A stretch of DNA of 64,000 nucleotides, from the NCBI RefSeq assembly GCF_002283555.1, contig NZ_MVOI01000003.1, forward strand, positions 1,042,798 to 1,106,797, in the 5' to 3' direction. Below, piece after piece: positions 1 through 64,000 of this stretch. The translations under genes and the position numbers were made by a program. Within the stretch, counting starts at the first letter, position 1. Every line of letters begins with the position of its first letter. Source of the stretch: Rubrivirga sp. SAORIC476. Its GTDB lineage: Bacteria; Bacteroidota; Rhodothermia; Rhodothermales; Rubricoccaceae. The notes under the pieces were generated by a model. That model was given only the letters and a program-made list of their open reading frames with translations, had not been told where the DNA came from and ran no database searches.

Positions 1-77
1 TTCGAACGTCCGCACCGACGAGCGGCCGATGCAGGCGCGAGCCAGGTGTGCAGGCTGTCTGCGTTCAGGCACTCGCG
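1..77. other. Window edge, no gene seen
   Basis: This short stretch lies downstream of the menD stop codon. I see no coding region with credible codon use and no obvious terminator hairpin. It may be the start of the spacer to the next gene outside the window. Confidence 0.3.
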
Positions 78-1847
78 TCAGACGGCGTCGTCGACCGCCT
101 CGGCGACCGCGCGGGCAAGGTCCCGGCGGAGCGTCGCCTGCTCGACCCGGTCCGTCCGCACCTCGATCAGCGCTGAGCGGCCCGAGGCGACGGCCTCGGC
201 GAGGGCGGTCTCGAAGGCCGGGAGCGTTGTCGGCTGGTGGTAGGCGAGGCTGACCTGCCGGGCGGCGTCGGCGAACCCGAGGCCGTGGGGCGTCCCGAAG
301 AGGCGCTCGAAGGTGTCGGCATCGAGCGCGCCCGGCCGGGCGACCGGCAACTGGTGGAAGATGCCGCCCCCGTCGTTGTTGATCGCGACGACCACGACCG
401 GCGGCCCGTCGCGGAGGAGCGCGAGGCTGGTCTGGTCGTGGAGCAGCGCCAGGTCACCGATCAGGAGCGCCGTCGGCAGGCCGCGCCCGCGGGCGAACCC
501 CGCCGCCGTGGCGACCGTCCCGTCGATGCCGCTCGCGCCGCGGTTGGCGGCCACGGTCACCCCGCGCCCGTCCGCCTCGGCGAACGCGTCGAGGTCGCGG
601 ACAGGCATGGACGCCGCGACCACGAGCCCGGCACCCTTGGGCAGCGACCGCGCCAGCGTGCGCGCGACCTGGGGCTCGGACAACCCGGAATCGTCGAGGG
701 CCGCGTTCGCTGCCGCCCGCGCCGCGCCGCAGGCCGCCGCCCATCGCGCCCGCCACGCCTCCGGCGACGGCCCTCGGTCGACCTGCGCGTGCAGCGCGTC
801 CGCCAGGGCGAGGGCCACCGGACCGGTGGGCGCCACGAGGCGGTGCGTCACACGGTGGTCCGGGTCGATCCGCTCGGCGCGCGGGTGGACGTGGACGTAC
901 AGCGCGGGCCGGGCGTCGGCGATCCAGCGGGCGAGGCGCTTGGAGGTCGGCCGCCCGCCGAACTGAAGGACGGCCTCGGGCGGCTCGGCGCGCAGGCGGT
1001 CGCTGAGGAGCGCGAGGTCGGCCGCGGTGCCGTCGCGGCCGAGACGGGCGCCCGAGAGCAGATCCGCCACGAGCGGCCACCCGAGGCGCTCGGCGATCTC
1101 GGCGGCGGCGGGCGCCGTGTCGGTGTCGGTCACGTCGAGCGGCCCGAGGACGACGAGACCGCGCGCGACCGTGTCGAGGCGGTGCGCGAGGTCGCCCACC
1201 TCGGGGCGGCTCGCGGGATGGAGGCGGCGTGTGTAGGGATCGCGGCCCTCCTCCCAGTCGCCGAGGCGGGCGAGGAGGGCGCTCGTGTCGACGCCGTCGG
1301 GCGTCGGGGCGAGGGGCTCGCGGAACGGGCCGTTGAGGTGCACCGGCCCGCCGTCCAGTGCCCGCGCCACGGCCTCGGCGACGGTCGTCAGCACGAACGC
1401 CGGGTCCACGTCGGCCGAGGGCGTCCCGAGATCGGCCTCCCAGCGGGCGACGGTCGAAAACAGGCCGGGCTGGCGGACGGCCTGGTTGGCGCCGGTCTCT
1501 CGCAGCTCCGGCGGCCGGTCGGCGGTGAGCAGCAGCAGCGGCACGCCTGCCTGCCGGGCCTCGACGGCGGCGGGCAGCAGGTTGGCGACGGCCGTCCCGC
1601 TGGTCGTGATGACGGCCGCCGGGCGGCCCGTGGCCTTCCCCCACCCCAGGGCGGCGAACGCGGCGGCGCGTTCGTCCCAATGCACGAGCACCTCGGCGCG
1701 GGGGTTCAGCGCCGCCGCGACGGCCAGCGGCGTGCTCCGGCTGCCCGGGCAGACCGCGAAGAAGGTCGTCCCCTGGCGGACCACCTCCTCGACGAGCAGC
1801 GCGGCCCAGAGGTGGTTGAGATTGGGGCGGTCGAGGTGGGGCGGCAC
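78..1847 (-). CDS. menD: MenD, SEPHCHC synthase
   Basis: Thiamine-diphosphate enzyme of menaquinone synthesis that joins isochorismate and 2-oxoglutarate to make 2-succinyl-5-enolpyruvyl-6-hydroxy-3-cyclohexene-1-carboxylate in the cytosol. The 589-residue length is normal for the family. Visible motifs are GSRSTPL (about residues 35-41), WDERAAAFAALG with the TPP-activating Glu near 59, SGTAVANLLPA (about 83), and the TPP/Mg site from GDLALLHD (about 461) to INNDGGGIF (about 488). It is the most downstream of four minus-strand genes beginning with menF. A 54 bp gap separates it from the desaturase gene, so it may be co-transcribed. menB, menC, menE and menA are not in the window. Confidence 0.96.
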   Translation of the reverse strand: MPPHLDRPNLNHLWAALLVEEVVRQGTTFFAVCPGSRSTPLAVAAALNPRAEVLVHWDERAAAFAALGWGKATGRPAAVITTSGTAVANLLPAAVEARQAGVPLLLLTADRPPELRETGANQAVRQPGLFSTVARWEADLGTPSADVDPAFVLTTVAEAVARALDGGPVHLNGPFREPLAPTPDGVDTSALLARLGDWEEGRDPYTRRLHPASRPEVGDLAHRLDTVARGLVVLGPLDVTDTDTAPAAAEIAERLGWPLVADLLSGARLGRDGTAADLALLSDRLRAEPPEAVLQFGGRPTSKRLARWIADARPALYVHVHPRAERIDPDHRVTHRLVAPTGPVALALADALHAQVDRGPSPEAWRARWAAACGAARAAANAALDDSGLSEPQVARTLARSLPKGAGLVVAASMPVRDLDAFAEADGRGVTVAANRGASGIDGTVATAAGFARGRGLPTALLIGDLALLHDQTSLALLRDGPPVVVVAINNDGGGIFHQLPVARPGALDADTFERLFGTPHGLGFADAARQVSLAYHQPTTLPAFETALAEAVASGRSALIEVRTDRVEQATLRRDLARAVAEAVDDAV

Positions 1848-1901
1848 GGGCGGAGGGAGGAGTCCGGGACGGTACGCAGGGGGAGCGGCGCGGAGCCCAC
1901 G

Positions 1902-2714
1902 CTACCAGAAACGGACCGGCTCCACGCCATGCGCCTCCAGGTACGGCTCCAGCCGCCGCGACAGCTCGGCGTAGTGGTGGGACGGCACGGCCGGGTAGAG
2001 GTGGTGCTCCAGGTGGTACGACAGCTCCAGCAGCAGGCGGGGCGCGAAGCGGCCCCGAAGCGTCTTCGTCTGCCGGAGGGCGTCCGCAGCCGTCGCGTCG
2101 TGGGGAAGGTAGACGGTCGTCAGCGGGTACGTCCAGCTCCCCACGATCACCAGCGCCACGTAGACGCCCAGCGCGGGGACGGCGGGCCAGAGCGCCACCG
2201 CCAGCGCCACGACGCCGAGGAACCAGCCCGCTTCGAGGAGCAGCCAGCCCCGCTCCTCGGGGACGCGCCGCCACGCCCAGCCCCAGAGCCGGTAGAGGAA
2301 CGTCGGGCCGGCGAGGAGCGCGCGCCACCATGAGCCGTGCGCGGGGTCGCCTTCGGGGTCGTCGTCGTCGGGGAACGTGCGGTGGTGCTGGAGGTGCGTC
2401 GCGCGGTAGGCGTGGGCGCTTTCGAGGACCAGCATCCCGACCAGCGCCATCGCGACCTCGCTCAGCCATCGCGGCAGGCCCAGCGTGCGGTGGACGAGGT
2501 CGTGCGTCGTGGCGACGACGCCGAGGAACAGGCCGGCGATGGAGAGGACGGCCGGGATCCACCACCCCAGACCGGCGAACACGGCGTACGCCAGGGCCCA
2601 CGCGAAGGGGCGGACGAGGCTCCGGACCCGCTGCGCGGTCGTGGTGGTCAGGAGGTCGTAGCCCAGCGCCTCCAGCGTCGGCAGGTCGTCGGGGACGTAG
2701 TGGCGGGCGCTCAT
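1902..2714 (-). CDS. Histidine-box membrane desaturase/hydroxylase
   Basis: Integral-membrane di-iron oxygenase of the fatty-acid desaturase/carotenoid hydroxylase superfamily, 270 residues. The three histidine boxes are intact: HDLVH (71-75), HLQHH (107-111) and HLEHH (234-238), with hydrophobic spans between them. The HHLYPAVP stretch after box 3 is common to acyl desaturases and CrtR/CrtW-type carotenoid enzymes. The chosen ATG overlaps the stop of the upstream FAD oxidoreductase by 4 bp (ATGA), indicating translational coupling. The partner is CrtI-like, so a carotenoid-tailoring role (hydroxylation, ketolation or desaturation) is my inference. An acyl-lipid desaturase remains possible because the substrate cannot be read from sequence. 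Confidence 0.85.
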   Translation of the reverse strand: MSARHYVPDDLPTLEALGYDLLTTTTAQRVRSLVRPFAWALAYAVFAGLGWWIPAVLSIAGLFLGVVATTHDLVHRTLGLPRWLSEVAMALVGMLVLESAHAYRATHLQHHRTFPDDDDPEGDPAHGSWWRALLAGPTFLYRLWGWAWRRVPEERGWLLLEAGWFLGVVALAVALWPAVPALGVYVALVIVGSWTYPLTTVYLPHDATAADALRQTKTLRGRFAPRLLLELSYHLEHHLYPAVPSHHYAELSRRLEPYLEAHGVEPVRFW

Positions 2715-4252
2715 CGGGCTCGGGCGAACCGAGTCACGTCGTCGGCGACGTGCTCGCTGGCGAGGACCCCGGCGACGGTGCCCAGGCCGGGCCACGTGGT
2801 GTCGCCCGCGAGCCAGAAGCCGGGGACGCCGAGGTCGTGGGGGATTGCGTGCTGGTTCGTGTTGGCGAGCGTCTGGCGGACGCCGCCGACGGCGCCCCGA
2901 GACCGCCGCGTGAAGCGCTCGTACGTCCGCGGCGTGCCCAGCTCGGCCACCTCGGCACGCTCGCCGAGGCGGGGATAGACGCGCCGCGCGACCGCGAGCA
3001 GCCGCGCCGTCGCCTCCCGCCGGCGGACGACGTACTCGGCGTCGGAAAGCCGCTCCCAGTCGGCCAGGTCGCAGTGGGTCGAGACCATCACGGCGCGCGA
3101 TCCGGCAGGCGCGCTGGCCGTGTCGCCGGGCGCGGAGACGGAGACGAACAGGTTGTTGCCGTCGCCCAGCGGCCGGTCGTAGCGCTCCAGCACCTGATGG
3201 TGGGTGAACGCCTGCCCGGCGACCTCGTCCTCGGGGACGCCGAGGCACAGCACCAGCGCCCCCCCGTAGGCGGACGCATCGCGCCAGAGGAACGGCCGCA
3301 GCGCGTCGCCGACGGACGGCGGGGCGATGCGGGCGGCGTCGGGCGCGGGCAGCGTGCAGACCACCTGGGCCGACCGGAACACGCCGCGGCGGGTGTGGAC
3401 GGCGTAGCCGCTCGCGGTCCGCTCGATGCGCTCGACGGCGGTCCCCACGCGGAGGCGCCCGCCTGCGGCGCGGTAGTGGGCCACGAGCGCGTCCCAGAAC
3501 CCACGCATCCCACCGGTCGCTCGCGTCAGCCCGGCGCCGCGGATCGTGACGCCGAGCGCGCCGTTGACGAGCGGCGCCTCCTCCACCGTCCCGTGGACGG
3601 TGTCCTGCAACAGCATGCCGAGCAGCATCCGCAGCGGGCGGTCGTCGGCGAGGCCGGACCGGCGGAGCGCGTCGGCCATCGTCCACCCCAGCGTCCGCGC
3701 GAGCGGCCAGTCGCGGACGGCCAGCACGCCGAGCGCCCGCCGCACGTCGGCGAGGGACCGCAGAGGAAGCCGGACGCCCTCCCGGGACGCCGCCCAGAAC
3801 ACGTCCGCGAGTCGGTCCAGGAGCGCCCAGAACCGGATGTGCGCGGACGTGTCGCCGAAGGCCCGCAGCCGCTCGGCGTGCCACCGGGCCGGGTCGCGGT
3901 GGAGGGTGACCGTGCGGTCGGGCAGCCACGCGACGTACCCCGGCAGGCGTTCGCCCGGTGGAGCGGCCATGCCGATGGCGTCGTAGAACCGCCCGCCGAC
4001 GCCGCCCGGCTCGAAGTCGACGAGCGTCGTCGCGCCCACGTCGAAGGTGAAGCCGCGCCGCCGGTAGAAGCCCGCACATCCTCCAACCTGGCCATGCGCT
4101 TCCAGCACCAGCACATCCACGCCCCGCGCGCGGAGGCGGGCGGCGGTCGCCATCCCCGAGATGCCCGCGCCGACGACGATCACATCGGCCGCCCCACCCC
4201 GCGCGGCCCGAGGCGGGCGACCTGCCGGAGGCGAAGCGAGGCGCGGCGTCAT
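2711..4252 (-). CDS. CrtI/CrtH-type FAD oxidoreductase
   Basis: FAD-dependent oxidoreductase of the phytoene desaturase/carotenoid isomerase/amine-oxidase superfamily, 513 residues. It has an N-terminal dinucleotide fold (VIVVGAGISGMA, about 24-35, with the acidic residue at LVLEA, about 49-52) and the family C-terminal FAD motif FWLAGDTTWPGLGTVAG (about 479-495). The GDTTWPG form resembles CrtH/CrtD-like members more than CrtO. The start lies 4 bp after the menF stop, and the 3' end overlaps the desaturase start by 4 bp, so menF, this gene and the desaturase form one translation unit. Carotenoid desaturation or isomerisation is most likely by family. A redox step on the menaquinone side chain is a speculative alternative suggested only by the neighbours. 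Confidence 0.85.
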   Translation of the reverse strand: MTPRLASPPAGRPPRAARGGAADVIVVGAGISGMATAARLRARGVDVLVLEAHGQVGGCAGFYRRRGFTFDVGATTLVDFEPGGVGGRFYDAIGMAAPPGERLPGYVAWLPDRTVTLHRDPARWHAERLRAFGDTSAHIRFWALLDRLADVFWAASREGVRLPLRSLADVRRALGVLAVRDWPLARTLGWTMADALRRSGLADDRPLRMLLGMLLQDTVHGTVEEAPLVNGALGVTIRGAGLTRATGGMRGFWDALVAHYRAAGGRLRVGTAVERIERTASGYAVHTRRGVFRSAQVVCTLPAPDAARIAPPSVGDALRPFLWRDASAYGGALVLCLGVPEDEVAGQAFTHHQVLERYDRPLGDGNNLFVSVSAPGDTASAPAGSRAVMVSTHCDLADWERLSDAEYVVRRREATARLLAVARRVYPRLGERAEVAELGTPRTYERFTRRSRGAVGGVRQTLANTNQHAIPHDLGVPGFWLAGDTTWPGLGTVAGVLASEHVADDVTRFARAR

Positions 4253-4256
4253 CGGA

Positions 4257-5630
4257 TCAGTCGGGTACCGGGGTCAGGCCGAGGACGCGCGCGAAGTCGC
4301 CGATCTTGAGTTCGATCTCGGCCCACTCGGAGGCCGGGTCGGACCCCGCGACGATGCCCGCGCCGGAGTAGAGCGACAGCGAGCGGCCGTCGACGAGCCC
4401 GGAGCGGATGCCGACGGCGAGGTCGGCCGCCTCGGTGCCGTCGGCGGCGCGGCCGATCCAGCCGATGGGCCCGGCGTAGAGGCCGCGGTCGAACGGCTCC
4501 TGGCGGTCGATGGCGTCCAGCGCGGCGGCCGTGGGCGTCCCCCCGACGGCGGGTGTCGGATGGAGCGCGCGCAGCACCTCGGCCACGCCGACGCCCTCGG
4601 CGAGCGTCGCCTGGATGCCGGTACGGAGGTGGCGGCCTCGCGCGAGCGTCAGCGCGGCGGCCTCGCCGTCGGCCTCGACGCGGCTGGAGAGCGGCGCGAG
4701 CGCCCCCACGATGGCGTCGCGGACGAAGGCGTGCTCGCGGCGGTCTTTCTCGCTGTCGAGGAGTTCGGCGCGGAGGCGGTCGTCGGCGGCGTCGGTCTCG
4801 GAGCGCGGTCGCGTGCCCGCGACAGCCTCGGTCTGGAGCGTCCGTCCGTCGAGGCGGAGGAGGCGTTCGGGGGTCGCGGTCAGGAACGACGGCCCGGCGC
4901 CCGGCGCCACCAGCGCGTGGTAGCAGCGCGGCGTCGCCGCCTCCAGCCGACGCAGCAGCGCGACCGCGTCGACGGGCTCCTCGAACAGGAAGCGCGCCCG
5001 CCGGGCCAGCACCACCTTGCCGAGGTCGCCGGTCGCGAAGGCGCCGAGGGCCCACCGCAGCATCCGATCCCACTCGGCGCGAGCGGGGTCATCGCGGCGC
5101 ATGTAGGGCAGCGGCAGCGCGCCCGAGACGTCGGCACGGGCAGGGCGAATGGCCGCCAGCGCCTCGCGCGCCACGCGCGGCGACTCGCCGGGCATCAGGT
5201 GGACGGCCAGCGTCGCGGCCTTCCCGTCCGACCGAAGCTCGACGCGCGGCAGCACCAGGCGGACGGCGCCGAACGCGGTCCACTCCTCCCCTACCTCGGC
5301 CGCGCTGTCGAAGCGGGCCGTGGTCGCGAGGCGCGCGTCCGGGGGGAGCGACGCCATCACGTCGCCGAGGCGGGCGAGGTCGTCCAGCGATGGCCCGTCC
5401 AGCCCCGTGGCGACGCCGACGCCCGCCCAGGCCTCGGCCTCCGACCGGCCGCGCCAGTAGTGGGTCGGGGAGGCGGTCTGAGCGGCGGCCCAGAGGAGCG
5501 GATCCACCGGCTCGACGGGCGTGGCCACGCGGAGGACACGGTCCCCCCGCCAGCGGCGGACCGCCCGGTCGAGCTCCTGGCCGAGGAGGGCGGGGGCCGA
5601 GGCGGCCGGGGCGAGCGGAGTGAGGGCCAC
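4257..5630 (-). CDS. menF: MenF, isochorismate synthase
   Basis: Chorismate-binding enzyme that isomerises chorismate to isochorismate, the committed step to menaquinone. It is 457 residues, and the C-terminal half carries the family signatures TEAVAGTRPRSE, LLDSEKDRREH, HPTPAVGGTP, FDRGLYAGPIGWIG and YSGAGIVAGSDP, which supply the Mg2+-binding Glu residues and the substrate pocket. No glutamine-amidotransferase partner is present, which argues against an anthranilate synthase component. It is the first gene of the minus-strand men group and is divergent from menG with about 150 bp between starts, so that gap should hold both promoters. Confidence 0.94.
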   Translation of the reverse strand: MALTPLAPAASAPALLGQELDRAVRRWRGDRVLRVATPVEPVDPLLWAAAQTASPTHYWRGRSEAEAWAGVGVATGLDGPSLDDLARLGDVMASLPPDARLATTARFDSAAEVGEEWTAFGAVRLVLPRVELRSDGKAATLAVHLMPGESPRVAREALAAIRPARADVSGALPLPYMRRDDPARAEWDRMLRWALGAFATGDLGKVVLARRARFLFEEPVDAVALLRRLEAATPRCYHALVAPGAGPSFLTATPERLLRLDGRTLQTEAVAGTRPRSETDAADDRLRAELLDSEKDRREHAFVRDAIVGALAPLSSRVEADGEAAALTLARGRHLRTGIQATLAEGVGVAEVLRALHPTPAVGGTPTAAALDAIDRQEPFDRGLYAGPIGWIGRAADGTEAADLAVGIRSGLVDGRSLSLYSGAGIVAGSDPASEWAEIELKIGDFARVLGLTPVPD

Positions 5631-5779
5631 GAGCGGTGGGGGACGACGCTAGAGGAAGGCGGTACAGGGTCCCCGCCCGGTTGGTTTCAGAAAATAGTGA
5701 AAGCTTGGCCCCTTCACCAACTCCGGGCACCCCGGCGGGCCCGGCGGGGTACCGTACGCCCTCCCCGACTCTCGATCTC

Positions 5780-6508
5780 GTGACCAAACCGCCCATCGGC
5801 CAGGCTCCCGGCAAGCGCCAGCACGTCGAGGCCATGTTCGACGCCATTGCCCCCCGCTACGACGCGCTCAACCGCGTCCTCTCGTTCGGCATCGACATCC
5901 GCTGGCGCAAGCGCGCCGTGGCGCTCCTGTCGGACGCCATCGCGGGTCGCCCGGAGCGCCTGCTCGACGTGGCGACCGGGACCGGCGACCTCGCCATCGA
6001 GGCCCTCTCCCTCGCCCCCGACGAGGTGGTCGGGGTCGACATCTCGGACGGGATGCTGGAGGGCGGGCGCGTGAAGGTCCGCAAACAGGGACTGGACGGC
6101 CGCGTGACGCTCGTCCAGGGCGACGCCGCCGACCTGCCGTTCGAGGACGGTGCATTCGACGGCGCCTTCGTGGCGTTCGGCGTCCGCAACTTCGAGGATC
6201 TCCAGGCGGGGCTGGTCGGCATCCGGCGCGTCCTCCGGCCGGGCGCGCCGCTCGTGATTCTGGAGACCAGCCAGCCGACGGCCTTTCCGTTCAAGCAGGG
6301 CTACCAGGTCTACGCGCGCCACATCATGCCGAAAGTGGGCAAGGCGATCAGCGGCAACGCGGAGGCCTACGAGTACCTCCCGGAGTCGGCCCGCGAGTTT
6401 CCCTACGGGGAGGCGTTCCTGCGCGAGATGCGCGCGGCGGGCTTCACCGACTGCATCGACCAGCCGCAGACGTTCGGCGTCGCGAGTCTCTACCGCGGCC
6501 TGGCGTAG
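5780..6508 (+). CDS. menG: MenG/UbiE, demethylmenaquinone methyltransferase
   Basis: SAM-dependent C-methyltransferase performing the last menaquinone step, demethylmenaquinone to menaquinone. The reading frame is open upstream to 5636. I chose the GTG at 5780 because it gives 242 residues, the family norm, and starts just before the conserved FDAIAPRYDALNRVLSFGID segment. Motif I is DVATGTGDLAI, followed by VVGVDISDGML, QGDAADLPF and the UbiE-type FGVRNFEDL. The C-terminus FGVASLYRGLA is also typical. It is divergent from menF and convergent with a secreted-protein gene 21 bp downstream. The upstream residues encoded from 5636 look like low-complexity leader translation and are probably not part of the protein. 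Confidence 0.94.
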   Translation: MTKPPIGQAPGKRQHVEAMFDAIAPRYDALNRVLSFGIDIRWRKRAVALLSDAIAGRPERLLDVATGTGDLAIEALSLAPDEVVGVDISDGMLEGGRVKVRKQGLDGRVTLVQGDAADLPFEDGAFDGAFVAFGVRNFEDLQAGLVGIRRVLRPGAPLVILETSQPTAFPFKQGYQVYARHIMPKVGKAISGNAEAYEYLPESAREFPYGEAFLREMRAAGFTDCIDQPQTFGVASLYRGLA

Positions 6509-6529
6509 GGCGAGCGTTCCCTGCGCCGC

Positions 6530-7171
6530 CTACTCCAGCACCATGCGCGCGGCGTCGGCCCAGATCCGCCGGACGCCCAGGCTGAGGCCGACGAACGCGG
6601 GCCGCGCGTCCGCCCCGACCTCCTGGGTGACGCGGAGGCCGACGGGCACGGCCAGCGTCGGGGTGACGGGGATCGCGATGCGGGGGCTCAGCGATACCGA
6701 CGGGATGGCGGCCGTGCTGCCCGTTCCGGAGGCATCCTCGAACAGGTCCACGCCGAGCCCGACGCCCACCTCGGCGCCGCGCAGGATCGACCGCCGGGCT
6801 GCGCCGCGGCCGAGCGACAGGATCATCTCCCCCCCCACCGTGGCCGTCAGCCCCTCGCCCCGGTCGCCGGTCAGCGGGTTGCGCTCCAGCGGTCCGCGGA
6901 CGCTCGTCGACAGGGCGAGGGCATGGCCGCTCTCGAAGCGGTAGCCGCCCTCGGCGCCGACCGCGCCGATCAACTCCGGTGCCCCCACCTCGGGGCCGAC
7001 GGCGACCGTGCTGGACGCGAACAGACCCGACAAGAAGGGCCGGTGCCGCTCAATCAACTCGCGGTTCGCGCGGTCGGCGAACGGCTCGGTGGGGTCCGGG
7101 AGCTCGTCCGGCACCACCTGGGCGGCGGCGGGTAGGGCGACGGCGGCGAGGAGCAGGACGAGAAGACGCAT
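6530..7171 (-). CDS. Exported protein, probably outer-membrane barrel
   Basis: I do not recognise a named family. The 213-residue product begins with a clear signal peptide (MRLLVLLLAAVALPAAAQ, cleavage after AAAQ). An in-frame ATG 33 bp upstream would put residues ahead of the signal and is less likely. The mature part has alternating hydrophobic/polar stretches with many Gly, such as GAVGAEGGYRF, LTATVGGEMILSLG and FVGLSLGVRRIW, the pattern of a small beta-barrel or outer-membrane-like protein. It lies between menG (convergent) and dapF (same strand, 64 bp upstream). No functional link to either is visible. Confidence 0.75.
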   Translation of the reverse strand: MRLLVLLLAAVALPAAAQVVPDELPDPTEPFADRANRELIERHRPFLSGLFASSTVAVGPEVGAPELIGAVGAEGGYRFESGHALALSTSVRGPLERNPLTGDRGEGLTATVGGEMILSLGRGAARRSILRGAEVGVGLGVDLFEDASGTGSTAAIPSVSLSPRIAIPVTPTLAVPVGLRVTQEVGADARPAFVGLSLGVRRIWADAARMVLE

Positions 7172-7235
7172 GAGGACGGAGGCCGAGTGAGGGGAAGAAA
7201 ACACGACGACTCCGCCGCGCCAATCCCCTGTCGCG

Positions 7236-8099
7236 TCACCCCCGCCATTCGAGCGTGCCCTCGTAGACCGTCTCGGCGGGGCCGGCGAGCGTCAGCCCGG
7301 CCACGGCCTCGCCCTCGGCGCGGAAGCCGACCGTCAGCGTCCCGCCGGGCATCTCGACGGCCACCGACCGCTCGCTGCCCTCGCCCAGCCGGCCGTCGAG
7401 GTGGGCGACCAGCGCCGACGCGACCGCGCCCGTGCCGCACGCCAGCGTCTCCGCCTCGACGCCCTTCTCGAACGTCCGCACGCGAACGCGGTCAGGCCCG
7501 ACGACCTCGACGAAGTCGACGTTGGTGCCGGTGGGGGCGAACGCCGGGTCGTGACGGAGGCGCGGTCCGACGCCCGCCACGTCGGCCGCGTCCACGTCGG
7601 CGGCGAACACGACGGCGTGCTCGGTGCCGGTCCAGATGCGGAGGACGGCCTCCCCACCTCGGGTGTCGGCGGGGCCGAAGTCGCGTGGCGGCGGCACGTC
7701 CAGTTCGACCGGCCCGGACCCGGCGCGGCCCTCGACACGGGCGCGGTACCGTCCGCCGTCGGTGTCGAACACGAGGTCCACGACCCCGTCGGCCTCGGTG
7801 CCGAGGCCGGCCCGGGCGGCGAAGCGGGCGAGGCAGCGGGCGCCGTTGCCGCACATCGTGCCGAGCGAACCGTCGGCGTTGCGGTAGCGCATGCGGAAGG
7901 CCGCACCGTCGGCGTCGGGCTCGTCGAGTGCCAGCAGTCCGTCCGCCCCGATGCCGGTGCGGCGGGGGCAGAAGGTGCGCGCGAGCGTCTCCAGCTCGCC
8001 GACCGTGAACCGGAGGAAGCGGTTGTCGAGGACGAGGAAGTCGTTGCCGGCGCCGTTCATCTTGGTGAACGGGACCACGAGGGCGGGGCGGTCGAGCAT
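7236..8099 (-). CDS. dapF: DapF, diaminopimelate epimerase
   Basis: Cofactor-independent racemase converting LL- to meso-diaminopimelate for lysine and peptidoglycan synthesis. With the ATG at 8099 the protein has 287 residues. The family start KMNGAGNDFLVLDN is present, and both catalytic cysteines are intact in CGNGARCLARF and ETLACGTGAVASAL. The frame stays open upstream to 8357, but that extension overlaps the phoH promoter region and is rejected. It is divergent from phoH with about 180 bp between start codons. No other lysine-pathway gene is in the window. Confidence 0.96.
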   Translation of the reverse strand: MLDRPALVVPFTKMNGAGNDFLVLDNRFLRFTVGELETLARTFCPRRTGIGADGLLALDEPDADGAAFRMRYRNADGSLGTMCGNGARCLARFAARAGLGTEADGVVDLVFDTDGGRYRARVEGRAGSGPVELDVPPPRDFGPADTRGGEAVLRIWTGTEHAVVFAADVDAADVAGVGPRLRHDPAFAPTGTNVDFVEVVGPDRVRVRTFEKGVEAETLACGTGAVASALVAHLDGRLGEGSERSVAVEMPGGTLTVGFRAEGEAVAGLTLAGPAETVYEGTLEWRG

Positions 8100-8249
8100 G
8101 GGGTCGGAAGTCAGACCGCTGAAAGATGGGGGCACAGGCGGAGGATGGAGCCCTCGCCCTGAACTTCGCACACGGGCTCTCTCCCCCGTCGGACCCCGGA
8201 TCGCGGCAGCGCGTAGCCGCCCATGACATGACGCTGCCCGGACGCCGGG

Positions 8250-8256
8250 TAGCTTG
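8250..8256 (+). promoter_or_regulatory. Putative -7 element of phoH
   Basis: TAGCTTG lies 24 bp before the preferred phoH start. It resembles the Bacteroidota -7 box (TAnnTTTG) and matches the same motif ahead of other genes here. I see no convincing -33 TTG at the expected distance. Confidence 0.35.
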
Positions 8257-8280
8257 CGCTCCTCCACGCCCTCCGACCGC

Positions 8281-9249
8281 TTGGCTGAGATCTCCGCCCC
8301 CATCGACCACACCCTGACCGTCAGCGGTGCCGAGCCGCTCATGCTGTTCGGCTTCAACGACGTCTACCTGCGCCGCATCGAGTCGGCGTTCACGGACACC
8401 CGCATCGTCGCCCGCGGCGACCAGCTCAAGCTCCGCGGCCCGGCCGACCAGATCGCCCGCATCGAGCGCGTGATCGGCGAGCTGATCGTGATCCTGAACC
8501 GGAATGGCAACCTGACCGAGAACGACGTCGACACGGTGCTCGACCTCGCGCGGGTGGGGACGGGCCTCCAGCGCTCGGGCGGGCAGGACGCGATCCTGTT
8601 CACCCCCTTCGGCGGCACCATCCAGGCCAAGACGCCCGGCCAAGCCCGCCTCGTGGAGGCCGCGCGCCAGTCCGACATCGTGTTCGCGGTCGGCCCGGCG
8701 GGCACGGGCAAGACTTACACGGCCGTCGCGCTGGCCGTGAGCGCGCTCAAGAGCCGGCAGGTCAAGAAGATCGTCCTGGCCCGGCCTGCCGTCGAGGCGG
8801 GCGAGAGCCTCGGCTTCCTGCCCGGCGGCCTCCGCGACAAGGTGGACCCGTACCTGCGCCCGCTCTACGACGCGCTCGACGACATGATCGAGCGCGACAA
8901 GCTGCCCAGCTACCTCGAGCGCAACATCATCGAGATCGTGCCGCTGGCCTACATGCGCGGGCGGACGCTCAACACGTCGTTCGTCATCCTCGACGAGGCC
9001 CAGAACGCCACCACGGGCCAGATGAAGATGTTCCTGACGCGCCTCGGCGCGGGCTCTCGCGCCATCGTCACCGGCGACGCGTCACAGACCGACCTGCCGT
9101 CGCGGACGCAGTCCGGCCTCGTCCGCGCGCGAGAGATCCTCGACGGCGTCGACGGCATCTCGTTCATCGACTTCGGCAAGGAAGACGTGGTGCGCCACAA
9201 GCTGGTCAAGGACATCATCGCGGCCTACGAGCGGGCCGGGGACGAGTGA
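8281..9249 (+). CDS. phoH: PhoH family P-loop ATPase
   Basis: PhoH/PhoL-type cytoplasmic ATPase; the family is linked to RNA metabolism, and its neighbour in many genomes is ybeY, which is absent here. I chose a TTG start at 8281 (MAEISAPIDHTLTVSG, 322 residues). An earlier TTG at 8254 overlaps the putative -7 element and adds only nine unlikely residues. The N-terminal RNA-binding-like domain is followed by Walker A (VGPAGTGKTYTA), ARPAVEAGESLGFLPG, and Walker B (FVILDEAQNATTGQMKM), then the GDASQTDLP sensor segment. All nucleotide-binding residues are intact. The next gene on the strand starts 90 bp downstream. Confidence 0.94.
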   Translation: MAEISAPIDHTLTVSGAEPLMLFGFNDVYLRRIESAFTDTRIVARGDQLKLRGPADQIARIERVIGELIVILNRNGNLTENDVDTVLDLARVGTGLQRSGGQDAILFTPFGGTIQAKTPGQARLVEAARQSDIVFAVGPAGTGKTYTAVALAVSALKSRQVKKIVLARPAVEAGESLGFLPGGLRDKVDPYLRPLYDALDDMIERDKLPSYLERNIIEIVPLAYMRGRTLNTSFVILDEAQNATTGQMKMFLTRLGAGSRAIVTGDASQTDLPSRTQSGLVRAREILDGVDGISFIDFGKEDVVRHKLVKDIIAAYERAGDE

Positions 9250-9339
9250 AGAGTGACGGGGTACGGGGGCTGGGCTCGGTGTCGCGGGACCTTCGCCCCC
9301 CTCCAGGTCCTTCACTCTCCACTCCTCACCCCTGACCCG

Positions 9340-10131
9340 TTGACCTACGGCGACCTCGACATCCACGCGCTGCCCGAAGGGCGCTTCACGGTCGGGCTGG
9401 ACAAGCGTTTCGTGCCGCACGCCGAGGGCGACCCGGCGCGGCCGGGGACGCTGTTCATCTCCGTGACCCCGTTTCTCGTACGCACGCCCGAGGCGACGCT
9501 CCTGATCGACACCGGGCTCGGGTCGTGGGCGGAGGGGCGCGGGACGGAGTTCCTGCTGGAGGGCCTCGCCCGCCTCGGCGTCGCGCCGGAGGGCGTCGAC
9601 CGGGTGCTCCTGTCGCACCTGCACTTCGACCACTCCGGCGGCGCGATCACGCCCGTCGGGCCGGACGCCTGGCAGCCGACCTTCCCCGCGGCCGATTACG
9701 TCGTCCAGCGCGCCGAGCTGACGGCGGACGGCTACGCGGGCGAGTCGGCGCGGGCACGCGACCTCGTGGCCGAGACGCTGGACCGCGAGGGCCAGCTGGT
9801 GCTGGTCGACGGCGACACCGAGGTGGGGCGGGTCGGGCTGGAGGTGACGGGCGGCCACACGGGAGCGCACCAGCTCCTGCGGATCCACTCGGGCGACCTC
9901 CAGGCCGTCTTCGCGGGGGACGTGCTGGGCACGCCGGGTGCGGTCACGCGACGCTACCAGGCCAAGTACGACATCGACGGCGCGGCGTCGCAGGCCTGGC
10001 GCGACCGCCTCGTGGCCGAGGCCGCCGAGGCGGGCCACTTGCTGCTGTTCTACCACTCGACTGCCCAGCCCGCCGCGTTCGTCGCCGTCAACGGGCGCGG
10101 GGTACGCGAGGTGGAGCCCGTCGCGTTGTAG
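9340..10131 (+). CDS. MBL-fold metallo-hydrolase
   Basis: Metallo-beta-lactamase-fold hydrolase. The metal-binding signature is complete: HLHFDHSGG (HxHxDH), a downstream His in TGGHTGAHQ, and the Asp in VFAGDVLG. The architecture resembles lactonase or quorum-quenching type enzymes, but the substrate is unknown. I chose the TTG at 9340 (MTYGDLDIHALPEG, 263 residues), because the frame continues upstream to 9253 through sequence with no family similarity. The product has no signal peptide, so it should be cytosolic. It sits 90 bp after phoH and could be read through from it. Confidence 0.85.
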   Translation: MTYGDLDIHALPEGRFTVGLDKRFVPHAEGDPARPGTLFISVTPFLVRTPEATLLIDTGLGSWAEGRGTEFLLEGLARLGVAPEGVDRVLLSHLHFDHSGGAITPVGPDAWQPTFPAADYVVQRAELTADGYAGESARARDLVAETLDREGQLVLVDGDTEVGRVGLEVTGGHTGAHQLLRIHSGDLQAVFAGDVLGTPGAVTRRYQAKYDIDGAASQAWRDRLVAEAAEAGHLLLFYHSTAQPAAFVAVNGRGVREVEPVAL

Positions 10132-10167
10132 ACGCCGAAGGGCCTCTCCGTCGACGAACGGGGTCCC

Positions 10168-10175
10168 TACCTTTC
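10168..10175 (+). promoter_or_regulatory. Putative -7 element of lipoprotein gene
   Basis: TACCTTTC matches seven of eight positions of TAnnTTTG and lies 22 bp before the ATG at 10197, leaving room for a short leader. No clear -33 partner is visible. Confidence 0.35.
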
Positions 10176-10196
10176 CGCCTCTCCTTCGGCCTCACC

Positions 10197-10643
10197 ATGC
10201 GCACGCTCCTCGTCGCCGCCCTCCTTCTCGCTGTCGCTGGCTGCGACTCCACCCCGACCGGAGGTCAGCCCGACCCGGACCCCGAGTACGTCGGCGTGCT
10301 GGTCACCTACCGGCTGACGCTCGTCGGCAGCTCCTTCAGCGTCGGCATCACCTACACCGACGAAGAAGGCGACACCGTGACGGACGTGACCGACTTCAGC
10401 CGCCAGCAGACCTACACCCAGGAGGTGCTCCTGCCGCCGGGCACGTCGGGCACCTTCTCGCTTTCGGGGACGGGCATCGTCAACGCGGGCAGCCTCACCG
10501 CCAGCATCACCGCGACGCGCGTGGACACCGACGTGGAGGTGCGGTCGGCCACGGAGACGGCCTCCACCAGTTCGTCGGGGGAGGAAGCGACCGTGAGCGC
10601 TTCGATCACCGTGGCCCCGGTGGAGGTGCCCGCGCCGCTCTAG
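10197..10643 (+). CDS. Small lipoprotein
   Basis: Predicted lipoprotein of 148 residues with no recognised family. A short type II signal peptide ends at the lipobox LAVAGC (Cys about 16), followed by DSTPTGGQPDPDPE, a Pro/Asp-rich linker. The rest is Thr/Ser/Val-rich with beta-sandwich-like strands. The final codons overlap the convergent Nudix gene by 4 bp. It is probably lipid-anchored in the outer membrane. It shares a Cys-Asp start with three other lipoproteins in this window. Confidence 0.75.
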   Translation: MRTLLVAALLLAVAGCDSTPTGGQPDPDPEYVGVLVTYRLTLVGSSFSVGITYTDEEGDTVTDVTDFSRQQTYTQEVLLPPGTSGTFSLSGTGIVNAGSLTASITATRVDTDVEVRSATETASTSSSGEEATVSASITVAPVEVPAPL

Positions 10644-11272
10644 CTGCGGGCGAGGGCAGCGAACTCGGCCAGCATCATAGCAGTCGCGCCCCAGACCTCG
10701 CGTCCGGCGAGGTCGAAGTACGGCACGTCGAAGCGACCGAGCGGCGCCTCGCGCATGGAGCGCCCGCGCCGGGCGGGGTCCAGCACGTCGGCCACGGGCA
10801 CGTCGAGGACCGCCGCCACTTCCGTCTCCTGCGCCACGAACGGCGGCCGCTCGGGCGTGCTGGCGACGATGGGCCAGACCGAGAACCGCGACGGGGGGAT
10901 GTAGATCGGTGTCAGTCTTCCGATGAGCGAGACCGCCTCGGGCGCGACGCCGACTTCCTCGAACGCTTCCCGGCGGGCGGCCTCCTCGGGGCTCTCCTCC
11001 GCCTCCAGCCGCCCCCCCGGCAGCGACACCTGCCCGGCGTGGTCGCGGAGGCCGGCATGGCGGACCGTCAGCACGAAGTGGGCCTCGGCGTCCGTGTCGG
11101 GATAGAGGAGGATGAGGGTGGCCGCCGGGCGCCCCTCGTTGCGCTCGATAGACAGGGTCTCCTCGGTCGCCCGCGCCGGGAACGGCGCCATCTCGGCGTG
11201 CGCCGCGTGGCCGGGCAGCGGGTGGCGAAGGCGGTCGGTGAGGGTGGCGACGAGCGCGTCGAGGTGAGGCAT
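10640..11272 (-). CDS. Nudix hydrolase, CoA pyrophosphatase type
   Basis: Nudix hydrolase of 210 residues. The catalytic Nudix box is complete (GGRLEAEESPEEAARREAF continuing to EEVGV, GX5EX7REUXEEXGU). Just before it, VRHAGLRDHAGQVSLPGG matches the extra signature of the CoA-diphosphatase subfamily (LRxHxGQVxxPGG). The likely reaction is cleavage of CoA or acyl-CoA to 3',5'-ADP and 4'-phosphopantetheine, a housekeeping role. The gene is convergent with the lipoprotein upstream and overlaps it by 4 bp. It lies 37 bp before, and on the same strand as, the secreted-protein gene ending at 11310. Confidence 0.9.
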   Translation of the reverse strand: MPHLDALVATLTDRLRHPLPGHAAHAEMAPFPARATEETLSIERNEGRPAATLILLYPDTDAEAHFVLTVRHAGLRDHAGQVSLPGGRLEAEESPEEAARREAFEEVGVAPEAVSLIGRLTPIYIPPSRFSVWPIVASTPERPPFVAQETEVAAVLDVPVADVLDPARRGRSMREAPLGRFDVPYFDLAGREVWGATAMMLAEFAALARS

Positions 11273-11309
11273 GCCGCCGGAACGCGCCCGCCCGGTCGGG
11301 GCTCCCCCG

Positions 11310-12338
11310 CTACAGCGTCTCGGGCGCGATCCAGTACAGCTGCGTGGCCGTGCGGAGGTTCTGGCCCGTCATGCGCCGGGGCGTCAGGAAAAGCGGCCGC
11401 GACTCGATGGCGACGTCGCTCCGGTCGTGGGGCACGAACCCGTTCTCGGCTCCCTGCGCCGTAAAGGTGCGGACCACCCCGTCCCCCTCGGTCAGGATGA
11501 CGATCTCATAAGCACCCGGCGTGACATCCTGTGCCGTCCAGTTCGGCGTGTTGACCCGGATGCCCCGGAATGTGCCATCGCGGCCTTCCGCCGAGCGCAG
11601 GCGATACTCGACCCGCACCCAGCTCTGGCCTGACCCGTTCGGGTAGCCGGTCCCGTAGGCGACCTCCTGACCATCGCGACGGATCGACACCACGGTGCCC
11701 TCGTCCCCGCCCGGCTCGTCTCGGCGCATCCAGGCGTTAAAGGTCATGATGTACTCGGGCCGCTCGATCTCATGCTGGAAGTAGGCATGGGTCCGCCAGG
11801 GTCCGTCGAGCCGCATCGCCGTCCGCGTGTCGAACGGGTCGTCGCCGCCGTCGACGGTCGCGGTGAAGGGCAACCGGGCGATGGTCTGGCCCTCAAACTC
11901 CACATCCAGCGTGTACGCACCGGCCCCCTCGAAGGAAAACGGCGGGCTCTGGGTGTCGACCTCCACGATGTTGGGCGTCCCGGTCGGCCCGGCCCCGCGC
12001 ATCTCTGAGGTCCCGACGACCCGGCCGGCCTCGTTCCGAACGACATAGCGCCCATCTGTCTCGTACTGGTCGTAGTCCGAAGGCGGGAAAAGCAGGAAGT
12101 AGTCCGCGGGGGAGCCGAAGTGGAAGGACCCCTGCTCAGGCCAAAACTGGGTGTCGAGGAGCGTACCGAAGTCGAAGGCAGGCGCGGGACCGTCCGACGG
12201 ACGAGGGGCGGACTCGCCTCCCTGTCCGGTCACGGCGCGGCGGGCGCGATCGACGAGGCCGCCCAGTTGCGCGTCGGCCTCAGGCGCGGAGGCGACGAGG
12301 ACGACGGTGAGAAGAGCGAGGCGGAGCAGGGAGCGCAT
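11310..12338 (-). CDS. Exported protein of unknown function
   Basis: Unrecognised 342-residue protein with a clear signal peptide (MRSLLRLALLTVVLVASAPEADAQ). The mature part is rich in aromatic residues and looks like beta-sandwich domains: YFLLFPPSDYDQYETDGRYVV (split over about residues 81-101), AYTLDVEFEGQTIARLPF, and a C-terminal GAYEIVILTEGDGVVR. No catalytic motif and no C-terminal sorting domain is evident. The Nudix gene follows it by 37 bp, a possible co-transcript. Periplasm or cell surface is the likely location. Confidence 0.75.
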   Translation of the reverse strand: MRSLLRLALLTVVLVASAPEADAQLGGLVDRARRAVTGQGGESAPRPSDGPAPAFDFGTLLDTQFWPEQGSFHFGSPADYFLLFPPSDYDQYETDGRYVVRNEAGRVVGTSEMRGAGPTGTPNIVEVDTQSPPFSFEGAGAYTLDVEFEGQTIARLPFTATVDGGDDPFDTRTAMRLDGPWRTHAYFQHEIERPEYIMTFNAWMRRDEPGGDEGTVVSIRRDGQEVAYGTGYPNGSGQSWVRVEYRLRSAEGRDGTFRGIRVNTPNWTAQDVTPGAYEIVILTEGDGVVRTFTAQGAENGFVPHDRSDVAIESRPLFLTPRRMTGQNLRTATQLYWIAPETL

Positions 12339-12566
12339 GGCGGACGGTGGGAAGGGAGGTCGTCATTCCCTTCGCAGCGATCGCCGCGCGGGGGTCACCG
12401 AGCGTCTGCACCATCGGAGGCCCCTCCGTGCTGCGTCGTGCCGGCGGCTCGGGGGGGAGGAATGAACCAGTCGACGGAGTACCCAGCATCCCTTCGAAGG
12501 ATGAACGACTCTCTTTCGCCGCGCATGATGTCTGGCCATGTTGGCGGCTCACTTCTTCCACGCCTC
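12339..12566. other. Divergent intergenic region
   Basis: This 228 bp region separates the starts of two divergent exported-protein genes and must contain both promoters. It includes purine-rich runs and in-frame ATG codons ahead of the lipoprotein, but I find no gene or convincing hairpin in it. Confidence 0.4.
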
Positions 12567-13007
12567 ATGACTCGTCTCCCTCTCTCCCTTCTGGCCGCTG
12601 CGGCGTGCTTCCTCTCTCTCGGCGCCTGCGACTCGGCTCCCGATTCTGCCGACGTCGCCGTGATGGCCTCCGCCAACCCGAGCGGCTGCACGACGGCCCC
12701 GACCGTCACCACCAGCGTCAACGGCAGCGGCTACATCGTCGTGACGGCCACCGGTCCCAGCATCGCGTCGCTGCAGGTCTTCTCGGACGGGGCCAGCACG
12801 GGCTCCCTGTTCGACCAGAGCTTCAAGTCCGTCTCGGGCACGTCGGCGAGTTGGACGACGTCGTTCAAGGCCTGGACCGGCACCGGGACCCGCTCCTTCC
12901 GGACGTTCGGGGCCTACTCGATCTGCGAGGGCCACGTCAACATCTCGCCCGTGGGCACGAAGACGAACGTCGCCTACGACTCGTCGGGCCCGGGTGGTGG
13001 CGCCTGA
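12567..13007 (+). CDS. Small lipoprotein
   Basis: Predicted lipoprotein of 146 residues with no recognised family. The signal peptide MTRLPLSLLAAAACFLSLGAC ends in a lipobox with Cys at about 21, followed by Asp. The mature region is Ser/Thr/Gly-rich (VTTSVNGSGYIVVTATGPS, GTSASWTTSFKAWTGTGTRS) with two further cysteines near CTTAP and ICEGH that could form a disulfide. The frame is open further upstream, but only this ATG gives a sensible signal. The composition suggests a small surface beta-sandwich. A weak hairpin follows the gene. Confidence 0.7.
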   Translation: MTRLPLSLLAAAACFLSLGACDSAPDSADVAVMASANPSGCTTAPTVTTSVNGSGYIVVTATGPSIASLQVFSDGASTGSLFDQSFKSVSGTSASWTTSFKAWTGTGTRSFRTFGAYSICEGHVNISPVGTKTNVAYDSSGPGGGA

Positions 13008-13056
13008 ACCACGGCGGCCACGTCCCTGACGCGGCCTTCGGCCTTTCCTGACGCGT

Positions 13057-13083
13057 CGCCTCTCGGTCCAGACCCGAGGGGCG
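13057..13083. terminator. Possible hairpin terminator
   Basis: A 10 bp stem (CGCCTCTCGG/CCGAGGGGCG, one G-U pair) with a 7-base loop lies between the lipoprotein stop and the convergent SDR stop. It has no U-tract. Confidence 0.3.
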
Positions 13084-13116
13084 GCGCGCCCTTGATGTCG
13101 CCCGAGGCGGCGCGAC

Positions 13117-13896
13117 CTAGAGCCCCTCCGCCGCCTCCCCGCGCGCGATCATCGTGTAGCCCGACTGGACGCGCGGCGTCAGCAGCAGCTCCTGGACGTT
13201 GACATGCTCCGGTGCATGGGCGCAGTAGACGACCGCGTCAGCCACGTCCTCGGCCGTGAGCGCGTTCGTGTCGGCGTAGACGGCGTCGGCCCGTTCCTGA
13301 TCACCGTCGAATCGGACGAGCGAGAAGTCCGTCTCGACGATGCCGGGCGACACCGTCGTGGCGCGGACGGGCGTCCCGTGGAGGTCGACCTTGAGGCCGT
13401 TGGTGAGTGCCAGCACGGCGGCCTTCGTGGCGCAGTACACCACGCCGCCGGGATAGACGGTGTGCGCGGCCGTGGAGCCGAGCGTGATGACGTGCCCGCG
13501 CCCTCGCGCCAGCATCCCCGGCACGACCGCCCGGAATCCGTTCACGACGCCCTTCACGTTGACGTCCACCTGCAGGTCCACGTCTTCGACGGAGGCCTTC
13601 CAGACCGGGTCGAGGCCCTTCGAAAGCCCTGCGTTGAGGACGGCCACGTCCACCTCGGCCCAGTCGGCGGGCAGGTCGGCGAGTGCGGCGAGGTGGGCCT
13701 GCGCGTCGGTGACGTCGAGTGGGACGGCGAGGGCCGTGCCCGCCCCGAGCGATCCGTTCAGGTCGTCGGTGAGGATGCGGAGGGCGTCGGCGGAGCGAGC
13801 GGCGAGGATCACGCGGTCGCCCTGGGCGGCGAAGGCGCGGGCACACGCGGCGCCGATGCCCGTCGAGGCGCCGGTGATAAAGACGGTCAGAGACAC
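13117..13896 (-). CDS. Short-chain dehydrogenase (SDR, YdfG-like)
   Basis: Classical SDR oxidoreductase of 259 residues. It has the cofactor motif TGASTGIGAACARAF near the N-terminus, NAG in VAVLNAGLS, the catalytic Ser in TLGSTAAHTV and YCATK (YxxxK). The Arg in ILAARS after the second strand suggests NADP(H), as in YdfG-type 3-hydroxy-acid or serine dehydrogenases. I chose the GTG at 13896 (VSLTVFITGAS). An ATG at 13923 would add nine residues and is an alternative. It is divergent from a lipoprotein gene across about 320 bp, and its substrate is not deducible. Confidence 0.88.
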   Translation of the reverse strand: MSLTVFITGASTGIGAACARAFAAQGDRVILAARSADALRILTDDLNGSLGAGTALAVPLDVTDAQAHLAALADLPADWAEVDVAVLNAGLSKGLDPVWKASVEDVDLQVDVNVKGVVNGFRAVVPGMLARGRGHVITLGSTAAHTVYPGGVVYCATKAAVLALTNGLKVDLHGTPVRATTVSPGIVETDFSLVRFDGDQERADAVYADTNALTAEDVADAVVYCAHAPEHVNVQELLLTPRVQSGYTMIARGEAAEGL

Positions 13897-14216
13897 GAGC
13901 AGAGTACCGGAGAGGGGCCGCATGTACCGTCGCCCCGCGTTCTTCGATCCCGTGGCCCCGTCCCGACAGTGGGAGAGACGCGCCTGTCCCCGGGAGACCT
14001 GCCCTCGGTTGCCAGGAAGCGCTATGGCGCACTGAGCCATGTCCATTCCGACCGGGACCTCCAGTGCATGCCTTCCTCGACATCGGTATCCGCGGACTAT
14101 ATCGAGACCCTTACCCGCAGATATCATCTAACCGTCACCCCCTCCTTTACAACGACACCAAACACCCCTACACACCCTCAGGGATCACCCCAGACCACCT
14201 CCTCTCCACCCCTCTC
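13897..14216. other. Intergenic region, lower GC
   Basis: This 320 bp spacer between divergent genes holds no credible coding region. The part from about 14075 to 14200 is visibly AT-richer than its surroundings, with TATATC, GATATCATCTAA and TTTACAAC-like words, as expected for a promoter or long leader of the lipoprotein gene at 14217. No clear repeat or riboswitch is seen. Confidence 0.4.
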
Positions 14217-14726
14217 ATGAGACGTCTTCTCTTCTCTCTCGCACTTATCCTCGGACTCGTCGGCTGTGATTCAGTCATCGACTCGCCCGGACTGTCGTCC
14301 ACCTCGGACGCCCCTGTCACGGCCAACGCTGAAGACTGCGGTCCATTCGGTTGCGAGGAGCCCCCGGCTTCGTGTCCGGCGCCGCCGCGCCCCTACCACG
14401 ACTGGTCGTACGTCGGCAGCAACAAGGCGCTCAACGCCTACCTCGACAACCGCACCCTCGACAAGAGCGCCGGCAACTCCTATCGGCTCCAGCACGATGC
14501 CTACGGATCGGGGTCGTACACAACCCTCTGGGGCGAGTTCAACACGCTCCACCCCACCAACCCGATCTACTACGTCAAGACCGTCACGCAGTATGGGTCT
14601 CCGTACCCATCCAACGGGGGCTACCTGCGGGTGAAGCGGACCTGTCCCAACGGGGCGGTGTCGTACTCCCCGGCGCGCTACGCAAGCAGCTCTGCCAGCT
14701 TCCAGCAGTCCTGGCACCACCCGTAG
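14217..14726 (+). CDS. Small lipoprotein
   Basis: Unrecognised lipoprotein of 169 residues. The signal peptide MRRLLFSLALILGLVGC ends at a lipobox Cys (17) followed by Asp-Ser. Six more cysteines lie after it, in AEDCGPFGCEEPPASC and KRTCPNG. The mature part is rich in Tyr, Asn and Ser (NKALNAYLDNRTLDKSAGN, TNPIYYVKTVTQYG). The frame is open upstream to 14064, but those residues precede any signal. A GC hairpin follows 26 bp after the stop, so the gene is probably monocistronic. Confidence 0.75.
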   Translation: MRRLLFSLALILGLVGCDSVIDSPGLSSTSDAPVTANAEDCGPFGCEEPPASCPAPPRPYHDWSYVGSNKALNAYLDNRTLDKSAGNSYRLQHDAYGSGSYTTLWGEFNTLHPTNPIYYVKTVTQYGSPYPSNGGYLRVKRTCPNGAVSYSPARYASSSASFQQSWHHP

Positions 14727-14752
14727 GCCAGAGTCCCCCCTCTGCTTACAAG

Positions 14753-14780
14753 CGCCCGGTCGAGTTGTCGGCCGGGCGCC
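14753..14780 (+). terminator. Hairpin terminator
   Basis: Stem GCGCCCGGTC/GGCCGGGCGC (10 bp, one G-U) with an 8-base loop lies 26 bp after the lipoprotein stop. It is followed by GTGCGTTTGG, not a strong U-tract. Confidence 0.5.
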
Positions 14781-15001
14781 GTGCGTTTGGAAGGCTGCGT
14801 CCATTTCGTGCCTGCCCTGGGGCAGGCCGCTGAGAGTCACCGGGCCGCCTGGGTAGGCGAACGCCACGCCGGAGACATCGGTGAGGGAGACAGTCAGGGT
14901 CGTGGCGGACGAAGAGAACGGCAGCCTCTCCGGCTCCCCGCCTGCGTGACCCTGCGCACGCGGGCCTCACGAAGGGAGGGGCACGACATCCCCCCTGACC
15001 C

Positions 15002-15598
15002 ATGATGTACCGTCCGGCCACGCTCGTGGTCGCCAGCCTGGTCGCCCTCGCGGGCCTCGTCGCTGCAACGCCCACCCCGGACGCCCCGCGCTCCGCCACC
15101 CACACCGTCGAGATCACCTACGCCGAGGGGCGTGGAGACCTCCGCCGCGCCATCGTTCGAATCCGGCCCGAGACACGCACGCGGCCGGCGTGGCGTGGCG
15201 AGATCGTCCAGATCGCCTTTTACACGGGCCGCCAGTCCGGCTGGCAAGTGTTCCGCGCAGGCGCGGCGCGAGACGGCGTTTACCAGATCGAGGCCCAGCT
15301 CCCTCCCTTCGCAGCGATCCGAGCCTTCGGCGTGCGCACCAACACCGGTGGCAGCCACGTCTGGCAGTCGCCCTCCACCTACGGCGACGACGACGAGGAC
15401 ACCGGCGACGACAAGGAAGACCCTGGCACCGGCGACGGGGATGATGGAGGCGGTGACGACGACGACGACGGCGATGACGGCGGCGGCTGCACCAACATGT
15501 GCATGGAGATCATCAACCCGTGGACCTGCGAGTGCTCCGACCCCGATCCGTGGGAGGGAGAGCGTCCCGGTCAGCAGCAGGTCTCGTTCAAGATCTAA
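15002..15598 (+). CDS. Exported acidic Asp/Gly-rich protein
   Basis: Unrecognised 198-residue exported protein. It has a signal peptide ending near LAGLVAATP, a folded-looking middle (THTVEITYAEGRGDLRRAIVR, IVQIAFYTGRQSGWQVFR), then a strongly acidic tract of Asp, Glu and Gly (about residues 128-162) and a short cysteine tail, CTNMCMEIINPWTCECSD. The acidic tract could bind Ca2+ or simply act as a linker. The four closely spaced cysteines suggest a knot-like disulfide module. It is monocistronic, with a strong hairpin just after the stop. Confidence 0.7.
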   Translation: MMYRPATLVVASLVALAGLVAATPTPDAPRSATHTVEITYAEGRGDLRRAIVRIRPETRTRPAWRGEIVQIAFYTGRQSGWQVFRAGAARDGVYQIEAQLPPFAAIRAFGVRTNTGGSHVWQSPSTYGDDDEDTGDDKEDPGTGDGDDGGGDDDDDGDDGGGCTNMCMEIINPWTCECSDPDPWEGERPGQQQVSFKI

Positions 15599-15603
15599 CC
15601 TCA

Positions 15604-15633
15604 CGGTGCGGGCCCGAGGGTGGGCCCGCACCG
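15604..15633. terminator. Bidirectional hairpin terminator
   Basis: A perfect 12 bp stem (CGGTGCGGGCCC/GGGCCCGCACCG) with a 6-base loop lies between two convergent stop codons (15598 on plus, 15643 on minus) and can serve both strands. Confidence 0.6.
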
Positions 15634-15642
15634 CGAAGCGGG

Positions 15643-16494
15643 TCAGCCCGCCGCGTAGTCGTAGAACCCCTGGCCGGACTTCCGACCCAGGCGACCGGCG
15701 GCGACCATCTTGCGGAGCAGCGGGCACGGACGGTACTTGTCCTCGCCCAACTCGCGGTGGAGCACCTCCATGATGGCGAGGCACACGTCCAGGCCGATGA
15801 AGTCGGCGAGGGTGAGCGGGCCCATCGGGTGCGCCATGCCCAGCTTCATCACCGTGTCGACGGCCTCCGGGGTCGCCACGCCCTCGTGGACGCAGAAGAT
15901 GGCCTCGTTGATCATCGGCATCAGCACGCGGTTCGAGACGAACCCGGCCGCGTCGTTGACCTCGACGGGCACCTTGCCCAACCCCTCCGACAGCTCGCGG
16001 ACGGTCTCGTAGGTCGCGTCGCTCGTCGCCAGCCCGCGGACGACCTCGACGAGCTTCATCACCGGGACCGGGTTGAAGAAGTGCATCCCGATGACCTGCT
16101 CCGGGCGCTCGGTCGCCCCGGCGATCTGGGTGATCGAGATGGACGACGTGTTGGACGCCAGGATGGCGCTGTCCGGCGCGTGGTCGTCGATCTGCTCGAA
16201 GATCTTGGCCTTGAGCGTGGCGTCCTCCGTGGCCGCCTCCACCACCAAGTCCGCTTGGGCGACGCCTCGGGCGAGATCGGTCTGGGTGGCGATGCGGCCG
16301 AGCGTGGCCGCCTGGTCGTCGGCGGTGATCCGCTCCTTGGCGACCTGCCGGCCGAGGTTCTTGTCGATGGTGCCGAGCGCGGCGTCGAGGCGGGACTGGT
16401 CGAGGTCGACGAGGGTGACGGCGTGGCCGGACTGGGCGAACACGTGGGCGATGCCGTTGCCCATGGTGCCGGCGCCGATGACGGTGACGTTCAT
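15643..16494 (-). CDS. 3-hydroxyacyl-CoA (3-hydroxybutyryl-CoA) dehydrogenase
   Basis: NAD(P)-dependent dehydrogenase interconverting 3-hydroxyacyl-CoA and acetoacetyl/3-oxoacyl-CoA. It is 283 residues, the length of the monofunctional PaaH/Hbd type. The N-terminus is [16 protein letters not shown]. The catalytic His lies in [16 protein letters not shown], with the partner Glu in LVVEAATED and Asn in [11 protein letters not shown]. The C-terminal domain reads [14 protein letters not shown] and [14 protein letters not shown]. It follows the thiolase on the same strand by 109 bp, so the pair probably works together in beta-oxidation, butyrate-type metabolism or PHB precursor supply. Confidence 0.94.
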
Positions 16495-16603
16495 TGCGAG
16501 AGGGATGAAAGAGGAATGAGGGCTGGAGGGATGAGCAGTCGGCTCACGAACGGGGCGGAAGGCACGGAGAGGATCAGCCGTTCCCGCCATGCCTCCCCTT
16601 CCC

Positions 16604-17776
16604 TCAGTTCCTCTCCAACACGATCGCAGTCGCCTCGCCGCCGCCGATGCAGATGGCCGCGAGCCCGTAGCGGGCGCCGCGCTCCACCATCGCGTGCAGG
16701 AGCGTCGTCAAGATGCGGGCGCCGGAGGCGCCGATGGGGTGGCCGACGGCGACCGAGCCGCCGCGCACGTTGAGCTTCTCGGACGGGATGCCGAGCGCGT
16801 CCTGCGCCGCCAGCGCGACGACCGCGAACGCCTCGTTGACCTCGAACAGGTCGATGTCGTCGAGGGTAAGGTTCGCCTTCCCGAGCACCTTGTTGACCGC
16901 CTCGATGGGCGCCGTCGTGAACTCCATCGGCGCCTGGCTGTGCTGCGCCGACGCCACGATGCGCGCCATCGGCGTCTTGCCATTCGCCTCCGCCCACTCC
17001 TCCGAGGCCACCACCAGCGCGGCGGCGCCGTCGTTGATCGTGCTCGCGTTGGCCGCCGTCACCGTGCCGTCCTTGGTGAAGACGGCCCGGAGCTGGGGGA
17101 TCTTGTCGAAGTTGGTCTTGGCGGGCTCCTCGTCGGTGTCGACCACCGTGTCGCCCTTGCGGCCCGAGATGGTGACCGGCACGATCTCCTGGGCGAAGGC
17201 CCCGTTCTCGACCGATGCCTGGGCGCGCGTGTAGCTCTCGATCGAGAACGCGTCCTGCCGCTCGCGCGGGACGTTGCACGTCACGCCGCACTGGTCCGCC
17301 GCGACGCCCATCGCCACACCGTCGTAGGCGTCGCGGAGGCCGTCGTGGAAGAGGCCGTCCACCAGTTCGCCGTTGCCGTAGCCGTAGCCGTAGCGCGCCT
17401 TCGGGAGGTAGAACGGCGCCATCGACATGTTCTCCATGCCACCGGCCACGACCACCTCAGCGTCGCCCGCGCGGATCGCCTGGTCGGCCAGCATCACCGC
17501 CTTCATGCCACTGCCGCAGACCTTGTTGATGGTCATGCAGGCCACGCTCTGGGGGAGCCCGGCGCCGAGGGCCGCCTGACGGGCCGGGGCCTGTCCCTCC
17601 CCCGCCGTGACCACGTTGCCCAGGATCACCTCGTCCACCTGATCTGTCGCCACGCCTGCGCGGTCGAGGGCGCCGGTGATGGCAGTGGCGCCGAGCGAAG
17701 GCGCGGGGACGGTCGAGAGCGCGCCGCCGAAGGACCCGACGGGGGTGCGGGCGGCGGAGAGGATGACGGAGGCCAT
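16604..17776 (-). CDS. Acetyl-CoA C-acetyltransferase (thiolase)
   Basis: Thiolase of 390 residues that condenses two acetyl-CoA or cleaves acetoacetyl-CoA. The start is the ATG giving [18 protein letters not shown]; an upstream ATG at 17830 would cover the promoter motif. The catalytic Cys is in [12 protein letters not shown] (about 88). The second site is [12 protein letters not shown] and the third [17 protein letters not shown] is also conserved. It is first of a likely two-gene operon with the hydroxyacyl-CoA dehydrogenase and has a TAGCTTG promoter-like element 36 bp upstream. Confidence 0.95.
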
Positions 17777-17811
17777 GGGCGGAGGGAGCGAGGGTCTGGA
17801 AGCGATTCCGA

Positions 17812-17819
17812 CCAAGCTA
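17812..17819 (-). promoter_or_regulatory. Putative -7 element of thiolase operon
   Basis: Reading the minus strand, TAGCTTGG lies 35 bp upstream of the thiolase ATG, in the gap after the preceding gene's hairpin. It resembles TAnnTTTG; no -33 box is clear. Confidence 0.35.
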
Positions 17820-17904
17820 TCCGACCCCACTCGCTACGGCGTTGACCGGCGGTGAAAAGGAGAGCACGGAGTTGGCAGGCCACACCGCGACGGGGGCGCT
17901 CCGG

Positions 17905-17926
17905 CCCGCCTCGGCACCGAGGCGGG
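17905..17926 (-). terminator. Family-1 palindrome, likely terminator
   Basis: Perfect 10 bp arms CCCGCCTCGG/CCGAGGCGGG separated by CA, lying 47 bp after the stop of the sugar-phosphate transferase and before the thiolase promoter. The same palindrome recurs at other gene ends in this window. Confidence 0.5.
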
Positions 17927-17972
17927 GTAGGTGGGGACAGCCGAGCGCCTGCCCCTACGTCCGCGTCGTGGC

Positions 17973-19163
17973 CTACCGCTCGGGACCCGCTACAGGCTCG
18001 AAGCGCTCGTGCGCGATCCGCCCGGCGCGCGGGGCCTCGTTGCGAAGCTCGCTGCGGTCGTCCATGAGGCGCTGCAGCCGCCGACGGCGCCCCAGAAACT
18101 GCGCGATCCCGGACGGGGTCGGCAGGTAGTGGACGTAGCAGAGAAAGGCGTACACCACCGCGGTGCCACCCAGGAACGTCAGCGAGGCGCCCTTCCAGTC
18201 CATCTGCGTCATCGCCAGCGCGCCCAGGGCCAGGAAGGCGCCGAAGAGGTACAGCGTCACCGCCGCCCGGCGGGTCGACATCTGCGCCTGGAGCCGGTGG
18301 TGGATGTGGTCGCGGTCCGGGAAGAAGAGCGGCTTGCCCGTCATCTTCCGGCGCAGGATGGACACGCCCGTGTCGAGCACCGGGATGCCCATCACCACGG
18401 CCGGGATCACGAGCGCCAGCACCGGGTGCGGGTGGGAGGTCCCCCGGAGCGCGTACGCGGCGAGGACGTAGCCCAGGAACAGGCTCCCGCTGTCGCCCAT
18501 GAAGATGGAGGCGGGCGCGAAGTTGTACCGCAGGAAGCCGATCAGCGCGCCGCAGACGGCGGCCACCAGCACCAGCGCCCCGAGGTCGCCGCCGAGCGCG
18601 TGGACGCCCGCCAGCCCCAGGAACGCCACCGTCACGACGCCTGCCGCGAGGCCGTCCATCCCGTCGATCAGGTTGACGGCGTTCATCATGCCCACCATCC
18701 AGACGACCGTCAGCACGGCCGAGACGGCCAGCGCGAGGGCCCCGTCGCCGAGCGGGCCGTCGAACACCATCACGCGGGCGCCGCCCAGGAAGGCCAGCGC
18801 GGTCACGATGAGCTGGGCCGCGAACTTGGTCCGGTGGGAGATCTCCTTGAGGTCGTCCCAGAACCCGACCAGCGCGATCACGAGGGCGCCGAGGACGACG
18901 AGTTTGTCCGGCACGGTCAGGATGCCCGAGATGGAGCGCGGCAGTTCGAGACGCGCGAGCGTCATCACCGCGATCCCGACGCAGGCGGCGGCGACGATGG
19001 CGATCCCGCCAACGTTGGGGACGGCGCGGTCGTGTACTTTTCGGTCTCCATCGGGGGCATCGATCCACCCCACACGTTCAGCGATCCGCCGGACTGCTGG
19101 TACGAACAGCAGCGCAGCGAGCAGGCTCACGAGGAACCCGGCAGCCAAGGCAATCACAGGCAT
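17973..19163 (-). CDS. Undecaprenyl-phosphate sugar-1-phosphate transferase (WecA/MraY family)
   Basis: Polytopic membrane enzyme of 396 residues that moves a sugar-1-phosphate (typically GlcNAc-1-P) from a UDP-sugar to undecaprenyl phosphate, starting a cell-surface glycan. Signatures are VHDRAVPNVGG near residues 43-53, the Asp pair in GFWDDLKE (103-104), NLIDGMDGLA (164-173), MGDSGSLFLG, and HIHHRL (about 285), which is the WecA-type His motif. About ten membrane spans precede a basic C-terminal tail. No mur gene is adjacent, so this is WecA/TagO-like rather than MraY. It follows rfbD on the same strand by 129 bp. Confidence 0.93.
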   Translation of the reverse strand: MPVIALAAGFLVSLLAALLFVPAVRRIAERVGWIDAPDGDRKVHDRAVPNVGGIAIVAAACVGIAVMTLARLELPRSISGILTVPDKLVVLGALVIALVGFWDDLKEISHRTKFAAQLIVTALAFLGGARVMVFDGPLGDGALALAVSAVLTVVWMVGMMNAVNLIDGMDGLAAGVVTVAFLGLAGVHALGGDLGALVLVAAVCGALIGFLRYNFAPASIFMGDSGSLFLGYVLAAYALRGTSHPHPVLALVIPAVVMGIPVLDTGVSILRRKMTGKPLFFPDRDHIHHRLQAQMSTRRAAVTLYLFGAFLALGALAMTQMDWKGASLTFLGGTAVVYAFLCYVHYLPTPSGIAQFLGRRRRLQRLMDDRSELRNEAPRAGRIAHERFEPVAGPER

Positions 19164-19221
19164 GAAAAAGAAGGCGTGTGGTGGGGCCGGCGCAGATCAG
19201 AGAAGGGCGTCAACGCTGGGG

Positions 19222-19253
19222 CTTAGATACCGCGGGGGCAGTGGAGCCACAAG
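19222..19253 (-). promoter_or_regulatory. Possible promoter of the WecA-like gene
   Basis: On the minus strand, TTG at 19250-19252 and TATCTAAG at 19222-19229 are 20 bp apart, close to the Bacteroidota -33/-7 spacing. The -7-like box is 58 bp upstream of the start codon. Confidence 0.35.
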
Positions 19254-19292
19254 CCCCCCACCCTTCCTTACGGAAAAGGTCTTGTTGGGGAA

Positions 19293-20180
19293 TCATATCC
19301 CCTTGTCTTTTCGGGCCGCCTCCCGCACAGCGCCGCGCAGAGCGGAGTGCCAGTCGGGGGCCTCCGCGAGGCCGAGCAACGGGAGCGACGACGCAAGGTC
19401 GAGCTCGACCCGCGTGGGCCGCCTCGCCGCCGTCGGGTAGGCGGAACTCGGGATCGGATCGACGGGGGTGGGCGCCTCTCCCGTCGTCTCGCTGGCAAGG
19501 GCCACGACCGCCTCGGCCAGTGCATGCCACGTCGTCACAGGCGACCCGCCGAGGTGAAGGACTCCCCTCCCCCCGGTCCGGGCGAAGCGGGCGGCGGCGA
19601 GTGCCCCCCGCGCGACGTCGACCGCGGCGGTCGGGTGGCCCCACTGGTCAGCGACGACGGAGAGCCGGGGACGATCCGCGGCGAGCCGGAGAATCGTGCG
19701 CACGAAGTTCGGGGCGTACCCGGAGAACACCCAGGCGGTCCGCAGAACGACCGCACGGCCGCCCGCCGCCAGGACCTCGGCTTCGCCTGCGGCCTTACTC
19801 GCCCCATACACGCTGAGCGGCGACACCGGGTCGTCCGGGAGGTATGGTGCCCCCTTCGTGCCGTCGAACACGTAGTCCGTCGAGAGGTGGACGAGCGCGA
19901 CGCCCGCGGCGGCAGCCTCCTGGGCGACCGTCCGTGCCCCGTCGCGGTTGATGCGGAATGCGAGGTCCGGCTCGGACTCGGCCCGGTCAACGGCCGTGTA
20001 GGCCGCGGCATTGACCAGCGCGTCCGGGCGGACCTCGGCCATCACGCGCCGCACCGCCGCCGCGTCCGTGATGTCGAGCGCGGCGCGGTCGACGCCCACC
20101 ACGTCGGCCTCGCCAGCAGTCCCGAGGCGGACCAGGGCCTGCCCGACCTGCCCGCCCGCGCCGGTGACGAGCACCCTCAC
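19293..20180 (-). CDS. rfbD: RfbD/RmlD, dTDP-4-dehydrorhamnose reductase
   Basis: Last enzyme of dTDP-L-rhamnose synthesis, an NADPH-dependent extended SDR of 295 residues. The cofactor motif is VTGAGGQVGQALV, followed by NAAAYTAVDRAE, LSTDYVFDG and VYGASKAAGE (YxxxK), then LRTAWVFSGYAPNFV, all family signatures. The GTG at 20180 (VRVLVTGAGG) is chosen because it overlaps the rfbC stop by 4 bp (GTGA) and places the Rossmann motif at the N-terminus. rfbA and rfbB are not in the window. Confidence 0.95.
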   Translation of the reverse strand: MRVLVTGAGGQVGQALVRLGTAGEADVVGVDRAALDITDAAAVRRVMAEVRPDALVNAAAYTAVDRAESEPDLAFRINRDGARTVAQEAAAAGVALVHLSTDYVFDGTKGAPYLPDDPVSPLSVYGASKAAGEAEVLAAGGRAVVLRTAWVFSGYAPNFVRTILRLAADRPRLSVVADQWGHPTAAVDVARGALAAARFARTGGRGVLHLGGSPVTTWHALAEAVVALASETTGEAPTPVDPIPSSAYPTAARRPTRVELDLASSLPLLGLAEAPDWHSALRGAVREAARKDKGI

Positions 20181-20740
20181 GACGAGAACGACGCGACTGG
20201 AAGCGCGTCGGCGCCGAGCGCCGCGAGCCGGGGCCATGCGGCGTCCTTGTCGGAGAGCAGGGGCGTGTCGACGGGCCAGGGGATGCCGAGGTCGGGGTCG
20301 TCCCAGGCTACCCCGCCCTCATCGCCCGGGTGGTAGACCTCCGTACACTTGTAGAGCACGTCGGCGGTGTCCGAAAGGACACCGAAGCCATGCGCGAAGC
20401 CCGGCGGCACCCACAGCTGCCGGTGCGAGGCCTCGTCCAGTTCCACGCCCTCCCACGCGCCGAACGTCGGCGAGCCCGCCCGCAGGTCGACCGCCACGTC
20501 CCAGATCCGCCCGCGGACGCACTCGACCAGTTTGCCCTGTGGGTGACGCCGCTGAAAGTGGAGCCCCCGCAGCGTGCCCTGGACCGACCGGCTGTGGTTG
20601 TCCTGCACGAACGGCCCCGGGATGCCCGCCTCGGCGTAGCGCCCGGCATGGTAGCGCTCCAGAAAGAAGCCGCGCGCGTCCTCGAACACGCGCGGCTCGA
20701 TCACGAGCAGGCCGGGGACGGAGGTTTCGCGGACGGTCAC
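20177..20740 (-). CDS. rfbC: RfbC/RmlC, dTDP-4-dehydrorhamnose 3,5-epimerase
   Basis: Cupin-fold epimerase of the rhamnose pathway, 187 residues, GTG start. It has RVFEDARGFFLERYH, FVQDNHSRSVQGTLRGLHFQ with the catalytic His, GRIWDVAVDLRAGSPTFG, and LWVPPGFAHGFGVLSDTADVLYKC, all typical. It lies 33 bp after cysNC on the same strand and overlaps rfbD by 4 bp. Direct linkage to sulfate-activation genes suggests a polymer that uses both rhamnose and sulfate (inference). Confidence 0.96.
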   Translation of the reverse strand: MTVRETSVPGLLVIEPRVFEDARGFFLERYHAGRYAEAGIPGPFVQDNHSRSVQGTLRGLHFQRRHPQGKLVECVRGRIWDVAVDLRAGSPTFGAWEGVELDEASHRQLWVPPGFAHGFGVLSDTADVLYKCTEVYHPGDEGGVAWDDPDLGIPWPVDTPLLSDKDAAWPRLAALGADALPVASFSS

Positions 20741-20773
20741 AGCGCGGGATGTGGGGAGTCCCTACGCTACGCT

Positions 20774-22771
20774 CTACGCCCCACGCTCGACGATCCCCGC
20801 CTCGGCGAGCGCGGCCAGCACCGCCTCGACGGCGTCCTGGACCGACTGGTCGGCCGTCTTGAGCGTCAGCTCCGGAGCCTCGGGCGCCTCGTAGGGCGCG
20901 TCGATGCCGGTCAGGTTGGTGATCTCACCCGCCTGGGCCTTGGCGTAGATCCCCTTCGGGTCGCGCTCCTGCGCCGTCGCCACGTCCACGTCCACGTGGA
21001 TCTCGATGAACCGGCCCTCCGGCACGAGCGCGCGGACGCGGTCGCGGTCGGTGCGGTACGGCGACACGAACGTGCACAGCGTCACGGCACCGCTCTCGAA
21101 GAAGAGCCGCGCCACCTCGCCGATCCGACGGACGTTCTCGCGGCGGTCGCCCGCCGAGAAGCCGAGGTCGCCGTTGAGACCGTGGCGCACCTGGTCCCCG
21201 TCGAGCAGCATCGTCTTGATGCCCGCATCGAACAGGCGGCGCTCCACCTCGCGCGCGACCGTCGTCTTGCCCGAGCCCGAGAGGCCGGTGAACCAGAGGA
21301 CGGCCGCCTGGTGGCCCTGCGCGGCCTCGCGCTCCTCGCGCGGGATGTTGAGCCCCTCCCAGACGACGTTCGGCGACACCTGGCGGGCCTCGCTGGCCGC
21401 CGCGGCGTCCGCCGAGCGCTCCAAGCGAGCCGCGCGGCCCGCGATCTCGTCCGGGCTCTGCGCCGCGCCGCGGATCATGCCCGCCGCCACCGTCGCGTTG
21501 GAGTACGGGTCGATGAGCACGAACGCGCCCGTCGCCTTGGCCTGCCGGTAGGGGTCGAAGAAGAGCGGCGCCGCGGTCGTCACGCGGACGCGGCCGATCT
21601 CGTTGAGCTGCAGCGTGTCGCTGTCCTCGCGGTGCAGCGTGTTCACGTCGACGCGGTAGACGATCTCGTCCACGAAGGCCTTGACCTCGCGCGTCGTGTG
21701 GCGCAGGATGTAGTGGCGGTTGGACTGGAGCGGCTCCTCGGCCATCCAGCACATCATCGCCTCGATGCCCGTCTCCACCTCGGGCACGTTCTGGGGGCGG
21801 ACGAGCATGTCGCCGCGGCTCACGTCGATCTCGTCGGTGAGCGTGAGCACGACCGCCTCACCCGCGCGGGCCTCGTCGAGGTCGCCGTTGAGCGTGGTGA
21901 TCGACTCGACCGTTGAGCGCGTGCCGGCGGGCAGCGCCAGGATCTCCTCGCCCGGCCGGATGGCGCCCGAGGCGACCGTGCCCGCGAAGCCGCGGAACGT
22001 CTGGTCGGGCCGGATCACCGTCTGGACCGGGAAGCGGAAGTCGCGCAGGTTCTTGTCGCCGGTCAGCGAGACGTGCTCCAGGTGGTGGAGCATCGTCGAG
22101 CCCTCGTACCAGTCCATGTTCTCGCTCCGGTCGACCACGTTGTCGCCCTTGAGTGCGGAGACCGGAATGAAATCGATGTCGCGCAGATCGAGCTTGCCCG
22201 CGAAGGCCGAGAACTCGTCCACGATGGCGTCGAACACCTCCTCGGAGTAGTCGACGAGGTCCATCTTGTTGACGGCCACGACCACGTGCGGGATGCCCAG
22301 CAGCGACGCGATGAAGGCGTGGCGCTTGGACTGCGTCTGCACGCCGCGCTTGGCATCGACCAGGATCACCGCGAGGTCGGCCGTGCTCGCGCCGGTGACC
22401 ATGTTGCGGGTGTACTGGACGTGGCCCGGCGTGTCGGCGATGATGAACTTGCGCCGGGGCGTCGCGAAGTAGCGGTAGGCCACATCGATCGTGATGCCCT
22501 GCTCGCGCTCGGCGCGGAGGCCGTCGGTCAGGAGCGCGAGGTTCGGGACCCCGTCGTCGTCCATGCCGCGGTCCTTGGACGCCTCGGCGACGGCCTCCAT
22601 CTGGTCCTCGAAGATGGACTTCGAGTCGTAGAGGAGACGCCCGATGAGGGTGCTCTTGCCGTCGTCGACGGAGCCCGCGGTGGTGAACCGCAGCAGGTCC
22701 ATGTCGAGGTAGGCGTCGGAGCCGAAGGCGTCGTCGGTCGTCGCGTCAGGCGTGGTGCCGTTGGTCTGCAT
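20774..22771 (-). CDS. cysNC: CysNC, sulfate adenylyltransferase large subunit/APS kinase fusion
   Basis: Bifunctional 665-residue enzyme. The N-terminal two thirds is an EF-Tu-like GTPase (G1 GSVDDGKST 33-41, DTPGHVQYTRNM, NKMDLVD) that drives ATP sulfurylase with CysD. The C-terminal part from about 480 is APS kinase (Walker A GLSGSGKTT near 495, LLDGDQVRHGLNGDLGFS, ENVRRIGEVA, DPKGIYAKA). Together they turn sulfate into PAPS. The ATG at 22771 is chosen over an upstream ATG at 22852 that lacks family similarity. It lies 87 bp after cysD. PAPS may feed cysteine synthesis or sulfotransferases; no PAPS reductase or sulfite reductase is in the window. Confidence 0.96.
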   Translation of the reverse strand: MQTNGTTPDATTDDAFGSDAYLDMDLLRFTTAGSVDDGKSTLIGRLLYDSKSIFEDQMEAVAEASKDRGMDDDGVPNLALLTDGLRAEREQGITIDVAYRYFATPRRKFIIADTPGHVQYTRNMVTGASTADLAVILVDAKRGVQTQSKRHAFIASLLGIPHVVVAVNKMDLVDYSEEVFDAIVDEFSAFAGKLDLRDIDFIPVSALKGDNVVDRSENMDWYEGSTMLHHLEHVSLTGDKNLRDFRFPVQTVIRPDQTFRGFAGTVASGAIRPGEEILALPAGTRSTVESITTLNGDLDEARAGEAVVLTLTDEIDVSRGDMLVRPQNVPEVETGIEAMMCWMAEEPLQSNRHYILRHTTREVKAFVDEIVYRVDVNTLHREDSDTLQLNEIGRVRVTTAAPLFFDPYRQAKATGAFVLIDPYSNATVAAGMIRGAAQSPDEIAGRAARLERSADAAAASEARQVSPNVVWEGLNIPREEREAAQGHQAAVLWFTGLSGSGKTTVAREVERRLFDAGIKTMLLDGDQVRHGLNGDLGFSAGDRRENVRRIGEVARLFFESGAVTLCTFVSPYRTDRDRVRALVPEGRFIEIHVDVDVATAQERDPKGIYAKAQAGEITNLTGIDAPYEAPEAPELTLKTADQSVQDAVEAVLAALAEAGIVERGA

Positions 22772-22858
22772 CTGTCGTCGTGCGTGGGTCGTGGAACGTG
22801 GGTCTCGGAAGTGAGCGTCGCAGCCGGGCCATGCCCTCGCACGACGCCCCACGTCCTC

Positions 22859-23773
22859 CTAGAAGTAGCCCTGCTTCTTGCGGTCCTCCATGGCGGCCTC
22901 GGAGCGCTTGTCGTCGTGGCGCCCGCCGCGCTCGGTGTTGCGCGCCGCCGCAACCTCCTGGATGATCTCGGGGAGCGTCGCCGCGTCGCTCTCGACGGCG
23001 CCCGTGCAGGTCGCGTCGCCGATGGTCCGGAAGCGGATCGTCTGGCGCTGGACCACCTCGTGCGCCTGCGGGATCACGAAGTCGGTCACGGCGAGCAGCG
23101 TGCCGCGGCGGTCGAACACCTCGCGCTCGTGGGCGAAGTAGAGGTCTGGGATGTCGACGTTCTCCAGCGCGATGTACTGCCAGACGTCCATCTCCGTCCA
23201 GTTGGAGAGCGGGAACACCCGGAACGTCTCGCCGACGTTCTTGTGGCCGTTGTAGAGGTTCCAGAGCTCGGGGCGCTGGTTCTTCGGGTCCCACTGCCCG
23301 AAGCGGTCGCGGTGGGAGAAGAAGCGCTCCTTGGCGCGGGCCTTCTCCTCGTCGCGGCGCCCGCCGCCGAACGCGGCGTCGTAGCGGTGCTCGTTGAGGG
23401 CGTCCAGCAGCGGAACGATCTGGAGGCCATTGCGGCTCGCCTCCGGACCGGTCTCCTCCACCACGCGCCCGCTGTCGATGGCGTCCTGCACGGACGCGAC
23501 CTCCAGCCGGACGCCCAACTCGGCGACCAGCTTGTCGCGGAAGGCGATCGTCTCGGGGAAGTTGTGCCCGGTGTCCACGTGGAGCAGCGGGAACGGGATC
23601 GGACCCGGATGGAACGCCTTGCGGGCGAGGTGGACCATCAGGATCGAGTCCTTGCCGCCGGAGAACAGAAGCACGGGTCGCTCGAACTGAGCGGCGACCT
23701 CGCGCATCACGTAGATCGCCTCAGCTTCGAGGGTCCGGAGGTGGGACGTGCGGTAGGCGCGTTCCGTAGCCAT
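22859..23773 (-). CDS. cysD: CysD, sulfate adenylyltransferase small subunit
   Basis: PP-loop ATP pyrophosphatase that adenylylates sulfate to APS as partner of CysN. It is 304 residues, full length. The PP-loop is LFSGGKDSILMV (37-48). HVDTGHNFPET, FGGGRRDEEKARAKER and WNLYNGHKNVGE are family motifs, and the C-terminus ends MEDRKKQGYF, typical of CysD. It is first in a minus-strand run cysD-cysNC-rfbC-rfbD and has a TAGTTTG promoter-like element about 28 bp upstream. Confidence 0.97.
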   Translation of the reverse strand: MATERAYRTSHLRTLEAEAIYVMREVAAQFERPVLLFSGGKDSILMVHLARKAFHPGPIPFPLLHVDTGHNFPETIAFRDKLVAELGVRLEVASVQDAIDSGRVVEETGPEASRNGLQIVPLLDALNEHRYDAAFGGGRRDEEKARAKERFFSHRDRFGQWDPKNQRPELWNLYNGHKNVGETFRVFPLSNWTEMDVWQYIALENVDIPDLYFAHEREVFDRRGTLLAVTDFVIPQAHEVVQRQTIRFRTIGDATCTGAVESDAATLPEIIQEVAAARNTERGGRHDDKRSEAAMEDRKKQGYF

Positions 23774-23800
23774 AGTCAGGGTGCCAGAATCGGGGGACGG

Positions 23801-23808
23801 TCAAACTA
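23801..23808 (-). promoter_or_regulatory. Putative -7 element of cysD
   Basis: TAGTTTGA on the minus strand, 27 bp before the cysD ATG and downstream of the rodA terminator hairpin. It resembles the Bacteroidota -7 box; no clear -33 box. Confidence 0.4.
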
Positions 23809-23882
23809 GTGGACGCCCTGAGACCCTACGGACCTTCCCCGAGACTTGACGCGGCGGCACGGGACGCCCCTGACGCCCCGCT

Positions 23883-23902
23883 CCGCCTCGGTGCCGAGGC
23901 GG
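23883..23902 (-). terminator. Family-1 palindrome, likely rodA terminator
   Basis: Perfect arms CCGCCTCGG/CCGAGGCGG with a TG centre, 73 bp after the rodA stop and before the cysD promoter. Confidence 0.5.
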
Positions 23903-23975
23903 GCAGGGTCGGGAGCACGGACGGCGGTGCCGGCTCCTCGATTCCGTCGCCCGCGCGCCCGTCGCGGCGCAGCCG

Positions 23976-25253
23976 CTACGAGTACACCGCGAACTCGTCG
24001 CGCCGGGCGTGCAGGTTGAGCGCGATGGCCAGCATGGCCGTGTTGGCCAGGATCGCCGAGCCGCCGTACGAGATGAACGGCAGCGGGATGCCGATCACCG
24101 GCATCAGCCCGATGGTCATGCCCACGTTGATCAAGATGTGGACCAGGAAGATGCCCGTCACCCCGGCGATGAACAGCCGCGGCAGCGCGAAGCCCGCCTG
24201 CACGCCGAGCCCCGCCAGCCTCAGAATGAGGAAGGCGAACAGCAGCAACACCGTCATTGTGCCGAGGAAGCCGAACTCCTCGCCGATGACGCAGAAGATG
24301 AAGTCGGTCGAGTTCTCGGGGATGTAGGCGCCCTGCGTCTGGGTGCCGTTCGTGAAGCCCTTCCCGAAGACGCCGCCCGAGCCGATGGCCGCCTTCGCCT
24401 GGATGACGTGAAAGCCCGCCCCGTAGCGGAACGCCTCCGGGTCGTCGAAGGCCACGAGGCGGTCCACCTGGTGCGGCTCCAGGACCTTGTTGAGCCCGAA
24501 CCACACCGTGACCCCGATCAGCCCCACACCGACGAACATCAGCACGCCCATCCAGCGCGTCCGCGTCCAGACCACCATGCCGACGGTCGCGCCGACGACG
24601 AAGATCGCCGCCCACCACGGGTTCACGATGGCGAGGTAGGACACCACCGCCGGGCCGCCGAACAGCAACGCCATCCACGGCAGCGGCACCAGGCCGCTCC
24701 AGAACAGCATCACCGGCACGAGGGCGGCAAACACGAGCCCGGTGCCCGTGTCGTTCTGCGCCACCACGAGCACCATCGGGATGGCCACGATGACGACGAA
24801 GACCAGCAGCGTCCGGAAGAAGGCCCAGTTCCAGCCGAACTGCGTCGCCCGCACCTCCTTGCGCGACAGGAAGGCCGTCGCCGCGAGCACCGTGCCCACC
24901 TTCGCGATCTCGGCCACCTGCAACCCGAACCCGCCGATGTAGAGCCAGCTCTTGGCGCCGTTGATCTCGCGCCCGAAGGCGAGCGCGGCCACGAGCAACC
25001 CGAGGCAGAACACGTACGCCAGCGGCGCCAGCTTGACGATGAACCGCGCCGGCAGCAGCAGGATGATCCCGAGCGCCACCGCCGAGATGCCGAACAGCAC
25101 GAGCTGCCGGTTGAAGTTCTGCTGCACCGACTCCAGCAAGAACTCCCGCGCCGGCCCGTGGGTCGCGCTGTAGATGGCCGTCAGCCCGATGCTGACGAGT
25201 GCCACCCACAGCAGCAGGCTCACCCAGTCGAGGTTCTTGTACCAGGGACGCAT
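23976..25253 (-). CDS. rodA: RodA, elongasome peptidoglycan glycosyltransferase
   Basis: SEDS-family polymerase that builds glycan strands for cell elongation with PBP2. The 425-residue product has about ten membrane spans. Family features include the N-terminal NLDWVSLLLWVALVSIGLTAIYS, the large loop segment AAIGSGGVFGKGF, TDFIFCVIGEEFGFLGT with the Glu used by SEDS proteins, and the end IPLPFISYGGSAILANTAMLAI. It lies 76 bp after mrdA, the usual pairing, and should be co-transcribed with it. Confidence 0.96.
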   Translation of the reverse strand: MRPWYKNLDWVSLLLWVALVSIGLTAIYSATHGPAREFLLESVQQNFNRQLVLFGISAVALGIILLLPARFIVKLAPLAYVFCLGLLVAALAFGREINGAKSWLYIGGFGLQVAEIAKVGTVLAATAFLSRKEVRATQFGWNWAFFRTLLVFVVIVAIPMVLVVAQNDTGTGLVFAALVPVMLFWSGLVPLPWMALLFGGPAVVSYLAIVNPWWAAIFVVGATVGMVVWTRTRWMGVLMFVGVGLIGVTVWFGLNKVLEPHQVDRLVAFDDPEAFRYGAGFHVIQAKAAIGSGGVFGKGFTNGTQTQGAYIPENSTDFIFCVIGEEFGFLGTMTVLLLFAFLILRLAGLGVQAGFALPRLFIAGVTGIFLVHILINVGMTIGLMPVIGIPLPFISYGGSAILANTAMLAIALNLHARRDEFAVYS

Positions 25254-25329
25254 TGAGGACGGGAGGACGAGGTGGGAGGTGCGGCGAGGTGCCAGGCGCG
25301 AGGACGCACCCTGGACCTCGAACCGTCGC

Positions 25330-27219
25330 TTAGATGCGGCCGACCGAGCGCTGGGCGCGGACGAACGGGATGAGGGCGTTGCGCTGCGGAGAGGCGATCT
25401 GGCCCCGGAAGTACTGTTCGATCATCAGGCTGGCGATGGGCGCCGCCGTCGTCGAGCCGAAGCCCGCGTTCTCGACGATCACGCCGACCGCCACCTGCGG
25501 GTCGTCCACAGGCGCGTAGGCGATGAACACCGCGTGGTCCTTGCCGCGCGGGTTCTCGGCCGTGCCCGTCTTGCCGGCCACCAGGATCTCGGCGAAGTCG
25601 CCGTAGGCCGGGATCTGCGCCCGCCTCGCGGTGCCTGCGGCCACCACCGCCTCCATGCCCTCGCGGACCACCTGGAAGTTGCGGGGCTCGATCGGGATCT
25701 GCTGCGGACGCCGCCGCGAGGGCGTGGTCGTGATGCCGGTCTCGGGGTCGGTCTGCGCCATCACGAGGTGCGGCGTCACCAGCGTCCCTCCGTTGCCGAT
25801 GGCCGCCGTGTAGCGCGCCAGCTGCAGCGGGCTCGTGCCCATGTTGCCCTGCCCGATGCCGAGGTTGACGGTGTAGCCCGGCCCCCAGCCCGCCGGGAAG
25901 ACGCGGTCGTAGTAGGACGAGTCCGGGATGAGGCCCGTGTTCTGGTTCGGGATGTCCAGCGGCGCCAGCTGGCCGAAGCCGAACCGGTGCGCCCAGTCGC
26001 CCCAGCGGTCGAGGTCCATCCGAATGCCGTTCGGGTGGAGTTCGTTGACGAACGTGTCGTTCATCAGCCGGAAGAAGAACGTGTTGCAGGACACCCGGAT
26101 GGCGTCGCGCAGCGCGATGTTGCCGTGCGAGCCGCCGTGGCAGCGGTAGAGCCGCCCGAGCACGTAGCCGCCTCCGCAGAACAGCGTCGTGTTCTCGTCG
26201 ATCATGCCCTCCTGGAGTGCGATGACGCCCATGAACGGCTTCCACGTCGACCCCGGCGGCAGCGCCGTCTGGGTGGCCCGGTTGAAGTCCGGCTGCTCCG
26301 GGTTGCGGTAGAGGAAGTCCACCTCGGCCTGCGTGAAGCCGTCGCGGTAGATCGACAGGTCGAAGTCGGGCGCCGACACCATCGAGATGATGCCGCCCGT
26401 CTTGGCGTCCATCATCACCGCCCCGCCGCGCTTATTGACGAACAGGCTCTCGGCGAGCGCCTGTACCGTCGCGTCGACGGCCAGCGTGAGCGCGAAGCCG
26501 GACTCCGGCGCCACGTCCTGCTCGCCGCCCTCGTAGCGCTCGACCTCCATGCCGTGGACGTTCCGCAACACGAACGCCCGCCCGACGCGCCCGCGCAGCA
26601 CGGGCTCGTACTCGGCCTCGATGCCCGACTTGCCGATCCGGTCGCCGAGCATGTAGCCCTGCTCGCGCATCTCGTCCAGCTCCTCCTCGCCGATCTCGTT
26701 GACGAAGCCGAGCGCATGCGTCAGTCGCGCGTCGCCGTGGTAGCGGCGCTGCTGGTCCTCCCGGAAGTTGACCCCCCGCAGCTGGTACTGGTTTTCCTGG
26801 AGACGGGCGAACGTCCAGAACGGCACGTTCTCGAGGAGCACGTCCTCCTGGTAAGCCGACCGCTCGACGATCTTGTCGTACCTGGCCTGCACCTCCTCCA
26901 GCGGCAGGCCCGCCAGCTCCGCGATCAGCGGCAGGTCCGCGGTGTCGAAGTAGCGCGGCGCGACCGTCACGCTCATCGTCGTCTCGTTGTCGACCAGCAA
27001 GAGGCCGTTGCGGTCGAAGATGTAGCCCCGCGCCGGGCGGACGATCTTGGTCTCGATGGCGTTGCCCGCCGCCTCGGTCTGGTACTGCTCCTTGTCGATG
27101 ATCTGCATCTGCACGAGCCGCCCCCCCAGGAACACGACGAGCCCGATGACGAGCCCGGTGAAGACGTGGAAGCGAGTGCGCGCGTCGTCGCGGGCGGTCT
27201 GGGAGAGGACGGAGGGCAT
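25330..27219 (-). CDS. mrdA: PBP2/MrdA, peptidoglycan transpeptidase
   Basis: Class B penicillin-binding protein of the elongasome, 629 residues. It has a single N-terminal membrane anchor (FHVFTGLVIGLVVFLGG), a pedestal domain with GRIGKSGIE-like features (DRIGKSGIEAEYE), and a transpeptidase domain with the active-site SxxK in PPGSTWKPF (Ser about 323), SxN in RVSCNTFFF (about 375), and KTGT in VAGKTGTAE (about 550). The ATG at 27219 (MPSVLSQTARDDART) puts the anchor at the usual place. The longer open frame upstream reaches 27639 into the divergent spacer and is not used. rodA follows. Confidence 0.96.
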   Translation of the reverse strand: MPSVLSQTARDDARTRFHVFTGLVIGLVVFLGGRLVQMQIIDKEQYQTEAAGNAIETKIVRPARGYIFDRNGLLLVDNETTMSVTVAPRYFDTADLPLIAELAGLPLEEVQARYDKIVERSAYQEDVLLENVPFWTFARLQENQYQLRGVNFREDQQRRYHGDARLTHALGFVNEIGEEELDEMREQGYMLGDRIGKSGIEAEYEPVLRGRVGRAFVLRNVHGMEVERYEGGEQDVAPESGFALTLAVDATVQALAESLFVNKRGGAVMMDAKTGGIISMVSAPDFDLSIYRDGFTQAEVDFLYRNPEQPDFNRATQTALPPGSTWKPFMGVIALQEGMIDENTTLFCGGGYVLGRLYRCHGGSHGNIALRDAIRVSCNTFFFRLMNDTFVNELHPNGIRMDLDRWGDWAHRFGFGQLAPLDIPNQNTGLIPDSSYYDRVFPAGWGPGYTVNLGIGQGNMGTSPLQLARYTAAIGNGGTLVTPHLVMAQTDPETGITTTPSRRRPQQIPIEPRNFQVVREGMEAVVAAGTARRAQIPAYGDFAEILVAGKTGTAENPRGKDHAVFIAYAPVDDPQVAVGVIVENAGFGSTTAAPIASLMIEQYFRGQIASPQRNALIPFVRAQRSVGRI

Positions 27220-27529
27220 ACGGGACCAGTGGGAGCGAGACCGGACGGGGCGATTCGGAGAGCCCTGGGCAGGCGGAGGGTACGAACGCTGCCTCCTCCC
27301 GGTTCGTGTCGGCAGACGGGTTCTTCGCGTGCCCCCTGGGACCGTTCGCCAGCTGGCACCCTGCCCCAGGGCCTGCTCAGGGCTAGCCTGAAGAACAGAG
27401 CCGTCTGCACCGGGTATGCCCCTCTCGGAAGCTCGTCCACGTGGGCGACCCGTCGGAGGGGCCATCCCCCATGCCCTCCGTGACGTCGACCGGTCCTGGC
27501 CCGGCCACCCTTTCCCGCCCCGCTCTCCC
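27220..27529. other. Divergent intergenic region
   Basis: This 310 bp region lies between the starts of mrdA and the large plus-strand fusion gene. It should hold both promoters. I see partial inverted words around CCCCAGGGCCTGCTCAGGG but no strong repeat, RNA gene or coding sequence. Confidence 0.4.
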
Positions 27530-30500
27530 ATGCGCACGCTCCTGTCACCCGCCGGCCGGTTCCTCCAAGCCCTCCTGGTGGCCGCCCTGCTCGCCGCCCT
27601 GACGCCCGCTGCCCAGGCCCAGTACTTCGGCCGCAACAAGGTCCGCTACGACGACTTCGACTTCCGGATCCTCGAGACCGAGCACTTCGACATTTACTAC
27701 TACGAGGGCATGGACCAGGCCTCGCGCGACGTGGCGCGGATGGCCGAGCGCTGGTACGACCGCCTCTCGACCATCCTGGAGCACGAGTTCGACGAGCGCA
27801 AGTCGATCATCCTCTACGCCGACGACGCGGACTTCCGGCAGACCAACATCGCCAACATCGGCGAGGGCACGCAGGGCGTCACGGAGGGCGCCCGCCAGCG
27901 CGTCGTGCTGCCGATGGCCGGGACCTACGCCGAGACCGACCACGTGCTCGGCCACGAGCTCGTCCACCAGTTCCAGTACGACCTCTCGCAGCGGGCCGGG
28001 CGCTTCGCGCAGTTCGTGCGCCTGCCGCTGTTCGTGATCGAGGGCATGGCCGAGTACTACTCCGTCGGCCGCGAGGACGCTCTCACGTCCATGTGGATGC
28101 GCGACGCCTGCCTCCGCGACGACTTCCCGACCATCGGCGAGTTGCAGCGGACCGGCTCCTACAACGAGTACCAGTACGGCCAGCCCTTCTGGGCTTTCGT
28201 CGCGGGCACCTACGGCGACCAGGCGGGCGTGCAGCTCTTCCGGTCGGCCCTGGAGATGCCGCTCGACTCGGCCATCGTGGCCGTGACCGGCCTGCCGCAG
28301 GAGGCCCTCTCGGAGCGCTGGGAGGCCGCCCTTCGGGAGCAGCTCCTCCCCCCGGCCGCCGGCCGCTCGGTGCCCGGCCCCGAGCGCTCGGCCGACGAGC
28401 TGGAGGCCATCGCCGAGCAGCGCCGCGACCGCGCCGAGCGCATCGCCGAGGGCGAGCGCCCGCGCCGCCCGCGCCTCCTCGCCTACCCCGACTCGCTCCC
28501 GGCCCTCACCGCGACTCGCCTGCTTGCCCGCGAGCGCGAGACGGGGACCATCAACATCGCCCCGCAGCTCTCTCCCAACGGTCGCTACGTGGCCTACCTG
28601 AGTGAGCTCGACCTGTTCGGCATCGACCTCTTCCTCGCCGACGCCGAGACGGGCGAGGTGGTCGCCAAGCTGGAGTCTGCCACGACGGACCCGCACCTGG
28701 ACGCGCTCCGCTTCATCGAGAGCGCCGGGACCTGGAGCCCCGACGGGCGCCAGTTCGCCTACGTCGTGTTCGCGGGCGGCGACAACGAGATCGCGATCCT
28801 CGACGTAGACCGCCGCGACGTGACCCGGCGCCTGACCGTCGAGGGCATCGGCGCCATCAAGGACCCGGCGTGGAGCCCGGACGGCACCCGAATCGCGTTC
28901 GCGGGCGTGCGGGGCGGCATCACCGACCTGTACGTGGTCACGCTCGCCACCGGCGAGGTGCAGCAGCTGACCAACGACCGCTTCGCGGACCTCCAGCCCG
29001 CCTGGAGCCCCGACGGCACGCAGATCGCCTTCTCGACCGACCGCGGACCGGGCACGGACTTCGTCCGCCTGACCTACTCGCCGATGCAGCTCGCCCTGTA
29101 CGACGTGGCGACGGGCGGCATCGAGACGCTGGCCGTGTTCGACGACGTCAAGCACATCAACCCGGCCTGGAGCCCGGACGGCACGAGCCTCTACTTCCTC
29201 TCCGACCGCGGCGGCTTCAACGACGTCTACCGCCTCGACGTGGCGACGGGCGACGCCTACCAGGTGACGAACCTCGCGACCGGCGTCGCCGGCATCGCGG
29301 ATCTCTCGCCGGCGCTCTCGGTGGCCCACGAGACGGGAAACCTCGCCTACTCGGTGTTCGAGGGCCAGCGCTACTCGGTCTACCGCACCGACGCGGCCGA
29401 CGCCGTCGGCACGCTGGTCACCGGCGAGGCCCTCGCCACGGCCGACGTGCTGCCCCCGGCGGACGCCTACAGCCGCTCCATCGTCCAGAACTACATCGCC
29501 GACGCCACCGGCGGCCTCCCCGAGGCGACCACCTTCCCGACACGCGGCTACAGCCCAAAGCTGTCGCTCGACTACGTCAGCCAGCCCCAGGTGGGGGTCG
29601 GCACGGACCCGTACTACAACTCGGGCTTCGGCATCTCGGGCGGCATCTCGTTCCTGTTCTCGGACCAGCTGAGCGACAACGTGCTCGGCGTGGCCGTCGC
29701 GGCGCAGGGCACGCTCAAGGACGTCGGCGGGCAGGCGCTCTACTACAACCGTGGGGGACGCCTGACGTATGGCGCGCTCGCAGGCCACATCCCGTACCTG
29801 CAGGTCTTCTACGACCGCCCGCCGCTGTCGAACCCCGATGAGGTGGACCTCTTCGGGATCACGCGCTACTACTACCGGACGTACGTGACGCAGGTCTCCG
29901 GCCTGTCCTCGTACCCGCTCAACCAGAGCCAGCGCTTCGAGGCGGAGCTCGGGTACCGCCGCCTCGGCTATGACCTGGAGTACGACGCCTTCGTTCAGAC
30001 GGAGAGTGGCAACCTGATCCAGGAGCGGCGCCCGGTGGAGGGCTTCTCGCCCGACCCGCTGCACCTCGGGCAGGGTGGCGTCGCCTACGTGGGCGACACG
30101 TCGCTGTTCGGCTTCACGTCGCCCATCCGCGGCTCGCGGTACCGCCTCGGGGCGGACCTCGTCTCGGGCTCACTGACGTTCGCTACCGTCACAGCCGACG
30201 CCCGGAAGTACGTCTTCGCGCGCCTGCCCGGCCTCCCGCGCCGCGTCCCAGTGACGTTCGCCGCCCGCGCGCTCCACTTCGGCCGCTACGGCGGCGACGC
30301 CTCGACGGGACGTCTGAACCCGCTGTTCATCGGCAACCCGCAGCTGGTCCGCGGCTACGGCTCGCGGTCGTTCGACATCCAGTCCACGGCTCAGTTCGAC
30401 GACTACCTGTCGTCGCTCTTCGGCACCAAGATCGGGGTTGCCTCGGTCGAAGCGCGGCTGCCGCTCCTGGGCGTGCCCCAGCTCGGCCTGATCACGTTCC

Positions 30501-30793
30501 CGTATCTGCCCACGGAGCTCGTCTTCTTCGCCGACGCGGGCTTCGCGTGGGGCGAGTCGCCGTACTTCGTCGGCTTCAACGAGCAGACGGGGCAGAGCAC
30601 CGTCTACACGTACGGGCGGTCGTTCGAGAATCAGGAGCCGGTGTTCTCGGCGGGCGTCTCGACGCGCATCAACCTGCTGGGCGCACTCATCATCGAGCCC
30701 TACTACGCGCTCCCGTTCTCGCGCTGGGGCGCCGACGGCGACCTCAACAAGGGCCGTGGCGTGTTCGGGTTCAACCTGTCGCCGGGCTGGTAG
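27530..30793 (+). CDS. Peptidase MA-like/TolB propeller/Omp85-like barrel fusion
   Basis: Large exported protein of 1087 residues with three visible regions. After a signal peptide (cleavage near AAQAQ, 30), residues 40-300 contain a gluzincin-type zinc site: HELVHQF (142-148) and VIEGMAEYY (169-177), whose Glu is the likely third ligand. Residues about 345-650 hold TolB/PD40 propeller repeats (ISPNG-type words TWSPDGRQFAY, AWSPDGTRIAF, AWSPDGTQIAF, AWSPDGTSLYF). From about 690 to the C-terminal Trp it is beta-barrel-like, with LVRGYGSRSF near 939, resembling the VRGF/Y motif of BamA/Omp85 proteins. It is probably an outer-membrane protein with periplasmic peptidase and propeller domains. The function is unknown. 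A strong hairpin follows. Confidence 0.85.
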   Translation: MRTLLSPAGRFLQALLVAALLAALTPAAQAQYFGRNKVRYDDFDFRILETEHFDIYYYEGMDQASRDVARMAERWYDRLSTILEHEFDERKSIILYADDADFRQTNIANIGEGTQGVTEGARQRVVLPMAGTYAETDHVLGHELVHQFQYDLSQRAGRFAQFVRLPLFVIEGMAEYYSVGREDALTSMWMRDACLRDDFPTIGELQRTGSYNEYQYGQPFWAFVAGTYGDQAGVQLFRSALEMPLDSAIVAVTGLPQEALSERWEAALREQLLPPAAGRSVPGPERSADELEAIAEQRRDRAERIAEGERPRRPRLLAYPDSLPALTATRLLARERETGTINIAPQLSPNGRYVAYLSELDLFGIDLFLADAETGEVVAKLESATTDPHLDALRFIESAGTWSPDGRQFAYVVFAGGDNEIAILDVDRRDVTRRLTVEGIGAIKDPAWSPDGTRIAFAGVRGGITDLYVVTLATGEVQQLTNDRFADLQPAWSPDGTQIAFSTDRGPGTDFVRLTYSPMQLALYDVATGGIETLAVFDDVKHINPAWSPDGTSLYFLSDRGGFNDVYRLDVATGDAYQVTNLATGVAGIADLSPALSVAHETGNLAYSVFEGQRYSVYRTDAADAVGTLVTGEALATADVLPPADAYSRSIVQNYIADATGGLPEATTFPTRGYSPKLSLDYVSQPQVGVGTDPYYNSGFGISGGISFLFSDQLSDNVLGVAVAAQGTLKDVGGQALYYNRGGRLTYGALAGHIPYLQVFYDRPPLSNPDEVDLFGITRYYYRTYVTQVSGLSSYPLNQSQRFEAELGYRRLGYDLEYDAFVQTESGNLIQERRPVEGFSPDPLHLGQGGVAYVGDTSLFGFTSPIRGSRYRLGADLVSGSLTFATVTADARKYVFARLPGLPRRVPVTFAARALHFGRYGGDASTGRLNPLFIGNPQLVRGYGSRSFDIQSTAQFDDYLSSLFGTKIGVASVEARLPLLGVPQLGLITFPYLPTELVFFADAGFAWGESPYFVGFNEQTGQSTVYTYGRSFENQEPVFSAGVSTRINLLGALIIEPYYALPFSRWGADGDLNKGRGVFGFNLSPGW

Positions 30794-30815
30794 GAGAACG
30801 GGGAAAAGGAAAATG

Positions 30816-30855
30816 GGAACGGGCAGAGGCTGTAGTCTGAGCCTCTGCCCGTTCC
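30816..30855 (+). terminator. Perfect 16 bp hairpin before pyrD
   Basis: Left arm GGAACGGGCAGAGGCT and right arm AGCCTCTGCCCGTTCC pair perfectly around an 8-base loop; the flanking sequence afterwards is CTCGTTCTCC. It lies 22 bp after the fusion-gene stop and ends 9 bp before the pyrD GTG, so it could be a terminator, an attenuator, or both. Confidence 0.6.
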
Positions 30856-30864
30856 TCGTTCTCC

Positions 30865-32001
30865 GTGCCTCGTCCCTCCCTGTATTCCCTCCTCCGCCCG
30901 CTCCTCTTCCGCCTCGATGCCGAGGCCGCGCACGGCGCGGGGATGCGGGCTGCCCAGCTGGGCCAGCGCGTGCCCGGCGTCGTCCGCACTCTCTTTCCCG
31001 CGGCCGATGCGCGGCTGGCGCAGTCGGCGTGGGGCCTGGCGTTCGCCTCGCCGGTGGGGCTGGCGGCCGGGTTCGACAAGAACGCGGCGCTGGTGCCTTT
31101 CTGGGCGAGCCTCGGGCTCGGCTTCGCCGAGGTGGGCTCGGTGACCGCCCGGCCGAGCGTGGGCAACCCGACGCCACGCGCCTTCCGCCTCCCCGCCGAC
31201 CGCGCGCTCGTCAACCGGATGGGCCTCAACAACGAGGGTGCGGCGGCCGTCGCCGCGCGGCTGGCGAGCACCCCGCGTCCGCCCGGCTTCGTGCTCGGCG
31301 TCAACGTGGCCAAGACGCACGACCCGACCCTCCTGGGCGATGCGGGCATTGAGGACTTCCGCCAGTCGGTCCGCGCGCTGGCGCCCCAGGCCGACTACCT
31401 CGCGCTCAACGTCTCGTGCCCCAACACGGCCGAGGGCAAGACGTTCGAGACCCCCGACGCGCTGGACGCGCTGCTGTCCGCCGTCGTGGAGGAACTGGAC
31501 AGAGAGCCGCGGGCCGGGGGCAGCGGGTCCGTGGGAACGCCTCCCCTGCTCGTCAAGCTCTCCCCTCCGGCGACCACCGACATCGACGCGGGGATGGTGA
31601 ACGAACTGGTCCAGATCTGCCTCGGGCACGGCGTGGACGGATTCATCGCGACCAACACGGCATCCGACCGGTCTGGACTCACCACCGAGGCGGGGCGGCT
31701 GGAGGCCATCGGGCGGGGCGGGCTGAGCGGACGCCCGCTCGCCGACCGCGCCCTCGCTCTCACGCGCCACCTCTACCGGACGACCGACGGCGCAGTGCCC
31801 ATCATCGGCGTCGGCGGCATCGACTCGGCCGAGGCGGCCTATGCGCGCGTCCGCGCCGGAGCGACGCTGCTGCAGGTCTACACCGGACTGGTCTACGAGG
31901 GGCCGGGGCTGGTCTCGCGCATCCACCGCGGCCTCGTGCGCCTCCTCGACCGCGACGGCCTCGGCACGCTCGCGGATGCGGTGGGAGCAGCGGCTCGCTG
32001 A
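30865..32001 (+). CDS. pyrD: PyrD, dihydroorotate dehydrogenase (class 2, quinone)
   Basis: FMN enzyme that oxidises dihydroorotate to orotate for pyrimidine synthesis. The N-terminal membrane-associating segment (SLYSLLRPLLFRLDAEAAHG) and 378-residue length mark class 2, which passes electrons to quinone, here menaquinone. Motifs are VGLAAGFDKNAALVPF, NRMGLNNEG, LGVNVAKT, LNVSCPNT with the catalytic Ser, LVKLSPP, TNT, GLSGRPL and IIGVGGI. The GTG at 30865 fits the expected N-terminus. Its 5' side is occupied by the preceding hairpin, leaving no room for a standard promoter between them. Confidence 0.96.
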   Translation: MPRPSLYSLLRPLLFRLDAEAAHGAGMRAAQLGQRVPGVVRTLFPAADARLAQSAWGLAFASPVGLAAGFDKNAALVPFWASLGLGFAEVGSVTARPSVGNPTPRAFRLPADRALVNRMGLNNEGAAAVAARLASTPRPPGFVLGVNVAKTHDPTLLGDAGIEDFRQSVRALAPQADYLALNVSCPNTAEGKTFETPDALDALLSAVVEELDREPRAGGSGSVGTPPLLVKLSPPATTDIDAGMVNELVQICLGHGVDGFIATNTASDRSGLTTEAGRLEAIGRGGLSGRPLADRALALTRHLYRTTDGAVPIIGVGGIDSAEAAYARVRAGATLLQVYTGLVYEGPGLVSRIHRGLVRLLDRDGLGTLADAVGAAAR

Positions 32002-32007
32002 AGCGCC

Positions 32008-33771
32008 CTACAGTCCCGGCACCGAGACCGGCAGGCGGCCCGTGGCGCGGGCACGGCCGGTGACCACATCGGCGACGGCCGTCGCCGTGCGGAGCGTCTC
32101 GTCGTAGGCCACCACCACGCCCGCGGCGTCCGGCACGAGGGCGATCGAATACGGGTTGCCGAGCACCACCAGCACGACCGGTGTGCCCGTCGCCTCGATG
32201 GCGTCGATGGCGCGACGCTGGGCAGGCGTCAGGCTGGGCGGACGCCCCTGCTTCACACGGAGGTGCATCGCGACCACCGCCACGTCGGCCCCGCGGGCGG
32301 CGGCGACGGCGGCATTCCGCCCCCCGCCGCCGGTCGACACGCGGGCGCGGGCGTCGGGCTCGAGGTCGCGCTCCAGCCGCGTCATCGAGCGGCTCGCGTC
32401 GAAGTTGGCCAGTTGAACGAGGGCGACGCGCTGGCCGGGGCGAACCGGCAGCGGACCGGGGCGGACGACCGTGACGGCAGCCCGCGTCAGGGCGTCTGCG
32501 AAGCGAGCTCCGCGCACCTCGGTGAGCATCTGGGCGAGGCGGCTCCGGTCGGGCGTCGGCGCCGTGTGAAGGCCCAACCGCGCCTTCGCGAGCAGGATGC
32601 GCCGGGCGGAGGCGTCGACCCGCGCGCGCGGCAGGTCGCCCCGCTCGACGGCCTGCACCACGTACTGCATGGCCCGGCGCGGCGAGGTCTCGTTGAGCAC
32701 GATGTCGGCCCCGGCCACCAGCGGCAGCACGGCCCGGTCGCGCGCGGTGTAGCGGTCGCGGACCGCGCCCATGTTCATCGCGTCGGTCGTGATGAGGCCC
32801 TCATAGCCGAGGCTGTCGCGCAGCACGTCGGTCAGCGCACGGCGGCTGAAGGTGGCGGGCGTGGCGGTCCGGTCGAGCGCCTGCGCCCACAGGTGCGTCG
32901 ACATCACGAAGCCGGGCTCGGCGTCCAGCGCGACGCGGAACGGGACCAGTTCGGTGGCCGCCAGCTGCGCCCAGGTGCCAGGGACGGCCGCGAACGCGAC
33001 GTGCGTGTCGGTGTCCGTGTTGCCGTGGCCGGGGAAGTGCTTCAGCGTCGCCAGGACGCCGTGCGCCTGCGCGCCGCGCACGTAGGCCGCCGCCAGTTCG
33101 CCGACGCGCTGCGGGTCCTCCCCGAACGAGCGCGTGTTGATGATCGGGTTCGCCGGGTTGTTGTTGACGTCGGCGACGGGCGCGAAGAGCACGTTCACGC
33201 CAGTCGCCCGCGCCTCCAGCGCCGTGACGGCCCCGCCCACCTCGGCGAGCGCTTCGGAGTCGGCCGCGCCGTAGGCCATCGCGCCGGGCAGTTCGGTGAA
33301 GTTGGACCGCGCCGTGCCCACGCCCCACTCGTAGTCGGCCGTGACGAAGAGCGGCACCTCCGCGCGGCGCCCGAGGCGGGCGACGACGGCGCGCACCTCC
33401 TGCGGCAGCGTCCGCCGGTTGACGTGGAACCCGCCGATGCCCATCCGCGCCAGCCCGTCGGGGTCGCGCACGGCACCGAGTTCGACGATGAACAGCTGCG
33501 CGACGCGTTGCTCCAGCGACATCCCGGCCAGCGTGGCGTCGGCCCAGGCAGCGGCGGCGGCTTCGGACAGGCCGGCCGGCGCCTCGAAACCCGCGTAGGG
33601 CGCCAGCAGGGAATCCACCTGGGCGCGCTCCTGCGCGGCGCGCAGCGAGTCGTCGTCGATGAAGGCCGCAGCGGACGGCACGGCCGACTCCTCGGCGGGT
33701 CCAGAGGTCCAGCCGACGGCGCCTACCAGGCCGGCGGCGAGGGCAAGCAGGAGGGCGAGAGCGAGGCGCAT
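32008..33771 (-). CDS. GH3 family glycosidase, NagZ-like, exported
   Basis: Glycoside hydrolase family 3 enzyme, probably beta-N-acetylhexosaminidase acting on peptidoglycan fragments. The 587-residue product has an N-terminal signal or anchor (MRLALALLLALAAGLVGAVG). Its catalytic barrel contains APVADVNNNPANPIINTRSFGEDP, split around residue 200, then LKHFPGHGNTDTDTH (the NagZ His/Lys motif) and LITTDAMNMGAV with the nucleophile Asp. Residues about 400-587 form the GH3 C-terminal domain, which short NagZ enzymes lack. Some Bacteroidota homologues add a beta-lactamase domain; this one does not. It is convergent with pyrD (6 bp gap) and divergent from the CPBP-like gene. Confidence 0.9.
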   Translation of the reverse strand: MRLALALLLALAAGLVGAVGWTSGPAEESAVPSAAAFIDDDSLRAAQERAQVDSLLAPYAGFEAPAGLSEAAAAAWADATLAGMSLEQRVAQLFIVELGAVRDPDGLARMGIGGFHVNRRTLPQEVRAVVARLGRRAEVPLFVTADYEWGVGTARSNFTELPGAMAYGAADSEALAEVGGAVTALEARATGVNVLFAPVADVNNNPANPIINTRSFGEDPQRVGELAAAYVRGAQAHGVLATLKHFPGHGNTDTDTHVAFAAVPGTWAQLAATELVPFRVALDAEPGFVMSTHLWAQALDRTATPATFSRRALTDVLRDSLGYEGLITTDAMNMGAVRDRYTARDRAVLPLVAGADIVLNETSPRRAMQYVVQAVERGDLPRARVDASARRILLAKARLGLHTAPTPDRSRLAQMLTEVRGARFADALTRAAVTVVRPGPLPVRPGQRVALVQLANFDASRSMTRLERDLEPDARARVSTGGGGRNAAVAAARGADVAVVAMHLRVKQGRPPSLTPAQRRAIDAIEATGTPVVLVVLGNPYSIALVPDAAGVVVAYDETLRTATAVADVVTGRARATGRLPVSVPGL

Positions 33772-33790
33772 GGCGTGGTGGGAGGCCGGG

Positions 33791-33797
33791 TATCTTG
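33791..33797 (+). promoter_or_regulatory. Putative -7 element upstream of CPBP-like gene
   Basis: TATCTTG lies 57 bp upstream of the ATG at 33855 within the short divergent spacer. It resembles the other TAnnTTG elements here. Confidence 0.3.
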
Positions 33798-33854
33798 ACG
33801 GCAGGTCGGCGTCGCCGACCGGGCCCGGTGCCCCGTTCCCGTTCTGGACGCCCG

Positions 33855-34652
33855 ATGATAGACCGTCTCCGAGGCGAGTGGCAAGGATTCCGCGCCGCCG
33901 TCGCCGGCCTCTCCCCCAACGCGCGCCGCGCCGCGGTCGTGCTCCTCGCCGCGACGGTCCTCGTCCTGTTCCACCTCCAGGTGGGCGGGCGGCGGTTCTA
34001 CACGGGCACGCTCGACAACGTCCTGGGCTTCGAGGACCCGGCGTTCGGCTCGTGGGCGTGGTGGTTCGGGATGCAGGGCGTGCTGGGCTTCGTCGTCCCC
34101 GCACTCATCCTGGTGGTCGGCTTCCGGTGGACGCCTCGCCAGGCAGGTCTCGGCCTTGGCGACTGGAAGCTGGCGACCGGGATCGCGCTGGCCTACCTCC
34201 CCCTGGTGATCGTCGGCACGTGGGTGCTGTCCGACGGCGCGGCCTTCCAGATGCAGTATCCGCACTTCTACGGCGCCAAGGAGAGCTGGACCATCTTCCT
34301 GGCCTACGAGGCGCTGTTCCTGTTCTACTGGATCGGGTGGGAGTACCTGTGGCGCGGCTTCGTGCTGTTCGGGACGGCGCCCGCGCTGGGCGCGCCGCTG
34401 GCCATCGTGGTGCAGACGGTGCCGTTCGCCATCCTGCACGCGCAGAAGCCCGCCGCCGAGGCCTACCTGTCGGTGCTCGGAGGGCTCGCGCTCGGCGCGC
34501 TCGTGTGGCGCTGCCGGAGCTTCTGGATCGCGGTCCCGATCCACGCCGCGCAGATGCTGGCGCTGGACCTGTTCGCTACCCTCCGCGCGCGGACAGGCGC
34601 CACGGGCATCGGCCTCGACGCGCTGATGGAGGCCCTCCGCGGACTCGGGTGA
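33855..34652 (+). CDS. CPBP-like intramembrane protein
   Basis: Integral membrane protein of 265 residues with about seven spans, resembling the CPBP (Rce1/Abi) glutamic intramembrane protease family. Motif 1 appears as WEYLWRGFVLFG, so the usual EExxxR reads W-E-x-x-x-R with the first Glu replaced. The later His motifs are FAILHAQKP and IPIHAAQML. Substrate and activity are unknown, and the altered motif makes proteolysis uncertain. The ATG at 33855 is chosen; the frame is open upstream to 33795 without family-like residues. The next gene follows by 51 bp. Confidence 0.75.
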   Translation: MIDRLRGEWQGFRAAVAGLSPNARRAAVVLLAATVLVLFHLQVGGRRFYTGTLDNVLGFEDPAFGSWAWWFGMQGVLGFVVPALILVVGFRWTPRQAGLGLGDWKLATGIALAYLPLVIVGTWVLSDGAAFQMQYPHFYGAKESWTIFLAYEALFLFYWIGWEYLWRGFVLFGTAPALGAPLAIVVQTVPFAILHAQKPAAEAYLSVLGGLALGALVWRCRSFWIAVPIHAAQMLALDLFATLRARTGATGIGLDALMEALRGLG

Positions 34653-34703
34653 TCGCTTTCGGGAGGCAACCGGGCGTGTGAGGGTGAACCCCCACTCCTC
34701 GCG

Positions 34704-35174
34704 ATGCCGACGCTCTCTCACCTGTCTCTCCTCACCCTTCTCCTCGCAGCCGCGCCGACGCTCCGCGCCCAGCCCAGCCCGGACGCCCGGCCGGTGCGTC
34801 CGGTCACCGCAACCGTGCTCTCCGTCGTCGTCCCGGGCGGTGGCCAGATCTACGCCGGCGAAACGGTCAAGGGCGGGCTGATCCTCGTCGGCGTCGGCGC
34901 CGCGCTGACGGCGGGGACGACTGCGAGCTACGCCGCCAGCCAGCACGATGACCGGTATGGCTGCCCGGCTCCGTGCTGGGAGTTCGAGCCGACGCCGCTG
35001 CTCATCGGCGTCGGCGTGGCAGGCGCACTCTGGCTCTACGGCATCGTCGACGCACCGGGTGCCGCGACCCGTGCCAACCGACGCCGAGGGCTCGTCGCCC
35101 TGGAGGTCGCCCCGGTCCGCCTCGCGACCGAGGCGGGCGGGGTGACGGGGCTCGCGCTGCAGGCCACGTTCTAG
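34704..35174 (+). CDS. DUF5683-like small membrane protein
   Basis: Exported or membrane protein of 156 residues with signal peptide (MPTLSHLSLLTLLLAAAPTLRAQ) and two further hydrophobic helices. The segment VVPGGGQIYAGETVKGGLILVG has the PGxGQxYxGxxxKG pattern of DUF5683/TM2-like proteins common in Bacteroidota. A Cys pair (YGCPAPCWE) lies in the loop. It is probably membrane-embedded and of unknown role. The gene sits 51 bp after the CPBP-like gene and is convergent with the PorV-like gene 10 bp away. Confidence 0.7.
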   Translation: MPTLSHLSLLTLLLAAAPTLRAQPSPDARPVRPVTATVLSVVVPGGGQIYAGETVKGGLILVGVGAALTAGTTASYAASQHDDRYGCPAPCWEFEPTPLLIGVGVAGALWLYGIVDAPGAATRANRRRGLVALEVAPVRLATEAGGVTGLALQATF

Positions 35175-35184
35175 CGACGCTCGC

Positions 35185-36270
35185 CTACAGCCCGAGGCGG
35201 ACCGTCGCCATGTGCATCAGTGCCGAGCCGAACGGCTCCACGACGGCCGTGTAATCGACCCGCAGGTCGAGCTCGCCGACGCGTTGCTCGACGCCGAACC
35301 CGGCCGACGGCCGCAGTTCGCCGGCCTCGCCCGCGCCCACCCGGTCGATGCCGAGCCGAGCCGCGAACCCGTCGGTGATCCAGACTTCCGCCCCGGCCCG
35401 GCCGAGCACGTCGGCCAACGTCACGTCGAGCGTGGTGGAGGTCTCCGAGGCGGACGTGCCGATGACCTCGACACCGTCGGGGCGGCGCGTCTCCAGGGGC
35501 TGCACGACCAGTTCGGCCTCGGCGGCGACGGTGACGCGCGGACGCCCCTCGCCGCGGTCGCCGACCGTGTAGGCCGCGCCGCCGCGGATGCGCGTCGGGA
35601 AGTAGTCGGTCGCGGAGGCGGTCACGGAGCCGGTCGAGCTCCACTCGTAGCGCGCGAACAGGTCGTCCACGGACAGCCCGATGGCGAGGCGGTCGCTGGC
35701 CTGGACGGTCGTCCCGATCGCGATGCCGATGGCCGTCGGCGCCCGCGTGCCCTCGAACAGCTCGTTGCGGTAGAGCCGCAGGCCGACGCCCGCCGAGACG
35801 CGCTCGGAGAACTGGGTGCCGAAGGCGGCGAAGAAGGCGTACTCGTCGGCGCGCAACGTGCCGTCCTCGTTCTGTCCGTCGGTCGGGTAGCCGCTCGCGT
35901 CGCGCCCGTCGATGTTGTCGACGCCGCCATGCACGACGCCGCCCGCGAAGCCGGAGCGGGGCCGGAGCGGGGCCGACACCTGGACGGCGTTCCATGACCG
36001 GTCGTAGGCCAGCCGCCCCGCCGTCAGCTCGACCCCCTGCGCGGGGGCGAACGGCGCCAGGGCCGGGTTCAGGTAGGGGCTCGCGTAGCCCGAGCGGTCC
36101 GCCACCTGCGACGGCATCGCGAGCGACCGCGCGCCCATGCCCATCCGCGCGAACGCCCCAGCGCCCTGGGCCGAGACGGTCCCCGCCGCCGCGACGATCA
36201 GCGCAGCCAGCAGGGCGAGTCGGCCGCTCATGCCCCGCGCTCCGTATGTCCGTACCGTCGAGCCGCTCAT
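35185..36270 (-). CDS. PorV/PorQ-like outer-membrane protein
   Basis: Predicted outer-membrane barrel of about 361 residues related to the PorV/PorQ group used by type IX secretion. After the signal peptide (about 14-35), FARMGMGARSLAMPSQVA and YASPYLNPALAPF match the family N-terminus (GARALAM...NPA). Beta-strand-like repeats follow to the terminal VRLGL. The ATG at 36270 overlaps the upstream gene's stop by 4 bp (ATGA); an internal ATG at 36231 (MSGRLALLAALIV) would give a cleaner signal peptide and may be the real start. It is last in a three-gene operon with a propeller protein and a lipoprotein. Confidence 0.85.
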   Translation of the reverse strand: MSGSTVRTYGARGMSGRLALLAALIVAAAGTVSAQGAGAFARMGMGARSLAMPSQVADRSGYASPYLNPALAPFAPAQGVELTAGRLAYDRSWNAVQVSAPLRPRSGFAGGVVHGGVDNIDGRDASGYPTDGQNEDGTLRADEYAFFAAFGTQFSERVSAGVGLRLYRNELFEGTRAPTAIGIAIGTTVQASDRLAIGLSVDDLFARYEWSSTGSVTASATDYFPTRIRGGAAYTVGDRGEGRPRVTVAAEAELVVQPLETRRPDGVEVIGTSASETSTTLDVTLADVLGRAGAEVWITDGFAARLGIDRVGAGEAGELRPSAGFGVEQRVGELDLRVDYTAVVEPFGSALMHMATVRLGL

Positions 36271-37886
36271 TGGATCACCAGGATGCGTCCCGAGAACCGC
36301 TGGCCCCCGGCGTCGACGGTGTAGATGTAGGCCCCGTTGGCGAGGCGCAGGCCGTCGTCGGACTGGCCGTCCCAGGCGACCTCGTTGGGCCCGGCGGGCC
36401 GCCCCGGCGCCTCCAGCGTGCGGACGAGGTTCATGGCCACATCGAAGATGCGGATCGTCACGTCGGCCGCCGAAGCCAGGTCGAGGCGGACCCGCAGGTC
36501 GCCGTTGCGCGGGTTGAAGGGGTTCGGGTAGGCGTACACGTCGACCGCCCGGCCCTCCTCCGCGTCGGTCTGCGGGCGCACGTCGGCGCGGAACAGGCTC
36601 CACGTCTGGGCGCCGTCGGTGCTCTTCAACAGCCCGTCCGGCGTGCCCACCCAGACGGTGCCGGGCGTCGTGGCGACCGCGCGGGTCGTCGGGCCGGAGA
36701 GGGCCAGCGGGCGCCCGTCGGCCTGTCGGAACGTGCGGACGATGCGCCAGTTCGCGCCGTCGTCGTCGGAGATGTAGAGGCCGTCGCCGCTGGTGACGTA
36801 GATGCGCGTCTCGTCGAAAGCGATGTCCTCGGCGACGACCCCGAGGAGGACCGTTTCGAAGCGGGCGAAGCCGCCCTCGTCGTCTCCCCGCCACACGGCG
36901 ACGCCGTTCTCCTCCTCCTCGGTCGAGAAGGGGTTGCCGGAGTTGCGGCAGAGGGCCCAGACCTCGTCGCGGGCGTCCGCCAGGGGGCGCGTCTCCAGGG
37001 CGAACACCTGGTTTCCGGGCAGCGCGCCGCCGAGCAGCGCGTCGGTGTAGCGGATCCACGCGAGGTCGTCCGCCTCGGGCAGGCGGACCGACCGGTTGAG
37101 GCCGCCGTTGGTGCCCACCCACACCGTCCCGGCCTCGTCCACGACCACCGAGAACGCGATGTAGTTCTCGGAGAACTGGGCGAAGAAGGGCCGCTCGGGG
37201 TCGCCGTCGACGAAGCCGAGCGGCTGGCGGACGTCCGGGTTGTAGAGGAAGTCGTACGGCTCGCGGGGGTCGAGCACGAAGAGCGAGTCCGGCGGGAGGA
37301 CGACGCGCTGCCACGTGGCCCCGGCGTCGGTGCTGCGGCGCAGGCCCGCCAGCAGCGCCGCCGCGTAGATCGTGTCGGCGTCCGCCGTCAGCGCGAGGTC
37401 GAGGGGCGCCGAGCCCTGCGCGAGGACGGTCGGGATGGCGGGGAGCGTCGAGACGCCGTAGGTGACCGTCGTGTCGCGGCTCTGGTCGAGCGACGGGAAG
37501 CGGTACGTGTAGCTCTGCCCGCCGTCGGTCGAGACGGCGAAGCCCGCCGCGGTGACGGGCGGCTGGTCGGCGTCGGCCGTGACGTCGTTGTAGGCGAGCC
37601 CGACGGCCACCGTCCCGCCGCGGGCCTCGACGGCGAACACGCGGGCGTCGATGGCCGTGGCCGGGTCGAAGGCGGCGGCGGTGCCGGGAATCGAGACCGC
37701 GCCGTCCGGGCCGACCTGGACCAGGATGGGTCCGGCGCGGAGCGTGCCCGTCGCGTCGGCGTCCAGCACGGCGACGCCGTTGCGGGCGCCCTGTGGCAGG
37801 AGCGTCGCGACGCCCGCGCCGGTCTCGACGGTCTGGGCCTGGACGGCGACGCTCAGCGCGAGGCCGAGGAGGAGAAGGCGCCTCAT
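36267..37886 (-). CDS. Secreted propeller protein with C-terminal sorting/FlgD-like domain
   Basis: Exported 539-residue protein. A signal peptide (MRRLLLLGLALSVAVQAQ) is followed by repeats of the two-component-regulator/BNR propeller type (FAVSTDGGQSYTY, RRSTDAGATWQRV, VWVGTNGGLNRS, LYISDDDGANWRI, VWVGTPDGLLKSTDGAQTW). The last 85 or so residues are an Ig-like FlgD/type A sorting domain starting at VYAYPNPFNPRNG and ending FSGRILVIQ. This suggests export by a type IX-like system and surface attachment or release. It overlaps both neighbours by 4 bp, so the three products are probably made in fixed proportion and may act together. Confidence 0.88.
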   Translation of the reverse strand: MRRLLLLGLALSVAVQAQTVETGAGVATLLPQGARNGVAVLDADATGTLRAGPILVQVGPDGAVSIPGTAAAFDPATAIDARVFAVEARGGTVAVGLAYNDVTADADQPPVTAAGFAVSTDGGQSYTYRFPSLDQSRDTTVTYGVSTLPAIPTVLAQGSAPLDLALTADADTIYAAALLAGLRRSTDAGATWQRVVLPPDSLFVLDPREPYDFLYNPDVRQPLGFVDGDPERPFFAQFSENYIAFSVVVDEAGTVWVGTNGGLNRSVRLPEADDLAWIRYTDALLGGALPGNQVFALETRPLADARDEVWALCRNSGNPFSTEEEENGVAVWRGDDEGGFARFETVLLGVVAEDIAFDETRIYVTSGDGLYISDDDGANWRIVRTFRQADGRPLALSGPTTRAVATTPGTVWVGTPDGLLKSTDGAQTWSLFRADVRPQTDAEEGRAVDVYAYPNPFNPRNGDLRVRLDLASAADVTIRIFDVAMNLVRTLEAPGRPAGPNEVAWDGQSDDGLRLANGAYIYTVDAGGQRFSGRILVIQ

Positions 37887-38638
37887 TGGACCGTGAAGGT
37901 GTAGGGCGCCGGGGCGCTCTCGGCGCCCGCGCGGTCGATGGCGACGATCTCCAGCGCGTACGTGCCCGGCTCGAACGACGCGTCCACGACGATGCCCGCC
38001 GAGTAGCGACCGTCGTCGGCCGCCTGGTCCTGGTTCTCGCCGTCGTCGAAGAGGCGGCCGATGACGCCGCCGCCGTCGGGCACCTGGGCGACGACGACGA
38101 GCACGTTGGCCCGTCCGTCGGGGTCGGTGACCGTGGCGACGAGCGGGACGGTGACCGTGCGCGTCCCGGTCGGACGCGTCACGGCGGACGGCGTGTTGGC
38201 CGTCACCACGGGCGGCCCGAGGTTGGCGGCGTCGAAGCGGAAGACGGCCGCGGCCTGGTCGCCCGCGCGGCCGTCGGCCCCCTCGGTGGTCACGCGGACG
38301 CTGTACTCGCCGGTCGCGCCTCGCGGGATCGTGACCGGGGCCTCGACGCGGAACGCGCCCCCGGCCACCTCGGCGCTCGCCTCGGTGACCAGCGAGTCGG
38401 TCTCGGCGTAGCGGACCAGCACGCGGACTTCCACGGCGCCCTCGGCGTCCAGCGTGCCGCTGACGGCCAGCGGGACCGTCGCCGTGGGCGCGTCCCCGTC
38501 GAGCGAGAACGCGGCGGGCGTGATGGCGACCTCCGCGAGAATCGGGCGGGAGACCTCGTCGGCGAACCCGGGCGCGGCGTCACACCCGGCGAGGGTGAGC
38601 GCGACCAGGGCCACGACGGACCGAAGGGCTACGGGCAT
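37883..38638 (-). CDS. Lipoprotein with Ig/cadherin-like domains
   Basis: Predicted lipoprotein of 251 residues. The signal peptide ends in VALTLAGC with Cys about 18, followed by Asp. The mature part resembles two tandem Ig-like sandwiches: residues about 35-125 and 130-251. The second contains LVATVTDPDGRANVLVVVAQ and DDGRYSAGIVVDASFEPGTYALEIVAIDRAGAES, split near residue 220, typical of extracellular Ig-like repeats. It is first in the three-gene unit and overlaps the propeller gene by 4 bp (ATGA). A TAGCTTTG promoter element lies 66 bp upstream. Confidence 0.82.
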   Translation of the reverse strand: MPVALRSVVALVALTLAGCDAAPGFADEVSRPILAEVAITPAAFSLDGDAPTATVPLAVSGTLDAEGAVEVRVLVRYAETDSLVTEASAEVAGGAFRVEAPVTIPRGATGEYSVRVTTEGADGRAGDQAAAVFRFDAANLGPPVVTANTPSAVTRPTGTRTVTVPLVATVTDPDGRANVLVVVAQVPDGGGVIGRLFDDGENQDQAADDGRYSAGIVVDASFEPGTYALEIVAIDRAGAESAPAPYTFTVQ

Positions 38639-38703
38639 CGAAGGGAAGAAAGACGGCGTAGCGGTCCGGCGGGTCGCGAGCGGGCTGGTGGGCGGGCGGA
38701 GGG

Positions 38704-38711
38704 CAAAGCTA
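38704..38711 (-). promoter_or_regulatory. Putative -7 element, exact TAnnTTTG
   Basis: Reading the minus strand, TAGCTTTG is an exact match to the Bacteroidota -7 consensus. It lies 65 bp upstream of the lipoprotein ATG and after the hairpin that ends the M50 gene. No clear -33 box. Confidence 0.45.
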
Positions 38712-38793
38712 CCGACAGTCGGCAGGCTCACCGCGTAGGACGGCGCCGGGCCCTCGGATTTCCCCCACCCGGGACTGGACGCCAGCGCGCCCT

Positions 38794-38809
38794 GCCTCGG
38801 CGCCGAGGC
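38794..38809 (-). terminator. Family-1 palindrome, likely M50-gene terminator
   Basis: GCCTCGGCGCCGAGGC is a perfect 16 bp palindrome 36 bp after the M50 protease stop codon. Confidence 0.45.
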
Positions 38810-38844
38810 GGGAGAGGCCGGCCGGGCCGCTTCCACGACGCGCC

Positions 38845-40089
38845 TCACCCCGTGATGAACTGGAGCGGCTGGATCGAGAAGCAGAGCAGGAAGATCACGA
38901 TGCACAAGATCCCCAGGGCCTTGCGCGTGGGCGTCAGGGGCTCCTCGATCAGCACCGGCGGGTGGTCCACCCGGATCACGAGCAGGATCATCCCCACCCA
39001 GAACAACCACCCCGCCCACCCGACCGACAGCGCGAGGCCGGGCAGGAGGACCACCAGGAAGGCCGTCGCCGCGGTCAGGAACGCCACCGTCGACCCGACG
39101 AGCAGCCACTCGTCGCCGAACAGCCGCGCCACGGCCGCCGCGTAGATCAGCGCGAGAGCCGGCCAGAGCGCCTCCGGGGGAAGCGACATGCCCACCGGAT
39201 CGCCCAGGTCCAGTACGAACCCGATGCCGCCGGAGAGCAGCAGGAGCAGCGTCGTCACCCGCGCCACAACGCGGTGGACGGCCGGGCCGAATAGCGCATA
39301 CACCACGTGCCCTCCGTCCAACTGGCCGACCGGCAGCAGGTTGAGGGCGGTAAAGAAGAGACCGAACCAGCCCGCCACCAGCACCGGGTAGTGGATGATC
39401 TCGTCGGGCGAGACGCGCGCCCAGCCGAGACTGCCGATCAGGTGGAACAGCGGCGTGTCGCCCAGGACCAGGGCCGTCGTCCCCGGCGCGACGTGCGAGC
39501 GGTCGAAGGCCGGGAAGTGGCCGAACGAGTTGAGGTAGGTGATCAGGTCCTCGTGCCCGCCGACGCCGCGGAGGTACTCGGGGCCGGGGAGCGTGAGCAC
39601 GGCCGCGATCAGCACCCCCACGGCCACCACGAAGCCCGCCAGCGGCCCCGCCGCGCCGATGTCGAACAACTGCTGGGTGCGCCGAAGGGGCTCCTTGATG
39701 CGGATCACCGCGCCGAACGTACCCAGGGTGCCGGGGATCGGGATCGGGAGGTAGTACGGCAGCGACACGCGCGTCCGCCGCCAGCGCGCGGCCAAGTAGT
39801 GGCCGAACTCGTGGACCGTCAGAAAGCCCAGGAATGGGACCGCATACAGGAAGCCGTCGGTGAGGAAGGCCCGGCTGCCGAGCAGCGACAGCATCGCGAC
39901 CGTATCCGAGGTGCCCTCGGCAACCTCCGGCCAGAGCGCCATCCGCGCGACCAGGATCCCGCCACACCACACCATCGAGGCGAACGTGGCGACGAACAGC
40001 AGCACGTGGAGCCAGACGCGGTCGCCGTCCGGGGTCGGCGGCTCGTAGTCCGTGAGGACGCTGGGCGAATCGGGGGGGCGGGTCTCCAC
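38845..40089 (-). CDS. M50 site-2-type intramembrane metalloprotease
   Basis: Polytopic membrane zinc protease of 414 residues. The zinc motif HEFGH is at 93-97 in a membrane helix, and the third ligand is in the NLLPVGQLDGGHVVYALFG motif. It has about eight spans and no PDZ or CBS domain, so it resembles the short S2P class rather than RseP. I chose the GTG at 40089, since no ATG precedes the first helix closely. It is last in the minus-strand run epimerase-acyltransferase-GT2-M50. A role in releasing a membrane-bound regulator for envelope control is possible but inferred from family only. Confidence 0.88.
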   Translation of the reverse strand: METRPPDSPSVLTDYEPPTPDGDRVWLHVLLFVATFASMVWCGGILVARMALWPEVAEGTSDTVAMLSLLGSRAFLTDGFLYAVPFLGFLTVHEFGHYLAARWRRTRVSLPYYLPIPIPGTLGTFGAVIRIKEPLRRTQQLFDIGAAGPLAGFVVAVGVLIAAVLTLPGPEYLRGVGGHEDLITYLNSFGHFPAFDRSHVAPGTTALVLGDTPLFHLIGSLGWARVSPDEIIHYPVLVAGWFGLFFTALNLLPVGQLDGGHVVYALFGPAVHRVVARVTTLLLLLSGGIGFVLDLGDPVGMSLPPEALWPALALIYAAAVARLFGDEWLLVGSTVAFLTAATAFLVVLLPGLALSVGWAGWLFWVGMILLVIRVDHPPVLIEEPLTPTRKALGILCIVIFLLCFSIQPLQFITG

Positions 40090-40198
40090 GGGTCGGGGTC
40101 GGGGGCCGCGGCGTACGCGGGGCCTCCGGGGGGGTTCGCGCGGGGCGATCGGCGGAAGGCCGCGCCCGGGCGAGCGCCCCGCTTCTGCCGAGACCGCG

Positions 40199-41350
40199 CT
40201 ACGCCGCCCGCGCCGCCCGCGCCCAGTTGACCGACTGGCGGCCCCGCAGCACGCGCACGAGACCGGGGAAGACGGCGGCGTGCATGAACACGACGTAGAG
40301 CGGCAGCCGGAAGCCGGGCACGGCCACATCGGCGTCGCGCAGGACCCACCCGGACGCGGCGACCGCGTAGAAGGCGAGTTGCAGCCCTAGCAGGACGCCG
40401 TAGAGCGGCGAGCCGACCGCGAGCACGACGTTGAGCACCAAGGCCAGCGGCAGCAGGACGGGCGCGAGCGTCCACCGCAGGACGCGGTGCGAGATGTACT
40501 GCCACGTCAGCAGGCCGTGGCGGACCGGGTTGAGCAACCCGCGCAGACGGACCATCGACTGCCAGCCGCCCGCGCAGATGCGCACCTTGCGCGTCCACTC
40601 GTCCTCCAGCGTCGCCGACGGTCCCTCGATGGCCGCGGCCTCGGGCGCGTAGGCGACGCGGTACCCCGCCTGGGCGACGCGGAGCGACAGCACGAAGTCG
40701 TCCAGCAGCGTGTCCGGTTCGAGCGGCTCGACCAGTTCGGTGCGCAGCGCGAACAGCTCGCCGGCGGCGCCGACGACCGAGCCCAGCCGGTGGTCGAGCC
40801 GCTTCAGCGCCGACTCGTAGCGCCAGTACAGCCCCTCCCCCGCCGTCCCCGAGGCCGACGTGTCGACGCGCTTCTCGCCGGCCACCGCACCCACTTCGGC
40901 CTCCGCGAACGGGGCGACGAGATGCTGCAGGGCGTCGGGCGCGAGCCGGGCGTTGGCGTCGGTGAAGGCGACGAGCGGGGTCGTGACGTGCGCCATCGCC
41001 CGGTTCATGGCGGCCACCTTGCCGTTCCGCGCGGGCTCGAACAGCACCTCGGCACCGGCCTGGCGGGCGATTTCGGCCGTGTCATCGGTCGACCCGTCGG
41101 CGACAACGAGGAGGCGGAGCTTGTCGGCCGGGTAGTCCAGCGCGAGCGTCGTCCGCACCTTCTCCTCGATCCACGCCGCCTCGTTGTAGGCGGCCACGAC
41201 GACCGTAATGGCGGGCAGGTCGGCCTCGGCGAACGGCGCGGGTGCCGGGCGGTCGCCTCGGAGCCGGACGAGCAGCGCCGCCAGCAGCCCGTAGCCGACG
41301 TAGGTGTAGAACAGGACGGCCGCGGCGGCCCAGAACAGGATCTCGGTCAT
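40199..41350 (-). CDS. Membrane-anchored family 2 glycosyltransferase
   Basis: GT2 enzyme of 383 residues with an N-terminal membrane helix and three or four C-terminal helices, the layout of processive or polyprenol-linked sugar transferases. The catalytic domain shows ITVVVAAYNEAAWIEEKV, LLVVADGSTDDT, AFTDANARL (the DxD-like site), GEKRVDTS and DDFVLSLRVAQAGYRVAY. RKVRICAGGW occupies the place of the QxxRW motif, which is not preserved. It overlaps the acyltransferase by 4 bp. Donor and acceptor are unknown; surface-polysaccharide synthesis is indicated by context. Confidence 0.9.
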   Translation of the reverse strand: MTEILFWAAAAVLFYTYVGYGLLAALLVRLRGDRPAPAPFAEADLPAITVVVAAYNEAAWIEEKVRTTLALDYPADKLRLLVVADGSTDDTAEIARQAGAEVLFEPARNGKVAAMNRAMAHVTTPLVAFTDANARLAPDALQHLVAPFAEAEVGAVAGEKRVDTSASGTAGEGLYWRYESALKRLDHRLGSVVGAAGELFALRTELVEPLEPDTLLDDFVLSLRVAQAGYRVAYAPEAAAIEGPSATLEDEWTRKVRICAGGWQSMVRLRGLLNPVRHGLLTWQYISHRVLRWTLAPVLLPLALVLNVVLAVGSPLYGVLLGLQLAFYAVAASGWVLRDADVAVPGFRLPLYVVFMHAAVFPGLVRVLRGRQSVNWARAARAA

Positions 41351-41931
41351 CGGAGGGAGCGGATGGGGCGCGCGGGGACGCCCGCGACCAGGGTGTAGGG
41401 CGGCACGTCCTTCGTCACCACGGCGCCGGCCGCCACGACCGCGCCGCGGCCGACCGTCACGCCCTTCAGCACGACGGCGCGCGTAGCGAGCCATACGTCG
41501 TCCTCGATCACGATGGGCGCAGCCTTGCCCGGCGCGTCCAGGTCGCCGACGGCGTGGAAGTCGGCGTCCATCAGGATCACGCCGGTCGCGACCTGGCACC
41601 GCGCGCCGACCGTCACCGACCGCCGCGCCGAGAGCACCGACCCGTTGTTGATGTAGGTGTCGTCGCCGACCGTCAGCCGGGCGCCGGGACCGGCCGAGAG
41701 TTGCACGCGCGACAGGAACGAGTGGACCGTCACGCGGTCGCCCAGCGCGATCTCACCGGTCGCCGTCACGTGCGGGTTGCCCCACACGGTCACCCTGCGA
41801 CCCAACCGGCAGCGCCGCAGGCGGACCTGGGCGTTCAGCCACCGGAGTCCGCCCCGTACCAGGCGGCCCAGGTCCCTCCGCCTCGGGGCCGAGGTGGGCA
41901 GGGTCAGGGTGCGATCGAGGGTGACATCCAT
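41347..41931 (-). CDS. Left-handed beta-helix acyltransferase
   Basis: Hexapeptide-repeat acyltransferase of 194 residues, related to serine, colanic-acid and sugar O-acetyltransferases. Repeats run from about residue 50 (VTVWGNPHVTATGEIALGD), through the loop ILMDADFHAVGD with a candidate catalytic His, to IVIEDDVWLATRAVVLKGV and the C-terminal VVTKDVPPYTLVAGVPARPI. It likely acetylates a sugar of the polymer made by the neighbouring glycosyltransferase, which it overlaps by 4 bp. The codons for residues about 12-18 contain a copy of the palindromic repeat described below. Confidence 0.9.
   Translation of the reverse strand: MDVTLDRTLTLPTSAPRRRDLGRLVRGGLRWLNAQVRLRRCRLGRRVTVWGNPHVTATGEIALGDRVTVHSFLSRVQLSAGPGARLTVGDDTYINNGSVLSARRSVTVGARCQVATGVILMDADFHAVGDLDAPGKAAPIVIEDDVWLATRAVVLKGVTVGRGAVVAAGAVVTKDVPPYTLVAGVPARPIRSLR
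41878..41897. repeat. Family-1 palindrome inside a coding region
   Basis: CCGCCTCGG-GG-CCGAGGTGG, one mismatch from the intergenic palindrome family, lies in the first codons of the acyltransferase. It is the only coding copy I found that keeps nearly the full length. Confidence 0.5.
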
Positions 41932-41987
41932 GGCGGTGCGAGCGGTGGAGGCCGGGCGCCGGGGCCCCGCCTCCGGGTCAGCGGAGA

Positions 41988-43091
41988 CTAGGCGGCGACG
42001 ATCGGTCGCGGACGGGGCGTCGGCACGGGCGCGCGGTCGGGCGCGGGCGCGCCGGCCGTCAGCGCGTCGGCCTCGGGCGTACGGATGGCGTCCTGCCAGA
42101 AGGAGTAGAGCCCCCGGCTGATCTCGATGCCCTCGAACAGGCTCCGCTGGAACGGACCCGCCGAGCGCGCCCAGCGGACCATCTTGTCCAGGCCCTCCTC
42201 CAGCGTCACGCCCTGGCGCAGGTCGCCGAAGTAGCGGTTCAGCACGGCGTGGTCGGTCCAGGCGTGCTTGACCTCCTTGCGCGCCTCCAGGTGGATGATG
42301 TCGGGTGTCTTGCCCATGGCCCGCGACACCGCCTCGGCCATCTCCAGGATCGTGTAGGGCTGGTCCGCGCCGACGTTGACCGTCTGGCCGTAGACCTCCG
42401 GCCGCTCGACGCTGTGCGCGATGATCGGCGCGACGTCGGTGATGTAGCTGAACGCGCGCGTCTGGAGGCCGTCGCCGTAGACGGTCATCGGCTCGCCCTC
42501 CAGCATCTTGTTGAGGAAGATGCCGATCACGTTCCGGTAGCGGTCGCCCAGGTTCTGGCGCTCGCCGTAGACGTTGTGCGGGCGGAAGATGACGAAGTCC
42601 ATCCCGAACATCTCCTTGGCCTGCCTCACGTCCATCTCGGCCGCGAACTTGGCGACCCCATACGGGTCCTCGGGCATCGGCGTCATGTCCTCGCGCATGG
42701 GCACCTGGTTGGACCCGTAGACGGCCATCGACGACGTGAACACGAAGCATTTCACCGTGCCGACGTTGACGGCCGCGTTGACCAGCGTGGCCGTGCCGAG
42801 CAGGTTGTTGGTGTAGTTGAACCGGCGGATGAATGGGCTCAGGCCCTCGGCGGCGTAGGCCGCGAGGTGATACACGTAGTCGAACCGGTACTGCTCGAAC
42901 AGGCGCGACACGAGCACCGGATCGGCGATGGAGCCCTGATGGAAGTCGACGCCCACCGGCACGTTGTGGGCGTAGCCGCCCGAGAGGTCGTCGAGGCCGA
43001 CGACGGTGTGGCCCATCGCGAGCAGTTCGTCGGCGACGTGGGACCCGATGAAGCCGGCGACGCCGGTGACGAGGGAAACGGGAGCGGTCAT
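41988..43091 (-). CDS. NAD-dependent sugar-nucleotide epimerase/dehydratase
   Basis: Extended SDR of 367 residues, similar to UDP-glucose 4-epimerases. The Rossmann motif is VTGVAGFIGSHVAD (7-20), with VVGLDDLSGG, YHLAAYAAEGLSP, SSMAVYGSN and the YGVAK catalytic pair, then FRPHNVYGERQNLGDRYRNVIG and VGADQPYTILEMAEAV. A Pro/Ala-rich tail of about 25 residues follows the fold. It is first gene of a minus-strand polysaccharide operon and is preceded by paired TTCGTCGAA palindromes 84 bp upstream. The exact sugar is not deducible. Confidence 0.9.
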   Translation of the reverse strand: MTAPVSLVTGVAGFIGSHVADELLAMGHTVVGLDDLSGGYAHNVPVGVDFHQGSIADPVLVSRLFEQYRFDYVYHLAAYAAEGLSPFIRRFNYTNNLLGTATLVNAAVNVGTVKCFVFTSSMAVYGSNQVPMREDMTPMPEDPYGVAKFAAEMDVRQAKEMFGMDFVIFRPHNVYGERQNLGDRYRNVIGIFLNKMLEGEPMTVYGDGLQTRAFSYITDVAPIIAHSVERPEVYGQTVNVGADQPYTILEMAEAVSRAMGKTPDIIHLEARKEVKHAWTDHAVLNRYFGDLRQGVTLEEGLDKMVRWARSAGPFQRSLFEGIEISRGLYSFWQDAIRTPEADALTAGAPAPDRAPVPTPRPRPIVAA

Positions 43092-43174
43092 GGAAGCGGT
43101 GGGCTGAAGAAGGGGCATGGCGCCTTGTGCGGATGCTCCAGAATCCGCCCCCAGGCCTCGTTTCTGGCTCGCTC

Positions 43175-43204
43175 TTCGACGAAGCGCCGCCCTCGTTCGA
43201 CGAA
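43175..43204 (-). promoter_or_regulatory. Paired TTCGTCGAA palindromes, site A
   Basis: Two perfect copies of the 9 bp palindrome TTCGWCGAA at 43175-43183 and 43196-43204 start 21 bp apart. They lie 84 bp upstream of the epimerase start, in the spacer shared with the GbsR-type gene. The same pair with identical spacing occurs at 55557 and 63321 ahead of other polysaccharide operons. The binding protein is unknown. Confidence 0.65.
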
Positions 43205-43278
43205 CCCGCAACTGGTCCCGACGAGTCCGGGTTTGCGCCGTGTGCCGCAGGCCGACCGGGCGCGACCTTGACGACTCC

Positions 43279-43307
43279 TTGACAATCACGGAAGCGCTTC
43301 CTATCAT
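43279..43307 (+). promoter_or_regulatory. Sigma70-like promoter of GbsR-type regulator
   Basis: TTGACA (43279-43284) and TATCAT (43302-43307) are separated by exactly 17 bp, a near-consensus sigma70 promoter, unlike other promoters in this window. The spacer contains a perfect 12 bp palindrome, GGAAGCGCTTCC (43290-43301). Confidence 0.6.
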
Positions 43308-43316
43308 CTCTCCGAA

Positions 43317-43336
43317 CGTTTGCAACGTTTCAAACG
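43317..43336 (+). promoter_or_regulatory. Inverted repeat CGTTTG-N8-CAAACG, probable operator
   Basis: Arms CGTTTG (43317-43322) and CAAACG (43331-43336) flank AACGTT. The site lies about 10-30 bp after the TATCAT box, covering the expected transcription start, so a protein bound here should block transcription. Autoregulation by the downstream GbsR-type protein is the simplest reading. Confidence 0.55.
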
Positions 43337-43364
43337 ATTAGCAGACGTCCTCCCCGTTCCTTCC

Positions 43365-43853
43365 ATGCCCACCCCCCTCACCCCCGCCCAGCACGACCTC
43401 GTCACCGAGTTCGGGTCGATCTACGAGCAGTACGGGTTCCAGCGCCTCAAGGGCCTCATCGTGGGGCTGCTGTTGGTCCAGCCGGAGCCCCTCTCGCTCG
43501 ACGACATGGCCGAGATGCTCGCCCGCAGCAAAGGCCCCATCTCGACGGCCGTCCGGGACCTCTCCTCGACGGGCCTCCTCCGCAAGGTGGACGGACCCAA
43601 CCGCCGACGCGACTACTACGCCGCCCACCCGGATCTCTTCCTGAACAACTTCAAGCACAACATGGCGATCGTCCGGAAAAACCGCCGGACCGCCGAGCAG
43701 TTCTTGGAGGAGATGGGTGGAGACGAGCAGCACGCCGAGGCCGTCCGCAACCTGGAGCAGATGCGGGCCTTCTACACGCTCATGGAGTCCTTCTACGAGG
43801 ACTTCGCCGAGCGCTGGGAGGCCGAGCCCGCACGCCTCGACGGCCGCGCCTAG
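43365..43853 (+). CDS. GbsR/MarR-type transcriptional regulator
   Basis: Cytosolic winged-helix DNA-binding protein of 162 residues. The helix-turn-helix covers about 40-75 (LSLDDMAEMLARSKGPISTAV, RDLSSTGLLRKV), followed by a wing (GPNRRRDYYA) and a helical dimerisation tail. The RSKGPIS segment is typical of GbsR-like members of the MarR superfamily, which in Bacillus control choline/glycine-betaine genes. The ATG at 43365 is used; an in-frame TTG at 43320 would lie inside the operator. It precedes the TonB-receptor island and is the likely regulator of that island and of itself. Confidence 0.88.
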   Translation: MPTPLTPAQHDLVTEFGSIYEQYGFQRLKGLIVGLLLVQPEPLSLDDMAEMLARSKGPISTAVRDLSSTGLLRKVDGPNRRRDYYAAHPDLFLNNFKHNMAIVRKNRRTAEQFLEEMGGDEQHAEAVRNLEQMRAFYTLMESFYEDFAERWEAEPARLDGRA

Positions 43854-43885
43854 CCCTGCCGGAGATCAGTCCGCTGGCGATGTGA

Positions 43886-43902
43886 GGGGACGCTCAGTCC
43901 CC
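43886..43902 (+). terminator. Short hairpin between regulator and receptor
   Basis: GGGGAC/GTCCCC with a 5-base loop lies 33 bp after the regulator stop and 7 bp before the receptor ATG. It is too short to be confident and could instead affect receptor translation. Confidence 0.3.
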
Positions 43903-43908
43903 GCCCTC

Positions 43909-46335
43909 ATGTACCGTTTGTTCGCGAGCCTCCTCCTCGCCATCGGCCTCGCCTCTGGCGTGCTTGCCCAGGACGCCCGCTTCGAAGGCCGCGTCACCAC
44001 CGACGGCGGCGCCCCCCTCGTCGGCGCCACCGTCCTCATCGACGGCAGCGTCTACGGCGACGCGACCGACGCCGACGGCCGCTACGCCTTCTCTGCCCCG
44101 GCTGGGACGTACACCCTGGGGGCGTCGTTCATCGGGTACCAGGCCGAGCGACGCGAGGTCACCGCCGCACGGGGCCAGACCGTCGTCGAGGACTTCGTCC
44201 TCGCAGAGGCCGCGGCCCAGGCGGGCGAGGTCATCGTGACGGGCGCGAGCCGGACCGCGGAGCGGCTGACCGACAGCCCCGCGACGGTCTCGGTCCTCTC
44301 CGGCGCCGACCTCCAGGCCTTCCCTGGCGTCTCGTACGAGCAGGCGCTCGCGACCGTCAAGGGCGTCGACTTCGTCCGCTCCGGCGTGACGGGCATCGGG
44401 ATCAACGCGCGCGGCTTCAACAGCGCGTTCAACACCAAGATGCTGCTCCTCACCGACGGGCGCCGCCAGATGCTGCCCGGCGCGGGCCTGCCCTTCGCGG
44501 CCATGAACCCGGTCATCAAGGAGGACATTGAGCGCGTCGAGGTCATCCTCGGGCCCAGTTCGGCGCTCTACGGCGCCAACGCGCACAACGGCATCGTCAA
44601 CGTGGTCACGCGCGACCCACGCAACAGCCAGGGCCTGACGGTGGTGGCGTCGGGCGGGGCCGGCGGCGCCGAGAGCTCGGTGTACTCCGCGAGGGGCCGC
44701 TACGCGCAGGCGTTCCTGGACAACCGCTTCGCGTTCAAGGCGACCGGCGAGTTCACCCGGGGCGAGGACTACGCGTTCGTCGACACGGTCTACACCAGCG
44801 TGCCCAGCCCGACGGCCGAGGAGCCCGACTTCGGCGTGGAGCACCTCCGCGGCACCGCCGAGCTGTTCGCCAGCCCGATGGCCGACACCGACGTGGTGCT
44901 CTCCTACGCGGGCAGCCAGAACAGCTACCTCGGGCCCACCAACCTGGGCCGCAACCAGGTCGAGGACTGGACGCTCCACCAACTCCAGCTGCGCGCCGTC
45001 CACCCGCGCGTGTTCGCCCAGGTCTACCAGACGTGGAGCAACTCGGGCGAGACGTACGCGCTCCAGAACTACGCCGCCTTCTCGCGCGCCGGGCTCTCGC
45101 CCGACGCTGCGTTCGCGGCGGCCCGCTTCATCGACAAGAGCCGCCGGACGAACGCCGAGATCCAGGGCAACGTGGAGGTCCAGGGCTTCCGCTTCATCGC
45201 GGGTGCCAACTACGAGCTGGAGACGGCCGTCTCGGAGGGTACCTACCTCTCCGACACCACGGGCGTCGGCGGCCTTGAGTTCGAGCAGTACGGCCTGAGC
45301 GCCCAGGCCGAGCGCGGCTTCGGGCCGGTCCGCGTCGTCGCCGCGGGGCGCTACGACTGGCAGACCAACTACGGCAGCCAGTTCTCGCCCAAGCTCGGCC
45401 TCGTGCTGACGCCCAACGCCGCCAGCAGCGTCCGCCTGACTTACGGGCAGGCCTACGTCGCGCCGACGGTGCTCCAGCAGGAGATCTACATCCCGTCCGG
45501 CGCGGTCGGCACCATCCCGATCGTGATCCGCGGCAACGGGCGTGGGTTCGACACCATCAACGCCGACGGGTCGCCGGGTGCCGGCGTCGCAGCACTGTCT
45601 CCGGAGGTCGTCCGCACCGTCGAGGCGGGCTACCGCGGGCTGTTCGGCCAGCGCCTGTTCGTTGACGTCAACGCGTACCGCTCCACCTCGGAGAACTTCA
45701 TCTCGCCCCTGACGACGGTGCCGGACCTGGTGACGGCCATCGGCGACCAGCCGCTGAGCGGGCCCGAGATCGTCCTCACCTACCAGAACTTCGGCGAGGT
45801 CACCAACTACGGCGCCGACCTCTCGGTGTCCTACGTCGTCTCCGACCAGATCACGGCGACGGCGGTCTACTCCACGTTCTCGGCCGACATCGACGAGGAC
45901 AGCTTCGACCTCAACGGCGACGGCACGGTCTCGCCGAACGAGATCTCGCTCAACACGCCGGGCCACAAGGGCGCGCTCACGCTCACCGCCCGCGACCTCG
46001 GGATGGCCGGCCTCACGGGCGCGCTCACGGTCCGCGGCGTCTCCGAGTACTCGTTCGTCTCGGGCCGGCACTTCGCCAGCACCGAGCAGGAGGGCCAGCG
46101 CGTGATCCTGACCACGCCGGGCGGCAACGTGCCGTTCAACTACAACTACGGCCCGCTGGGCGGCTTCGTCACGACGGACCTGAGCCTCGGCTACCAGTTC
46201 TCGGACGCGCTCTCGCTGGGCGCGTCGGTGACCAACCTGTTCGGCGTCGAGCAGCGCGAGTTCGTCGCCGCGGCCCCCACGCCGCGCTTCTTCACCCTGA
46301 CGCTCCGCACCGACGTGCCCGCGTTCGGACGCTAG
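43909..46335 (+). CDS. TonB-dependent outer-membrane receptor
   Basis: Outer-membrane transporter of 808 residues. Order: signal peptide (to about 20), carboxypeptidase-regulatory-like domain (about 22-100, FEGRVTTDGGAPLVGATVLI), plug domain (about 105-235, EVIVTGASRTAERLTDSPATV; IERVEVILGPSSALYGANAHNGIVNVVT, split at 215), then a 22-strand-type barrel ending FFTLTLRTDVPAFGR. No SusD-like lipoprotein follows, so this is not a SusCD glycan pair. It is more like a receptor for a small organic ligand or metal chelate. It heads an island of acyl-metabolism genes, suggesting a lipid, ester or carboxylate ligand (inference). A GC hairpin follows the stop. Confidence 0.93.
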   Translation: MYRLFASLLLAIGLASGVLAQDARFEGRVTTDGGAPLVGATVLIDGSVYGDATDADGRYAFSAPAGTYTLGASFIGYQAERREVTAARGQTVVEDFVLAEAAAQAGEVIVTGASRTAERLTDSPATVSVLSGADLQAFPGVSYEQALATVKGVDFVRSGVTGIGINARGFNSAFNTKMLLLTDGRRQMLPGAGLPFAAMNPVIKEDIERVEVILGPSSALYGANAHNGIVNVVTRDPRNSQGLTVVASGGAGGAESSVYSARGRYAQAFLDNRFAFKATGEFTRGEDYAFVDTVYTSVPSPTAEEPDFGVEHLRGTAELFASPMADTDVVLSYAGSQNSYLGPTNLGRNQVEDWTLHQLQLRAVHPRVFAQVYQTWSNSGETYALQNYAAFSRAGLSPDAAFAAARFIDKSRRTNAEIQGNVEVQGFRFIAGANYELETAVSEGTYLSDTTGVGGLEFEQYGLSAQAERGFGPVRVVAAGRYDWQTNYGSQFSPKLGLVLTPNAASSVRLTYGQAYVAPTVLQQEIYIPSGAVGTIPIVIRGNGRGFDTINADGSPGAGVAALSPEVVRTVEAGYRGLFGQRLFVDVNAYRSTSENFISPLTTVPDLVTAIGDQPLSGPEIVLTYQNFGEVTNYGADLSVSYVVSDQITATAVYSTFSADIDEDSFDLNGDGTVSPNEISLNTPGHKGALTLTARDLGMAGLTGALTVRGVSEYSFVSGRHFASTEQEGQRVILTTPGGNVPFNYNYGPLGGFVTTDLSLGYQFSDALSLGASVTNLFGVEQREFVAAAPTPRFFTLTLRTDVPAFGR

Positions 46336-46357
46336 TCCTCGGCGCTCTTCTTCCTCC

Positions 46358-46388
46358 CCGCGCCCGCCGGAGCCTCTGGCGGGCGCGG
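46358..46388 (+). terminator. Hairpin terminator after TonB receptor
   Basis: A perfect 11 bp stem (CCGCGCCCGCC/GGCGGGCGCGG) with a 9-base loop lies 22 bp after the receptor stop. Its loop and right arm include one half-site of the GCCTCTGGCG repeat. There is no U-tract, and it ends 14 bp before the next ATG. Confidence 0.5.
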
Positions 46389-46402
46389 TCTACGACTCCA
46401 TC

Positions 46403-47131
46403 ATGCTAGACAACAAAGTGGCCGTCATCACGGGCGGCGCGCAGGGCATCGGCCGCGCCACGTGCGAGCGGTTCGTCCGCGACGGCGCCTCCGTCGTCAT
46501 CGCCGACGTGGCCGACGAGGCAGGCGCCAAACTGGCCGAGGCCCTCGGCGACAAGGCCGTGTTCGTCCACACCGACGTGACCGACGCCGACAGCGCCTCT
46601 GGCGCGATGCAGGCCGCCATAGACCACTTCGGCGGCCTCGATATCGTGGTCAACAACGCGGGCATCACGCGCGACGCGACGCTCAAGAAGATGACCGGCG
46701 ACCAGTTCGACGCCGTCATCAACGTGAACCTGAAGGGCGTGTACCTGTGCACGCAGGCGGCCGTGCCGCACCTCGAAGCGCGCGGCGGGGGCGCGATCCT
46801 GAACGCCGCCAGCGTGGTCGCGCACAACGGCAACTTCGGCCAGACCAACTACGTGGCTACCAAGGCGGGCGTGATCGGGATGACGAAGACGTGGGCGCGC
46901 GAGCTGGGCCGCAAGGGCATCCGCGTCAACGCGGTCGCCCCGGGCTTCATCGCGACCGAGATGGTGCTGACGGTCCCGGAGAAGGTGCTCGACGGCCTGC
47001 GCGGCAAGACGCCGCTGGGCACGCTTGGCCAGCCCGACGACATCGCGGCGGCCTACGCCTTCCTCGCCTCCGACGACGCCGCCTTCATCACGGGCACCTG
47101 CCTCAACGTCGACGGCGGCCTCGTCCTCTAG
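46403..47131 (+). CDS. FabG-like 3-oxoacyl reductase (SDR)
   Basis: Classical SDR of 242 residues close to 3-oxoacyl-ACP/CoA reductases. It has ITGGAQGIGRATCERF, NNAGITRDATLKKM (typical of FabG/PhaB), NVNLKGVYLCTQA, the catalytic Ser in NAASVVAHNG, Tyr/Lys in TNYVATKAGV, and the C-terminal ITGTCLNVDGGLVL. It likely interconverts 3-oxoacyl and 3-hydroxyacyl thioesters with NAD(P)H. It follows the receptor by 67 bp and precedes the KASIII-like gene by 46 bp. An acetoacetyl-CoA reductase role is equally possible. Confidence 0.92.
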   Translation: MLDNKVAVITGGAQGIGRATCERFVRDGASVVIADVADEAGAKLAEALGDKAVFVHTDVTDADSASGAMQAAIDHFGGLDIVVNNAGITRDATLKKMTGDQFDAVINVNLKGVYLCTQAAVPHLEARGGGAILNAASVVAHNGNFGQTNYVATKAGVIGMTKTWARELGRKGIRVNAVAPGFIATEMVLTVPEKVLDGLRGKTPLGTLGQPDDIAAAYAFLASDDAAFITGTCLNVDGGLVL

Positions 47132-47177
47132 TCTCGCCTCGGGCGTCGTCCGGCGCCCGAAGCTCTCCCCTGTGCCC

Positions 47178-48200
47178 ATGCGCCGCGCCCAGATTCTCGG
47201 CACCGGCCTGTACGCCCCCGAGCGCGTCGTCCCGAACGCCTACTTCGACGAGATGTACGGCGAGGACGTGTCCTCCTTCTTGGTCGAGCGCCGCAACATC
47301 CGCGAGCGCCGCTACGCCGCCGATGACCAGGCGACGAGCGACTTGGTCGTGGAAGCGGCCCGCTCAGCCCTGGCCGCCTCTGGCGTCGAGGCGAGCGACC
47401 TCGACCTCGTCATCGTCGCGACCGACACGCCCGACTACCTCTCGCCGTCGACCGCGGCGATCGTGCAGCACAAGCTGGGTGCGATCGGCGCGGGCTCGTT
47501 CGACGTCAACACGGCATGCGCGGGCTTCGTGACGGCGCTCGACATCGCCAACAAGTACATCGCGAGCGACGACCCCGAGCGGCCGCAGTACCGCCGCGTG
47601 CTCGTCGCCGGGGCCTACCTCATGAGCCGGTTCATCGACTACCGGCACAAGAACACCGCGACGCTCTTCGCCGACGGCGCCGGGGCGGTCGTGCTCGGTC
47701 CGGCCTCTGGCGCCAGAGGCCGGGATGCGAGAGGCGTGCTGGCGAGCGACCTGGAGACGCGCGGCGAGTTCGCCGAGCACATGGGGATCTACGTCGGCGG
47801 GGCCGCGGCGCCGGCCTCGCTGGAGCGCGTCGAGGCGCAGGAGCACCTGCTCCAGTTCCGGGAGAAGTTCCCCCGCGAGTTCAACCGCGAGGCGTGGAGC
47901 GCCGTCGCCCGCCGACTGGCGGACCGCATCGGCGTGGCCGTCTCGGACGTGGACCACTGGGTGTTCACCCAGATCAACGTCGAGAGCATCGGCGAGGCGA
48001 TGGACGCGCTGGGGCAGCCGATGGAGAAGGCCGTGCTCGTCATGGACCGCTACGGCTACACCGGCAGCGCCTGCGTCCCGATGGCCCTCGCCGACGCCGA
48101 CGCCCAGGGTCGCTTCCGGCCCGGCGACCTGGTCGTCCTGATCGCCTCGGGCGGCGGCGCGGCCATCGCCGGCCTGGCGCTCCGCTGGGGCACCGACTAG
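47178..48200 (+). CDS. KASIII-like thiolase-fold protein with altered active site
   Basis: Member of the FabH/KASIII superfamily, 340 residues. The nucleophile Cys is present at about 114 (FDVNTACAGFVTALD). The other two catalytic positions differ from FabH: where PHQAN is expected the sequence is VFTQINVES (His replaced by Thr, about 264), and where GNTSA is expected it reads YGYTGSACVP (Asn replaced by Tyr, about 294). Decarboxylative condensation is therefore doubtful; acyl transfer or another thioester reaction is possible. It sits between the FabG-like and symporter genes. The codons around residue 178 contain a perfect 20 bp palindrome shared with other sites in this island. Confidence 0.82.
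   Translation: MRRAQILGTGLYAPERVVPNAYFDEMYGEDVSSFLVERRNIRERRYAADDQATSDLVVEAARSALAASGVEASDLDLVIVATDTPDYLSPSTAAIVQHKLGAIGAGSFDVNTACAGFVTALDIANKYIASDDPERPQYRRVLVAGAYLMSRFIDYRHKNTATLFADGAGAVVLGPASGARGRDARGVLASDLETRGEFAEHMGIYVGGAAAPASLERVEAQEHLLQFREKFPREFNREAWSAVARRLADRIGVAVSDVDHWVFTQINVESIGEAMDALGQPMEKAVLVMDRYGYTGSACVPMALADADAQGRFRPGDLVVLIASGGGAAIAGLALRWGTD
47702..47721. repeat. Family-2 palindrome, 20 bp, coding
   Basis: GGCCTCTGGCGCCAGAGGCC is a perfect 20 bp palindrome inside the KASIII-like gene, encoding Ala-Ser-Gly-Ala-Arg-Gly. Confidence 0.7.
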
Positions 48201-48217
48201 CCTCTGGCGCCAGAGGC
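48200..48217. repeat. Family-2 palindrome, 18 bp, intergenic
   Basis: GCCTCTGGCGCCAGAGGC begins at the last base of the KASIII-like stop codon. It could fold as a hairpin and end or protect the transcript. Confidence 0.65.
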
Positions 48218-48274
48218 CTCCTCTCGGCGCCTCGTTCCCATTCGTCTTCCCACCGCCGCCAGAGGCCTGCATCT

Positions 48275-49750
48275 ATGACCGACGTCGCCATCTCCTGGGC
48301 CTTCTTCCTGGGCTACCTCGCCCTCGTCGGCACGGCGGCGTTCGTCGGCATCCGGCGCGTGAAGAGCTTCACGTCGTTCTCGGTCGGCGACCGCAAGACG
48401 AGCCCGGTCTGGGTGGGGCTCGCGCTCGCGGCCAACCTGACCAGCGCGGCCACGTTCGTCATCAACCCGGGGCTGATCTACCTCTACGGCTTGTCCGGGA
48501 TGCTGGGCTACGCCGTCGCCACGCCCCTGGGCATCCTGCTCGGGCTGACGGTCCTGACGAAGGCGTTCCGCCGCGTGGGCGACCGCACGGCCGCGCTGAC
48601 GGTCCCGCAGTGGATCGCGGACCGCTACGGGAGCCGCTCGCTGCGGTTCTTCTTCGCGGGCCTCTCGCTCCTCCAGATCACGTTTCTCGTCCTGATCGTG
48701 GTCGGGCTGACGCTCGTGCTCTCGAACGTCCTGGCGCTGCCCACACTCGGCGCGATGGCGATCGTGATCGTGATCCCGCTGATCTACGTGATGCTGGGCG
48801 GCGCGAGCGCGCACACGCTGACCAACTCGGTCCAGGCGCTCATCATGATCGCCGTGGCGCTGATGCTGGTCGGCTCCGGCCTGGACCTGCTGCTCGGCGA
48901 GCCCGGACTGCTGGCGCGGCTGGCCGAGATCTCGCCCGTCCTGGCCGAGCCCGTCAACCCCGAGAGCCTTCTGTTCCGGAGCCCGTTCGAGGTGTTCGTG
49001 GCCAACTTCGTGATCGGCGTGGCCGTCATCACGCAGCCGCACGTGATGTCGAAGGCGCTCTACCTGCGCGACGAGCGCGACGTGAACGTCTACCTCGGCG
49101 TCGGCTTCGTGGCGCTGACGCTCTTCTTCTCCGTCCTCGCCATCGGCCTCTACGCCCGCGTCACGCTCACCGGCGACCTGCTCCCGCCCGACCAAGTGGT
49201 GCCGACCTACCTCGTCGAGCAATTCGGTCCCGTCGCCCGGTCGGTCGTCACGGTCGGCCTGGTCGCCGCCGGGTTCTCGACGCTGGAAGGGCTGCTCGTG
49301 GCGCTCTCCACCATCTTCGCCAACGACGTGTACTCGCCGCTGGCGCGGAGCCGCGGCGTGGCGCAGGAAACCATCGAGCGCAAGTCCATCGGGCTGAGCA
49401 AGCTCTTCCTGCTGGCGCTCGCGCCGGTCGTCGCGCTCCTCTCGTGGGGCCAGATCCAGAGCCCCGACCTGTCGGTCGCCATCCTGGCGCAGAACGGCGT
49501 CTACGGGCTGTTCGCGGCTACGTTCGTGCCCATCCTGTTCGGCGTCTTCGTGCCGCGCGTGACCACCTGGGGCGTCTCGGCCGCGGCCGTCGCCGCGCTC
49601 GTCGTCCACTTCGGGATGTACTACGGCGAGATCGGGCCGTACTGGAACAACCCGGCCGTGCCCGCCACCTTCGCGCTGCTGGCCGCGGGCGCCGTCGCCT
49701 CGCTCTCGCTGCTCGTCGCCCGCCGCCCGGCCGAGCCCGCCGCCGCATGA
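48275..49750 (+). CDS. Sodium:solute symporter (SSS family)
   Basis: Inner-membrane Na+-coupled importer of 491 residues with about 13 helices. It shows FSVGDRKTSPVWVGLALAANLTSAATFV, the family sodium-site region, with PQWIADRYGSRSLR, YVMLGGASAHTLTNSVQALIM and GLVAAGFSTLEGLLVALSTI. It is most like the acetate/pantothenate/carboxylate branch; the exact solute is not readable. The 3' end overlaps the acyl-CoA ligase start by 4 bp, so the imported compound is probably the substrate of that ligase, which suggests a carboxylate. Confidence 0.92.
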   Translation: MTDVAISWAFFLGYLALVGTAAFVGIRRVKSFTSFSVGDRKTSPVWVGLALAANLTSAATFVINPGLIYLYGLSGMLGYAVATPLGILLGLTVLTKAFRRVGDRTAALTVPQWIADRYGSRSLRFFFAGLSLLQITFLVLIVVGLTLVLSNVLALPTLGAMAIVIVIPLIYVMLGGASAHTLTNSVQALIMIAVALMLVGSGLDLLLGEPGLLARLAEISPVLAEPVNPESLLFRSPFEVFVANFVIGVAVITQPHVMSKALYLRDERDVNVYLGVGFVALTLFFSVLAIGLYARVTLTGDLLPPDQVVPTYLVEQFGPVARSVVTVGLVAAGFSTLEGLLVALSTIFANDVYSPLARSRGVAQETIERKSIGLSKLFLLALAPVVALLSWGQIQSPDLSVAILAQNGVYGLFAATFVPILFGVFVPRVTTWGVSAAAVAALVVHFGMYYGEIGPYWNNPAVPATFALLAAGAVASLSLLVARRPAEPAAA

Positions 49751-51228
49751 CCGACGCCATCCGCACCGACTGGCTCGCCCGACAGGCGCTCTACCACGGC
49801 GCCCGCCCTGCCGTGGTGTGGGAGCCGACGGGCGAGTCGCTCTCCTTCGCTGACCTCGACCGCCTCGGGAGCGCCCTCGCCCGAGCCCTCCAGGAGCGCT
49901 TCGGCGTCGACCCGGGCGACCGCGTGGCGATCCTCGCCGAGAACAGCCTGGAGCACGTGCTGCTCTTCGTGGCCTGCCAGAAGTCGGGCGCGATCCTGGT
50001 CCCGCTGAACTACCGCCTGACCGGCCCTGAGTTGGCCTACCTGGTGGAGGACAGCGACCCGACGGTCGTGTTCGTCGCCGACGCCTGCACGCTGGCCTCG
50101 GACGTTCAGCAGGTCCCGCTGGCCGACGTGCGGCCTCTGGCGGAGGGCGACGCGACGTTCGCGCCCCAGGCCCCGGTCACGCACGACAACCCGCTGATGC
50201 TGCTCTACACGAGCGGCACGACGGGCCGCCCCAAGGGCGCGATCTACACGCACGGGATGCTGGTGTGGAACGCCGTCAACTCCATCCACCGCCTGAGCCT
50301 GACGCCCGGCGACGTGTCGTTCAACGCGGCGCCGTTCTACCACACGGGCGGCTGGAACGTGCTCCTGACGCCGTTCTTCCTCGCGGGCGGCACCACCATC
50401 CTGCTCGACCGCTTCGACGCAGACGCACTGCTGCGCTTGTGTGACGCCAGAGGCATCACCATCCTGTGGGGCGTGCCGACGATGCTGCAGATGATGGCCG
50501 AGAGCCCGGCCTTCGAGGACGCCAGCCTGGCGAGCGTCCGCTACGCGATCGTGGGGGGCGAGCCGATGCCCGCACCGCTCACGCGCACCTGGCAGGCCAA
50601 GGGTGTGCCCGTCCGCCAGGGCTTCGGCATGACCGAGGTGGGCGTCAACTGCTTCTCGCTCCCCGAGGCCGACGCCGTCCGCAAGATGGGCTCGATCGGC
50701 TTCCCCAACCTGTTCGTCGACATCCGCATCCTGGACGCCGACGGACAGGAGGTGGCGACGGGCGAGACGGGCGAGCTCGTCTTCCGCGGGCCGGTCGTCA
50801 CGCCCGGCTACTGGCGCAACCCCGAGGCGACCGCGGCGGCCTTCACCCCCGACGGCTGGTTCCGCTCCGGCGACCTGGTCCGCCAGGACGACGAGGGCTA
50901 CGTGTACGTCGTCGGCCGCCTCAAGGAGATGTACATCTCGGGCGGCGAGAATGTCTACCCCGCCGAGGTGGAGGCCGTCCTGCGCGAGCACCCCGCGGTC
51001 ACCGAGGCCGCCGTGATCGGCGTGCCGGACGCCCGCTGGGGCGAGGCCGGCCTCGCCTTCGTCGTCGTGGGCGCGCCTCTGGCGCCAGAGGCCCTCCTCG
51101 CGTTCTGCCGCGAGCGACTCGCCGGGTACAAGGTGCCCCGCGCGGTCCGTTTCCTCGACGCGCTCCCCGTCGGCCACAGCGGGAAGATCCAGAAAACCGC
51201 CCTCACCGCTCTCGTCTCCGACTCCTGA
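49747..51228 (+). CDS. AMP-forming acyl-CoA ligase
   Basis: ANL-superfamily synthetase of 493 residues that activates a carboxylic acid with ATP and attaches CoA. Motifs in order: LLYTSGTTGRPKGAIYTH (ATP loop, about 157-174), FYHTGGWNVLL, the acyl-pocket region around WGVPTMLQMMAE, VRQGFGMTEVG, GWFRSGDLVRQDDEGYVYVVGRLKEM (split near 390) and SGGENVYPAEVE, and the C-terminal Lys region HSGKIQKTAL. It resembles medium/long-chain or aryl acyl-CoA ligases. It is coupled to the symporter by a 4 bp overlap, and the alpha/beta hydrolase begins 1 bp after its stop. Confidence 0.93.
   Translation: MTDAIRTDWLARQALYHGARPAVVWEPTGESLSFADLDRLGSALARALQERFGVDPGDRVAILAENSLEHVLLFVACQKSGAILVPLNYRLTGPELAYLVEDSDPTVVFVADACTLASDVQQVPLADVRPLAEGDATFAPQAPVTHDNPLMLLYTSGTTGRPKGAIYTHGMLVWNAVNSIHRLSLTPGDVSFNAAPFYHTGGWNVLLTPFFLAGGTTILLDRFDADALLRLCDARGITILWGVPTMLQMMAESPAFEDASLASVRYAIVGGEPMPAPLTRTWQAKGVPVRQGFGMTEVGVNCFSLPEADAVRKMGSIGFPNLFVDIRILDADGQEVATGETGELVFRGPVVTPGYWRNPEATAAAFTPDGWFRSGDLVRQDDEGYVYVVGRLKEMYISGGENVYPAEVEAVLREHPAVTEAAVIGVPDARWGEAGLAFVVVGAPLAPEALLAFCRERLAGYKVPRAVRFLDALPVGHSGKIQKTALTALVSDS
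51076..51091. repeat. Family-2 palindrome, 16 bp, coding
   Basis: CCTCTGGCGCCAGAGG inside the acyl-CoA ligase gene, encoding Pro-Leu-Ala-Pro-Glu in a different frame from the copy in the KASIII-like gene. Confidence 0.65.
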
Positions 51229-51229
51229 C

Positions 51230-52156
51230 ATGCTCGCCTTCTGCCTCGCCGCGCTCATGGCCGTCCCGTCCCCGGCTCTGGCCGACTCCGTCGACCTCCC
51301 GTACTACCCCGCGCCGATCTCGATGGTCGACGTGGACGACCGCGCGGTCGCGGTCTACGACACCGGCGGCGAGGGCGAGCCGGTCGTGCTCCTCCACGGG
51401 CTGGGCACCAACCTCGCGTTCTGGCGCGGGACGATCCCGGTGCTGGAGGCCGAGGGCCGCCGCGTGATCGCACTCGACCTGCCCGGCTACGGCCTCTCGG
51501 ACAAGGACGGCGTGGACGGCACGATGGGCGGCTTCGCCACAGCGGTCGCGGGCACGATGGACGCCCTCAGCGTGCCCGAGGCCGACGTAGTCGGCATCTC
51601 GATGGGCGGCCAGATCGCGATGACGCTCGCGCTGGACCACCCGGACCGCGTGCGGCATCTCGCGCTCCTCTCGCCTGCGGGCATCGAGACGTTCACGGAG
51701 CAGGAGAGCGCGGGCATGAAGATGCTGGTCACAGCGGCGGCCATCGCGAACACGCCCGAGCCGCAGGTGGCGGCCAACATCGCGGCCAACTTCGCCGCCT
51801 ACGACGAGGCCCGCGATGGCTGGATTTTGGACCAGCGCCTCGCCGTCATGGCGCGGGCCGACTTCCAGGCCTACGCCGCCGCCAACGCCGCCAGCGTCGC
51901 CGGGATGCTCGACGGCCGCGTCTACGAGCGCCTGGGCGAGATCGCCATGCCGACGCTGGTCCTCTACGGTGCGGGCGACCGCCTCATCCCCAATCCCTAC
52001 CTCCACCCGACGCTGACGACCGAGGCCGTCGCGCAGGCCGCCCGCGACGCGATGCCGCACGCCGAGGTCGAGATGATCGATGGCGCCGGGCACCTCGTCA
52101 TGCTGGAGCAGCCCGAGGCCGTCCACGCCCGCCTGTGCGCGTTCCTGGGTGAGTAG
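51230..52156 (+). CDS. Exported alpha/beta-fold hydrolase
   Basis: Hydrolase of 308 residues with an N-terminal signal peptide (MLAFCLAALMAVPSPALA), so probably periplasmic. It has the fold motif VVLLHGLGTNLAFW (oxyanion HG), IALDLPGYGLSDK, the nucleophile in VGISMGGQIAM, the acid in LVLYGAGDRLIP, and the catalytic His in IDGAGHLVMLEQPEAV. An esterase or lactonase acting before import fits its place at the end of the receptor-symporter-ligase operon: release of an acid from an ester outside the cytoplasm, then uptake and CoA activation (inference). Confidence 0.88.
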   Translation: MLAFCLAALMAVPSPALADSVDLPYYPAPISMVDVDDRAVAVYDTGGEGEPVVLLHGLGTNLAFWRGTIPVLEAEGRRVIALDLPGYGLSDKDGVDGTMGGFATAVAGTMDALSVPEADVVGISMGGQIAMTLALDHPDRVRHLALLSPAGIETFTEQESAGMKMLVTAAAIANTPEPQVAANIAANFAAYDEARDGWILDQRLAVMARADFQAYAAANAASVAGMLDGRVYERLGEIAMPTLVLYGAGDRLIPNPYLHPTLTTEAVAQAARDAMPHAEVEMIDGAGHLVMLEQPEAVHARLCAFLGE

Positions 52157-52221
52157 AGGGGCCGGCACCCTGACGCGAGCCCGTCGCACCCTTCCACGTC
52201 TCCCGTCCGGAACGCCGAGCC

Positions 52222-53358
52222 CTACGCCGCCAGCACCGTGTCGTACTCCGCCAGCATGAGGCGGGCGGCGTGGTCCCACGAGAAGGTGGCGGCCTGACGG
52301 AGCCCGCGCTCCCGCAGCGTCCGGCGGACCGGCGGGCTCGTGAGCACCTGCTCCAGCGCGTCCGCGATGGTCTCGGGCCGGCGAGGATCCACCAACAGCG
52401 CGGCGTCCCCGGCCACCTCGGGCATGGAGGCGGCGTCGGACGTGATGACGGGCGCGCCGCTCGCCATCGCCTCCAGGATGGGCAGGCCGAAGCTCTCGCG
52501 GAGCGACGGGTAGAGGAACGCGTCGCACAGCGAGTAGACCGCCGCCAGGTCGGCGTGGGCCATGTAGCCGGGCAGCACAAACCGGTCGCGGAGGTGCCCG
52601 GCACCGAGCCCGCGCAACATCTCGTCCAGCCGCTCCGGCGCGAGATCGGCCACGACGAGCTTCACGGCCTGGGGCACGCGCTCGGCGTAGCGGACGTAGG
52701 CCTCGACGGCGGCCGGGATGTTCTTCTTGGGGTCGGTGTTGCCCAGCAGGAACGCGAACCGCTCGTACAGTCCGTAGCGCTCCCGCACCTCGGCCAGGCG
52801 GACCGGGTCGCTCACCGGCGCGAACCGCTCGCTGACCGCGTTCGACACCACGGCCAGGCGGTCGGCGGCATCGGGGAAGCGCTCGGCGATGCGCCCGGCC
52901 TCGTACGCCGAGACCGTCGTCACGCGCGCGGCCTGGCGGACGGCCGTCGGCACGACCCAGCGACGGTACTGGTTGCCGAGCCGCTGGTACGCCGTGCCGC
53001 CGCGCGTCAGCGGGCTCCCGCCTTCCAGGAAGATGACGTCGTGGAGCGTCAGCACGACCGGGACGGGCGAGCGGAGCGGGGCCGTGTTGGCGGTGCAGTG
53101 CAGCAGGTCCACGCCCGCTTGGGCGGCGGCGCGGGGCAGGGCCACCTGCTCCCACGACGGGTACGACCGCCCCTCCACCTCGACGACCTCCAGGTTCGCG
53201 CTCGGCTCCAGGCAGGGGTCCTCGCCGGGGCGGACGAACGCGACGAACGTGTGCTCGGGCGCGAGCGCCGGGAGCCGCCGGAGCAGCTCCAGCGCCACCA
53301 CGTCCATTCCATGCTTGCGTGCGCGGAACAGCCGCTGCGCTTCGATGCCGATTCTCAT
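52222..53358 (-). CDS. Family 4 glycosyltransferase
   Basis: GT-B fold transferase of 378 residues. The N-terminal domain starts MRIGIEAQRLFRARKHGMD and includes LLHCTANTAPLRSPVPVVLTLHD, split at residue 100. The C-terminal nucleotide-sugar domain shows FAFLLGNTDPKKNIPAAVEAY, FVLPGYMAHADLAAVYSLCDAF and the EX7E signature in RESFGLPILEAMASGAPVI. It likely adds mannose, glucose or a similar sugar to a lipid-linked repeat unit in the cytoplasm. It overlaps the upstream GT2 gene by 4 bp and is last in a three-glycosyltransferase operon. Confidence 0.92.
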   Translation of the reverse strand: MRIGIEAQRLFRARKHGMDVVALELLRRLPALAPEHTFVAFVRPGEDPCLEPSANLEVVEVEGRSYPSWEQVALPRAAAQAGVDLLHCTANTAPLRSPVPVVLTLHDVIFLEGGSPLTRGGTAYQRLGNQYRRWVVPTAVRQAARVTTVSAYEAGRIAERFPDAADRLAVVSNAVSERFAPVSDPVRLAEVRERYGLYERFAFLLGNTDPKKNIPAAVEAYVRYAERVPQAVKLVVADLAPERLDEMLRGLGAGHLRDRFVLPGYMAHADLAAVYSLCDAFLYPSLRESFGLPILEAMASGAPVITSDAASMPEVAGDAALLVDPRRPETIADALEQVLTSPPVRRTLRERGLRQAATFSWDHAARLMLAEYDTVLAA

Positions 53359-54515
53359 GGCCGGGCGGCCGTCGCCGCGGTGTGGGGGGTGTGGAGGAAC
53401 GTCCGGTTGGCGCCGCGGCTCTTGGCGAGCGCCCAGCCCATCAGCGCGAGCGCGCGGGGCAGGTGGAGGAGGTCGCCCAGGAGCCCGCGCCGCAGGTCGG
53501 CCGGGATGCCCAGGCCGATGGCGACCGCCAGCGCGCCGCACAGCCCGGCCCATGGCAGCACCGAGGCGCCGACGAGCCCTGCGACCCCGAACAGGACCGG
53601 AGACAGAGCAAGCAGAACCGCGCGGGGCGGCAGCAGCATCTGGAGGGCCTTGTCGGCGTAATCCACATTCCCGGTGCGGACGAGCGTGGCGAGCGCCGGG
53701 AGCGCGTGCGCGCGAGCATAGTGGAACTGCGCCGCCAGCCACCGCCTCCGTTGGCGGACGAACACGTCGGAGGTCGACACCTTCTCGTCGAGGATGACGG
53801 CGTCGGGCGCGTAGGCGATCTGGATGCCGCGCCGGGTCAGGTCGAGCTCCAGCTCTTTGTCGAACCCGCCGACCGCCTCGGCCGTCGCCATCAACTCCGA
53901 AAAAAGAGCGGCGTCGAAGGCCATGCCAGAGCCGATGAGCGCGGCGCTCAGCCCGAGCGCGGCGTGGCCCTGCCGGAAGACGTGGTTGTTGACTGCCTCC
54001 GAGAGCGCGTCGAGGCGGGCGAGCGGCGTGTCGAAGTTCTTCGCCACGCGCCGCCCCTGCACCACGGCCGCCTCGGTGCGCGCGTCGTCGAGACGGGCGA
54101 GGGCGTCGGGCGCCATCACGTTGTCGGCGTCGAGCACGACCACGGTCTCGTACTGGCCGGGCGCGAACGTCGCCAGCGCGGCCCGGAGCGCCTTCGCCTT
54201 GGTCGACCGCTCGAACGCGACCTCGACCACCTGCACGCCGAGGGCGCGGAGGTCGCCGAGCGTCTCGGGTTGGAGCCCGTCGGCGATCACGATCACGTCG
54301 AACCGGGCGGTCGGGTAGTCCTGGCGGAGCGCCTCGCGGGCCGACGCCACGATCACGGCGTCCTCGCGGTAGGCGGGCAGCAGGACGGCGGTCCTCAAGC
54401 GGGCGCCTGCCGGGGGCGTCGGCAGGCGACGCAGTCGGCCGGCGACGGCGAACACCAGCAGGTAGCCCACCGACAGCGCCAGAGGCACCCAGAGCACCAG
54501 CAGCAGCGCGCTCAT
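53355..54515 (-). CDS. Membrane-anchored family 2 glycosyltransferase
   Basis: GT2 enzyme of 386 residues with a helix at the N-terminus and two or three near the C-terminus. Catalytic features are AVLLPAYREDAVIVAS, VIVIADGL, VVVLDADNVMAPD (the DxD motif), GGFDKELELDLTRRG (the ED-like general-base region reads KELE) and QRRRWLAAQFHYA (a QxxRW motif). The QxxRW motif suggests a processive or polymer-forming enzyme. It overlaps neighbours by 4 bp on both sides. Confidence 0.92.
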   Translation of the reverse strand: MSALLLVLWVPLALSVGYLLVFAVAGRLRRLPTPPAGARLRTAVLLPAYREDAVIVASAREALRQDYPTARFDVIVIADGLQPETLGDLRALGVQVVEVAFERSTKAKALRAALATFAPGQYETVVVLDADNVMAPDALARLDDARTEAAVVQGRRVAKNFDTPLARLDALSEAVNNHVFRQGHAALGLSAALIGSGMAFDAALFSELMATAEAVGGFDKELELDLTRRGIQIAYAPDAVILDEKVSTSDVFVRQRRRWLAAQFHYARAHALPALATLVRTGNVDYADKALQMLLPPRAVLLALSPVLFGVAGLVGASVLPWAGLCGALAVAIGLGIPADLRRGLLGDLLHLPRALALMGWALAKSRGANRTFLHTPHTAATAARP

Positions 54516-55498
54516 CGGGTGACCTCCAGCAGCGTGTCGGCGGAGAGGAGCCGCGGCGCGGCGGCCGGGCGGTCGACGCGGGGCCAGGGTCGCCGGGGCA
54601 ACCGTGCATCCGGGGTCAGCGAGGGGTGCGCGAGGTGCCACGCGAGGCCCTGGACGACCGCGCGCACATGCGCCCACCGGCCCGCCAGCGCGTGGCGGAC
54701 GACGTGCACCGGCGCGACGACCGCGACGAGGGCGGCGATGCTGAGGGCCTTCCGCCAGCCGCGCGCGTTGCGGCGCAGGTAGAGCACCCGGTTGCGGGTC
54801 TGGAAGCGGGTCTTGAGCGGGCTCGCCTTGCCGACGGTCACCGACTCCTTGTGCCAGACCGTCGACTCGGCGACGTAGTGGGCCCGCCAGCCCGCCCGGC
54901 GGAGGCGCGTCCCGAAGTCCAGTTCCTCGTAGTAGATGAAGTAGTCCTCGCCCAGCAGGCCGACCTCCTCCAGCACGCGCCGCCGGATCAGCAGCGCCGC
55001 GCCGTGGCCGAGTTCCGTCGGGCCGGAGACGTCGTGCTGACCTCGGTCGACCTCGCCCGAGCCGATCCACCGGGCCTGTCCGCGCCAGGGGTCGACCGCC
55101 GTGCCGCCGGCGTACTGGATGCGCTCCGGCTCGTGGAAGTAGCGAATCTTGGGCGAGCAGGCCCCCAGTCCGGGGTCCGCCTCCATCGCCGCGACGAGCG
55201 GCTCCAGGAAGTCGGGCTCGACCTCGGTGTCGTTGTTGAGGAGCAGCACGTACCCGCCACGCGCCTGCCGCATCCCGAGGTTGTTGCCACCGGTGAACCC
55301 CAGGTTGGTGGGGCTCTTGATGAGACGCGGGTGCGGGTAGTAGGCGTCGAGCAACGCCAGGTCGCGCGGCTCGGAGCCGTTGTCGACGACGACGACCTCG
55401 ACGCGGGGGTAGGTCACGCGCTCCAGCGAGGCCAGCAGGTCGCACGTGACCTCGGCCTGATTCCAGTTGAGCGTGACGATGGAGACGAGTGGCGGCAT
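54512..55498 (-). CDS. Family 2 glycosyltransferase, rhamnosyltransferase-like
   Basis: Soluble-type GT2 of 328 residues. It has VSIVTLNWNQAEVTCDLLAS, VVVVDNGSEP, NLGFTGGNNLGMRQARGGYVLLLNNDTEV (split near 85), and DYFIYYEELDFGTRLRRAG, the pattern of dTDP-rhamnosyltransferases and related enzymes. It is first in the operon with the other GT2 and the GT4, and a paired TTCGTCGAA site lies 59 bp upstream of its ATG. A rhamnose donor would agree with rfbC/rfbD elsewhere in this window, but the donor is inferred. Confidence 0.92.
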   Translation of the reverse strand: MPPLVSIVTLNWNQAEVTCDLLASLERVTYPRVEVVVVDNGSEPRDLALLDAYYPHPRLIKSPTNLGFTGGNNLGMRQARGGYVLLLNNDTEVEPDFLEPLVAAMEADPGLGACSPKIRYFHEPERIQYAGGTAVDPWRGQARWIGSGEVDRGQHDVSGPTELGHGAALLIRRRVLEEVGLLGEDYFIYYEELDFGTRLRRAGWRAHYVAESTVWHKESVTVGKASPLKTRFQTRNRVLYLRRNARGWRKALSIAALVAVVAPVHVVRHALAGRWAHVRAVVQGLAWHLAHPSLTPDARLPRRPWPRVDRPAAAPRLLSADTLLEVTR

Positions 55499-55556
55499 GG
55501 ATCGGGGGGCGGAGTGCCTGGAGGATCTCGCCCGCCCACTCTCCGCCCGGTCCCGT

Positions 55557-55586
55557 TTCGACGAACGCCCCCTCCCCTTCGACGAA
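55557..55586 (-). promoter_or_regulatory. Paired TTCGTCGAA palindromes, site B
   Basis: Perfect copies at 55557-55565 and 55578-55586, 21 bp start to start, 59 bp upstream of the GT2 ATG. The flanks of the first copy (TTTCGACGAACGCCCC on plus) are identical to those of site C. Confidence 0.65.
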
Positions 55587-55589
55587 CAC

Positions 55590-55613
55590 CTCCGCCTCGG
55601 CACCGAGGCGGAG
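55590..55613. repeat. Family-1 palindrome next to site B
   Basis: Arms CTCCGCCTCGG/CCGAGGCGGAG (11 bp) around CA, immediately beside operator pair B in the divergent spacer. Here it is not at a gene end, unlike most copies. Confidence 0.55.
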
Positions 55614-55670
55614 GTGGTGGAACGGCGGTCTGGGGGCCGCGTTGGGGCCACGAACGACTCGACCGCCGCG

Positions 55671-56435
55671 ATGACCCACCCGATCTCTGTCTCCCTGACC
55701 CACCACGGGCGCACGCTCGCCGGCAGCCTCTACGACGCCGGAGCGGACGCGCCGTGGGCGCTGCTGGTCCACGGCTTCGGCGGCTCGCGGATCGGCCCCC
55801 GCCGCCTCTTCGCGCTCCTGGCCGACCGGCTCCGCCAGGCGGGCGTCACCGCCGTCGCCTTCGACCGGCTGGGGCACGGCGAGAGCGACGGCGACTTCTT
55901 CGACATCACCGTCTCCGAGGAGGTCGAGCAGGTTCTCGGCATGCGCCGGTGGGCCGAAGACCGTGCGGGCGGCCCGATCCACCTCGTCGCCCACTCGCTG
56001 GGAGGCGTCGAGACCGCCCTCTCCGCCGCCCGTCGGCCCGATGGCATCGCGTCGCTCGCGCTCTGGGCCCCCGCCGCCGTCTCCGCCGACGACGTGGCCG
56101 AGGGCACCGTGCACGGCCAGTCGACCAATGCTCTCGACACGCACGGTCGCATCGACATCGAGGGACTCGCCCTCGGCCCCGCCTTCGTCGACGACCTCCG
56201 AGGCACCGACCCGTACGACGGGATCGACGCCTACACCGGCCCCGCCCGCATCCACCAGGGGCTGGAGGACGACGTCGTGCCGGTGCGCTACAGCCGTCGC
56301 TACGCCGAGATCTGGGGCGACCCCGACGCCCTGCTCGTGACCTACCCCGACGCCGGCCACACGTGGTCCGCCCTCCCGGAGCGCGAGACGCTGATCGGCA
56401 ACACCGTCGCCGACATCGTCGCCGCCGGTCGGTGA
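55671..56435 (+). CDS. Alpha/beta hydrolase (serine aminopeptidase-like)
   Basis: Cytosolic alpha/beta-fold hydrolase of 254 residues. It has ALLVHGFGGSRIGPRR, VAFDRLGHGESDGDFFD, the nucleophile in HLVAHSLGGVETAL, the acid in IHQGLEDDVVPV, and the His in DAGHTWSAL. It is similar to acyl-esterase/S33-type hydrolases. It lies alone on the plus strand inside the polysaccharide region, divergent from the GT2 operon and convergent with the O-antigen ligase gene. Deacylation of a sugar or lipid intermediate is possible but not shown. Confidence 0.87.
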   Translation: MTHPISVSLTHHGRTLAGSLYDAGADAPWALLVHGFGGSRIGPRRLFALLADRLRQAGVTAVAFDRLGHGESDGDFFDITVSEEVEQVLGMRRWAEDRAGGPIHLVAHSLGGVETALSAARRPDGIASLALWAPAAVSADDVAEGTVHGQSTNALDTHGRIDIEGLALGPAFVDDLRGTDPYDGIDAYTGPARIHQGLEDDVVPVRYSRRYAEIWGDPDALLVTYPDAGHTWSALPERETLIGNTVADIVAAGR

Positions 56436-56441
56436 CCGCCT

Positions 56442-56461
56442 CCGCCTCGGCACCGAGGCGG
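56442..56461. terminator. Family-1 palindrome, bidirectional terminator
   Basis: CCGCCTCGG-CA-CCGAGGCGG fills the 28 bp gap between two convergent stop codons (56435 plus, 56464 minus) and can end both transcripts. Confidence 0.55.
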
Positions 56462-56463
56462 GG

Positions 56464-57918
56464 CTACTCGGGCGGCACGGCCGCCTGCGCGTCCAGTCGG
56501 GGCGCGAGGTAGAGCGCGGCCACGCTGACGGCCACCAGGATGCCCGTCGGCATCTGGCCCAGAACCTGGTTGCCGTAGCTCGCGACCGCGATCCCGCAGA
56601 GCCCGGCGAAGAGCGCCAGCAGCCGCTGCTTCAGCGCCGCGTCGCGCACGCGGAGCAGCCGCCGCAGCGCGCCGCCCAGCAGCGACGCCAGCCCGATCAG
56701 GTACAGCCACAGGCCGACCGGCCCCTGCTCAGCCCAGATCTTGACGTACCACGAGTCGAGCGCCAGCTCCGCCAGGAACGTGCCCGGGCTGAAGCGCTGG
56801 CCCCAGTACCCGCCCGACCCCACGCCGCCGCCGAATGGGCGGCTCGCGAGGTAGGTCTTGAGCTTCTTCTGGTTCTCCAACCGCACCTGCAGGCTTGCGT
56901 TGTCGGAGCCCTCCACGATGGCCGTCCGCATCCGCTGGACCTCGTAGATGCCACTGCCGACGCTCGTGAACCGCAGCGCGCCGTAGACCAGCAGCAGCGC
57001 CGCCATGCCGACCACCAGCAGCCGCCAGTTGCCGCTGAGGAGGAAGTAGACGAAGAAGCCGATCATCGGCACCGCCATCGCTCCGCGCGTGCCGGAGATC
57101 AGCAGGCCATAGAGGCCGAGCAGGCCCGCGATCCAGAGCAGCACCTTGCGTCCGCGTGAGGCGGGGCCGAGCGCCAGAATGATCGCGACCAGCCCAGCGT
57201 GCCCCATCGCCGCGCCGAACTGGCCGGAGTCGGAGTAGAACGAGAACACGCGCAGCTTGCCGAACAGCAGGTGCGTCGACAGGTTGCCGGGCACGTTGAG
57301 CCACGCCTGCTCGGAGCCGTCCAGGCCCACGACCTTCTGCTTGATGCCCCAGAGCGCGCCGACGACCGACCACGCGAGCCACAGCCCCAGCAGCCGGTCC
57401 AGGTCGCGCCGGTCGCGCAGCAGCAGCAGGCACAGCGGGACCGCCAGCACCGGATACAGCGCCACCCCGCGGACGGCGTAGAACCACGCGGCCAGGCTTC
57501 GCGCCTCCGGGTTCACGATCTGGAACAGGTTGTAGGCCATCCAGATCGAGACCGCCCAGACGGCGCCGTTCTTCAGCCGGTCCCAGTCCCACGCGCGGGG
57601 GCGAACGATCACCGCGAGCAGCGTCAGCGCGAGGAACGCGTCCACCAGCAGGCCCGTCGGCGCGGGGACGTAGCGCGTCACGCCGACGCCCACGAACGCG
57701 GCCACGAGCGTCGCCACGAGGCCCCAGCGCGGGTCCAGAAAGACGGCGCGGGCGACGAAGAACGCGGGCGCGAGCGCGACCAGCGCCAGCCCGGCTACGA
57801 CGCCGCCCTTCGCCACGACCAGGCCGAGAACGACGGCCAGGACGACCGTCGCCGCGCCACGCACGAGGCGGGCGGACCACGAGACGGAGCCGGAGGGGAG
57901 GTCGAGCACGGGGGACAT
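56464..57918 (-). CDS. O-antigen ligase/polymerase family membrane protein
   Basis: Polytopic protein of 484 residues with about 12 helices and a large periplasmic loop between them (about 320-400), as in Wzy polymerases and WaaL ligases. The segment LISGTRGAMAVPMIGFFVYF matches the core O-Ag_ligase region, and the loop holds PFGGGVGSGGYWGQRF. It likely joins polysaccharide repeat units or transfers the glycan to an acceptor in the periplasm. It lies 4 bp after the flippase gene, consistent with a Wzx/Wzy pair. Confidence 0.88.
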   Translation of the reverse strand: MSPVLDLPSGSVSWSARLVRGAATVVLAVVLGLVVAKGGVVAGLALVALAPAFFVARAVFLDPRWGLVATLVAAFVGVGVTRYVPAPTGLLVDAFLALTLLAVIVRPRAWDWDRLKNGAVWAVSIWMAYNLFQIVNPEARSLAAWFYAVRGVALYPVLAVPLCLLLLRDRRDLDRLLGLWLAWSVVGALWGIKQKVVGLDGSEQAWLNVPGNLSTHLLFGKLRVFSFYSDSGQFGAAMGHAGLVAIILALGPASRGRKVLLWIAGLLGLYGLLISGTRGAMAVPMIGFFVYFLLSGNWRLLVVGMAALLLVYGALRFTSVGSGIYEVQRMRTAIVEGSDNASLQVRLENQKKLKTYLASRPFGGGVGSGGYWGQRFSPGTFLAELALDSWYVKIWAEQGPVGLWLYLIGLASLLGGALRRLLRVRDAALKQRLLALFAGLCGIAVASYGNQVLGQMPTGILVAVSVAALYLAPRLDAQAAVPPE

Positions 57919-57922
57919 CAGA

Positions 57923-59179
57923 CTACGCGACCTCCGGTATCGGCCGACGCGCGCCGGGCACGAGCGGCACCTCGCGCGCCACCAGCACCCCGCCCACGAC
58001 CACGCCGACCGCCGTCATCCCGACCGTCACCGCGGCCACGCCGGAGACGCCGAACCCGAGCGCCAGCGCGACCGCGTCGCCGCCGAGGTTGGCGGCCAGC
58101 ATCGCGCCCACCTTGACGGTGTTGAGGTGGGGCCGCCCGAGGGCGTCGAGCGCGAGCCCGAGGAAGCGGTCGAGCGGGAGCAGCAGCGCGTAGAGCAGGA
58201 ACCAGCGGAAGGGCGCGGCGGCCTCGGCGTAGGACTCGCCGCCGAGCAGCGTCGTCGCCTCGGTCGCGAACACCCAGCCCAGCGCGGCGGCGGGCAGCAG
58301 CACCAACGTCAGCGTCGCCACGTCGCGGCGGAGGCGGGCGGCGAGCGCGGCCCCGTCGCCCACCCGGGCCGACCGCGCCATCGCGGGGAACGCCGCGCCC
58401 GCGAGCCCCCGGATCGGCACCTCGGCCGCCTCGACGAGCTTCTGGGGGACGCCGTAGAGCGCGACCGCCGCCGGACCGAGGACGGTGCCCAGGATCAGCG
58501 CGTCCGCGCTGCGCAGCAGGTTGGCGCCGACCGTCGTCGCGGCGCTGAAGCGGCCGAAGCGGAGCAGCCGCGCCACGTCGGCACGTCGCGTCTGGCGGAC
58601 CGTCTCTGGCCGCGCCCAGCCCAGCGCGAGCGCACCCAGCGAGACGATGCCGTGCGCCGCCGCGTGGGCCCACGCAAGTGCGCCCAGCGTCACCCCCTCC
58701 CCCATCGCCACGACGGCGCCGACGAACAGGACGCTCAGCGCCAGCCGCAGCGCCAGCACGCGCCCGAACCGCTCCCGGGCCTGCGCCTCCCACGCCGCGA
58801 CCGTGTGCGGCAGCCCGGCCACCAGCAAGACCGGCAGCACGACCCACACGCCGCCGACGACCGATACGACCAGCGCGCCGAGCCCGGCCACGCCCGCCGT
58901 CACCCCGAGGCCGACCGTCCACGCGGCGCCGACGACCCGGTCCGCCTCGGCACGGCCGTGGCCCGACGCCTGCTGGACGAGCGCCGACTGCGCCAGCCCG
59001 CTCCTCAGCATGTCGACGAATGTGGCGACGGTCAGGTAGAGCACCCAGGTGCCGAACGCAGCGGGCGCGAGCGCGCGGGCGACGAGCGCGAACCCGACGA
59101 AGCCGAGCACGGCGCTGGCGGCCTGCGTGGCGAGCGAGAGGGCGCGCGGTCCGCGAGCGAGGGCGAGGAGGCGGCGCAT
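57923..59179 (-). CDS. Polysaccharide flippase (Wzx-like)
   Basis: Membrane protein of 418 residues with about 12-14 helices of the MOP superfamily polysaccharide-export type. It begins ALSLATQAASAVLGFVGFALVARALAP, the conserved start of these flippases, and includes FGRFSAATTVGANLLRSADALILGTVLG. It would move undecaprenyl-linked repeat units across the inner membrane. It is 1 bp after the preceding glycosyltransferase stop and 4 bp before the polymerase/ligase gene. Confidence 0.9.
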   Translation of the reverse strand: MRRLLALARGPRALSLATQAASAVLGFVGFALVARALAPAAFGTWVLYLTVATFVDMLRSGLAQSALVQQASGHGRAEADRVVGAAWTVGLGVTAGVAGLGALVVSVVGGVWVVLPVLLVAGLPHTVAAWEAQARERFGRVLALRLALSVLFVGAVVAMGEGVTLGALAWAHAAAHGIVSLGALALGWARPETVRQTRRADVARLLRFGRFSAATTVGANLLRSADALILGTVLGPAAVALYGVPQKLVEAAEVPIRGLAGAAFPAMARSARVGDGAALAARLRRDVATLTLVLLPAAALGWVFATEATTLLGGESYAEAAAPFRWFLLYALLLPLDRFLGLALDALGRPHLNTVKVGAMLAANLGGDAVALALGFGVSGVAAVTVGMTAVGVVVGGVLVAREVPLVPGARRPIPEVA

Positions 59180-59180
59180 G

Positions 59181-60383
59181 TCAGGCGGCCCGGCGACGCG
59201 GAGCGGCCGGGGCCTGCTCGACGACGGCCGCGAAGGCGCGGGCGCGAGCGGCCCACGTGTTCTGTCGCGCGAAGGCGACGCGGCGGCGGCGCGCAGCCAG
59301 GCCCCGGTCGCGGAGCGCCAGGTCGAGCGCCTGCGAGAAGACCGGGACGTCGGACGCCGTGTAGACGTGCGCCTCCGCGTCGCCGAGCGGCGCGAAGGGC
59401 GTCGTCACCACGGGCCGGCCGGCGGCGAGGTACTCGTTCAGCTTCATCGGGTAGATGCTCCGCGTGAAGCGCGTCACCTGGAACGGGATGATGCCGACGT
59501 CCATCTGCCCCAGGAAGCCGGGCAGGGCGTCGGGCGGGTGCGGACCGGCCAGCGTCACGTTCGCGTGCGCTGCCAGCGCCTCCGCCTCAGGCGCCGTCGC
59601 GCGGCCGACGAACAGGAAGTCGAGGTCGGCCCGCCGCTCGACGAGCGCGCCCAGGAGCGCGTAGTCCACCCGCCCGTCCAGACTGCCGATGAAGCCGACG
59701 CACGGCCGGTCGCCCTCAGGCTGCCACGTAGCCGCCGGGTAGAAGAGGTCGAAGTCGACGCCGTTGGGGACCAGGTGGACGTTGGCGTGCTGTGCGCCCC
59801 GGCTCTCCCGCAGGCCCTCGGACGTGACCACGACGGCGTCCGCGTTCGCCAGGTACTCGGCCTCCAGCCGCGCCCCGTGCTTGCCGACCCACGGCGCGGC
59901 CGCGATCTCGTCGTAGCCGTAGTAGACCCGCGCCCGCTCGCTGAGCTGCCCGACCAGCGGCAGCCCGAGTTGCGGCGCGAACGCCGTCACCACGACAGGG
60001 TCCGTCATCGACAACTCCCGCATCGCGGCGCGGACGACGTGACCGACGATCCGGGCGTTGACCGCCAGCGCGGCGCGGAACGCGGGCCCTTCGTCCATCC
60101 AGCGCGTCGGCAGGACGGGCGGCGGGGTCAGGACGTGGATCGGACCGTGCGGTCCGTTGATGCGGCGCAGGCGGTCCTCCCGGCCAAACATCCGCTCCAG
60201 CGGCGCGCCCCCCCGGCCGAGTGCGGCGCGGGCGGCGTCGGCGAGCGTGTGCGCATAGTCGACGTAGAGCACGCGGTAGTGGGCCGCCAGCGCCTCCATC
60301 AAGCGGACCGTCGACTTGACGTAGTCGCCGTCCCAGGCGGGCTGGGCGAGGCAGACGAGGGCGGGTTTCGGGGAATCAGGCAT
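59181..60383 (-). CDS. Glycosyltransferase, GT-B fold
   Basis: Predicted GT-B transferase of 400 residues with similarity to family 1/4 enzymes. N-terminal LVCLAQPAWDGDYVKSTVRLM; an acceptor-domain segment VYYGYDEIAAAPW; the C-terminal half starts at VGFIGSLDGRVDYALL, with LAGPHPPDALPGFLGQMDVGIIPF split near 310 and PMKLNEYLAAGRPVVTT as the donor-binding motif. The ATG at 60383 is chosen over an upstream ATG at 60410 overlapping a palindrome. It is followed by flippase and polymerase, so it probably builds the repeat unit. Confidence 0.9.
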   Translation of the reverse strand: MPDSPKPALVCLAQPAWDGDYVKSTVRLMEALAAHYRVLYVDYAHTLADAARAALGRGGAPLERMFGREDRLRRINGPHGPIHVLTPPPVLPTRWMDEGPAFRAALAVNARIVGHVVRAAMRELSMTDPVVVTAFAPQLGLPLVGQLSERARVYYGYDEIAAAPWVGKHGARLEAEYLANADAVVVTSEGLRESRGAQHANVHLVPNGVDFDLFYPAATWQPEGDRPCVGFIGSLDGRVDYALLGALVERRADLDFLFVGRATAPEAEALAAHANVTLAGPHPPDALPGFLGQMDVGIIPFQVTRFTRSIYPMKLNEYLAAGRPVVTTPFAPLGDAEAHVYTASDVPVFSQALDLALRDRGLAARRRRVAFARQNTWAARARAFAAVVEQAPAAPRRRAA

Positions 60384-60400
60384 GAGCGTTGGGTCGGTCG

Positions 60401-60416
60401 GCCTCGGCACCGAGGC
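60401..60416 (-). terminator. Family-1 palindrome between wzc-like gene and GT
   Basis: GCCTCGG-CA-CCGAGGC lies between the stop of the Wzc-like gene (60438) and the GT start (60383). It may cause partial termination within the operon. Confidence 0.4.
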
Positions 60417-60437
60417 GGGCGGGGGAGGCGTGTGGGG

Positions 60438-62534
60438 TCAGCGGCTGAACTCGAAGCGCGCGGCGCGCTTGACGGTGCGGCGGAGCCACGAGCGCCGCCG
60501 CGGCACCTCGCCGACCAGCCCTTCCAGGCGGACCGGCTGGGCGCCCGTCAGCACGAGGTGCGGGGCGTGGCCGCTGGCCCGCTCCAGCGCCGACGCCGTG
60601 TGGGCGTCGGCGGTCGCCCAGGAGCGGCTGGCGCGGGCGGCGAGCAGGACCACGTCGGCGTGGGCCAGCAGACCGACCGGCAGCGGCGCGTCCAGGACGG
60701 GCGGCAGTTCCAGGATGGTGAGGTCAGCGTCGGATGGCCCGGCGATGGCGTCGAGGGTCTCGGCCTCGGGGAAGGCGTCGGTCACGGCGTAGGGCGTCGC
60801 GCCGCCGTCGGCGTGGGGGGCGAGGTAGTTGACCGTCCGCCCGCGCGCGGCGAAGCGCTCGGCCAGCCGGGCGGCGACGAAGCCCGCGCCCTCGCCCGCC
60901 TGGCCGCTGGCGACCGCGACGAACTGGGGCTCCCGGGCGTCGCGTTCACGCAGAACGAGCGACACGTTGCGCAGGAACTGGGCGTCGAGCGGCTTCAGGA
61001 GTGCCGGGTCGGCGGGGGCCGTCGGGTAGGCGCCGGCGAGGGGCAGGCCCGAGACCTCGGCGGCGCGCTCGGGCGTCCGCATCGACTGGTCGAACACCTC
61101 GACCGCCAGTAGGCCGCCGACGCACAGCGCCAGCCCGGCCAGGAAGGCGACGACCACGAGCAGCGGCCGCTTCGACGAGTTGGGCCGCGCCGGGCGCTGC
61201 GGCGGCGCGACCACGTCCAGGTTGGCCGCCCGCGCGATGCTCTGCTGCCGCATCCGCGCCAGATTGAGGCTGTGGAGCATCTCCATGTAGGTCCCCTCCG
61301 CGATGTCGACCTCGCGCTCCAGGCTGGAGAGCGTCGAGCCGAGCGGCGCGAACACGTCGTAGACGCGCTGGTACTCGTCGCGCCGCTGGCGCAGGACGGC
61401 CAGGCGGGCGCGGCCCTCGGTGACGCTCGTGGCGTGGTTGAGCCAGGCGCCGGTGAGGGCGCTCCGGGCGACGCCCTGCTCGGAGTTGCTGAGCCGGTGC
61501 AGGCCGCGGACGCTCCCGTTGAGCGCCGCGCGCATCGAGTCAGCCTGGGCGCGGGCGGCGGGGTCGGCCGTGCCGAGCGCCTCGGCGCGGGCCGCGCGGG
61601 CGGTCGCCGCCGAGAGCGACTGGCGCTGCTGCGCCACGGCGTCGCTCTGGATCAGGACCGCCTCGCGCTCGCTCAGGCGTCGCTCGGTGTCGCGCAGCGC
61701 GTTCTCGGCCGCGGCCAGCGCCATCTCCTCCTGCTGCACCTCGTGGTCCAGGCTCTCCTTCTGCGAGGCGACGTACTTCGTCTGCTCGTAGTAGTTGATG
61801 ATCCGGTTGTCGACGCCGAACGCGCGCGTCCCGCCGACGGCGCTCCGCAGGGCGCTGTCGGCCAGGGCGGTCTGCTCTTCGAAGAACTCCACGACGCCGC
61901 CCGTCTGGCGCGTCTTCATGTCGCGGAACTCGTCGATCACGTCGTCCAGAATCAGCTCCAGCACGAGCTGCGCCAGCACCGGGTCGGGCGACGTGTAGCG
62001 GATCTCGACCATGTCGGACCCGCCGACGCGGTTCGCCTGGATGGCGCCCTGGAGCGTGCTCACGTTCACCGGCGACTCGTCGATGTAGAGCGCCGCGTAG
62101 ATCGGGCTCCCGACATCGTCGGCCTCGGCGCTGAGGCGGGCGAGGCGGGCGGCGCTGGCCCCCTCGGTCGCGGACACGGCCCGGACGACGGCGCCAGGCA
62201 CCGTCGGGATCTCGACCTCCTCGGCCAGCCGCAGTCGGCCGTCGGCGCGGCGGGCGATCAGTTGGAGGGCGACGCGCTCGACCGTCTCGCGGCTCTTGAT
62301 GAGCTGGATCAGGTTGTCGAACGCCGTCTGCGTGGTCAGGTAGTCGACCCGGCTGCCGCTCTCGGAGTCGATGGAGTAGCCGGACACGAAGCCCGTGTAG
62401 AGGGTTGTCGAGGCGGCGTACTCGCGGGGCAGGTCGCGCGTGGCGAGGAAGACGACGGCGGCCATGCCGAGGGGCACGGCGGTCAGCAGCAGCCAGTGGC
62501 GGCCGAGCAGCCGCAGGACGTGGAGCAGGCTCAT
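60438..62534 (-). CDS. Wzc-like chain-length protein with degenerate kinase domain
   Basis: Polysaccharide co-polymerase of 698 residues. The N-terminal helix (about 13-32), Wzz-type periplasmic domain, long coiled-coil (about 250-430), and second helix (about 457-480, preceded by a Pro-rich stretch) are as in Wzc. The cytoplasmic part from about 495 corresponds to the BY-kinase, but the Walker A reads SGQAGEGAGFVA (about 543-554), where the family has GEGKT, so the nucleotide-binding Lys and Thr are missing. The Walker B-like segment is LTILELPPVLD, and there is no Tyr-rich tail. It probably controls chain length or export without kinase activity. It overlaps the TolC-like gene by 4 bp. Confidence 0.88.
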   Translation of the reverse strand: MSLLHVLRLLGRHWLLLTAVPLGMAAVVFLATRDLPREYAASTTLYTGFVSGYSIDSESGSRVDYLTTQTAFDNLIQLIKSRETVERVALQLIARRADGRLRLAEEVEIPTVPGAVVRAVSATEGASAARLARLSAEADDVGSPIYAALYIDESPVNVSTLQGAIQANRVGGSDMVEIRYTSPDPVLAQLVLELILDDVIDEFRDMKTRQTGGVVEFFEEQTALADSALRSAVGGTRAFGVDNRIINYYEQTKYVASQKESLDHEVQQEEMALAAAENALRDTERRLSEREAVLIQSDAVAQQRQSLSAATARAARAEALGTADPAARAQADSMRAALNGSVRGLHRLSNSEQGVARSALTGAWLNHATSVTEGRARLAVLRQRRDEYQRVYDVFAPLGSTLSSLEREVDIAEGTYMEMLHSLNLARMRQQSIARAANLDVVAPPQRPARPNSSKRPLLVVVAFLAGLALCVGGLLAVEVFDQSMRTPERAAEVSGLPLAGAYPTAPADPALLKPLDAQFLRNVSLVLRERDAREPQFVAVASGQAGEGAGFVAARLAERFAARGRTVNYLAPHADGGATPYAVTDAFPEAETLDAIAGPSDADLTILELPPVLDAPLPVGLLAHADVVLLAARASRSWATADAHTASALERASGHAPHLVLTGAQPVRLEGLVGEVPRRRSWLRRTVKRAARFEFSR

Positions 62535-63259
62535 CGACCCGGGGCGCTGGCGACGGCCGCCGGGGCGGCGGTCGGGGCGGCGGCCTGCGCGGTCAGCGCC
62601 GACAGCGTGCCGCCGCACAGGCGGTCGAGTTGTCCGTAGGCCGTCAGGTAGTCGGTGCGCGCCGTCTCGAAGGCGGCCTGCGCCTCGGCGGCGATCTGGT
62701 CGACGCGCGCCAGCTCGCCCACGGCGACGTCGCCCTGCACGAACTCGGCCTCGGCCATCGCCCGGTGCGTCCGCGCGGACTCCATGCCGCCGGAGCGGAC
62801 GCCCACGAGGCGGTACGCGAGTTCGGTCCGCCGGTAGAGCGCGATCACGACCAGGTCCAGCTCTTCGTCGGCCTCGGCCTGGCGAGCGCGCGACTGCGCC
62901 AGCTCGGCCTCGGCCTGCCGCGCCTCGTGGCGCCGCCCGAGCACGTCGTACAGCGACAGCCGCACGCTCACGCCCACGGTCGCGCCGACCGACAGCTGGT
63001 CCACCAGGTCGTTGCCATACGTCCCGGCCGTCGCCCCGACGTTGACGCCCAGGTTGTCGGTCCAGGCGCTGCGCGTCCGGTCCAGCTGGGCCTCGTTCTT
63101 GGCGACTGTCGCCGCCGCGTAGCGGACGGACGGGGACTGACGGTGGACCGCAGCGAGGACGGTGTCCAGCGTGGGGAGGGCCGGCAGGCCGTCGTCGGCC
63201 TGGGCGTGAGGGGCGGCCGCAGGGAGCGCGAGCGCGAGCAGGAGAAGGAAGCGATGCAT
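62531..63259 (-). CDS. Half-length TolC-like outer-membrane efflux protein
   Basis: Exported protein of 242 residues with signal peptide (MHRFLLLLALALPAAAPHAQ). It resembles one TolC/OEP repeat: LDTVLAAVHRQSPSVRYAAATV, a barrel-like stretch VGATVGVSVRLSLYDVLGRR, then long helices with EARQAEAELAQSRARQAEA and VDQIAAEAQAAFETARTDYLTAYGQLDRL (split at 200). Complete TolC proteins have two such repeats and over 400 residues, so this is about half length. It is first of the operon and 4 bp overlapped with the Wzc-like gene. It may replace Wza as the outer-membrane part, as an oligomer of half subunits (inference). Confidence 0.8.
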   Translation of the reverse strand: MHRFLLLLALALPAAAPHAQADDGLPALPTLDTVLAAVHRQSPSVRYAAATVAKNEAQLDRTRSAWTDNLGVNVGATAGTYGNDLVDQLSVGATVGVSVRLSLYDVLGRRHEARQAEAELAQSRARQAEADEELDLVVIALYRRTELAYRLVGVRSGGMESARTHRAMAEAEFVQGDVAVGELARVDQIAAEAQAAFETARTDYLTAYGQLDRLCGGTLSALTAQAAAPTAAPAAVASAPGR

Positions 63260-63320
63260 CAGGGTGTGGTTGGCTGACCGATCGCAACGTCCCCCGTCCT
63301 CTCTCTTTCTCCGGCCGCGT

Positions 63321-63350
63321 TTCGACGAACGCCCCGCCCGCTTCGACGAA
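63321..63350 (-). promoter_or_regulatory. Paired TTCGTCGAA palindromes, site C
   Basis: Perfect copies at 63321-63329 and 63342-63350, 21 bp start to start, 62 bp upstream of the TolC-like gene and downstream of the ugd terminator. This is the head of the operon with the wzc-like, GT, flippase and polymerase genes. Confidence 0.65.
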
Positions 63351-63401
63351 CGCTGGGCTGTCGTCGTCACCCTGCCCGCCTCGGGGCCGTCGTGCGACTA
63401 C

Positions 63402-63440
63402 AAAAAACGGGCGGCGGCTCCGAGAGCCACCGCCCGCCCA
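63402..63440 (-). terminator. Rho-independent terminator of ugd
   Basis: On the minus strand a GC-rich stem of about 13 bp (GAGCCGCCGCCCG pairs with CGGGCGGTGGCTC, one mismatch) is followed by six T residues (63407 down to 63402). It is the only hairpin in the window with a proper U-tract and ends the ugd transcript. Confidence 0.85.
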
Positions 63441-63503
63441 TCCGCGCCCCGGCCCGACGTGTGGTGCCGTCGGTCCGTCCGTGACGGGCGCGGTCTCGGT
63501 CGG

Positions 63504-64000
63504 TCAGCCAACCTCCCGAGAAGGGATCGTGCGCGCCGTCCGCGAGCTCGCCAGGGCCGGGCGGTCGGCGAAGGGCGCGGCGTGCTCCACCGGGGCCGAC
63601 GGCGTCGGGCGGCCGATGGAGCGGTATGTGAAACCGGACGCGACCATCTGCGCCGGCTCGAACACGTTGCGGCCGTCGAACACGACGGGCTGGACCATCG
63701 ACCGGCGGACGCGCTCCATGTCGGGGCGCCGGAACTCGGGCCACTCGGTCGCGACCACCAGCGCGTCGGCGTCCTGGGCGGCCTCGTAGACCGTCGCGGC
63801 GTAGGTCAGCGAGCCCGGGCCGACCAGCGGCTCGCGGGCGAACGCGGCCTGCGTGGTCTCGACGGCCTCCGGGTCGAAAGCCACCACCTCGGCGCCGAGG
63901 CGGACGAACTCGCGGATCAGCACGTGGGCCGGCGCCTCGCGGACGTCGTCGGTGTGCGGCTTGAAGGCCAGGCCCCAGAGCGCGATGCGGCGGCCGTCGA
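63504..64000 (-). CDS. ugd: UDP-glucose 6-dehydrogenase, C-terminal part
   Basis: The C-terminal 165 or so residues of a UDP-glucose/UDP-ManNAc-type dehydrogenase; the gene continues past the window. The visible part has LWGLAFKPHTDDVREAPAHVLI, the third-domain signature, split at about 20 residues from the edge, then LGAEVVAFDPEA, ADALVVATEWPEF and the end VVFDGRNVFEP. FDGRNVF and GLAFKPxTDDxREA are diagnostic for the UDP-glucose dehydrogenase family. A tail of about 45 residues after the fold is unusual. The product would be UDP-glucuronate for the adjacent polysaccharide system. Confidence 0.92.
   Translation of the reverse strand, partial: DGRRIALWGLAFKPHTDDVREAPAHVLIREFVRLGAEVVAFDPEAVETTQAAFAREPLVGPGSLTYAATVYEAAQDADALVVATEWPEFRRPDMERVRRSMVQPVVFDGRNVFEPAQMVASGFTYRSIGRPTPSAPVEHAAPFADRPALASSRTARTIPSREVG

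Follow-up and report, generated by a model that had tools for sequence, protein, structure and literature searches.

Omp85 proteins fall into ten subfamilies in the survey of Heinz and Lithgow from 2014, and one of these is WD40-Omp85 (PMC4104836). The main text of that survey likens WD40-Omp85 to a fusion of BamA with BamB and proposes an assembly-type role for it, and it describes the minor Omp85 subfamilies as conserved at the genus level only. It also lists a "Metallo" class, which carries PF00149. Two better characterized systems bear on the protein described here. PlpD has a periplasmic enzyme domain on an Omp85 barrel, and it influences phospholipid levels (PMC11116518). In E. coli, BepA is a separate M48 zinc peptidase that works at BamA and the BAM complex (PMC8423444).

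We analyzed a window of 64,000 nucleotides, the whole stretch of DNA considered here, and focused on one gene within it. The gene opens with an ATG at 27530, its stop codon ends at 30793, and translation gives a product of 1087 residues: a putative signal peptide followed by a zinc-peptidase domain, a TolB-like propeller and an Omp85-type barrel (Table 1). The reading frame could extend upstream to 27416, which lies ahead of the signal peptide; strong homology to orthologues runs from Q31 onward. The closest named relative comes from a Rubrivirga MAG (81% identity), which makes a member of the Rubricoccaceae, in the Rhodothermales, the probable source of the window. AlphaFold2 modeled residues 31-1087 with a mean pLDDT of 86.6 and a pTM of 0.83. 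The initial annotation had proposed the same three domains from their motifs, and structure prediction and fold comparison bear out all three; the open reading frame and the HELVH, EGMAEY, WSPDG and VRGY motifs lie where it had placed them. Because the identical architecture recurs across several phyla, we ruled out an ORF artefact or a recent one-off fusion. PADLOC returned no match, which ruled out a defence system, and the Salinibacter porin of the literature is a different protein.

Table 1 Features of the target gene, its product and its neighbours, in positions of the window.
Feature	Positions	Strand	Basis
Complete gene; 1087-aa product with signal peptide, zinc peptidase, TolB-like propeller and Omp85 barrel	27530..30793	+	ORF, translation; full-length orthologues in relatives
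Putative signal peptide, residues 1-30 (MRTLL...AAQA), cleavage expected before Q31	27530..27619	+	sequence; homology onset at QYFGRNKV
Gluzincin-type zinc-peptidase domain, residues 31-291; predicted ligands H142, H146 and E171, predicted catalytic base E143	27620..28403	+	invariant ligands, domain model, fold matches, Pfam over alignment
HELVH, residues 142-146	27953..27967	+	sequence; H-E-x-x-H invariant
EGMAEY, residues 171-176, with E171 as predicted third zinc ligand and E175 invariant	28040..28057	+	sequence, conservation
TolB-like propeller, about residues 330-620, with PD40 repeats and four WSPDG	28517..29389	+	PD40, TolB sequence match, TolB fold match
C-terminal Omp85/BamA-type barrel, about residues 679-1087	29564..30790	+	PF01103, BamA fold match, predicted strands
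VRGY (residues 940-943) in loop L6, flanked by the strands that match BamA beta 11 and beta 12	30347..30358	+	sequence, structure, conservation
mrdA/PBP2 homologue, divergent neighbour	25333..27219	-	Pfam; adjacency in 20 loci
rodA, beside mrdA	23979-25253	-	adjacency in 18 loci
pyrD homologue, directly downstream	30865..31998	+	Pfam; adjacency in 19 loci

The barrel region matched a single Pfam family, PF01103 (Omp85), at 5.5e-7 and above the cut-off; the same family was matched in 9 of 24 orthologues. Foldseek aligned the model with BamA (5.7e-9), and VIA-align superposed about 310 residues of it (about 650-1057 of the model) on BamA barrels, with Z of about 21-22. Parsing the DSSP strands by hand gave 16 barrel strands, provided that 980-986 and 993-998 form a hairpin of an outer loop. 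Under this parse the VRGY loop falls between strands 11 and 12, as it does in BamA, and the length and start of the region also agree. R941, G942 and Y943 in loop L6 were identical in all 76 relatives aligned, and the chain has an aromatic C-terminus (...VFGFNLSPGW). The likeness to BamA thus takes in the barrel fold along its full length, the RGY/F motif in L6 and the aromatic end, which bears out the earlier description of the barrel as Omp85-like. The Pfam match, the BamA fold and the RG[YF] motif in L6 place the protein in the Omp85/TpsB superfamily. BamA, though, has POTRA domains, and no Pfam POTRA family matched the target protein at E up to 1; with POTRA absent, we ruled out that the protein is BamA itself. 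Other genes of the genome encode POTRA-Omp85 proteins, among them a BamA candidate, so the target protein is additional to BamA. A further protein of 1270 residues, on contig C6 near 679 kb (L161:2613-6422, - strand), has an Omp85 barrel match and a VRGY motif; we found no peptidase or PD40 match in it, and its N-terminal part matched no Pfam family.

Ahead of the barrel, the propeller contains exactly four WSPDG motifs, at residues 402, 448, 492 and 547, with an SPNG at 348. It matched Pfam PD40 at 3.5e-32, solved TolB chains matched it by sequence (up to 1.7e-24, residues about 401-508), and a TolB match was also found by Foldseek (1.8e-11) and by VIA-align, which aligned 244 residues with a Z of up to 26.9. 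TolB and the target share this propeller fold (Z about 26), which sequence comparison also detects, but TolB has a TolB_N domain and no barrel, whereas the target has a barrel and no TolB_N. An orthologue of TolB was ruled out on two grounds: the NCBIfam TolB equivalog TIGR02800 has a cut-off of 343 bits and the target, at 125, fell far short of it, and Pfam gave no TolB_N match in the target protein. TolB_N was not found anywhere in the window's genome either, yet it was matched in three control genomes; the canonical TolB may have been lost from this genome or may have diverged.

The N-terminal domain was harder to place by sequence. Of the families that the initial annotation had named for searching, PD40 and PF01103 were matched directly, as described above. 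PF13485 (Peptidase_MA_2) stayed below threshold on the target's own peptidase region, and several paralogues of the genome and homologues passed its cut-off of 32.4 bits with scores of 34.1-52.7. Pfam searches over the peptidase region of 24 orthologues returned BSP in all 24, M9 in 11, Peptidase_MA_2 in 9 (E up to 0.01) and M1 in one. We place all four families in the Peptidase_MA clan. PF00149, by contrast, we take to be a metallophosphoesterase family, and the "Metallo" Omp85 class therefore differs from the target. Membership of the BepA family (M48) was ruled out by the absence of any Pfam M48 match in the target protein at E up to 1.

Sequence-profile searches of solved structures found nothing for the peptidase or the barrel taken alone, which made fold comparison necessary. 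Folded by itself, the peptidase domain reached a pLDDT of 82.6 and a pTM of 0.82. Its highest-ranked fold matches were zinc peptidases of the gluzincin kind throughout: the M30 enzyme lugdulysin (Z 16.0, rmsd 4.5 over 238), M9 collagenases (Z 13-15) and M1 aminopeptidases (Z 12-13); the domain is helical, and according to the tool a Z under 13 can arise by chance for helical bundles, but the top matches score higher and the ligand motif is concordant. In the predicted model, the peptidase region has a gluzincin fold.

The zinc site itself was invariant. H142, E143, H146, E171 and E175 were identical in all 76 relatives, drawn from several phyla, so the HExxH and Glu ligands that had been read from a single sequence are indeed conserved. 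Given the composition of the protein, the expected number of chance HExxH motifs is 0.006, and invariance across the 76 sequences rules out a chance origin of the motifs. The peptidase is also the best conserved of the large domains in this alignment, with a mean entropy of 1.24 bits compared to 1.50 for the propeller and 1.70 for the barrel. Two scan patterns, covering residues near 33-40 and 95-102, were used to collect loci; conservation of these two stretches is biased for that reason, and the zinc site lies in neither. Intact ligands and base E143 in 76/76 relatives and in all four paralogues of the window's genome point to selection on catalysis rather than decay. Judged from its sequence, the zinc-site motif is intact and under selection, and the peptidase is apparently active.

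One other stretch stood out for its conservation. The mature N-terminus, QYFGRNKVQY (27620-27649, + strand), ranks with the best conserved parts of the whole family, and model confidence is low there. Its conservation in alignment A2 is biased, since the scan pattern partly selected for this stretch, and it is invariant or nearly so in the pattern-free alignment A1. By analogy with the N-terminus of TolB, it is perhaps a docking or control peptide.

These features allowed us to compare the protein with the described subfamily. Like the target, WD40-Omp85 proteins have a TolB-like beta-propeller ahead of an Omp85 barrel and no POTRA domain (PMC4104836), and the target's family is very probably this subfamily as far as its published main text describes it. 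That text describes the propeller alone; the zinc peptidase is a feature of the target that goes unmentioned there. In the open literature that we searched, propeller-Omp85 proteins were nowhere described as having a zinc peptidase. The subfamily was thus already known as a combination of propeller and barrel, and what our analysis would add is a conserved zinc-peptidase domain and a wide spread. The sequences suggest that a subfamily known merely for its propeller and barrel is also a protease.

The spread is wider than the genus-level conservation stated for minor subfamilies (PMC4104836). Orthologues are present in Bacteroidota, Gemmatimonadota, Zixibacteria, KSB1 and Calditrichota, and 60 of 60 relatives of the window's genome gave matches; one family of the order (f4) yielded distant homologues only. 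Within the window's phylum, 134 of 198 genomes sampled matched a profile of the peptidase domain, as did 100 of 101 genomes sampled from Gemmatimonadota (the phylum of locus L048, recorded as Gemmatimonadetes); these are counts of the peptidase domain, the full architecture having been checked on a subset of sequences, and most frames were about 950-1200 residues long. Some families within the window's phylum lack the domain, so the protein is not indispensable everywhere. PF13485 matched none of 14 control genomes, which is our sole gauge for absence from Proteobacteria.

Three more proteins encoded in the window's genome combine a peptidase, a propeller and an Omp85 barrel. In a tree of 30 proteins, the target clade (100/100) was separate from two paralogue clades (C3 524-529 kb, 100/99; C11, 100/100) and each was common to other genomes, so the duplications would be older than the genus, probably by far. 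The fourth gene copy of the genome sits on a long branch whose position is unsure. All paralogue types keep HExxH, E171 and the RG of loop L6; in the long-branch paralogue, E175 is replaced by Q. The target is a member of a widespread, paralogous, uncharacterised family and not a one-off fusion. In five Gemmatimonadota loci (L074, L092, L095, L104 and L105), the orthologue has next to it another gene, or gene fragment, from its own sequence cluster, which suggests local duplication.

Where would such a protein act? N-terminal domains of Omp85 proteins are periplasmic where they have been studied. Because characterised Omp85 proteins, PlpD included, keep such domains there, the peptidase and propeller are likely to lie in the periplasm as well. 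A surface location has also to be considered, in which peptidase and propeller would be exported through or with the barrel and work outside the cell as a protease that serves nutrition or processing, as in the former type Vd view of PlpD. The peptidase fold is nearest to the secreted M30 and M9 enzymes, and the paralogues could be distinct surface proteases. We nonetheless think this distinctly improbable, given the periplasmic placement of other Omp85 N-terminal domains, the implausible export of a folded propeller through a barrel of BamA size, and the finding that the enzyme domain of PlpD stays inside (PMC11116518).

We propose instead that the Omp85 barrel anchors the zinc peptidase and propeller to the outer membrane on its periplasmic side, where they would have a role in quality control or processing; we hold this reading with about as much confidence as doubt. 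The protein would be exported by Sec and its barrel inserted by BamA, leaving the peptidase and propeller in the periplasm, where BamA has its POTRA domains. The propeller could then dock partners or substrates, and the peptidase could cut exported polypeptides at the membrane. Its targets may be outer-membrane proteins or lipoproteins that are misassembled or immature, or the cut may be a maturation step. Such a protein would have the layout of PlpD, in which an Omp85 barrel carries an enzyme, and do the job of BepA, a separate peptidase at BamA. Both parallels have limits. PlpD, like the target, joins an N-terminal hydrolase and an Omp85 barrel in one chain (PMC11116518), but it pairs a patatin lipase with a POTRA domain where the target has a zinc peptidase and a propeller. 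The likeness to BepA is that of a zinc peptidase at a BamA-type barrel, a function that for the target we infer; BepA is a separate M48 protein, and the target peptidase is nearest to M30, M9 and M1 folds. The initial annotation had gone further and pictured a self-contained envelope machine tethered to a pore. The domain composition on which that picture rested is supported by fold and conservation; the pore and the machine are not, and the barrel may serve only as an anchor or assembly site.

The main rival to this peptidase role remains a factor for the assembly or insertion of outer-membrane proteins, with a BamA-like foldase, the propeller acting as BamB and the peptidase minor or regulatory. 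It would fit the BamA-like barrel fold, the invariant RGY in L6 and the published comparison of WD40-Omp85 with a BamA and BamB fusion (PMC4104836, main text). We consider it unlikely: POTRA domains are absent, a BamA candidate is separately present, and the zinc site, which a pure foldase would not need, is the most conserved part of the protein apart from the N-terminal motif.

Outside Proteobacteria, a widespread Omp85 protein with a conserved, apparently active zinc peptidase would be a major contributor, as yet uncharacterised, to the maintenance of the outer membrane. It also adds to PlpD a second case of an enzyme-carrying Omp85 barrel. Its function could be tested directly through a single active-site mutation. 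More tentatively, and with somewhat more doubt than belief, we suggest an FCB-wide class of self-contained outer-membrane proteolytic machines, each an Omp85 barrel with its own zinc peptidase and docking propeller. This class would comprise several ancient paralogues, be near-universal in Gemmatimonadota and do the jobs of the separate BamB and BepA of Proteobacteria.

Gene neighbourhoods fell into two arrangements. In Rhodothermales, mrdA and rodA (20 and 18 loci) lie on one side of the target gene in divergent orientation, and pyrD (19 loci) comes after it. In Gemmatimonadota, a convergent mlaD lies within one or two downstream genes, mostly followed by mlaF and mlaE; this was seen in 19 loci (among L049-L112), nearly all of them named Gemmatimonadota, with gaps of 3-263 bases in all but one. 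Neither arrangement places the target in an operon, the same-strand pyrD excepted. The neighbourhoods show that the gene is inherited vertically and in synteny, in an envelope setting, but they do not single out a function. The mrdA-rodA, pyrD and Mla neighbours are envelope-related in part and give no pointer to protein quality control, which counts against the role that we favour.

Each arrangement invites an explanation of its own. The MlaD, MlaF and MlaE genes, together with the effect of PlpD on phospholipid levels (PMC11116518), would suit a role in outer-membrane lipid balance, in which the barrel disturbs or senses the bilayer and the peptidase acts on a lipid-transport partner. The target and mlaD converge, however, and so share no operon, and the Rhodothermales neighbours are mrdA-rodA and pyrD instead, which makes the Mla link lineage-specific; we judge this role to have little chance of being right. 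The adjacency of mrdA and rodA could likewise point to joint work with them on components of the cell wall or of elongation, which the peptidase would mature or trim. That seems very improbable to us, since the orientation is divergent, the adjacency is largely confined to Rhodothermales and orthologues elsewhere have other neighbours.

Three further features of the window were recorded. Between the target gene and pyrD lies a stem-loop of 16 pairs (30816-30855), which is terminator-like on the - strand, where it has a T-rich tail. Two long open reading frames, of 636 codons (35994-37904, + strand) and 949 codons (60438-63287, - strand), had zero Pfam matches at 1e-5.

Follow-up and report, generated by a model that had tools for sequence, protein, structure and literature searches.

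In the 64,000-nucleotide stretch of DNA analyzed here (the window), three minus-strand gene units for polysaccharide synthesis are each headed by a pair of closely spaced 9-bp repeats, referred to below as operators 1 to 3. A fourth operator, a degenerate array of the form TTCGTCGAG-N13-TTCGTCGAA-N11-TTGGTCGAA, lies outside the window, in the stretch beyond its end (L034, position 1 of which is window position 64001). The features of the cluster are as follows, with Pfam families in parentheses.

40199..41350, minus strand, glycosyltransferase family 2 (PF13641), unit 1
41347..41931, minus strand, hexapeptide acyltransferase (PF00132), unit 1
41988..43091, minus strand, NAD-dependent epimerase/dehydratase (PF01370), head of unit 1
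43175..43204, minus strand, operator 1, TTCGTCGAA-N12-TTCGTCGAA, 84 bp 5' of the epimerase gene
52222..53307, minus strand, glycosyltransferase group 1 (PF00534), unit 2
53355..54515, minus strand, glycosyltransferase family 2 (PF13641), unit 2
54512..55498, minus strand, glycosyltransferase family 2 (PF00535), head of unit 2
55557..55586, minus strand, operator 2, TTCGTCGAA-N12-TTCGTCGAA, 59 bp 5' of the glycosyltransferase gene
56464..57918, minus strand, Wzy-like polymerase/ligase (PF04932), unit 3, marker of the cluster
57923..59179, minus strand, Wzx-like flippase (PF13440), unit 3
59181..60383, minus strand, glycosyltransferase (PF13692), unit 3
60438..62534, minus strand, Wzz/Wzc-like (Wzz/GNVR-like) chain-length protein, unit 3 (PF13807, 26.6 bits, and PF02706, 21.4 bits, both slightly under the curated cut-offs)
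62531..63259, minus strand, outer membrane efflux/TolC-like protein (PF02321), head of unit 3
63321..63350, minus strand, operator 3, TTCGTCGAA-N12-TTCGTCGAA, 62 bp 5' of the outer-membrane protein gene
63405..63439, minus strand, terminator-like (intrinsic) hairpin with a 16-pair stem and a T tail, adjoining operator 3 upstream
63504..64000, minus strand, UDP-glucose/GDP-mannose dehydrogenase, the part in the window (start codon in L034:955; the domain scan covered the N-terminal 318 residues, L034:1-955)
L034:1020-1781, minus strand, sugar transferase
L034:1817-3844, minus strand, DUF4842/DUF4114 gene
L034:3927-3977 (window frame 67927-67977), minus strand, operator 4, 83 bp 5' of the DUF4842/DUF4114 gene

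The domains of the three unit heads (PF01370, PF00535, and PF02321) bear out the preliminary description of these genes as polysaccharide genes, and the start codon distances of operators 1, 2, and 3 (84, 59, and 62 bp) agree with the 59 to 84 bp that it had given. Its statement that the pairs are intergenic needs one qualification, in that a mechanically called plus-strand open reading frame (55497-56435) overlaps operator 2; the true start of this frame is likely the in-frame ATG at 55671, and operator 2 would therefore be intergenic. Terminator-like sites number 5 in 12 kb, with a mean of 1.6 in shuffled sequence.

The pattern TTCGWCGAA has six matches in the window (in shuffles the mean is 0.35 and the maximum 2), and these are exactly the six places originally listed. 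Allowing three mismatches added only one overlapping half-match, at 43196, to the three pairs in the window. Exact TTCGTCGAA-N12-TTCGTCGAA occurs three times in the 4,480,430-base genome, always within these 20 kb, so that the earlier failure to find another perfect pair by eye extends to all 4.48 Mb; the pattern read backwards, as a control, has no match in the whole genome. With a gap of 12 bp and up to three mismatches, one match elsewhere in the genome has two mismatches (C3:1147615) and all others outside the cluster have three, and a search of the genome for TTSGTCGA-N12-14-TTSGTCGA returned nothing beyond operators 1 to 4. Far from being scattered at random, the pair is thus specific to this cluster in its own genome. 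The bare pair does have a background elsewhere in bacteria: a pattern scan of all bacteria found it in at least 118 stretches, with many phyla among the matches listed.

The repeats had been described as perfect palindromes, forming two dimer sites two helical turns apart. On the minus (coding) strand, every copy in the window reads TTCGTCGAA, and when 60 genomes (this one and 59 relatives) were searched with the orientation-neutral pattern TTCGWCGAA, the two copies were co-oriented in 12 of 12 pairs. The pairs are therefore direct repeats. Cooperative binding of two palindromic dimers draws on the symmetry of TTCGTCGAA at 8 of its 9 positions, but the center base points the same way in both copies of all 12 pairs and the flanks of 63 half-sites are asymmetric, being G/C-rich on the 5' side with G preferred and mostly purine at the first 3' base; we consider such binding very unlikely. 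The spacing is also constrained: among 30 places with TTCGTCGAA-N{0,30}-TTCGTCGAA in 114 genomes of the order, the gap is 12 bp in 20 and 11 bp in 2, with the remaining 8 scattered, and the backwards control found 3 places in the same genomes.

Direct repeats of about 9 bp separated by about 12 bp are the layout of LytTR-type sites. The LytTR half-site has the consensus [TA][AC][CA]GTTN[AG][TG]. Measured against it, the 63 half-sites have the two Ts in 61 and 62 cases, G at the eighth position in 60, and T at the ninth in 61, with G at the fourth position in 34/63 and differences at the first two positions. They are nearer to the AlgR core, CCGTTCGTC (PMC4064291); the commonest form in the family of this organism is gcGTTCGTC (family repeat, gcGTTCGTCGAA), which differs from that core by one base. 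LytTR sites are described as imperfect direct repeats of 8 to 13 bp about 12 bp apart (PMC4064291) or as 9-bp repeats mostly 12 bp apart, with a minority at 11 or 13 bp, most often 10 bp upstream of the −35 element (PMC6193735). The operators resemble those of AgrA, VirR, ComE, and HdrR/BrsR, with 9-bp direct repeats, a 12-bp gap, and a position just 5' of −35. The 9-12-9 layout is one already published, of which this cluster would be a further case, although the repeat here (TTCGTCGAA) is nearly invariant, unlike the imperfect repeats of the published operators. By orientation, by 9-12-9 spacing, and in part by half-site sequence, each pair is best read as one LytTR-type site with two direct half-sites.

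Counting from the end of the proximal repeat, 22 of 27 sites have an A at +31 together with a T at +35, compared with a maximum of 10 in 20,000 random shifts; in a thinned site set, 13 of 16 do (random-shift maximum, 8 in 20,000). The geometry is absent from the other 5 of the 27. At this fixed distance, the A and T resemble a −10 box, a geometry that is new in this analysis, and the following −10 boxes are predicted in the window.

43140..43145, minus strand, predicted −10 box GATTCT of the operator 1 promoter, with A at +31 and T at +35
55522..55527, minus strand, predicted −10 box GATCCT of the operator 2 promoter
63286..63291, minus strand, predicted −10 box GACGTT of the operator 3 promoter

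Between 52000 and 64000, scanning for the sigma-70 consensus identified no promoter. In a register that we chose around a GTTxGT core, the repeat end lies 35 bp from A−11, the same as in the layout published for LytTR sites (10 + 6 + 17). Since the distance to A+31/T+35 is fixed, the operator would lie directly upstream of −35, as for an activator. It is unlikely that the pair is instead a repressor operator, at which the regulator would block the promoters until a signal relieved them. Sequence cannot reveal the sign of regulation, and AlgR also represses rhlA in biofilms (PMC4064291); however, the predicted geometry puts the repeats 5' of −35 and not across the −10 or the start, and LRS repeats directly upstream of −35 serve activation (PMC6193735).

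The A/T pair bears equally on the idea that the near-self-complementary repeats act as RNA, forming a leader hairpin for antitermination or attenuation. Leader antitermination is used by exopolysaccharide operons elsewhere, and TTCG and CGAA could pair between copies. The A/T pair, if it is a −10 box, follows the repeats and so places them upstream of the transcript, and the triple arrays, together with copies such as TTGGTCGAA that carry no compensating change, misfit the required hairpin, leaving this idea scarcely credible.

Taken together, the 30-bp element very probably serves as operator for a response regulator of the LytTR family, which would activate one exopolysaccharide cluster. The preliminary description had proposed one unknown regulator for three operons; a single regulator is still the best reading, but a strong candidate adjoins the cluster and the promoters number four. 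Beside operator 4, 4.4 to 8.7 kb beyond the window end in the case of the kinase and regulator genes, lie the following.

L034:3986-4345, minus strand, receiver
L034:4428-7988, plus strand, hybrid kinase (HisKA, HATPase, receiver, Hpt)
L034:7985-8698, plus strand, receiver-LytTR regulator (PF00072, PF04397)

The domain scores indicate that the last of these is a receiver-LytTR response regulator, with an N-terminal receiver (PF00072, 66.6 bits; cut-off, 30.2) and a C-terminal LytTR domain (PF04397, 62.8 bits; cut-off, 22.6), and it is encoded together with a kinase whose gene overlaps the start of its own by 4 bases. No solved structure matched the LytTR domain significantly when the domain was searched by itself (best E, 0.12). 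The arrangement recalls AlgR of Pseudomonas aeruginosa (AlgZR), a LytTR response regulator of exopolysaccharide, as the present protein may be. The kinase of AlgR is of the AlgZ type, whereas the one here is a PAS hybrid kinase with Hpt, and 12-bp-spaced pairing is not obligatory at AlgR sites (PMC4064291), whereas here every unit of a single cluster has a pair or array at its head. It also differs from LRS, in which a LytTR protein is partnered by a membrane inhibitor; the partner gene here encodes the hybrid kinase.

The comparison was extended to the 114 genomes of the Rhodothermales. The Wzy-marked cluster is present in 6 of them (E 1e-20), all 6 of which carry the LytTR clade, compared with 12 of 108 others (Fisher 7e-6, uncorrected for kinship, with the 86-bit clade threshold chosen after the list had been inspected). 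Repeats of the same period occur in all 6 cluster genomes, as degenerate variants in two (the clusters of G058 and G072), and the LytTR gene and an exact pair share one contig in G000, G004, G007, G039, G051, and G083. All four unit heads carry operators in G000, G004, and G007, and three of them do in G051. Compared at orthologous positions, operator 1 is exact in G051 and has one mismatch in G004 and G007; operator 2 is exact in G004 and G007 and has one mismatch in G051; and operator 3 is exact in G004 and G007, while in G051 a pair with two mismatches lies one gene later, before Wzc. Conservation exceeds that of the flanks, as had been anticipated, with identical positions numbering 212/216 in the repeats, 78/141 in the spacer, and 133/360 upstream.

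Across the order there are 20 exact sites. The expectation that sites in relatives would concentrate at polysaccharide genes holds for 10 of them (in G000, G004, G007, G051, and G039) and not for the other 10. These precede an unnamed or FIST-type protein gene (G075, G098-G101) or small genes without a name (G083); for those in G009, G036, and G109, no target gene is evident. Matches in the composite search with three mismatches, which occur in at least 86 of the 114 genomes, look to be mostly chance; one-mismatch composite places were found in G007, G019, G030, and G074, the last without the clade, and the other matches taken further from this search lie in G058, G072, and G031. Regulator and pair also occur apart. 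The exact pair is absent from 10 of 18 clade-bearing genomes, and in 11 stretches scanned around the regulator (G011, G025, G036, G019, G030, G058 [C46], G096, G097, G111, G072 [C244], and G098 [C60]) the best pair scores are at most 12.3, within or close to what five shuffles gave, compared with best-site scores of 25 to 43 in stretches with a known pair. Conversely, the clade is present in only 8 of 14 genomes with an exact pair and was not found in G009, G075, G099, G100, G101, and G109; the site lies less than 3 kb from a contig end in five of these six (G009, G075, G099, G100, and G109), and in G101, a 96% complete genome, it is internal.

These six genomes suggest another possibility: some other LytTR protein, or a member of a different regulator family, may bind the operator, and the neighboring LytTR gene may have other targets. 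The genome encodes five further LytTR proteins, one of them 45% identical overall, and a MarR-like gene at 43365 adjoins operator 1. Yet G000, G004, G007, and G051 share just one close match, the linked LytTR gene (E 1e-10), further matches reaching at most 48.3 bits in G004 and G051 and none being found in G007, and the layout is that of LytTR sites. As a candidate regulator, the MarR-like protein was rejected: its PF12802 match is under the cut-off, and it is the best match of no gene listed beside the operators in other genomes. We therefore judge a different binder improbable; the most likely regulator is the receiver-LytTR protein whose gene adjoins the cluster.

In the mechanism that we propose for this regulator, each 9-bp repeat (gcGTTCGTCGAA in the family of this organism) would bind a single LytTR domain, and the two repeats, separated by two helical turns, would hold a dimer on one face of the DNA. 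With the proximal repeat ending at about −42 and the −10 box (A−11, T−7) at a fixed distance, the dimer would sit against −35 and recruit RNA polymerase to target promoters that are predicted to lack a recognizable −35 element. The adjacent hybrid kinase, on receiving its signal, would phosphorylate the regulator through a phosphorelay, and the four promoters, those of the DUF4842, TolC/Wzc/Wzx/Wzy, glycosyltransferase, and epimerase units, would be switched on together.

A literature search found nothing on LytTR in Rhodothermota and little in print on exopolysaccharide regulation in Rhodothermales. Three repeated words thus become a candidate regulon with a putative regulator and kinase, four promoters, predicted starts, and relatives, and the near-invariant sites would suit structural study of how LytTR domains read direct repeats. 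With one two-component regulator, the entire coat could be turned on simultaneously by one sensor. There is perhaps an even chance that phosphorelay, LytTR regulator, and near-invariant operator-promoter form a module of one exopolysaccharide cluster across three Rhodothermales families, the promoter type having been recruited elsewhere in the order, including to a FIST/hybrid-kinase signaling operon, and sometimes where the regulator was not found. If so, the module would be a lineage-wide switch for coat or biofilm, the members of which could be listed by sequence alone.

The preliminary description had claimed three paired operators in the window, and we recovered them: TTCGWCGAA occurs six times there (shuffles gave a mean of 0.35 and a maximum of 2), grouped into pairs that begin at 43175, 55557, and 63321 (predicted operators 1, 2, and 3) and whose two copies are offset by 21 bp. 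Its failure to find a further perfect pair by eye extended to the whole genome (4,480,430 bases, 19 contigs), in which the exact pair, TTCGTCGAA-N12-TTCGTCGAA, was found at those three places only and a reversed control pattern had no match. All three operators read on the minus strand and head units there, with start codons 84, 59, and 62 bp downstream, respectively, and operator 3 is directly preceded by a hairpin resembling an intrinsic terminator. The exopolysaccharide cluster extends past position 64000, where a sugar dehydrogenase gene is joined by those for a bacterial sugar transferase (PF02397) and a DUF4842/DUF4114 protein; signaling genes follow. The features are as follows, L034 being the stretch of the same genome that starts at window position 64001.

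Unit 1, after operator 1 (43175), minus strand: epimerase, hexapeptide transferase, GT2
Unit 2, after operator 2 (55557), minus strand: GT2, GT2, GT1-type
Unit 3, after operator 3 (63321), minus strand: outer-membrane efflux protein, Wzz-like, GT, Wzx, Wzy
L034:3927-3977 (67927-67977 in the window frame): operator 4, TTCGTCGAG-N13-TTCGTCGAA-N11-TTGGTCGAA, DUF4842 gene 83 bp downstream
L034:3986-4345: lone receiver protein
L034:4428-7988: hybrid kinase (PAS domains, HisKA, HATPase, receiver, Hpt)
L034:7985-8698: receiver-LytTR response regulator

The genome encodes six LytTR proteins that we could find, including this cluster-linked regulator. Inspected by eye, the translations showed apparently intact motifs for kinase, receiver, Hpt, and regulator.

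Two other features of the window deserve mention. The 20-bp palindrome CCGCCTCGGYRCCGAGGCGG, which has 12 copies there at ≤2 mismatches (shuffle mean, 0.04), e.g., at 17906, 23883, 55592, and 56442, is a dispersed hairpin element, one copy of which adjoins operator 2. Unit 2 and operator 1 are separated by some 9 kb of unrelated genes on the plus strand (43365-52156: MarR-like, TonB receptor, reductase, ketoacyl synthase III, symporter, AMP-binding enzyme, and hydrolase), a distance of only ~0.7 kb in the relative G004, and this block resembles an insertion that interrupted the cluster.

The two copies of each pair point the same way. With a pattern that permitted either direction of the center base, copies were codirectional in 12 of 12 pairs from 60 genomes (our own and 59 relatives). 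Across 114 genomes of Rhodothermales, TTCGTCGAA-N{0,30}-TTCGTCGAA occurred at 30 places, 20 with a gap of 12, 2 with a gap of 11, and 8 scattered over gaps of 3 to 30, versus 3 matches to the reversed pattern. In 63 half-sites taken from pairs with ≤2 mismatches, the preceding bases were also biased: G at −3 (46), C or G at −2 (28 and 25), and G or A at −1 (34 and 17). Published LytTR sites consist of two imperfect 8- to 13-bp direct repeats spaced about 12 bp apart (PMC4064291); in another account, 9-bp repeats are mostly spaced by 12 bp, with 11 or 13 in a minority, and most commonly lie 10 bp upstream of the −35 element (PMC6193735). This published layout is that of the pair described here, direct repeats with a gap of 12 and sometimes 11. 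The AlgR core, CCGTTCGTC, differs by one base from the form in our own family, gcGTTCGTC.

We then counted bases from the end of the promoter-proximal repeat at 27 pairs with ≤2 mismatches and a gap of 11 or 12 in the stretches examined, leaving out pairs followed by a further repeat, reverse-strand readings, gaps of 13, and sites <60 bases from a stretch end. A at +31 together with T at +35 was present at 22 of these 27 sites, related ones not being independent, including 11 of 11 in our own family (f1). A thinned set, which still includes both our genome and G051 with their orthologous units, had it at 13 of 16. In 20,000 trials of row-wise random shifts, the maxima were 10 (27 sites) and 8 (16 sites). 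The five exceptions were G009, G039, G017, G083, and G100. A −10 box carries A−11 and T−7, and an A and a T four positions apart would fit these bases of a predicted −10 box. If so read, the repeats would lie at about −71 to −63 and −50 to −42. A scan for consensus promoters gave no match. With the half-site placed by its GTTxGT core, a register of our own choosing, the distance from repeat end to A−11 comes to 35 bp, as in the published 10 + 6 + 17 layout (PMC6193735).

Operators head the same four units in G000 (our genome), G004, and G007. In the 12 pairwise comparisons that these units and genomes allow, 212 of 216 repeat positions were identical versus 133 of 360 in the 30 bp upstream, bearing out conservation above the flanks; part of the repeat identity reflects selection, because sites were picked by motif, but their positions before orthologous genes do not. 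The spacer (78/141), the −10 stretch (79/108), and the stretch between (156/324) were also compared. In G051, a member of another family, the biosynthetic gene order is the same (protein identity, 36 to 68%), with kinase and regulator at the opposite end. Pairs with 0 to 2 mismatches precede its DUF4842, GT2, and epimerase genes, as in our genome, and also a sugar-transferase gene, and Wzc has a pair in place of the outer-membrane gene.

Close relatives of the regulator's LytTR domain (≥86 bits, a cut chosen after the list was seen), here called the clade, were present in 18 of 114 genomes. The exact pair was present in 14, of which 8 also carry the clade (Fisher test, 1.4e-4, kinship ignored), with regulator gene and pair on the same contig in G000, G004, G007, G039, G051, and G083 and on separate contigs in G036 and G098. 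The cluster, marked by its Wzy at E 1e-20, was found in six genomes (G000, G004, G007, G051, G058, and G072), all with the clade, versus 12 of the other 108 (Fisher test, 7e-6, kinship ignored). The cluster stretches examined in G058 and G072 held degenerate forms only, such as TTCGTCGAT-N12-TTCGTCGAT and TTCGTCGAC-N12-TTCGTCGAA. The relaxed pattern TTSGTCGA-N12-14-TTSGTCGA matched one place in each. It had no match in control stretches of G011, G025, G036 (C93), G019, G030, G096, G097, and G111, and in those of G101 and G109 it recovered nothing beyond the exact pairs already known. Three members of our own genus that were examined lacked pair, clade, and cluster.

The correspondence is incomplete in both directions. 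Six of the 14 exact-pair genomes (G009, G075, G099, G100, G101, and G109) lack the clade, implying that another regulator shares the site or that the LytTR gene was missed or lost. Five of these six sites lie <3 kb from a contig end; that of G101, a genome 96% complete, lies farther in. The A/T geometry is present in G075, G099, G101, and G109 and absent in G009 and G100. Conversely, 10 of 18 clade genomes have no exact pair. In regulator-gene stretches of 11 genomes (G011, G025, G036, G019, G030, G058 C46, G096, G097, G111, G072 C244, and G098 C60), the best pair scores reached no more than 12.3 and fell within or close to the range from five shuffles per stretch, versus 25 to 43 in known-pair stretches. 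At other places, G019 and G030 contain sites with one mismatch, and these show the A/T geometry.

The expectation that sites in relatives would concentrate before polysaccharide genes was borne out for 10 of 20 exact sites (3 in G000, 2 each in G004, G007, and G051, and 1 in G039) but not for the other 10. These include sites before small genes without a Pfam match in G083 and sites without a clear target in G009, G036, and G109. In G098, G099, G100, and G101, the pair precedes one unnamed protein family (42 to 66% identical), and in G075 it precedes adjacent FIST_N and FIST_C genes (together, L140:15382-16512, L142:2278-2763, L143:91-690, L135:19403-19915, and L137:1555-2677); G098 and G075 each have a hybrid kinase gene after these, and G101 has a gene for a receiver. 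These genes would be a second class of operator target, mostly where the clade was not found. In G039 (L072:8100-9518), the genes after the pair encode a UDP-GlcNAc 2-epimerase and then a YaiO-type barrel, ~10 kb from that genome's LytTR gene; this is another polysaccharide locus that shares the predicted operator, though without A+31/T+35. In G031, the gene for a related LytTR protein has variant repeats, TTCGTCGCA-N12-TTCGTCGCA (L308:7579-7608), at a distance of ~1.2 kb, and a triple TTCGTCGAT/C array is present at another place (L309:8628-8678); these are possibly divergent operators of a LytTR paralogue.

AlgR is a known LytTR regulator of an exopolysaccharide, and with this precedent the kind of system is already known. 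In the literature searched, in which subscription journals were mostly outside coverage, we met no prior description of a Rhodothermales regulon, operator, or promoter geometry of this kind and no match for LytTR in Rhodothermota; among the matches listed for TTCGTCGAA, none appeared related, judging by title. Taken together, the pair is genome-specific and directional, has a fixed gap and a fixed promoter geometry, and heads the units of one cluster, which comes with this LytTR clade in the six genomes where it was found. From these sequence features, we suggest that the hybrid kinase would lead to phosphorylation of the regulator, that a regulator dimer would bind the repeat pair, and that the regulator may activate all four promoters. 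By its sequence, the system resembles a LytTR two-component regulon of the classical type, and it would work like one.
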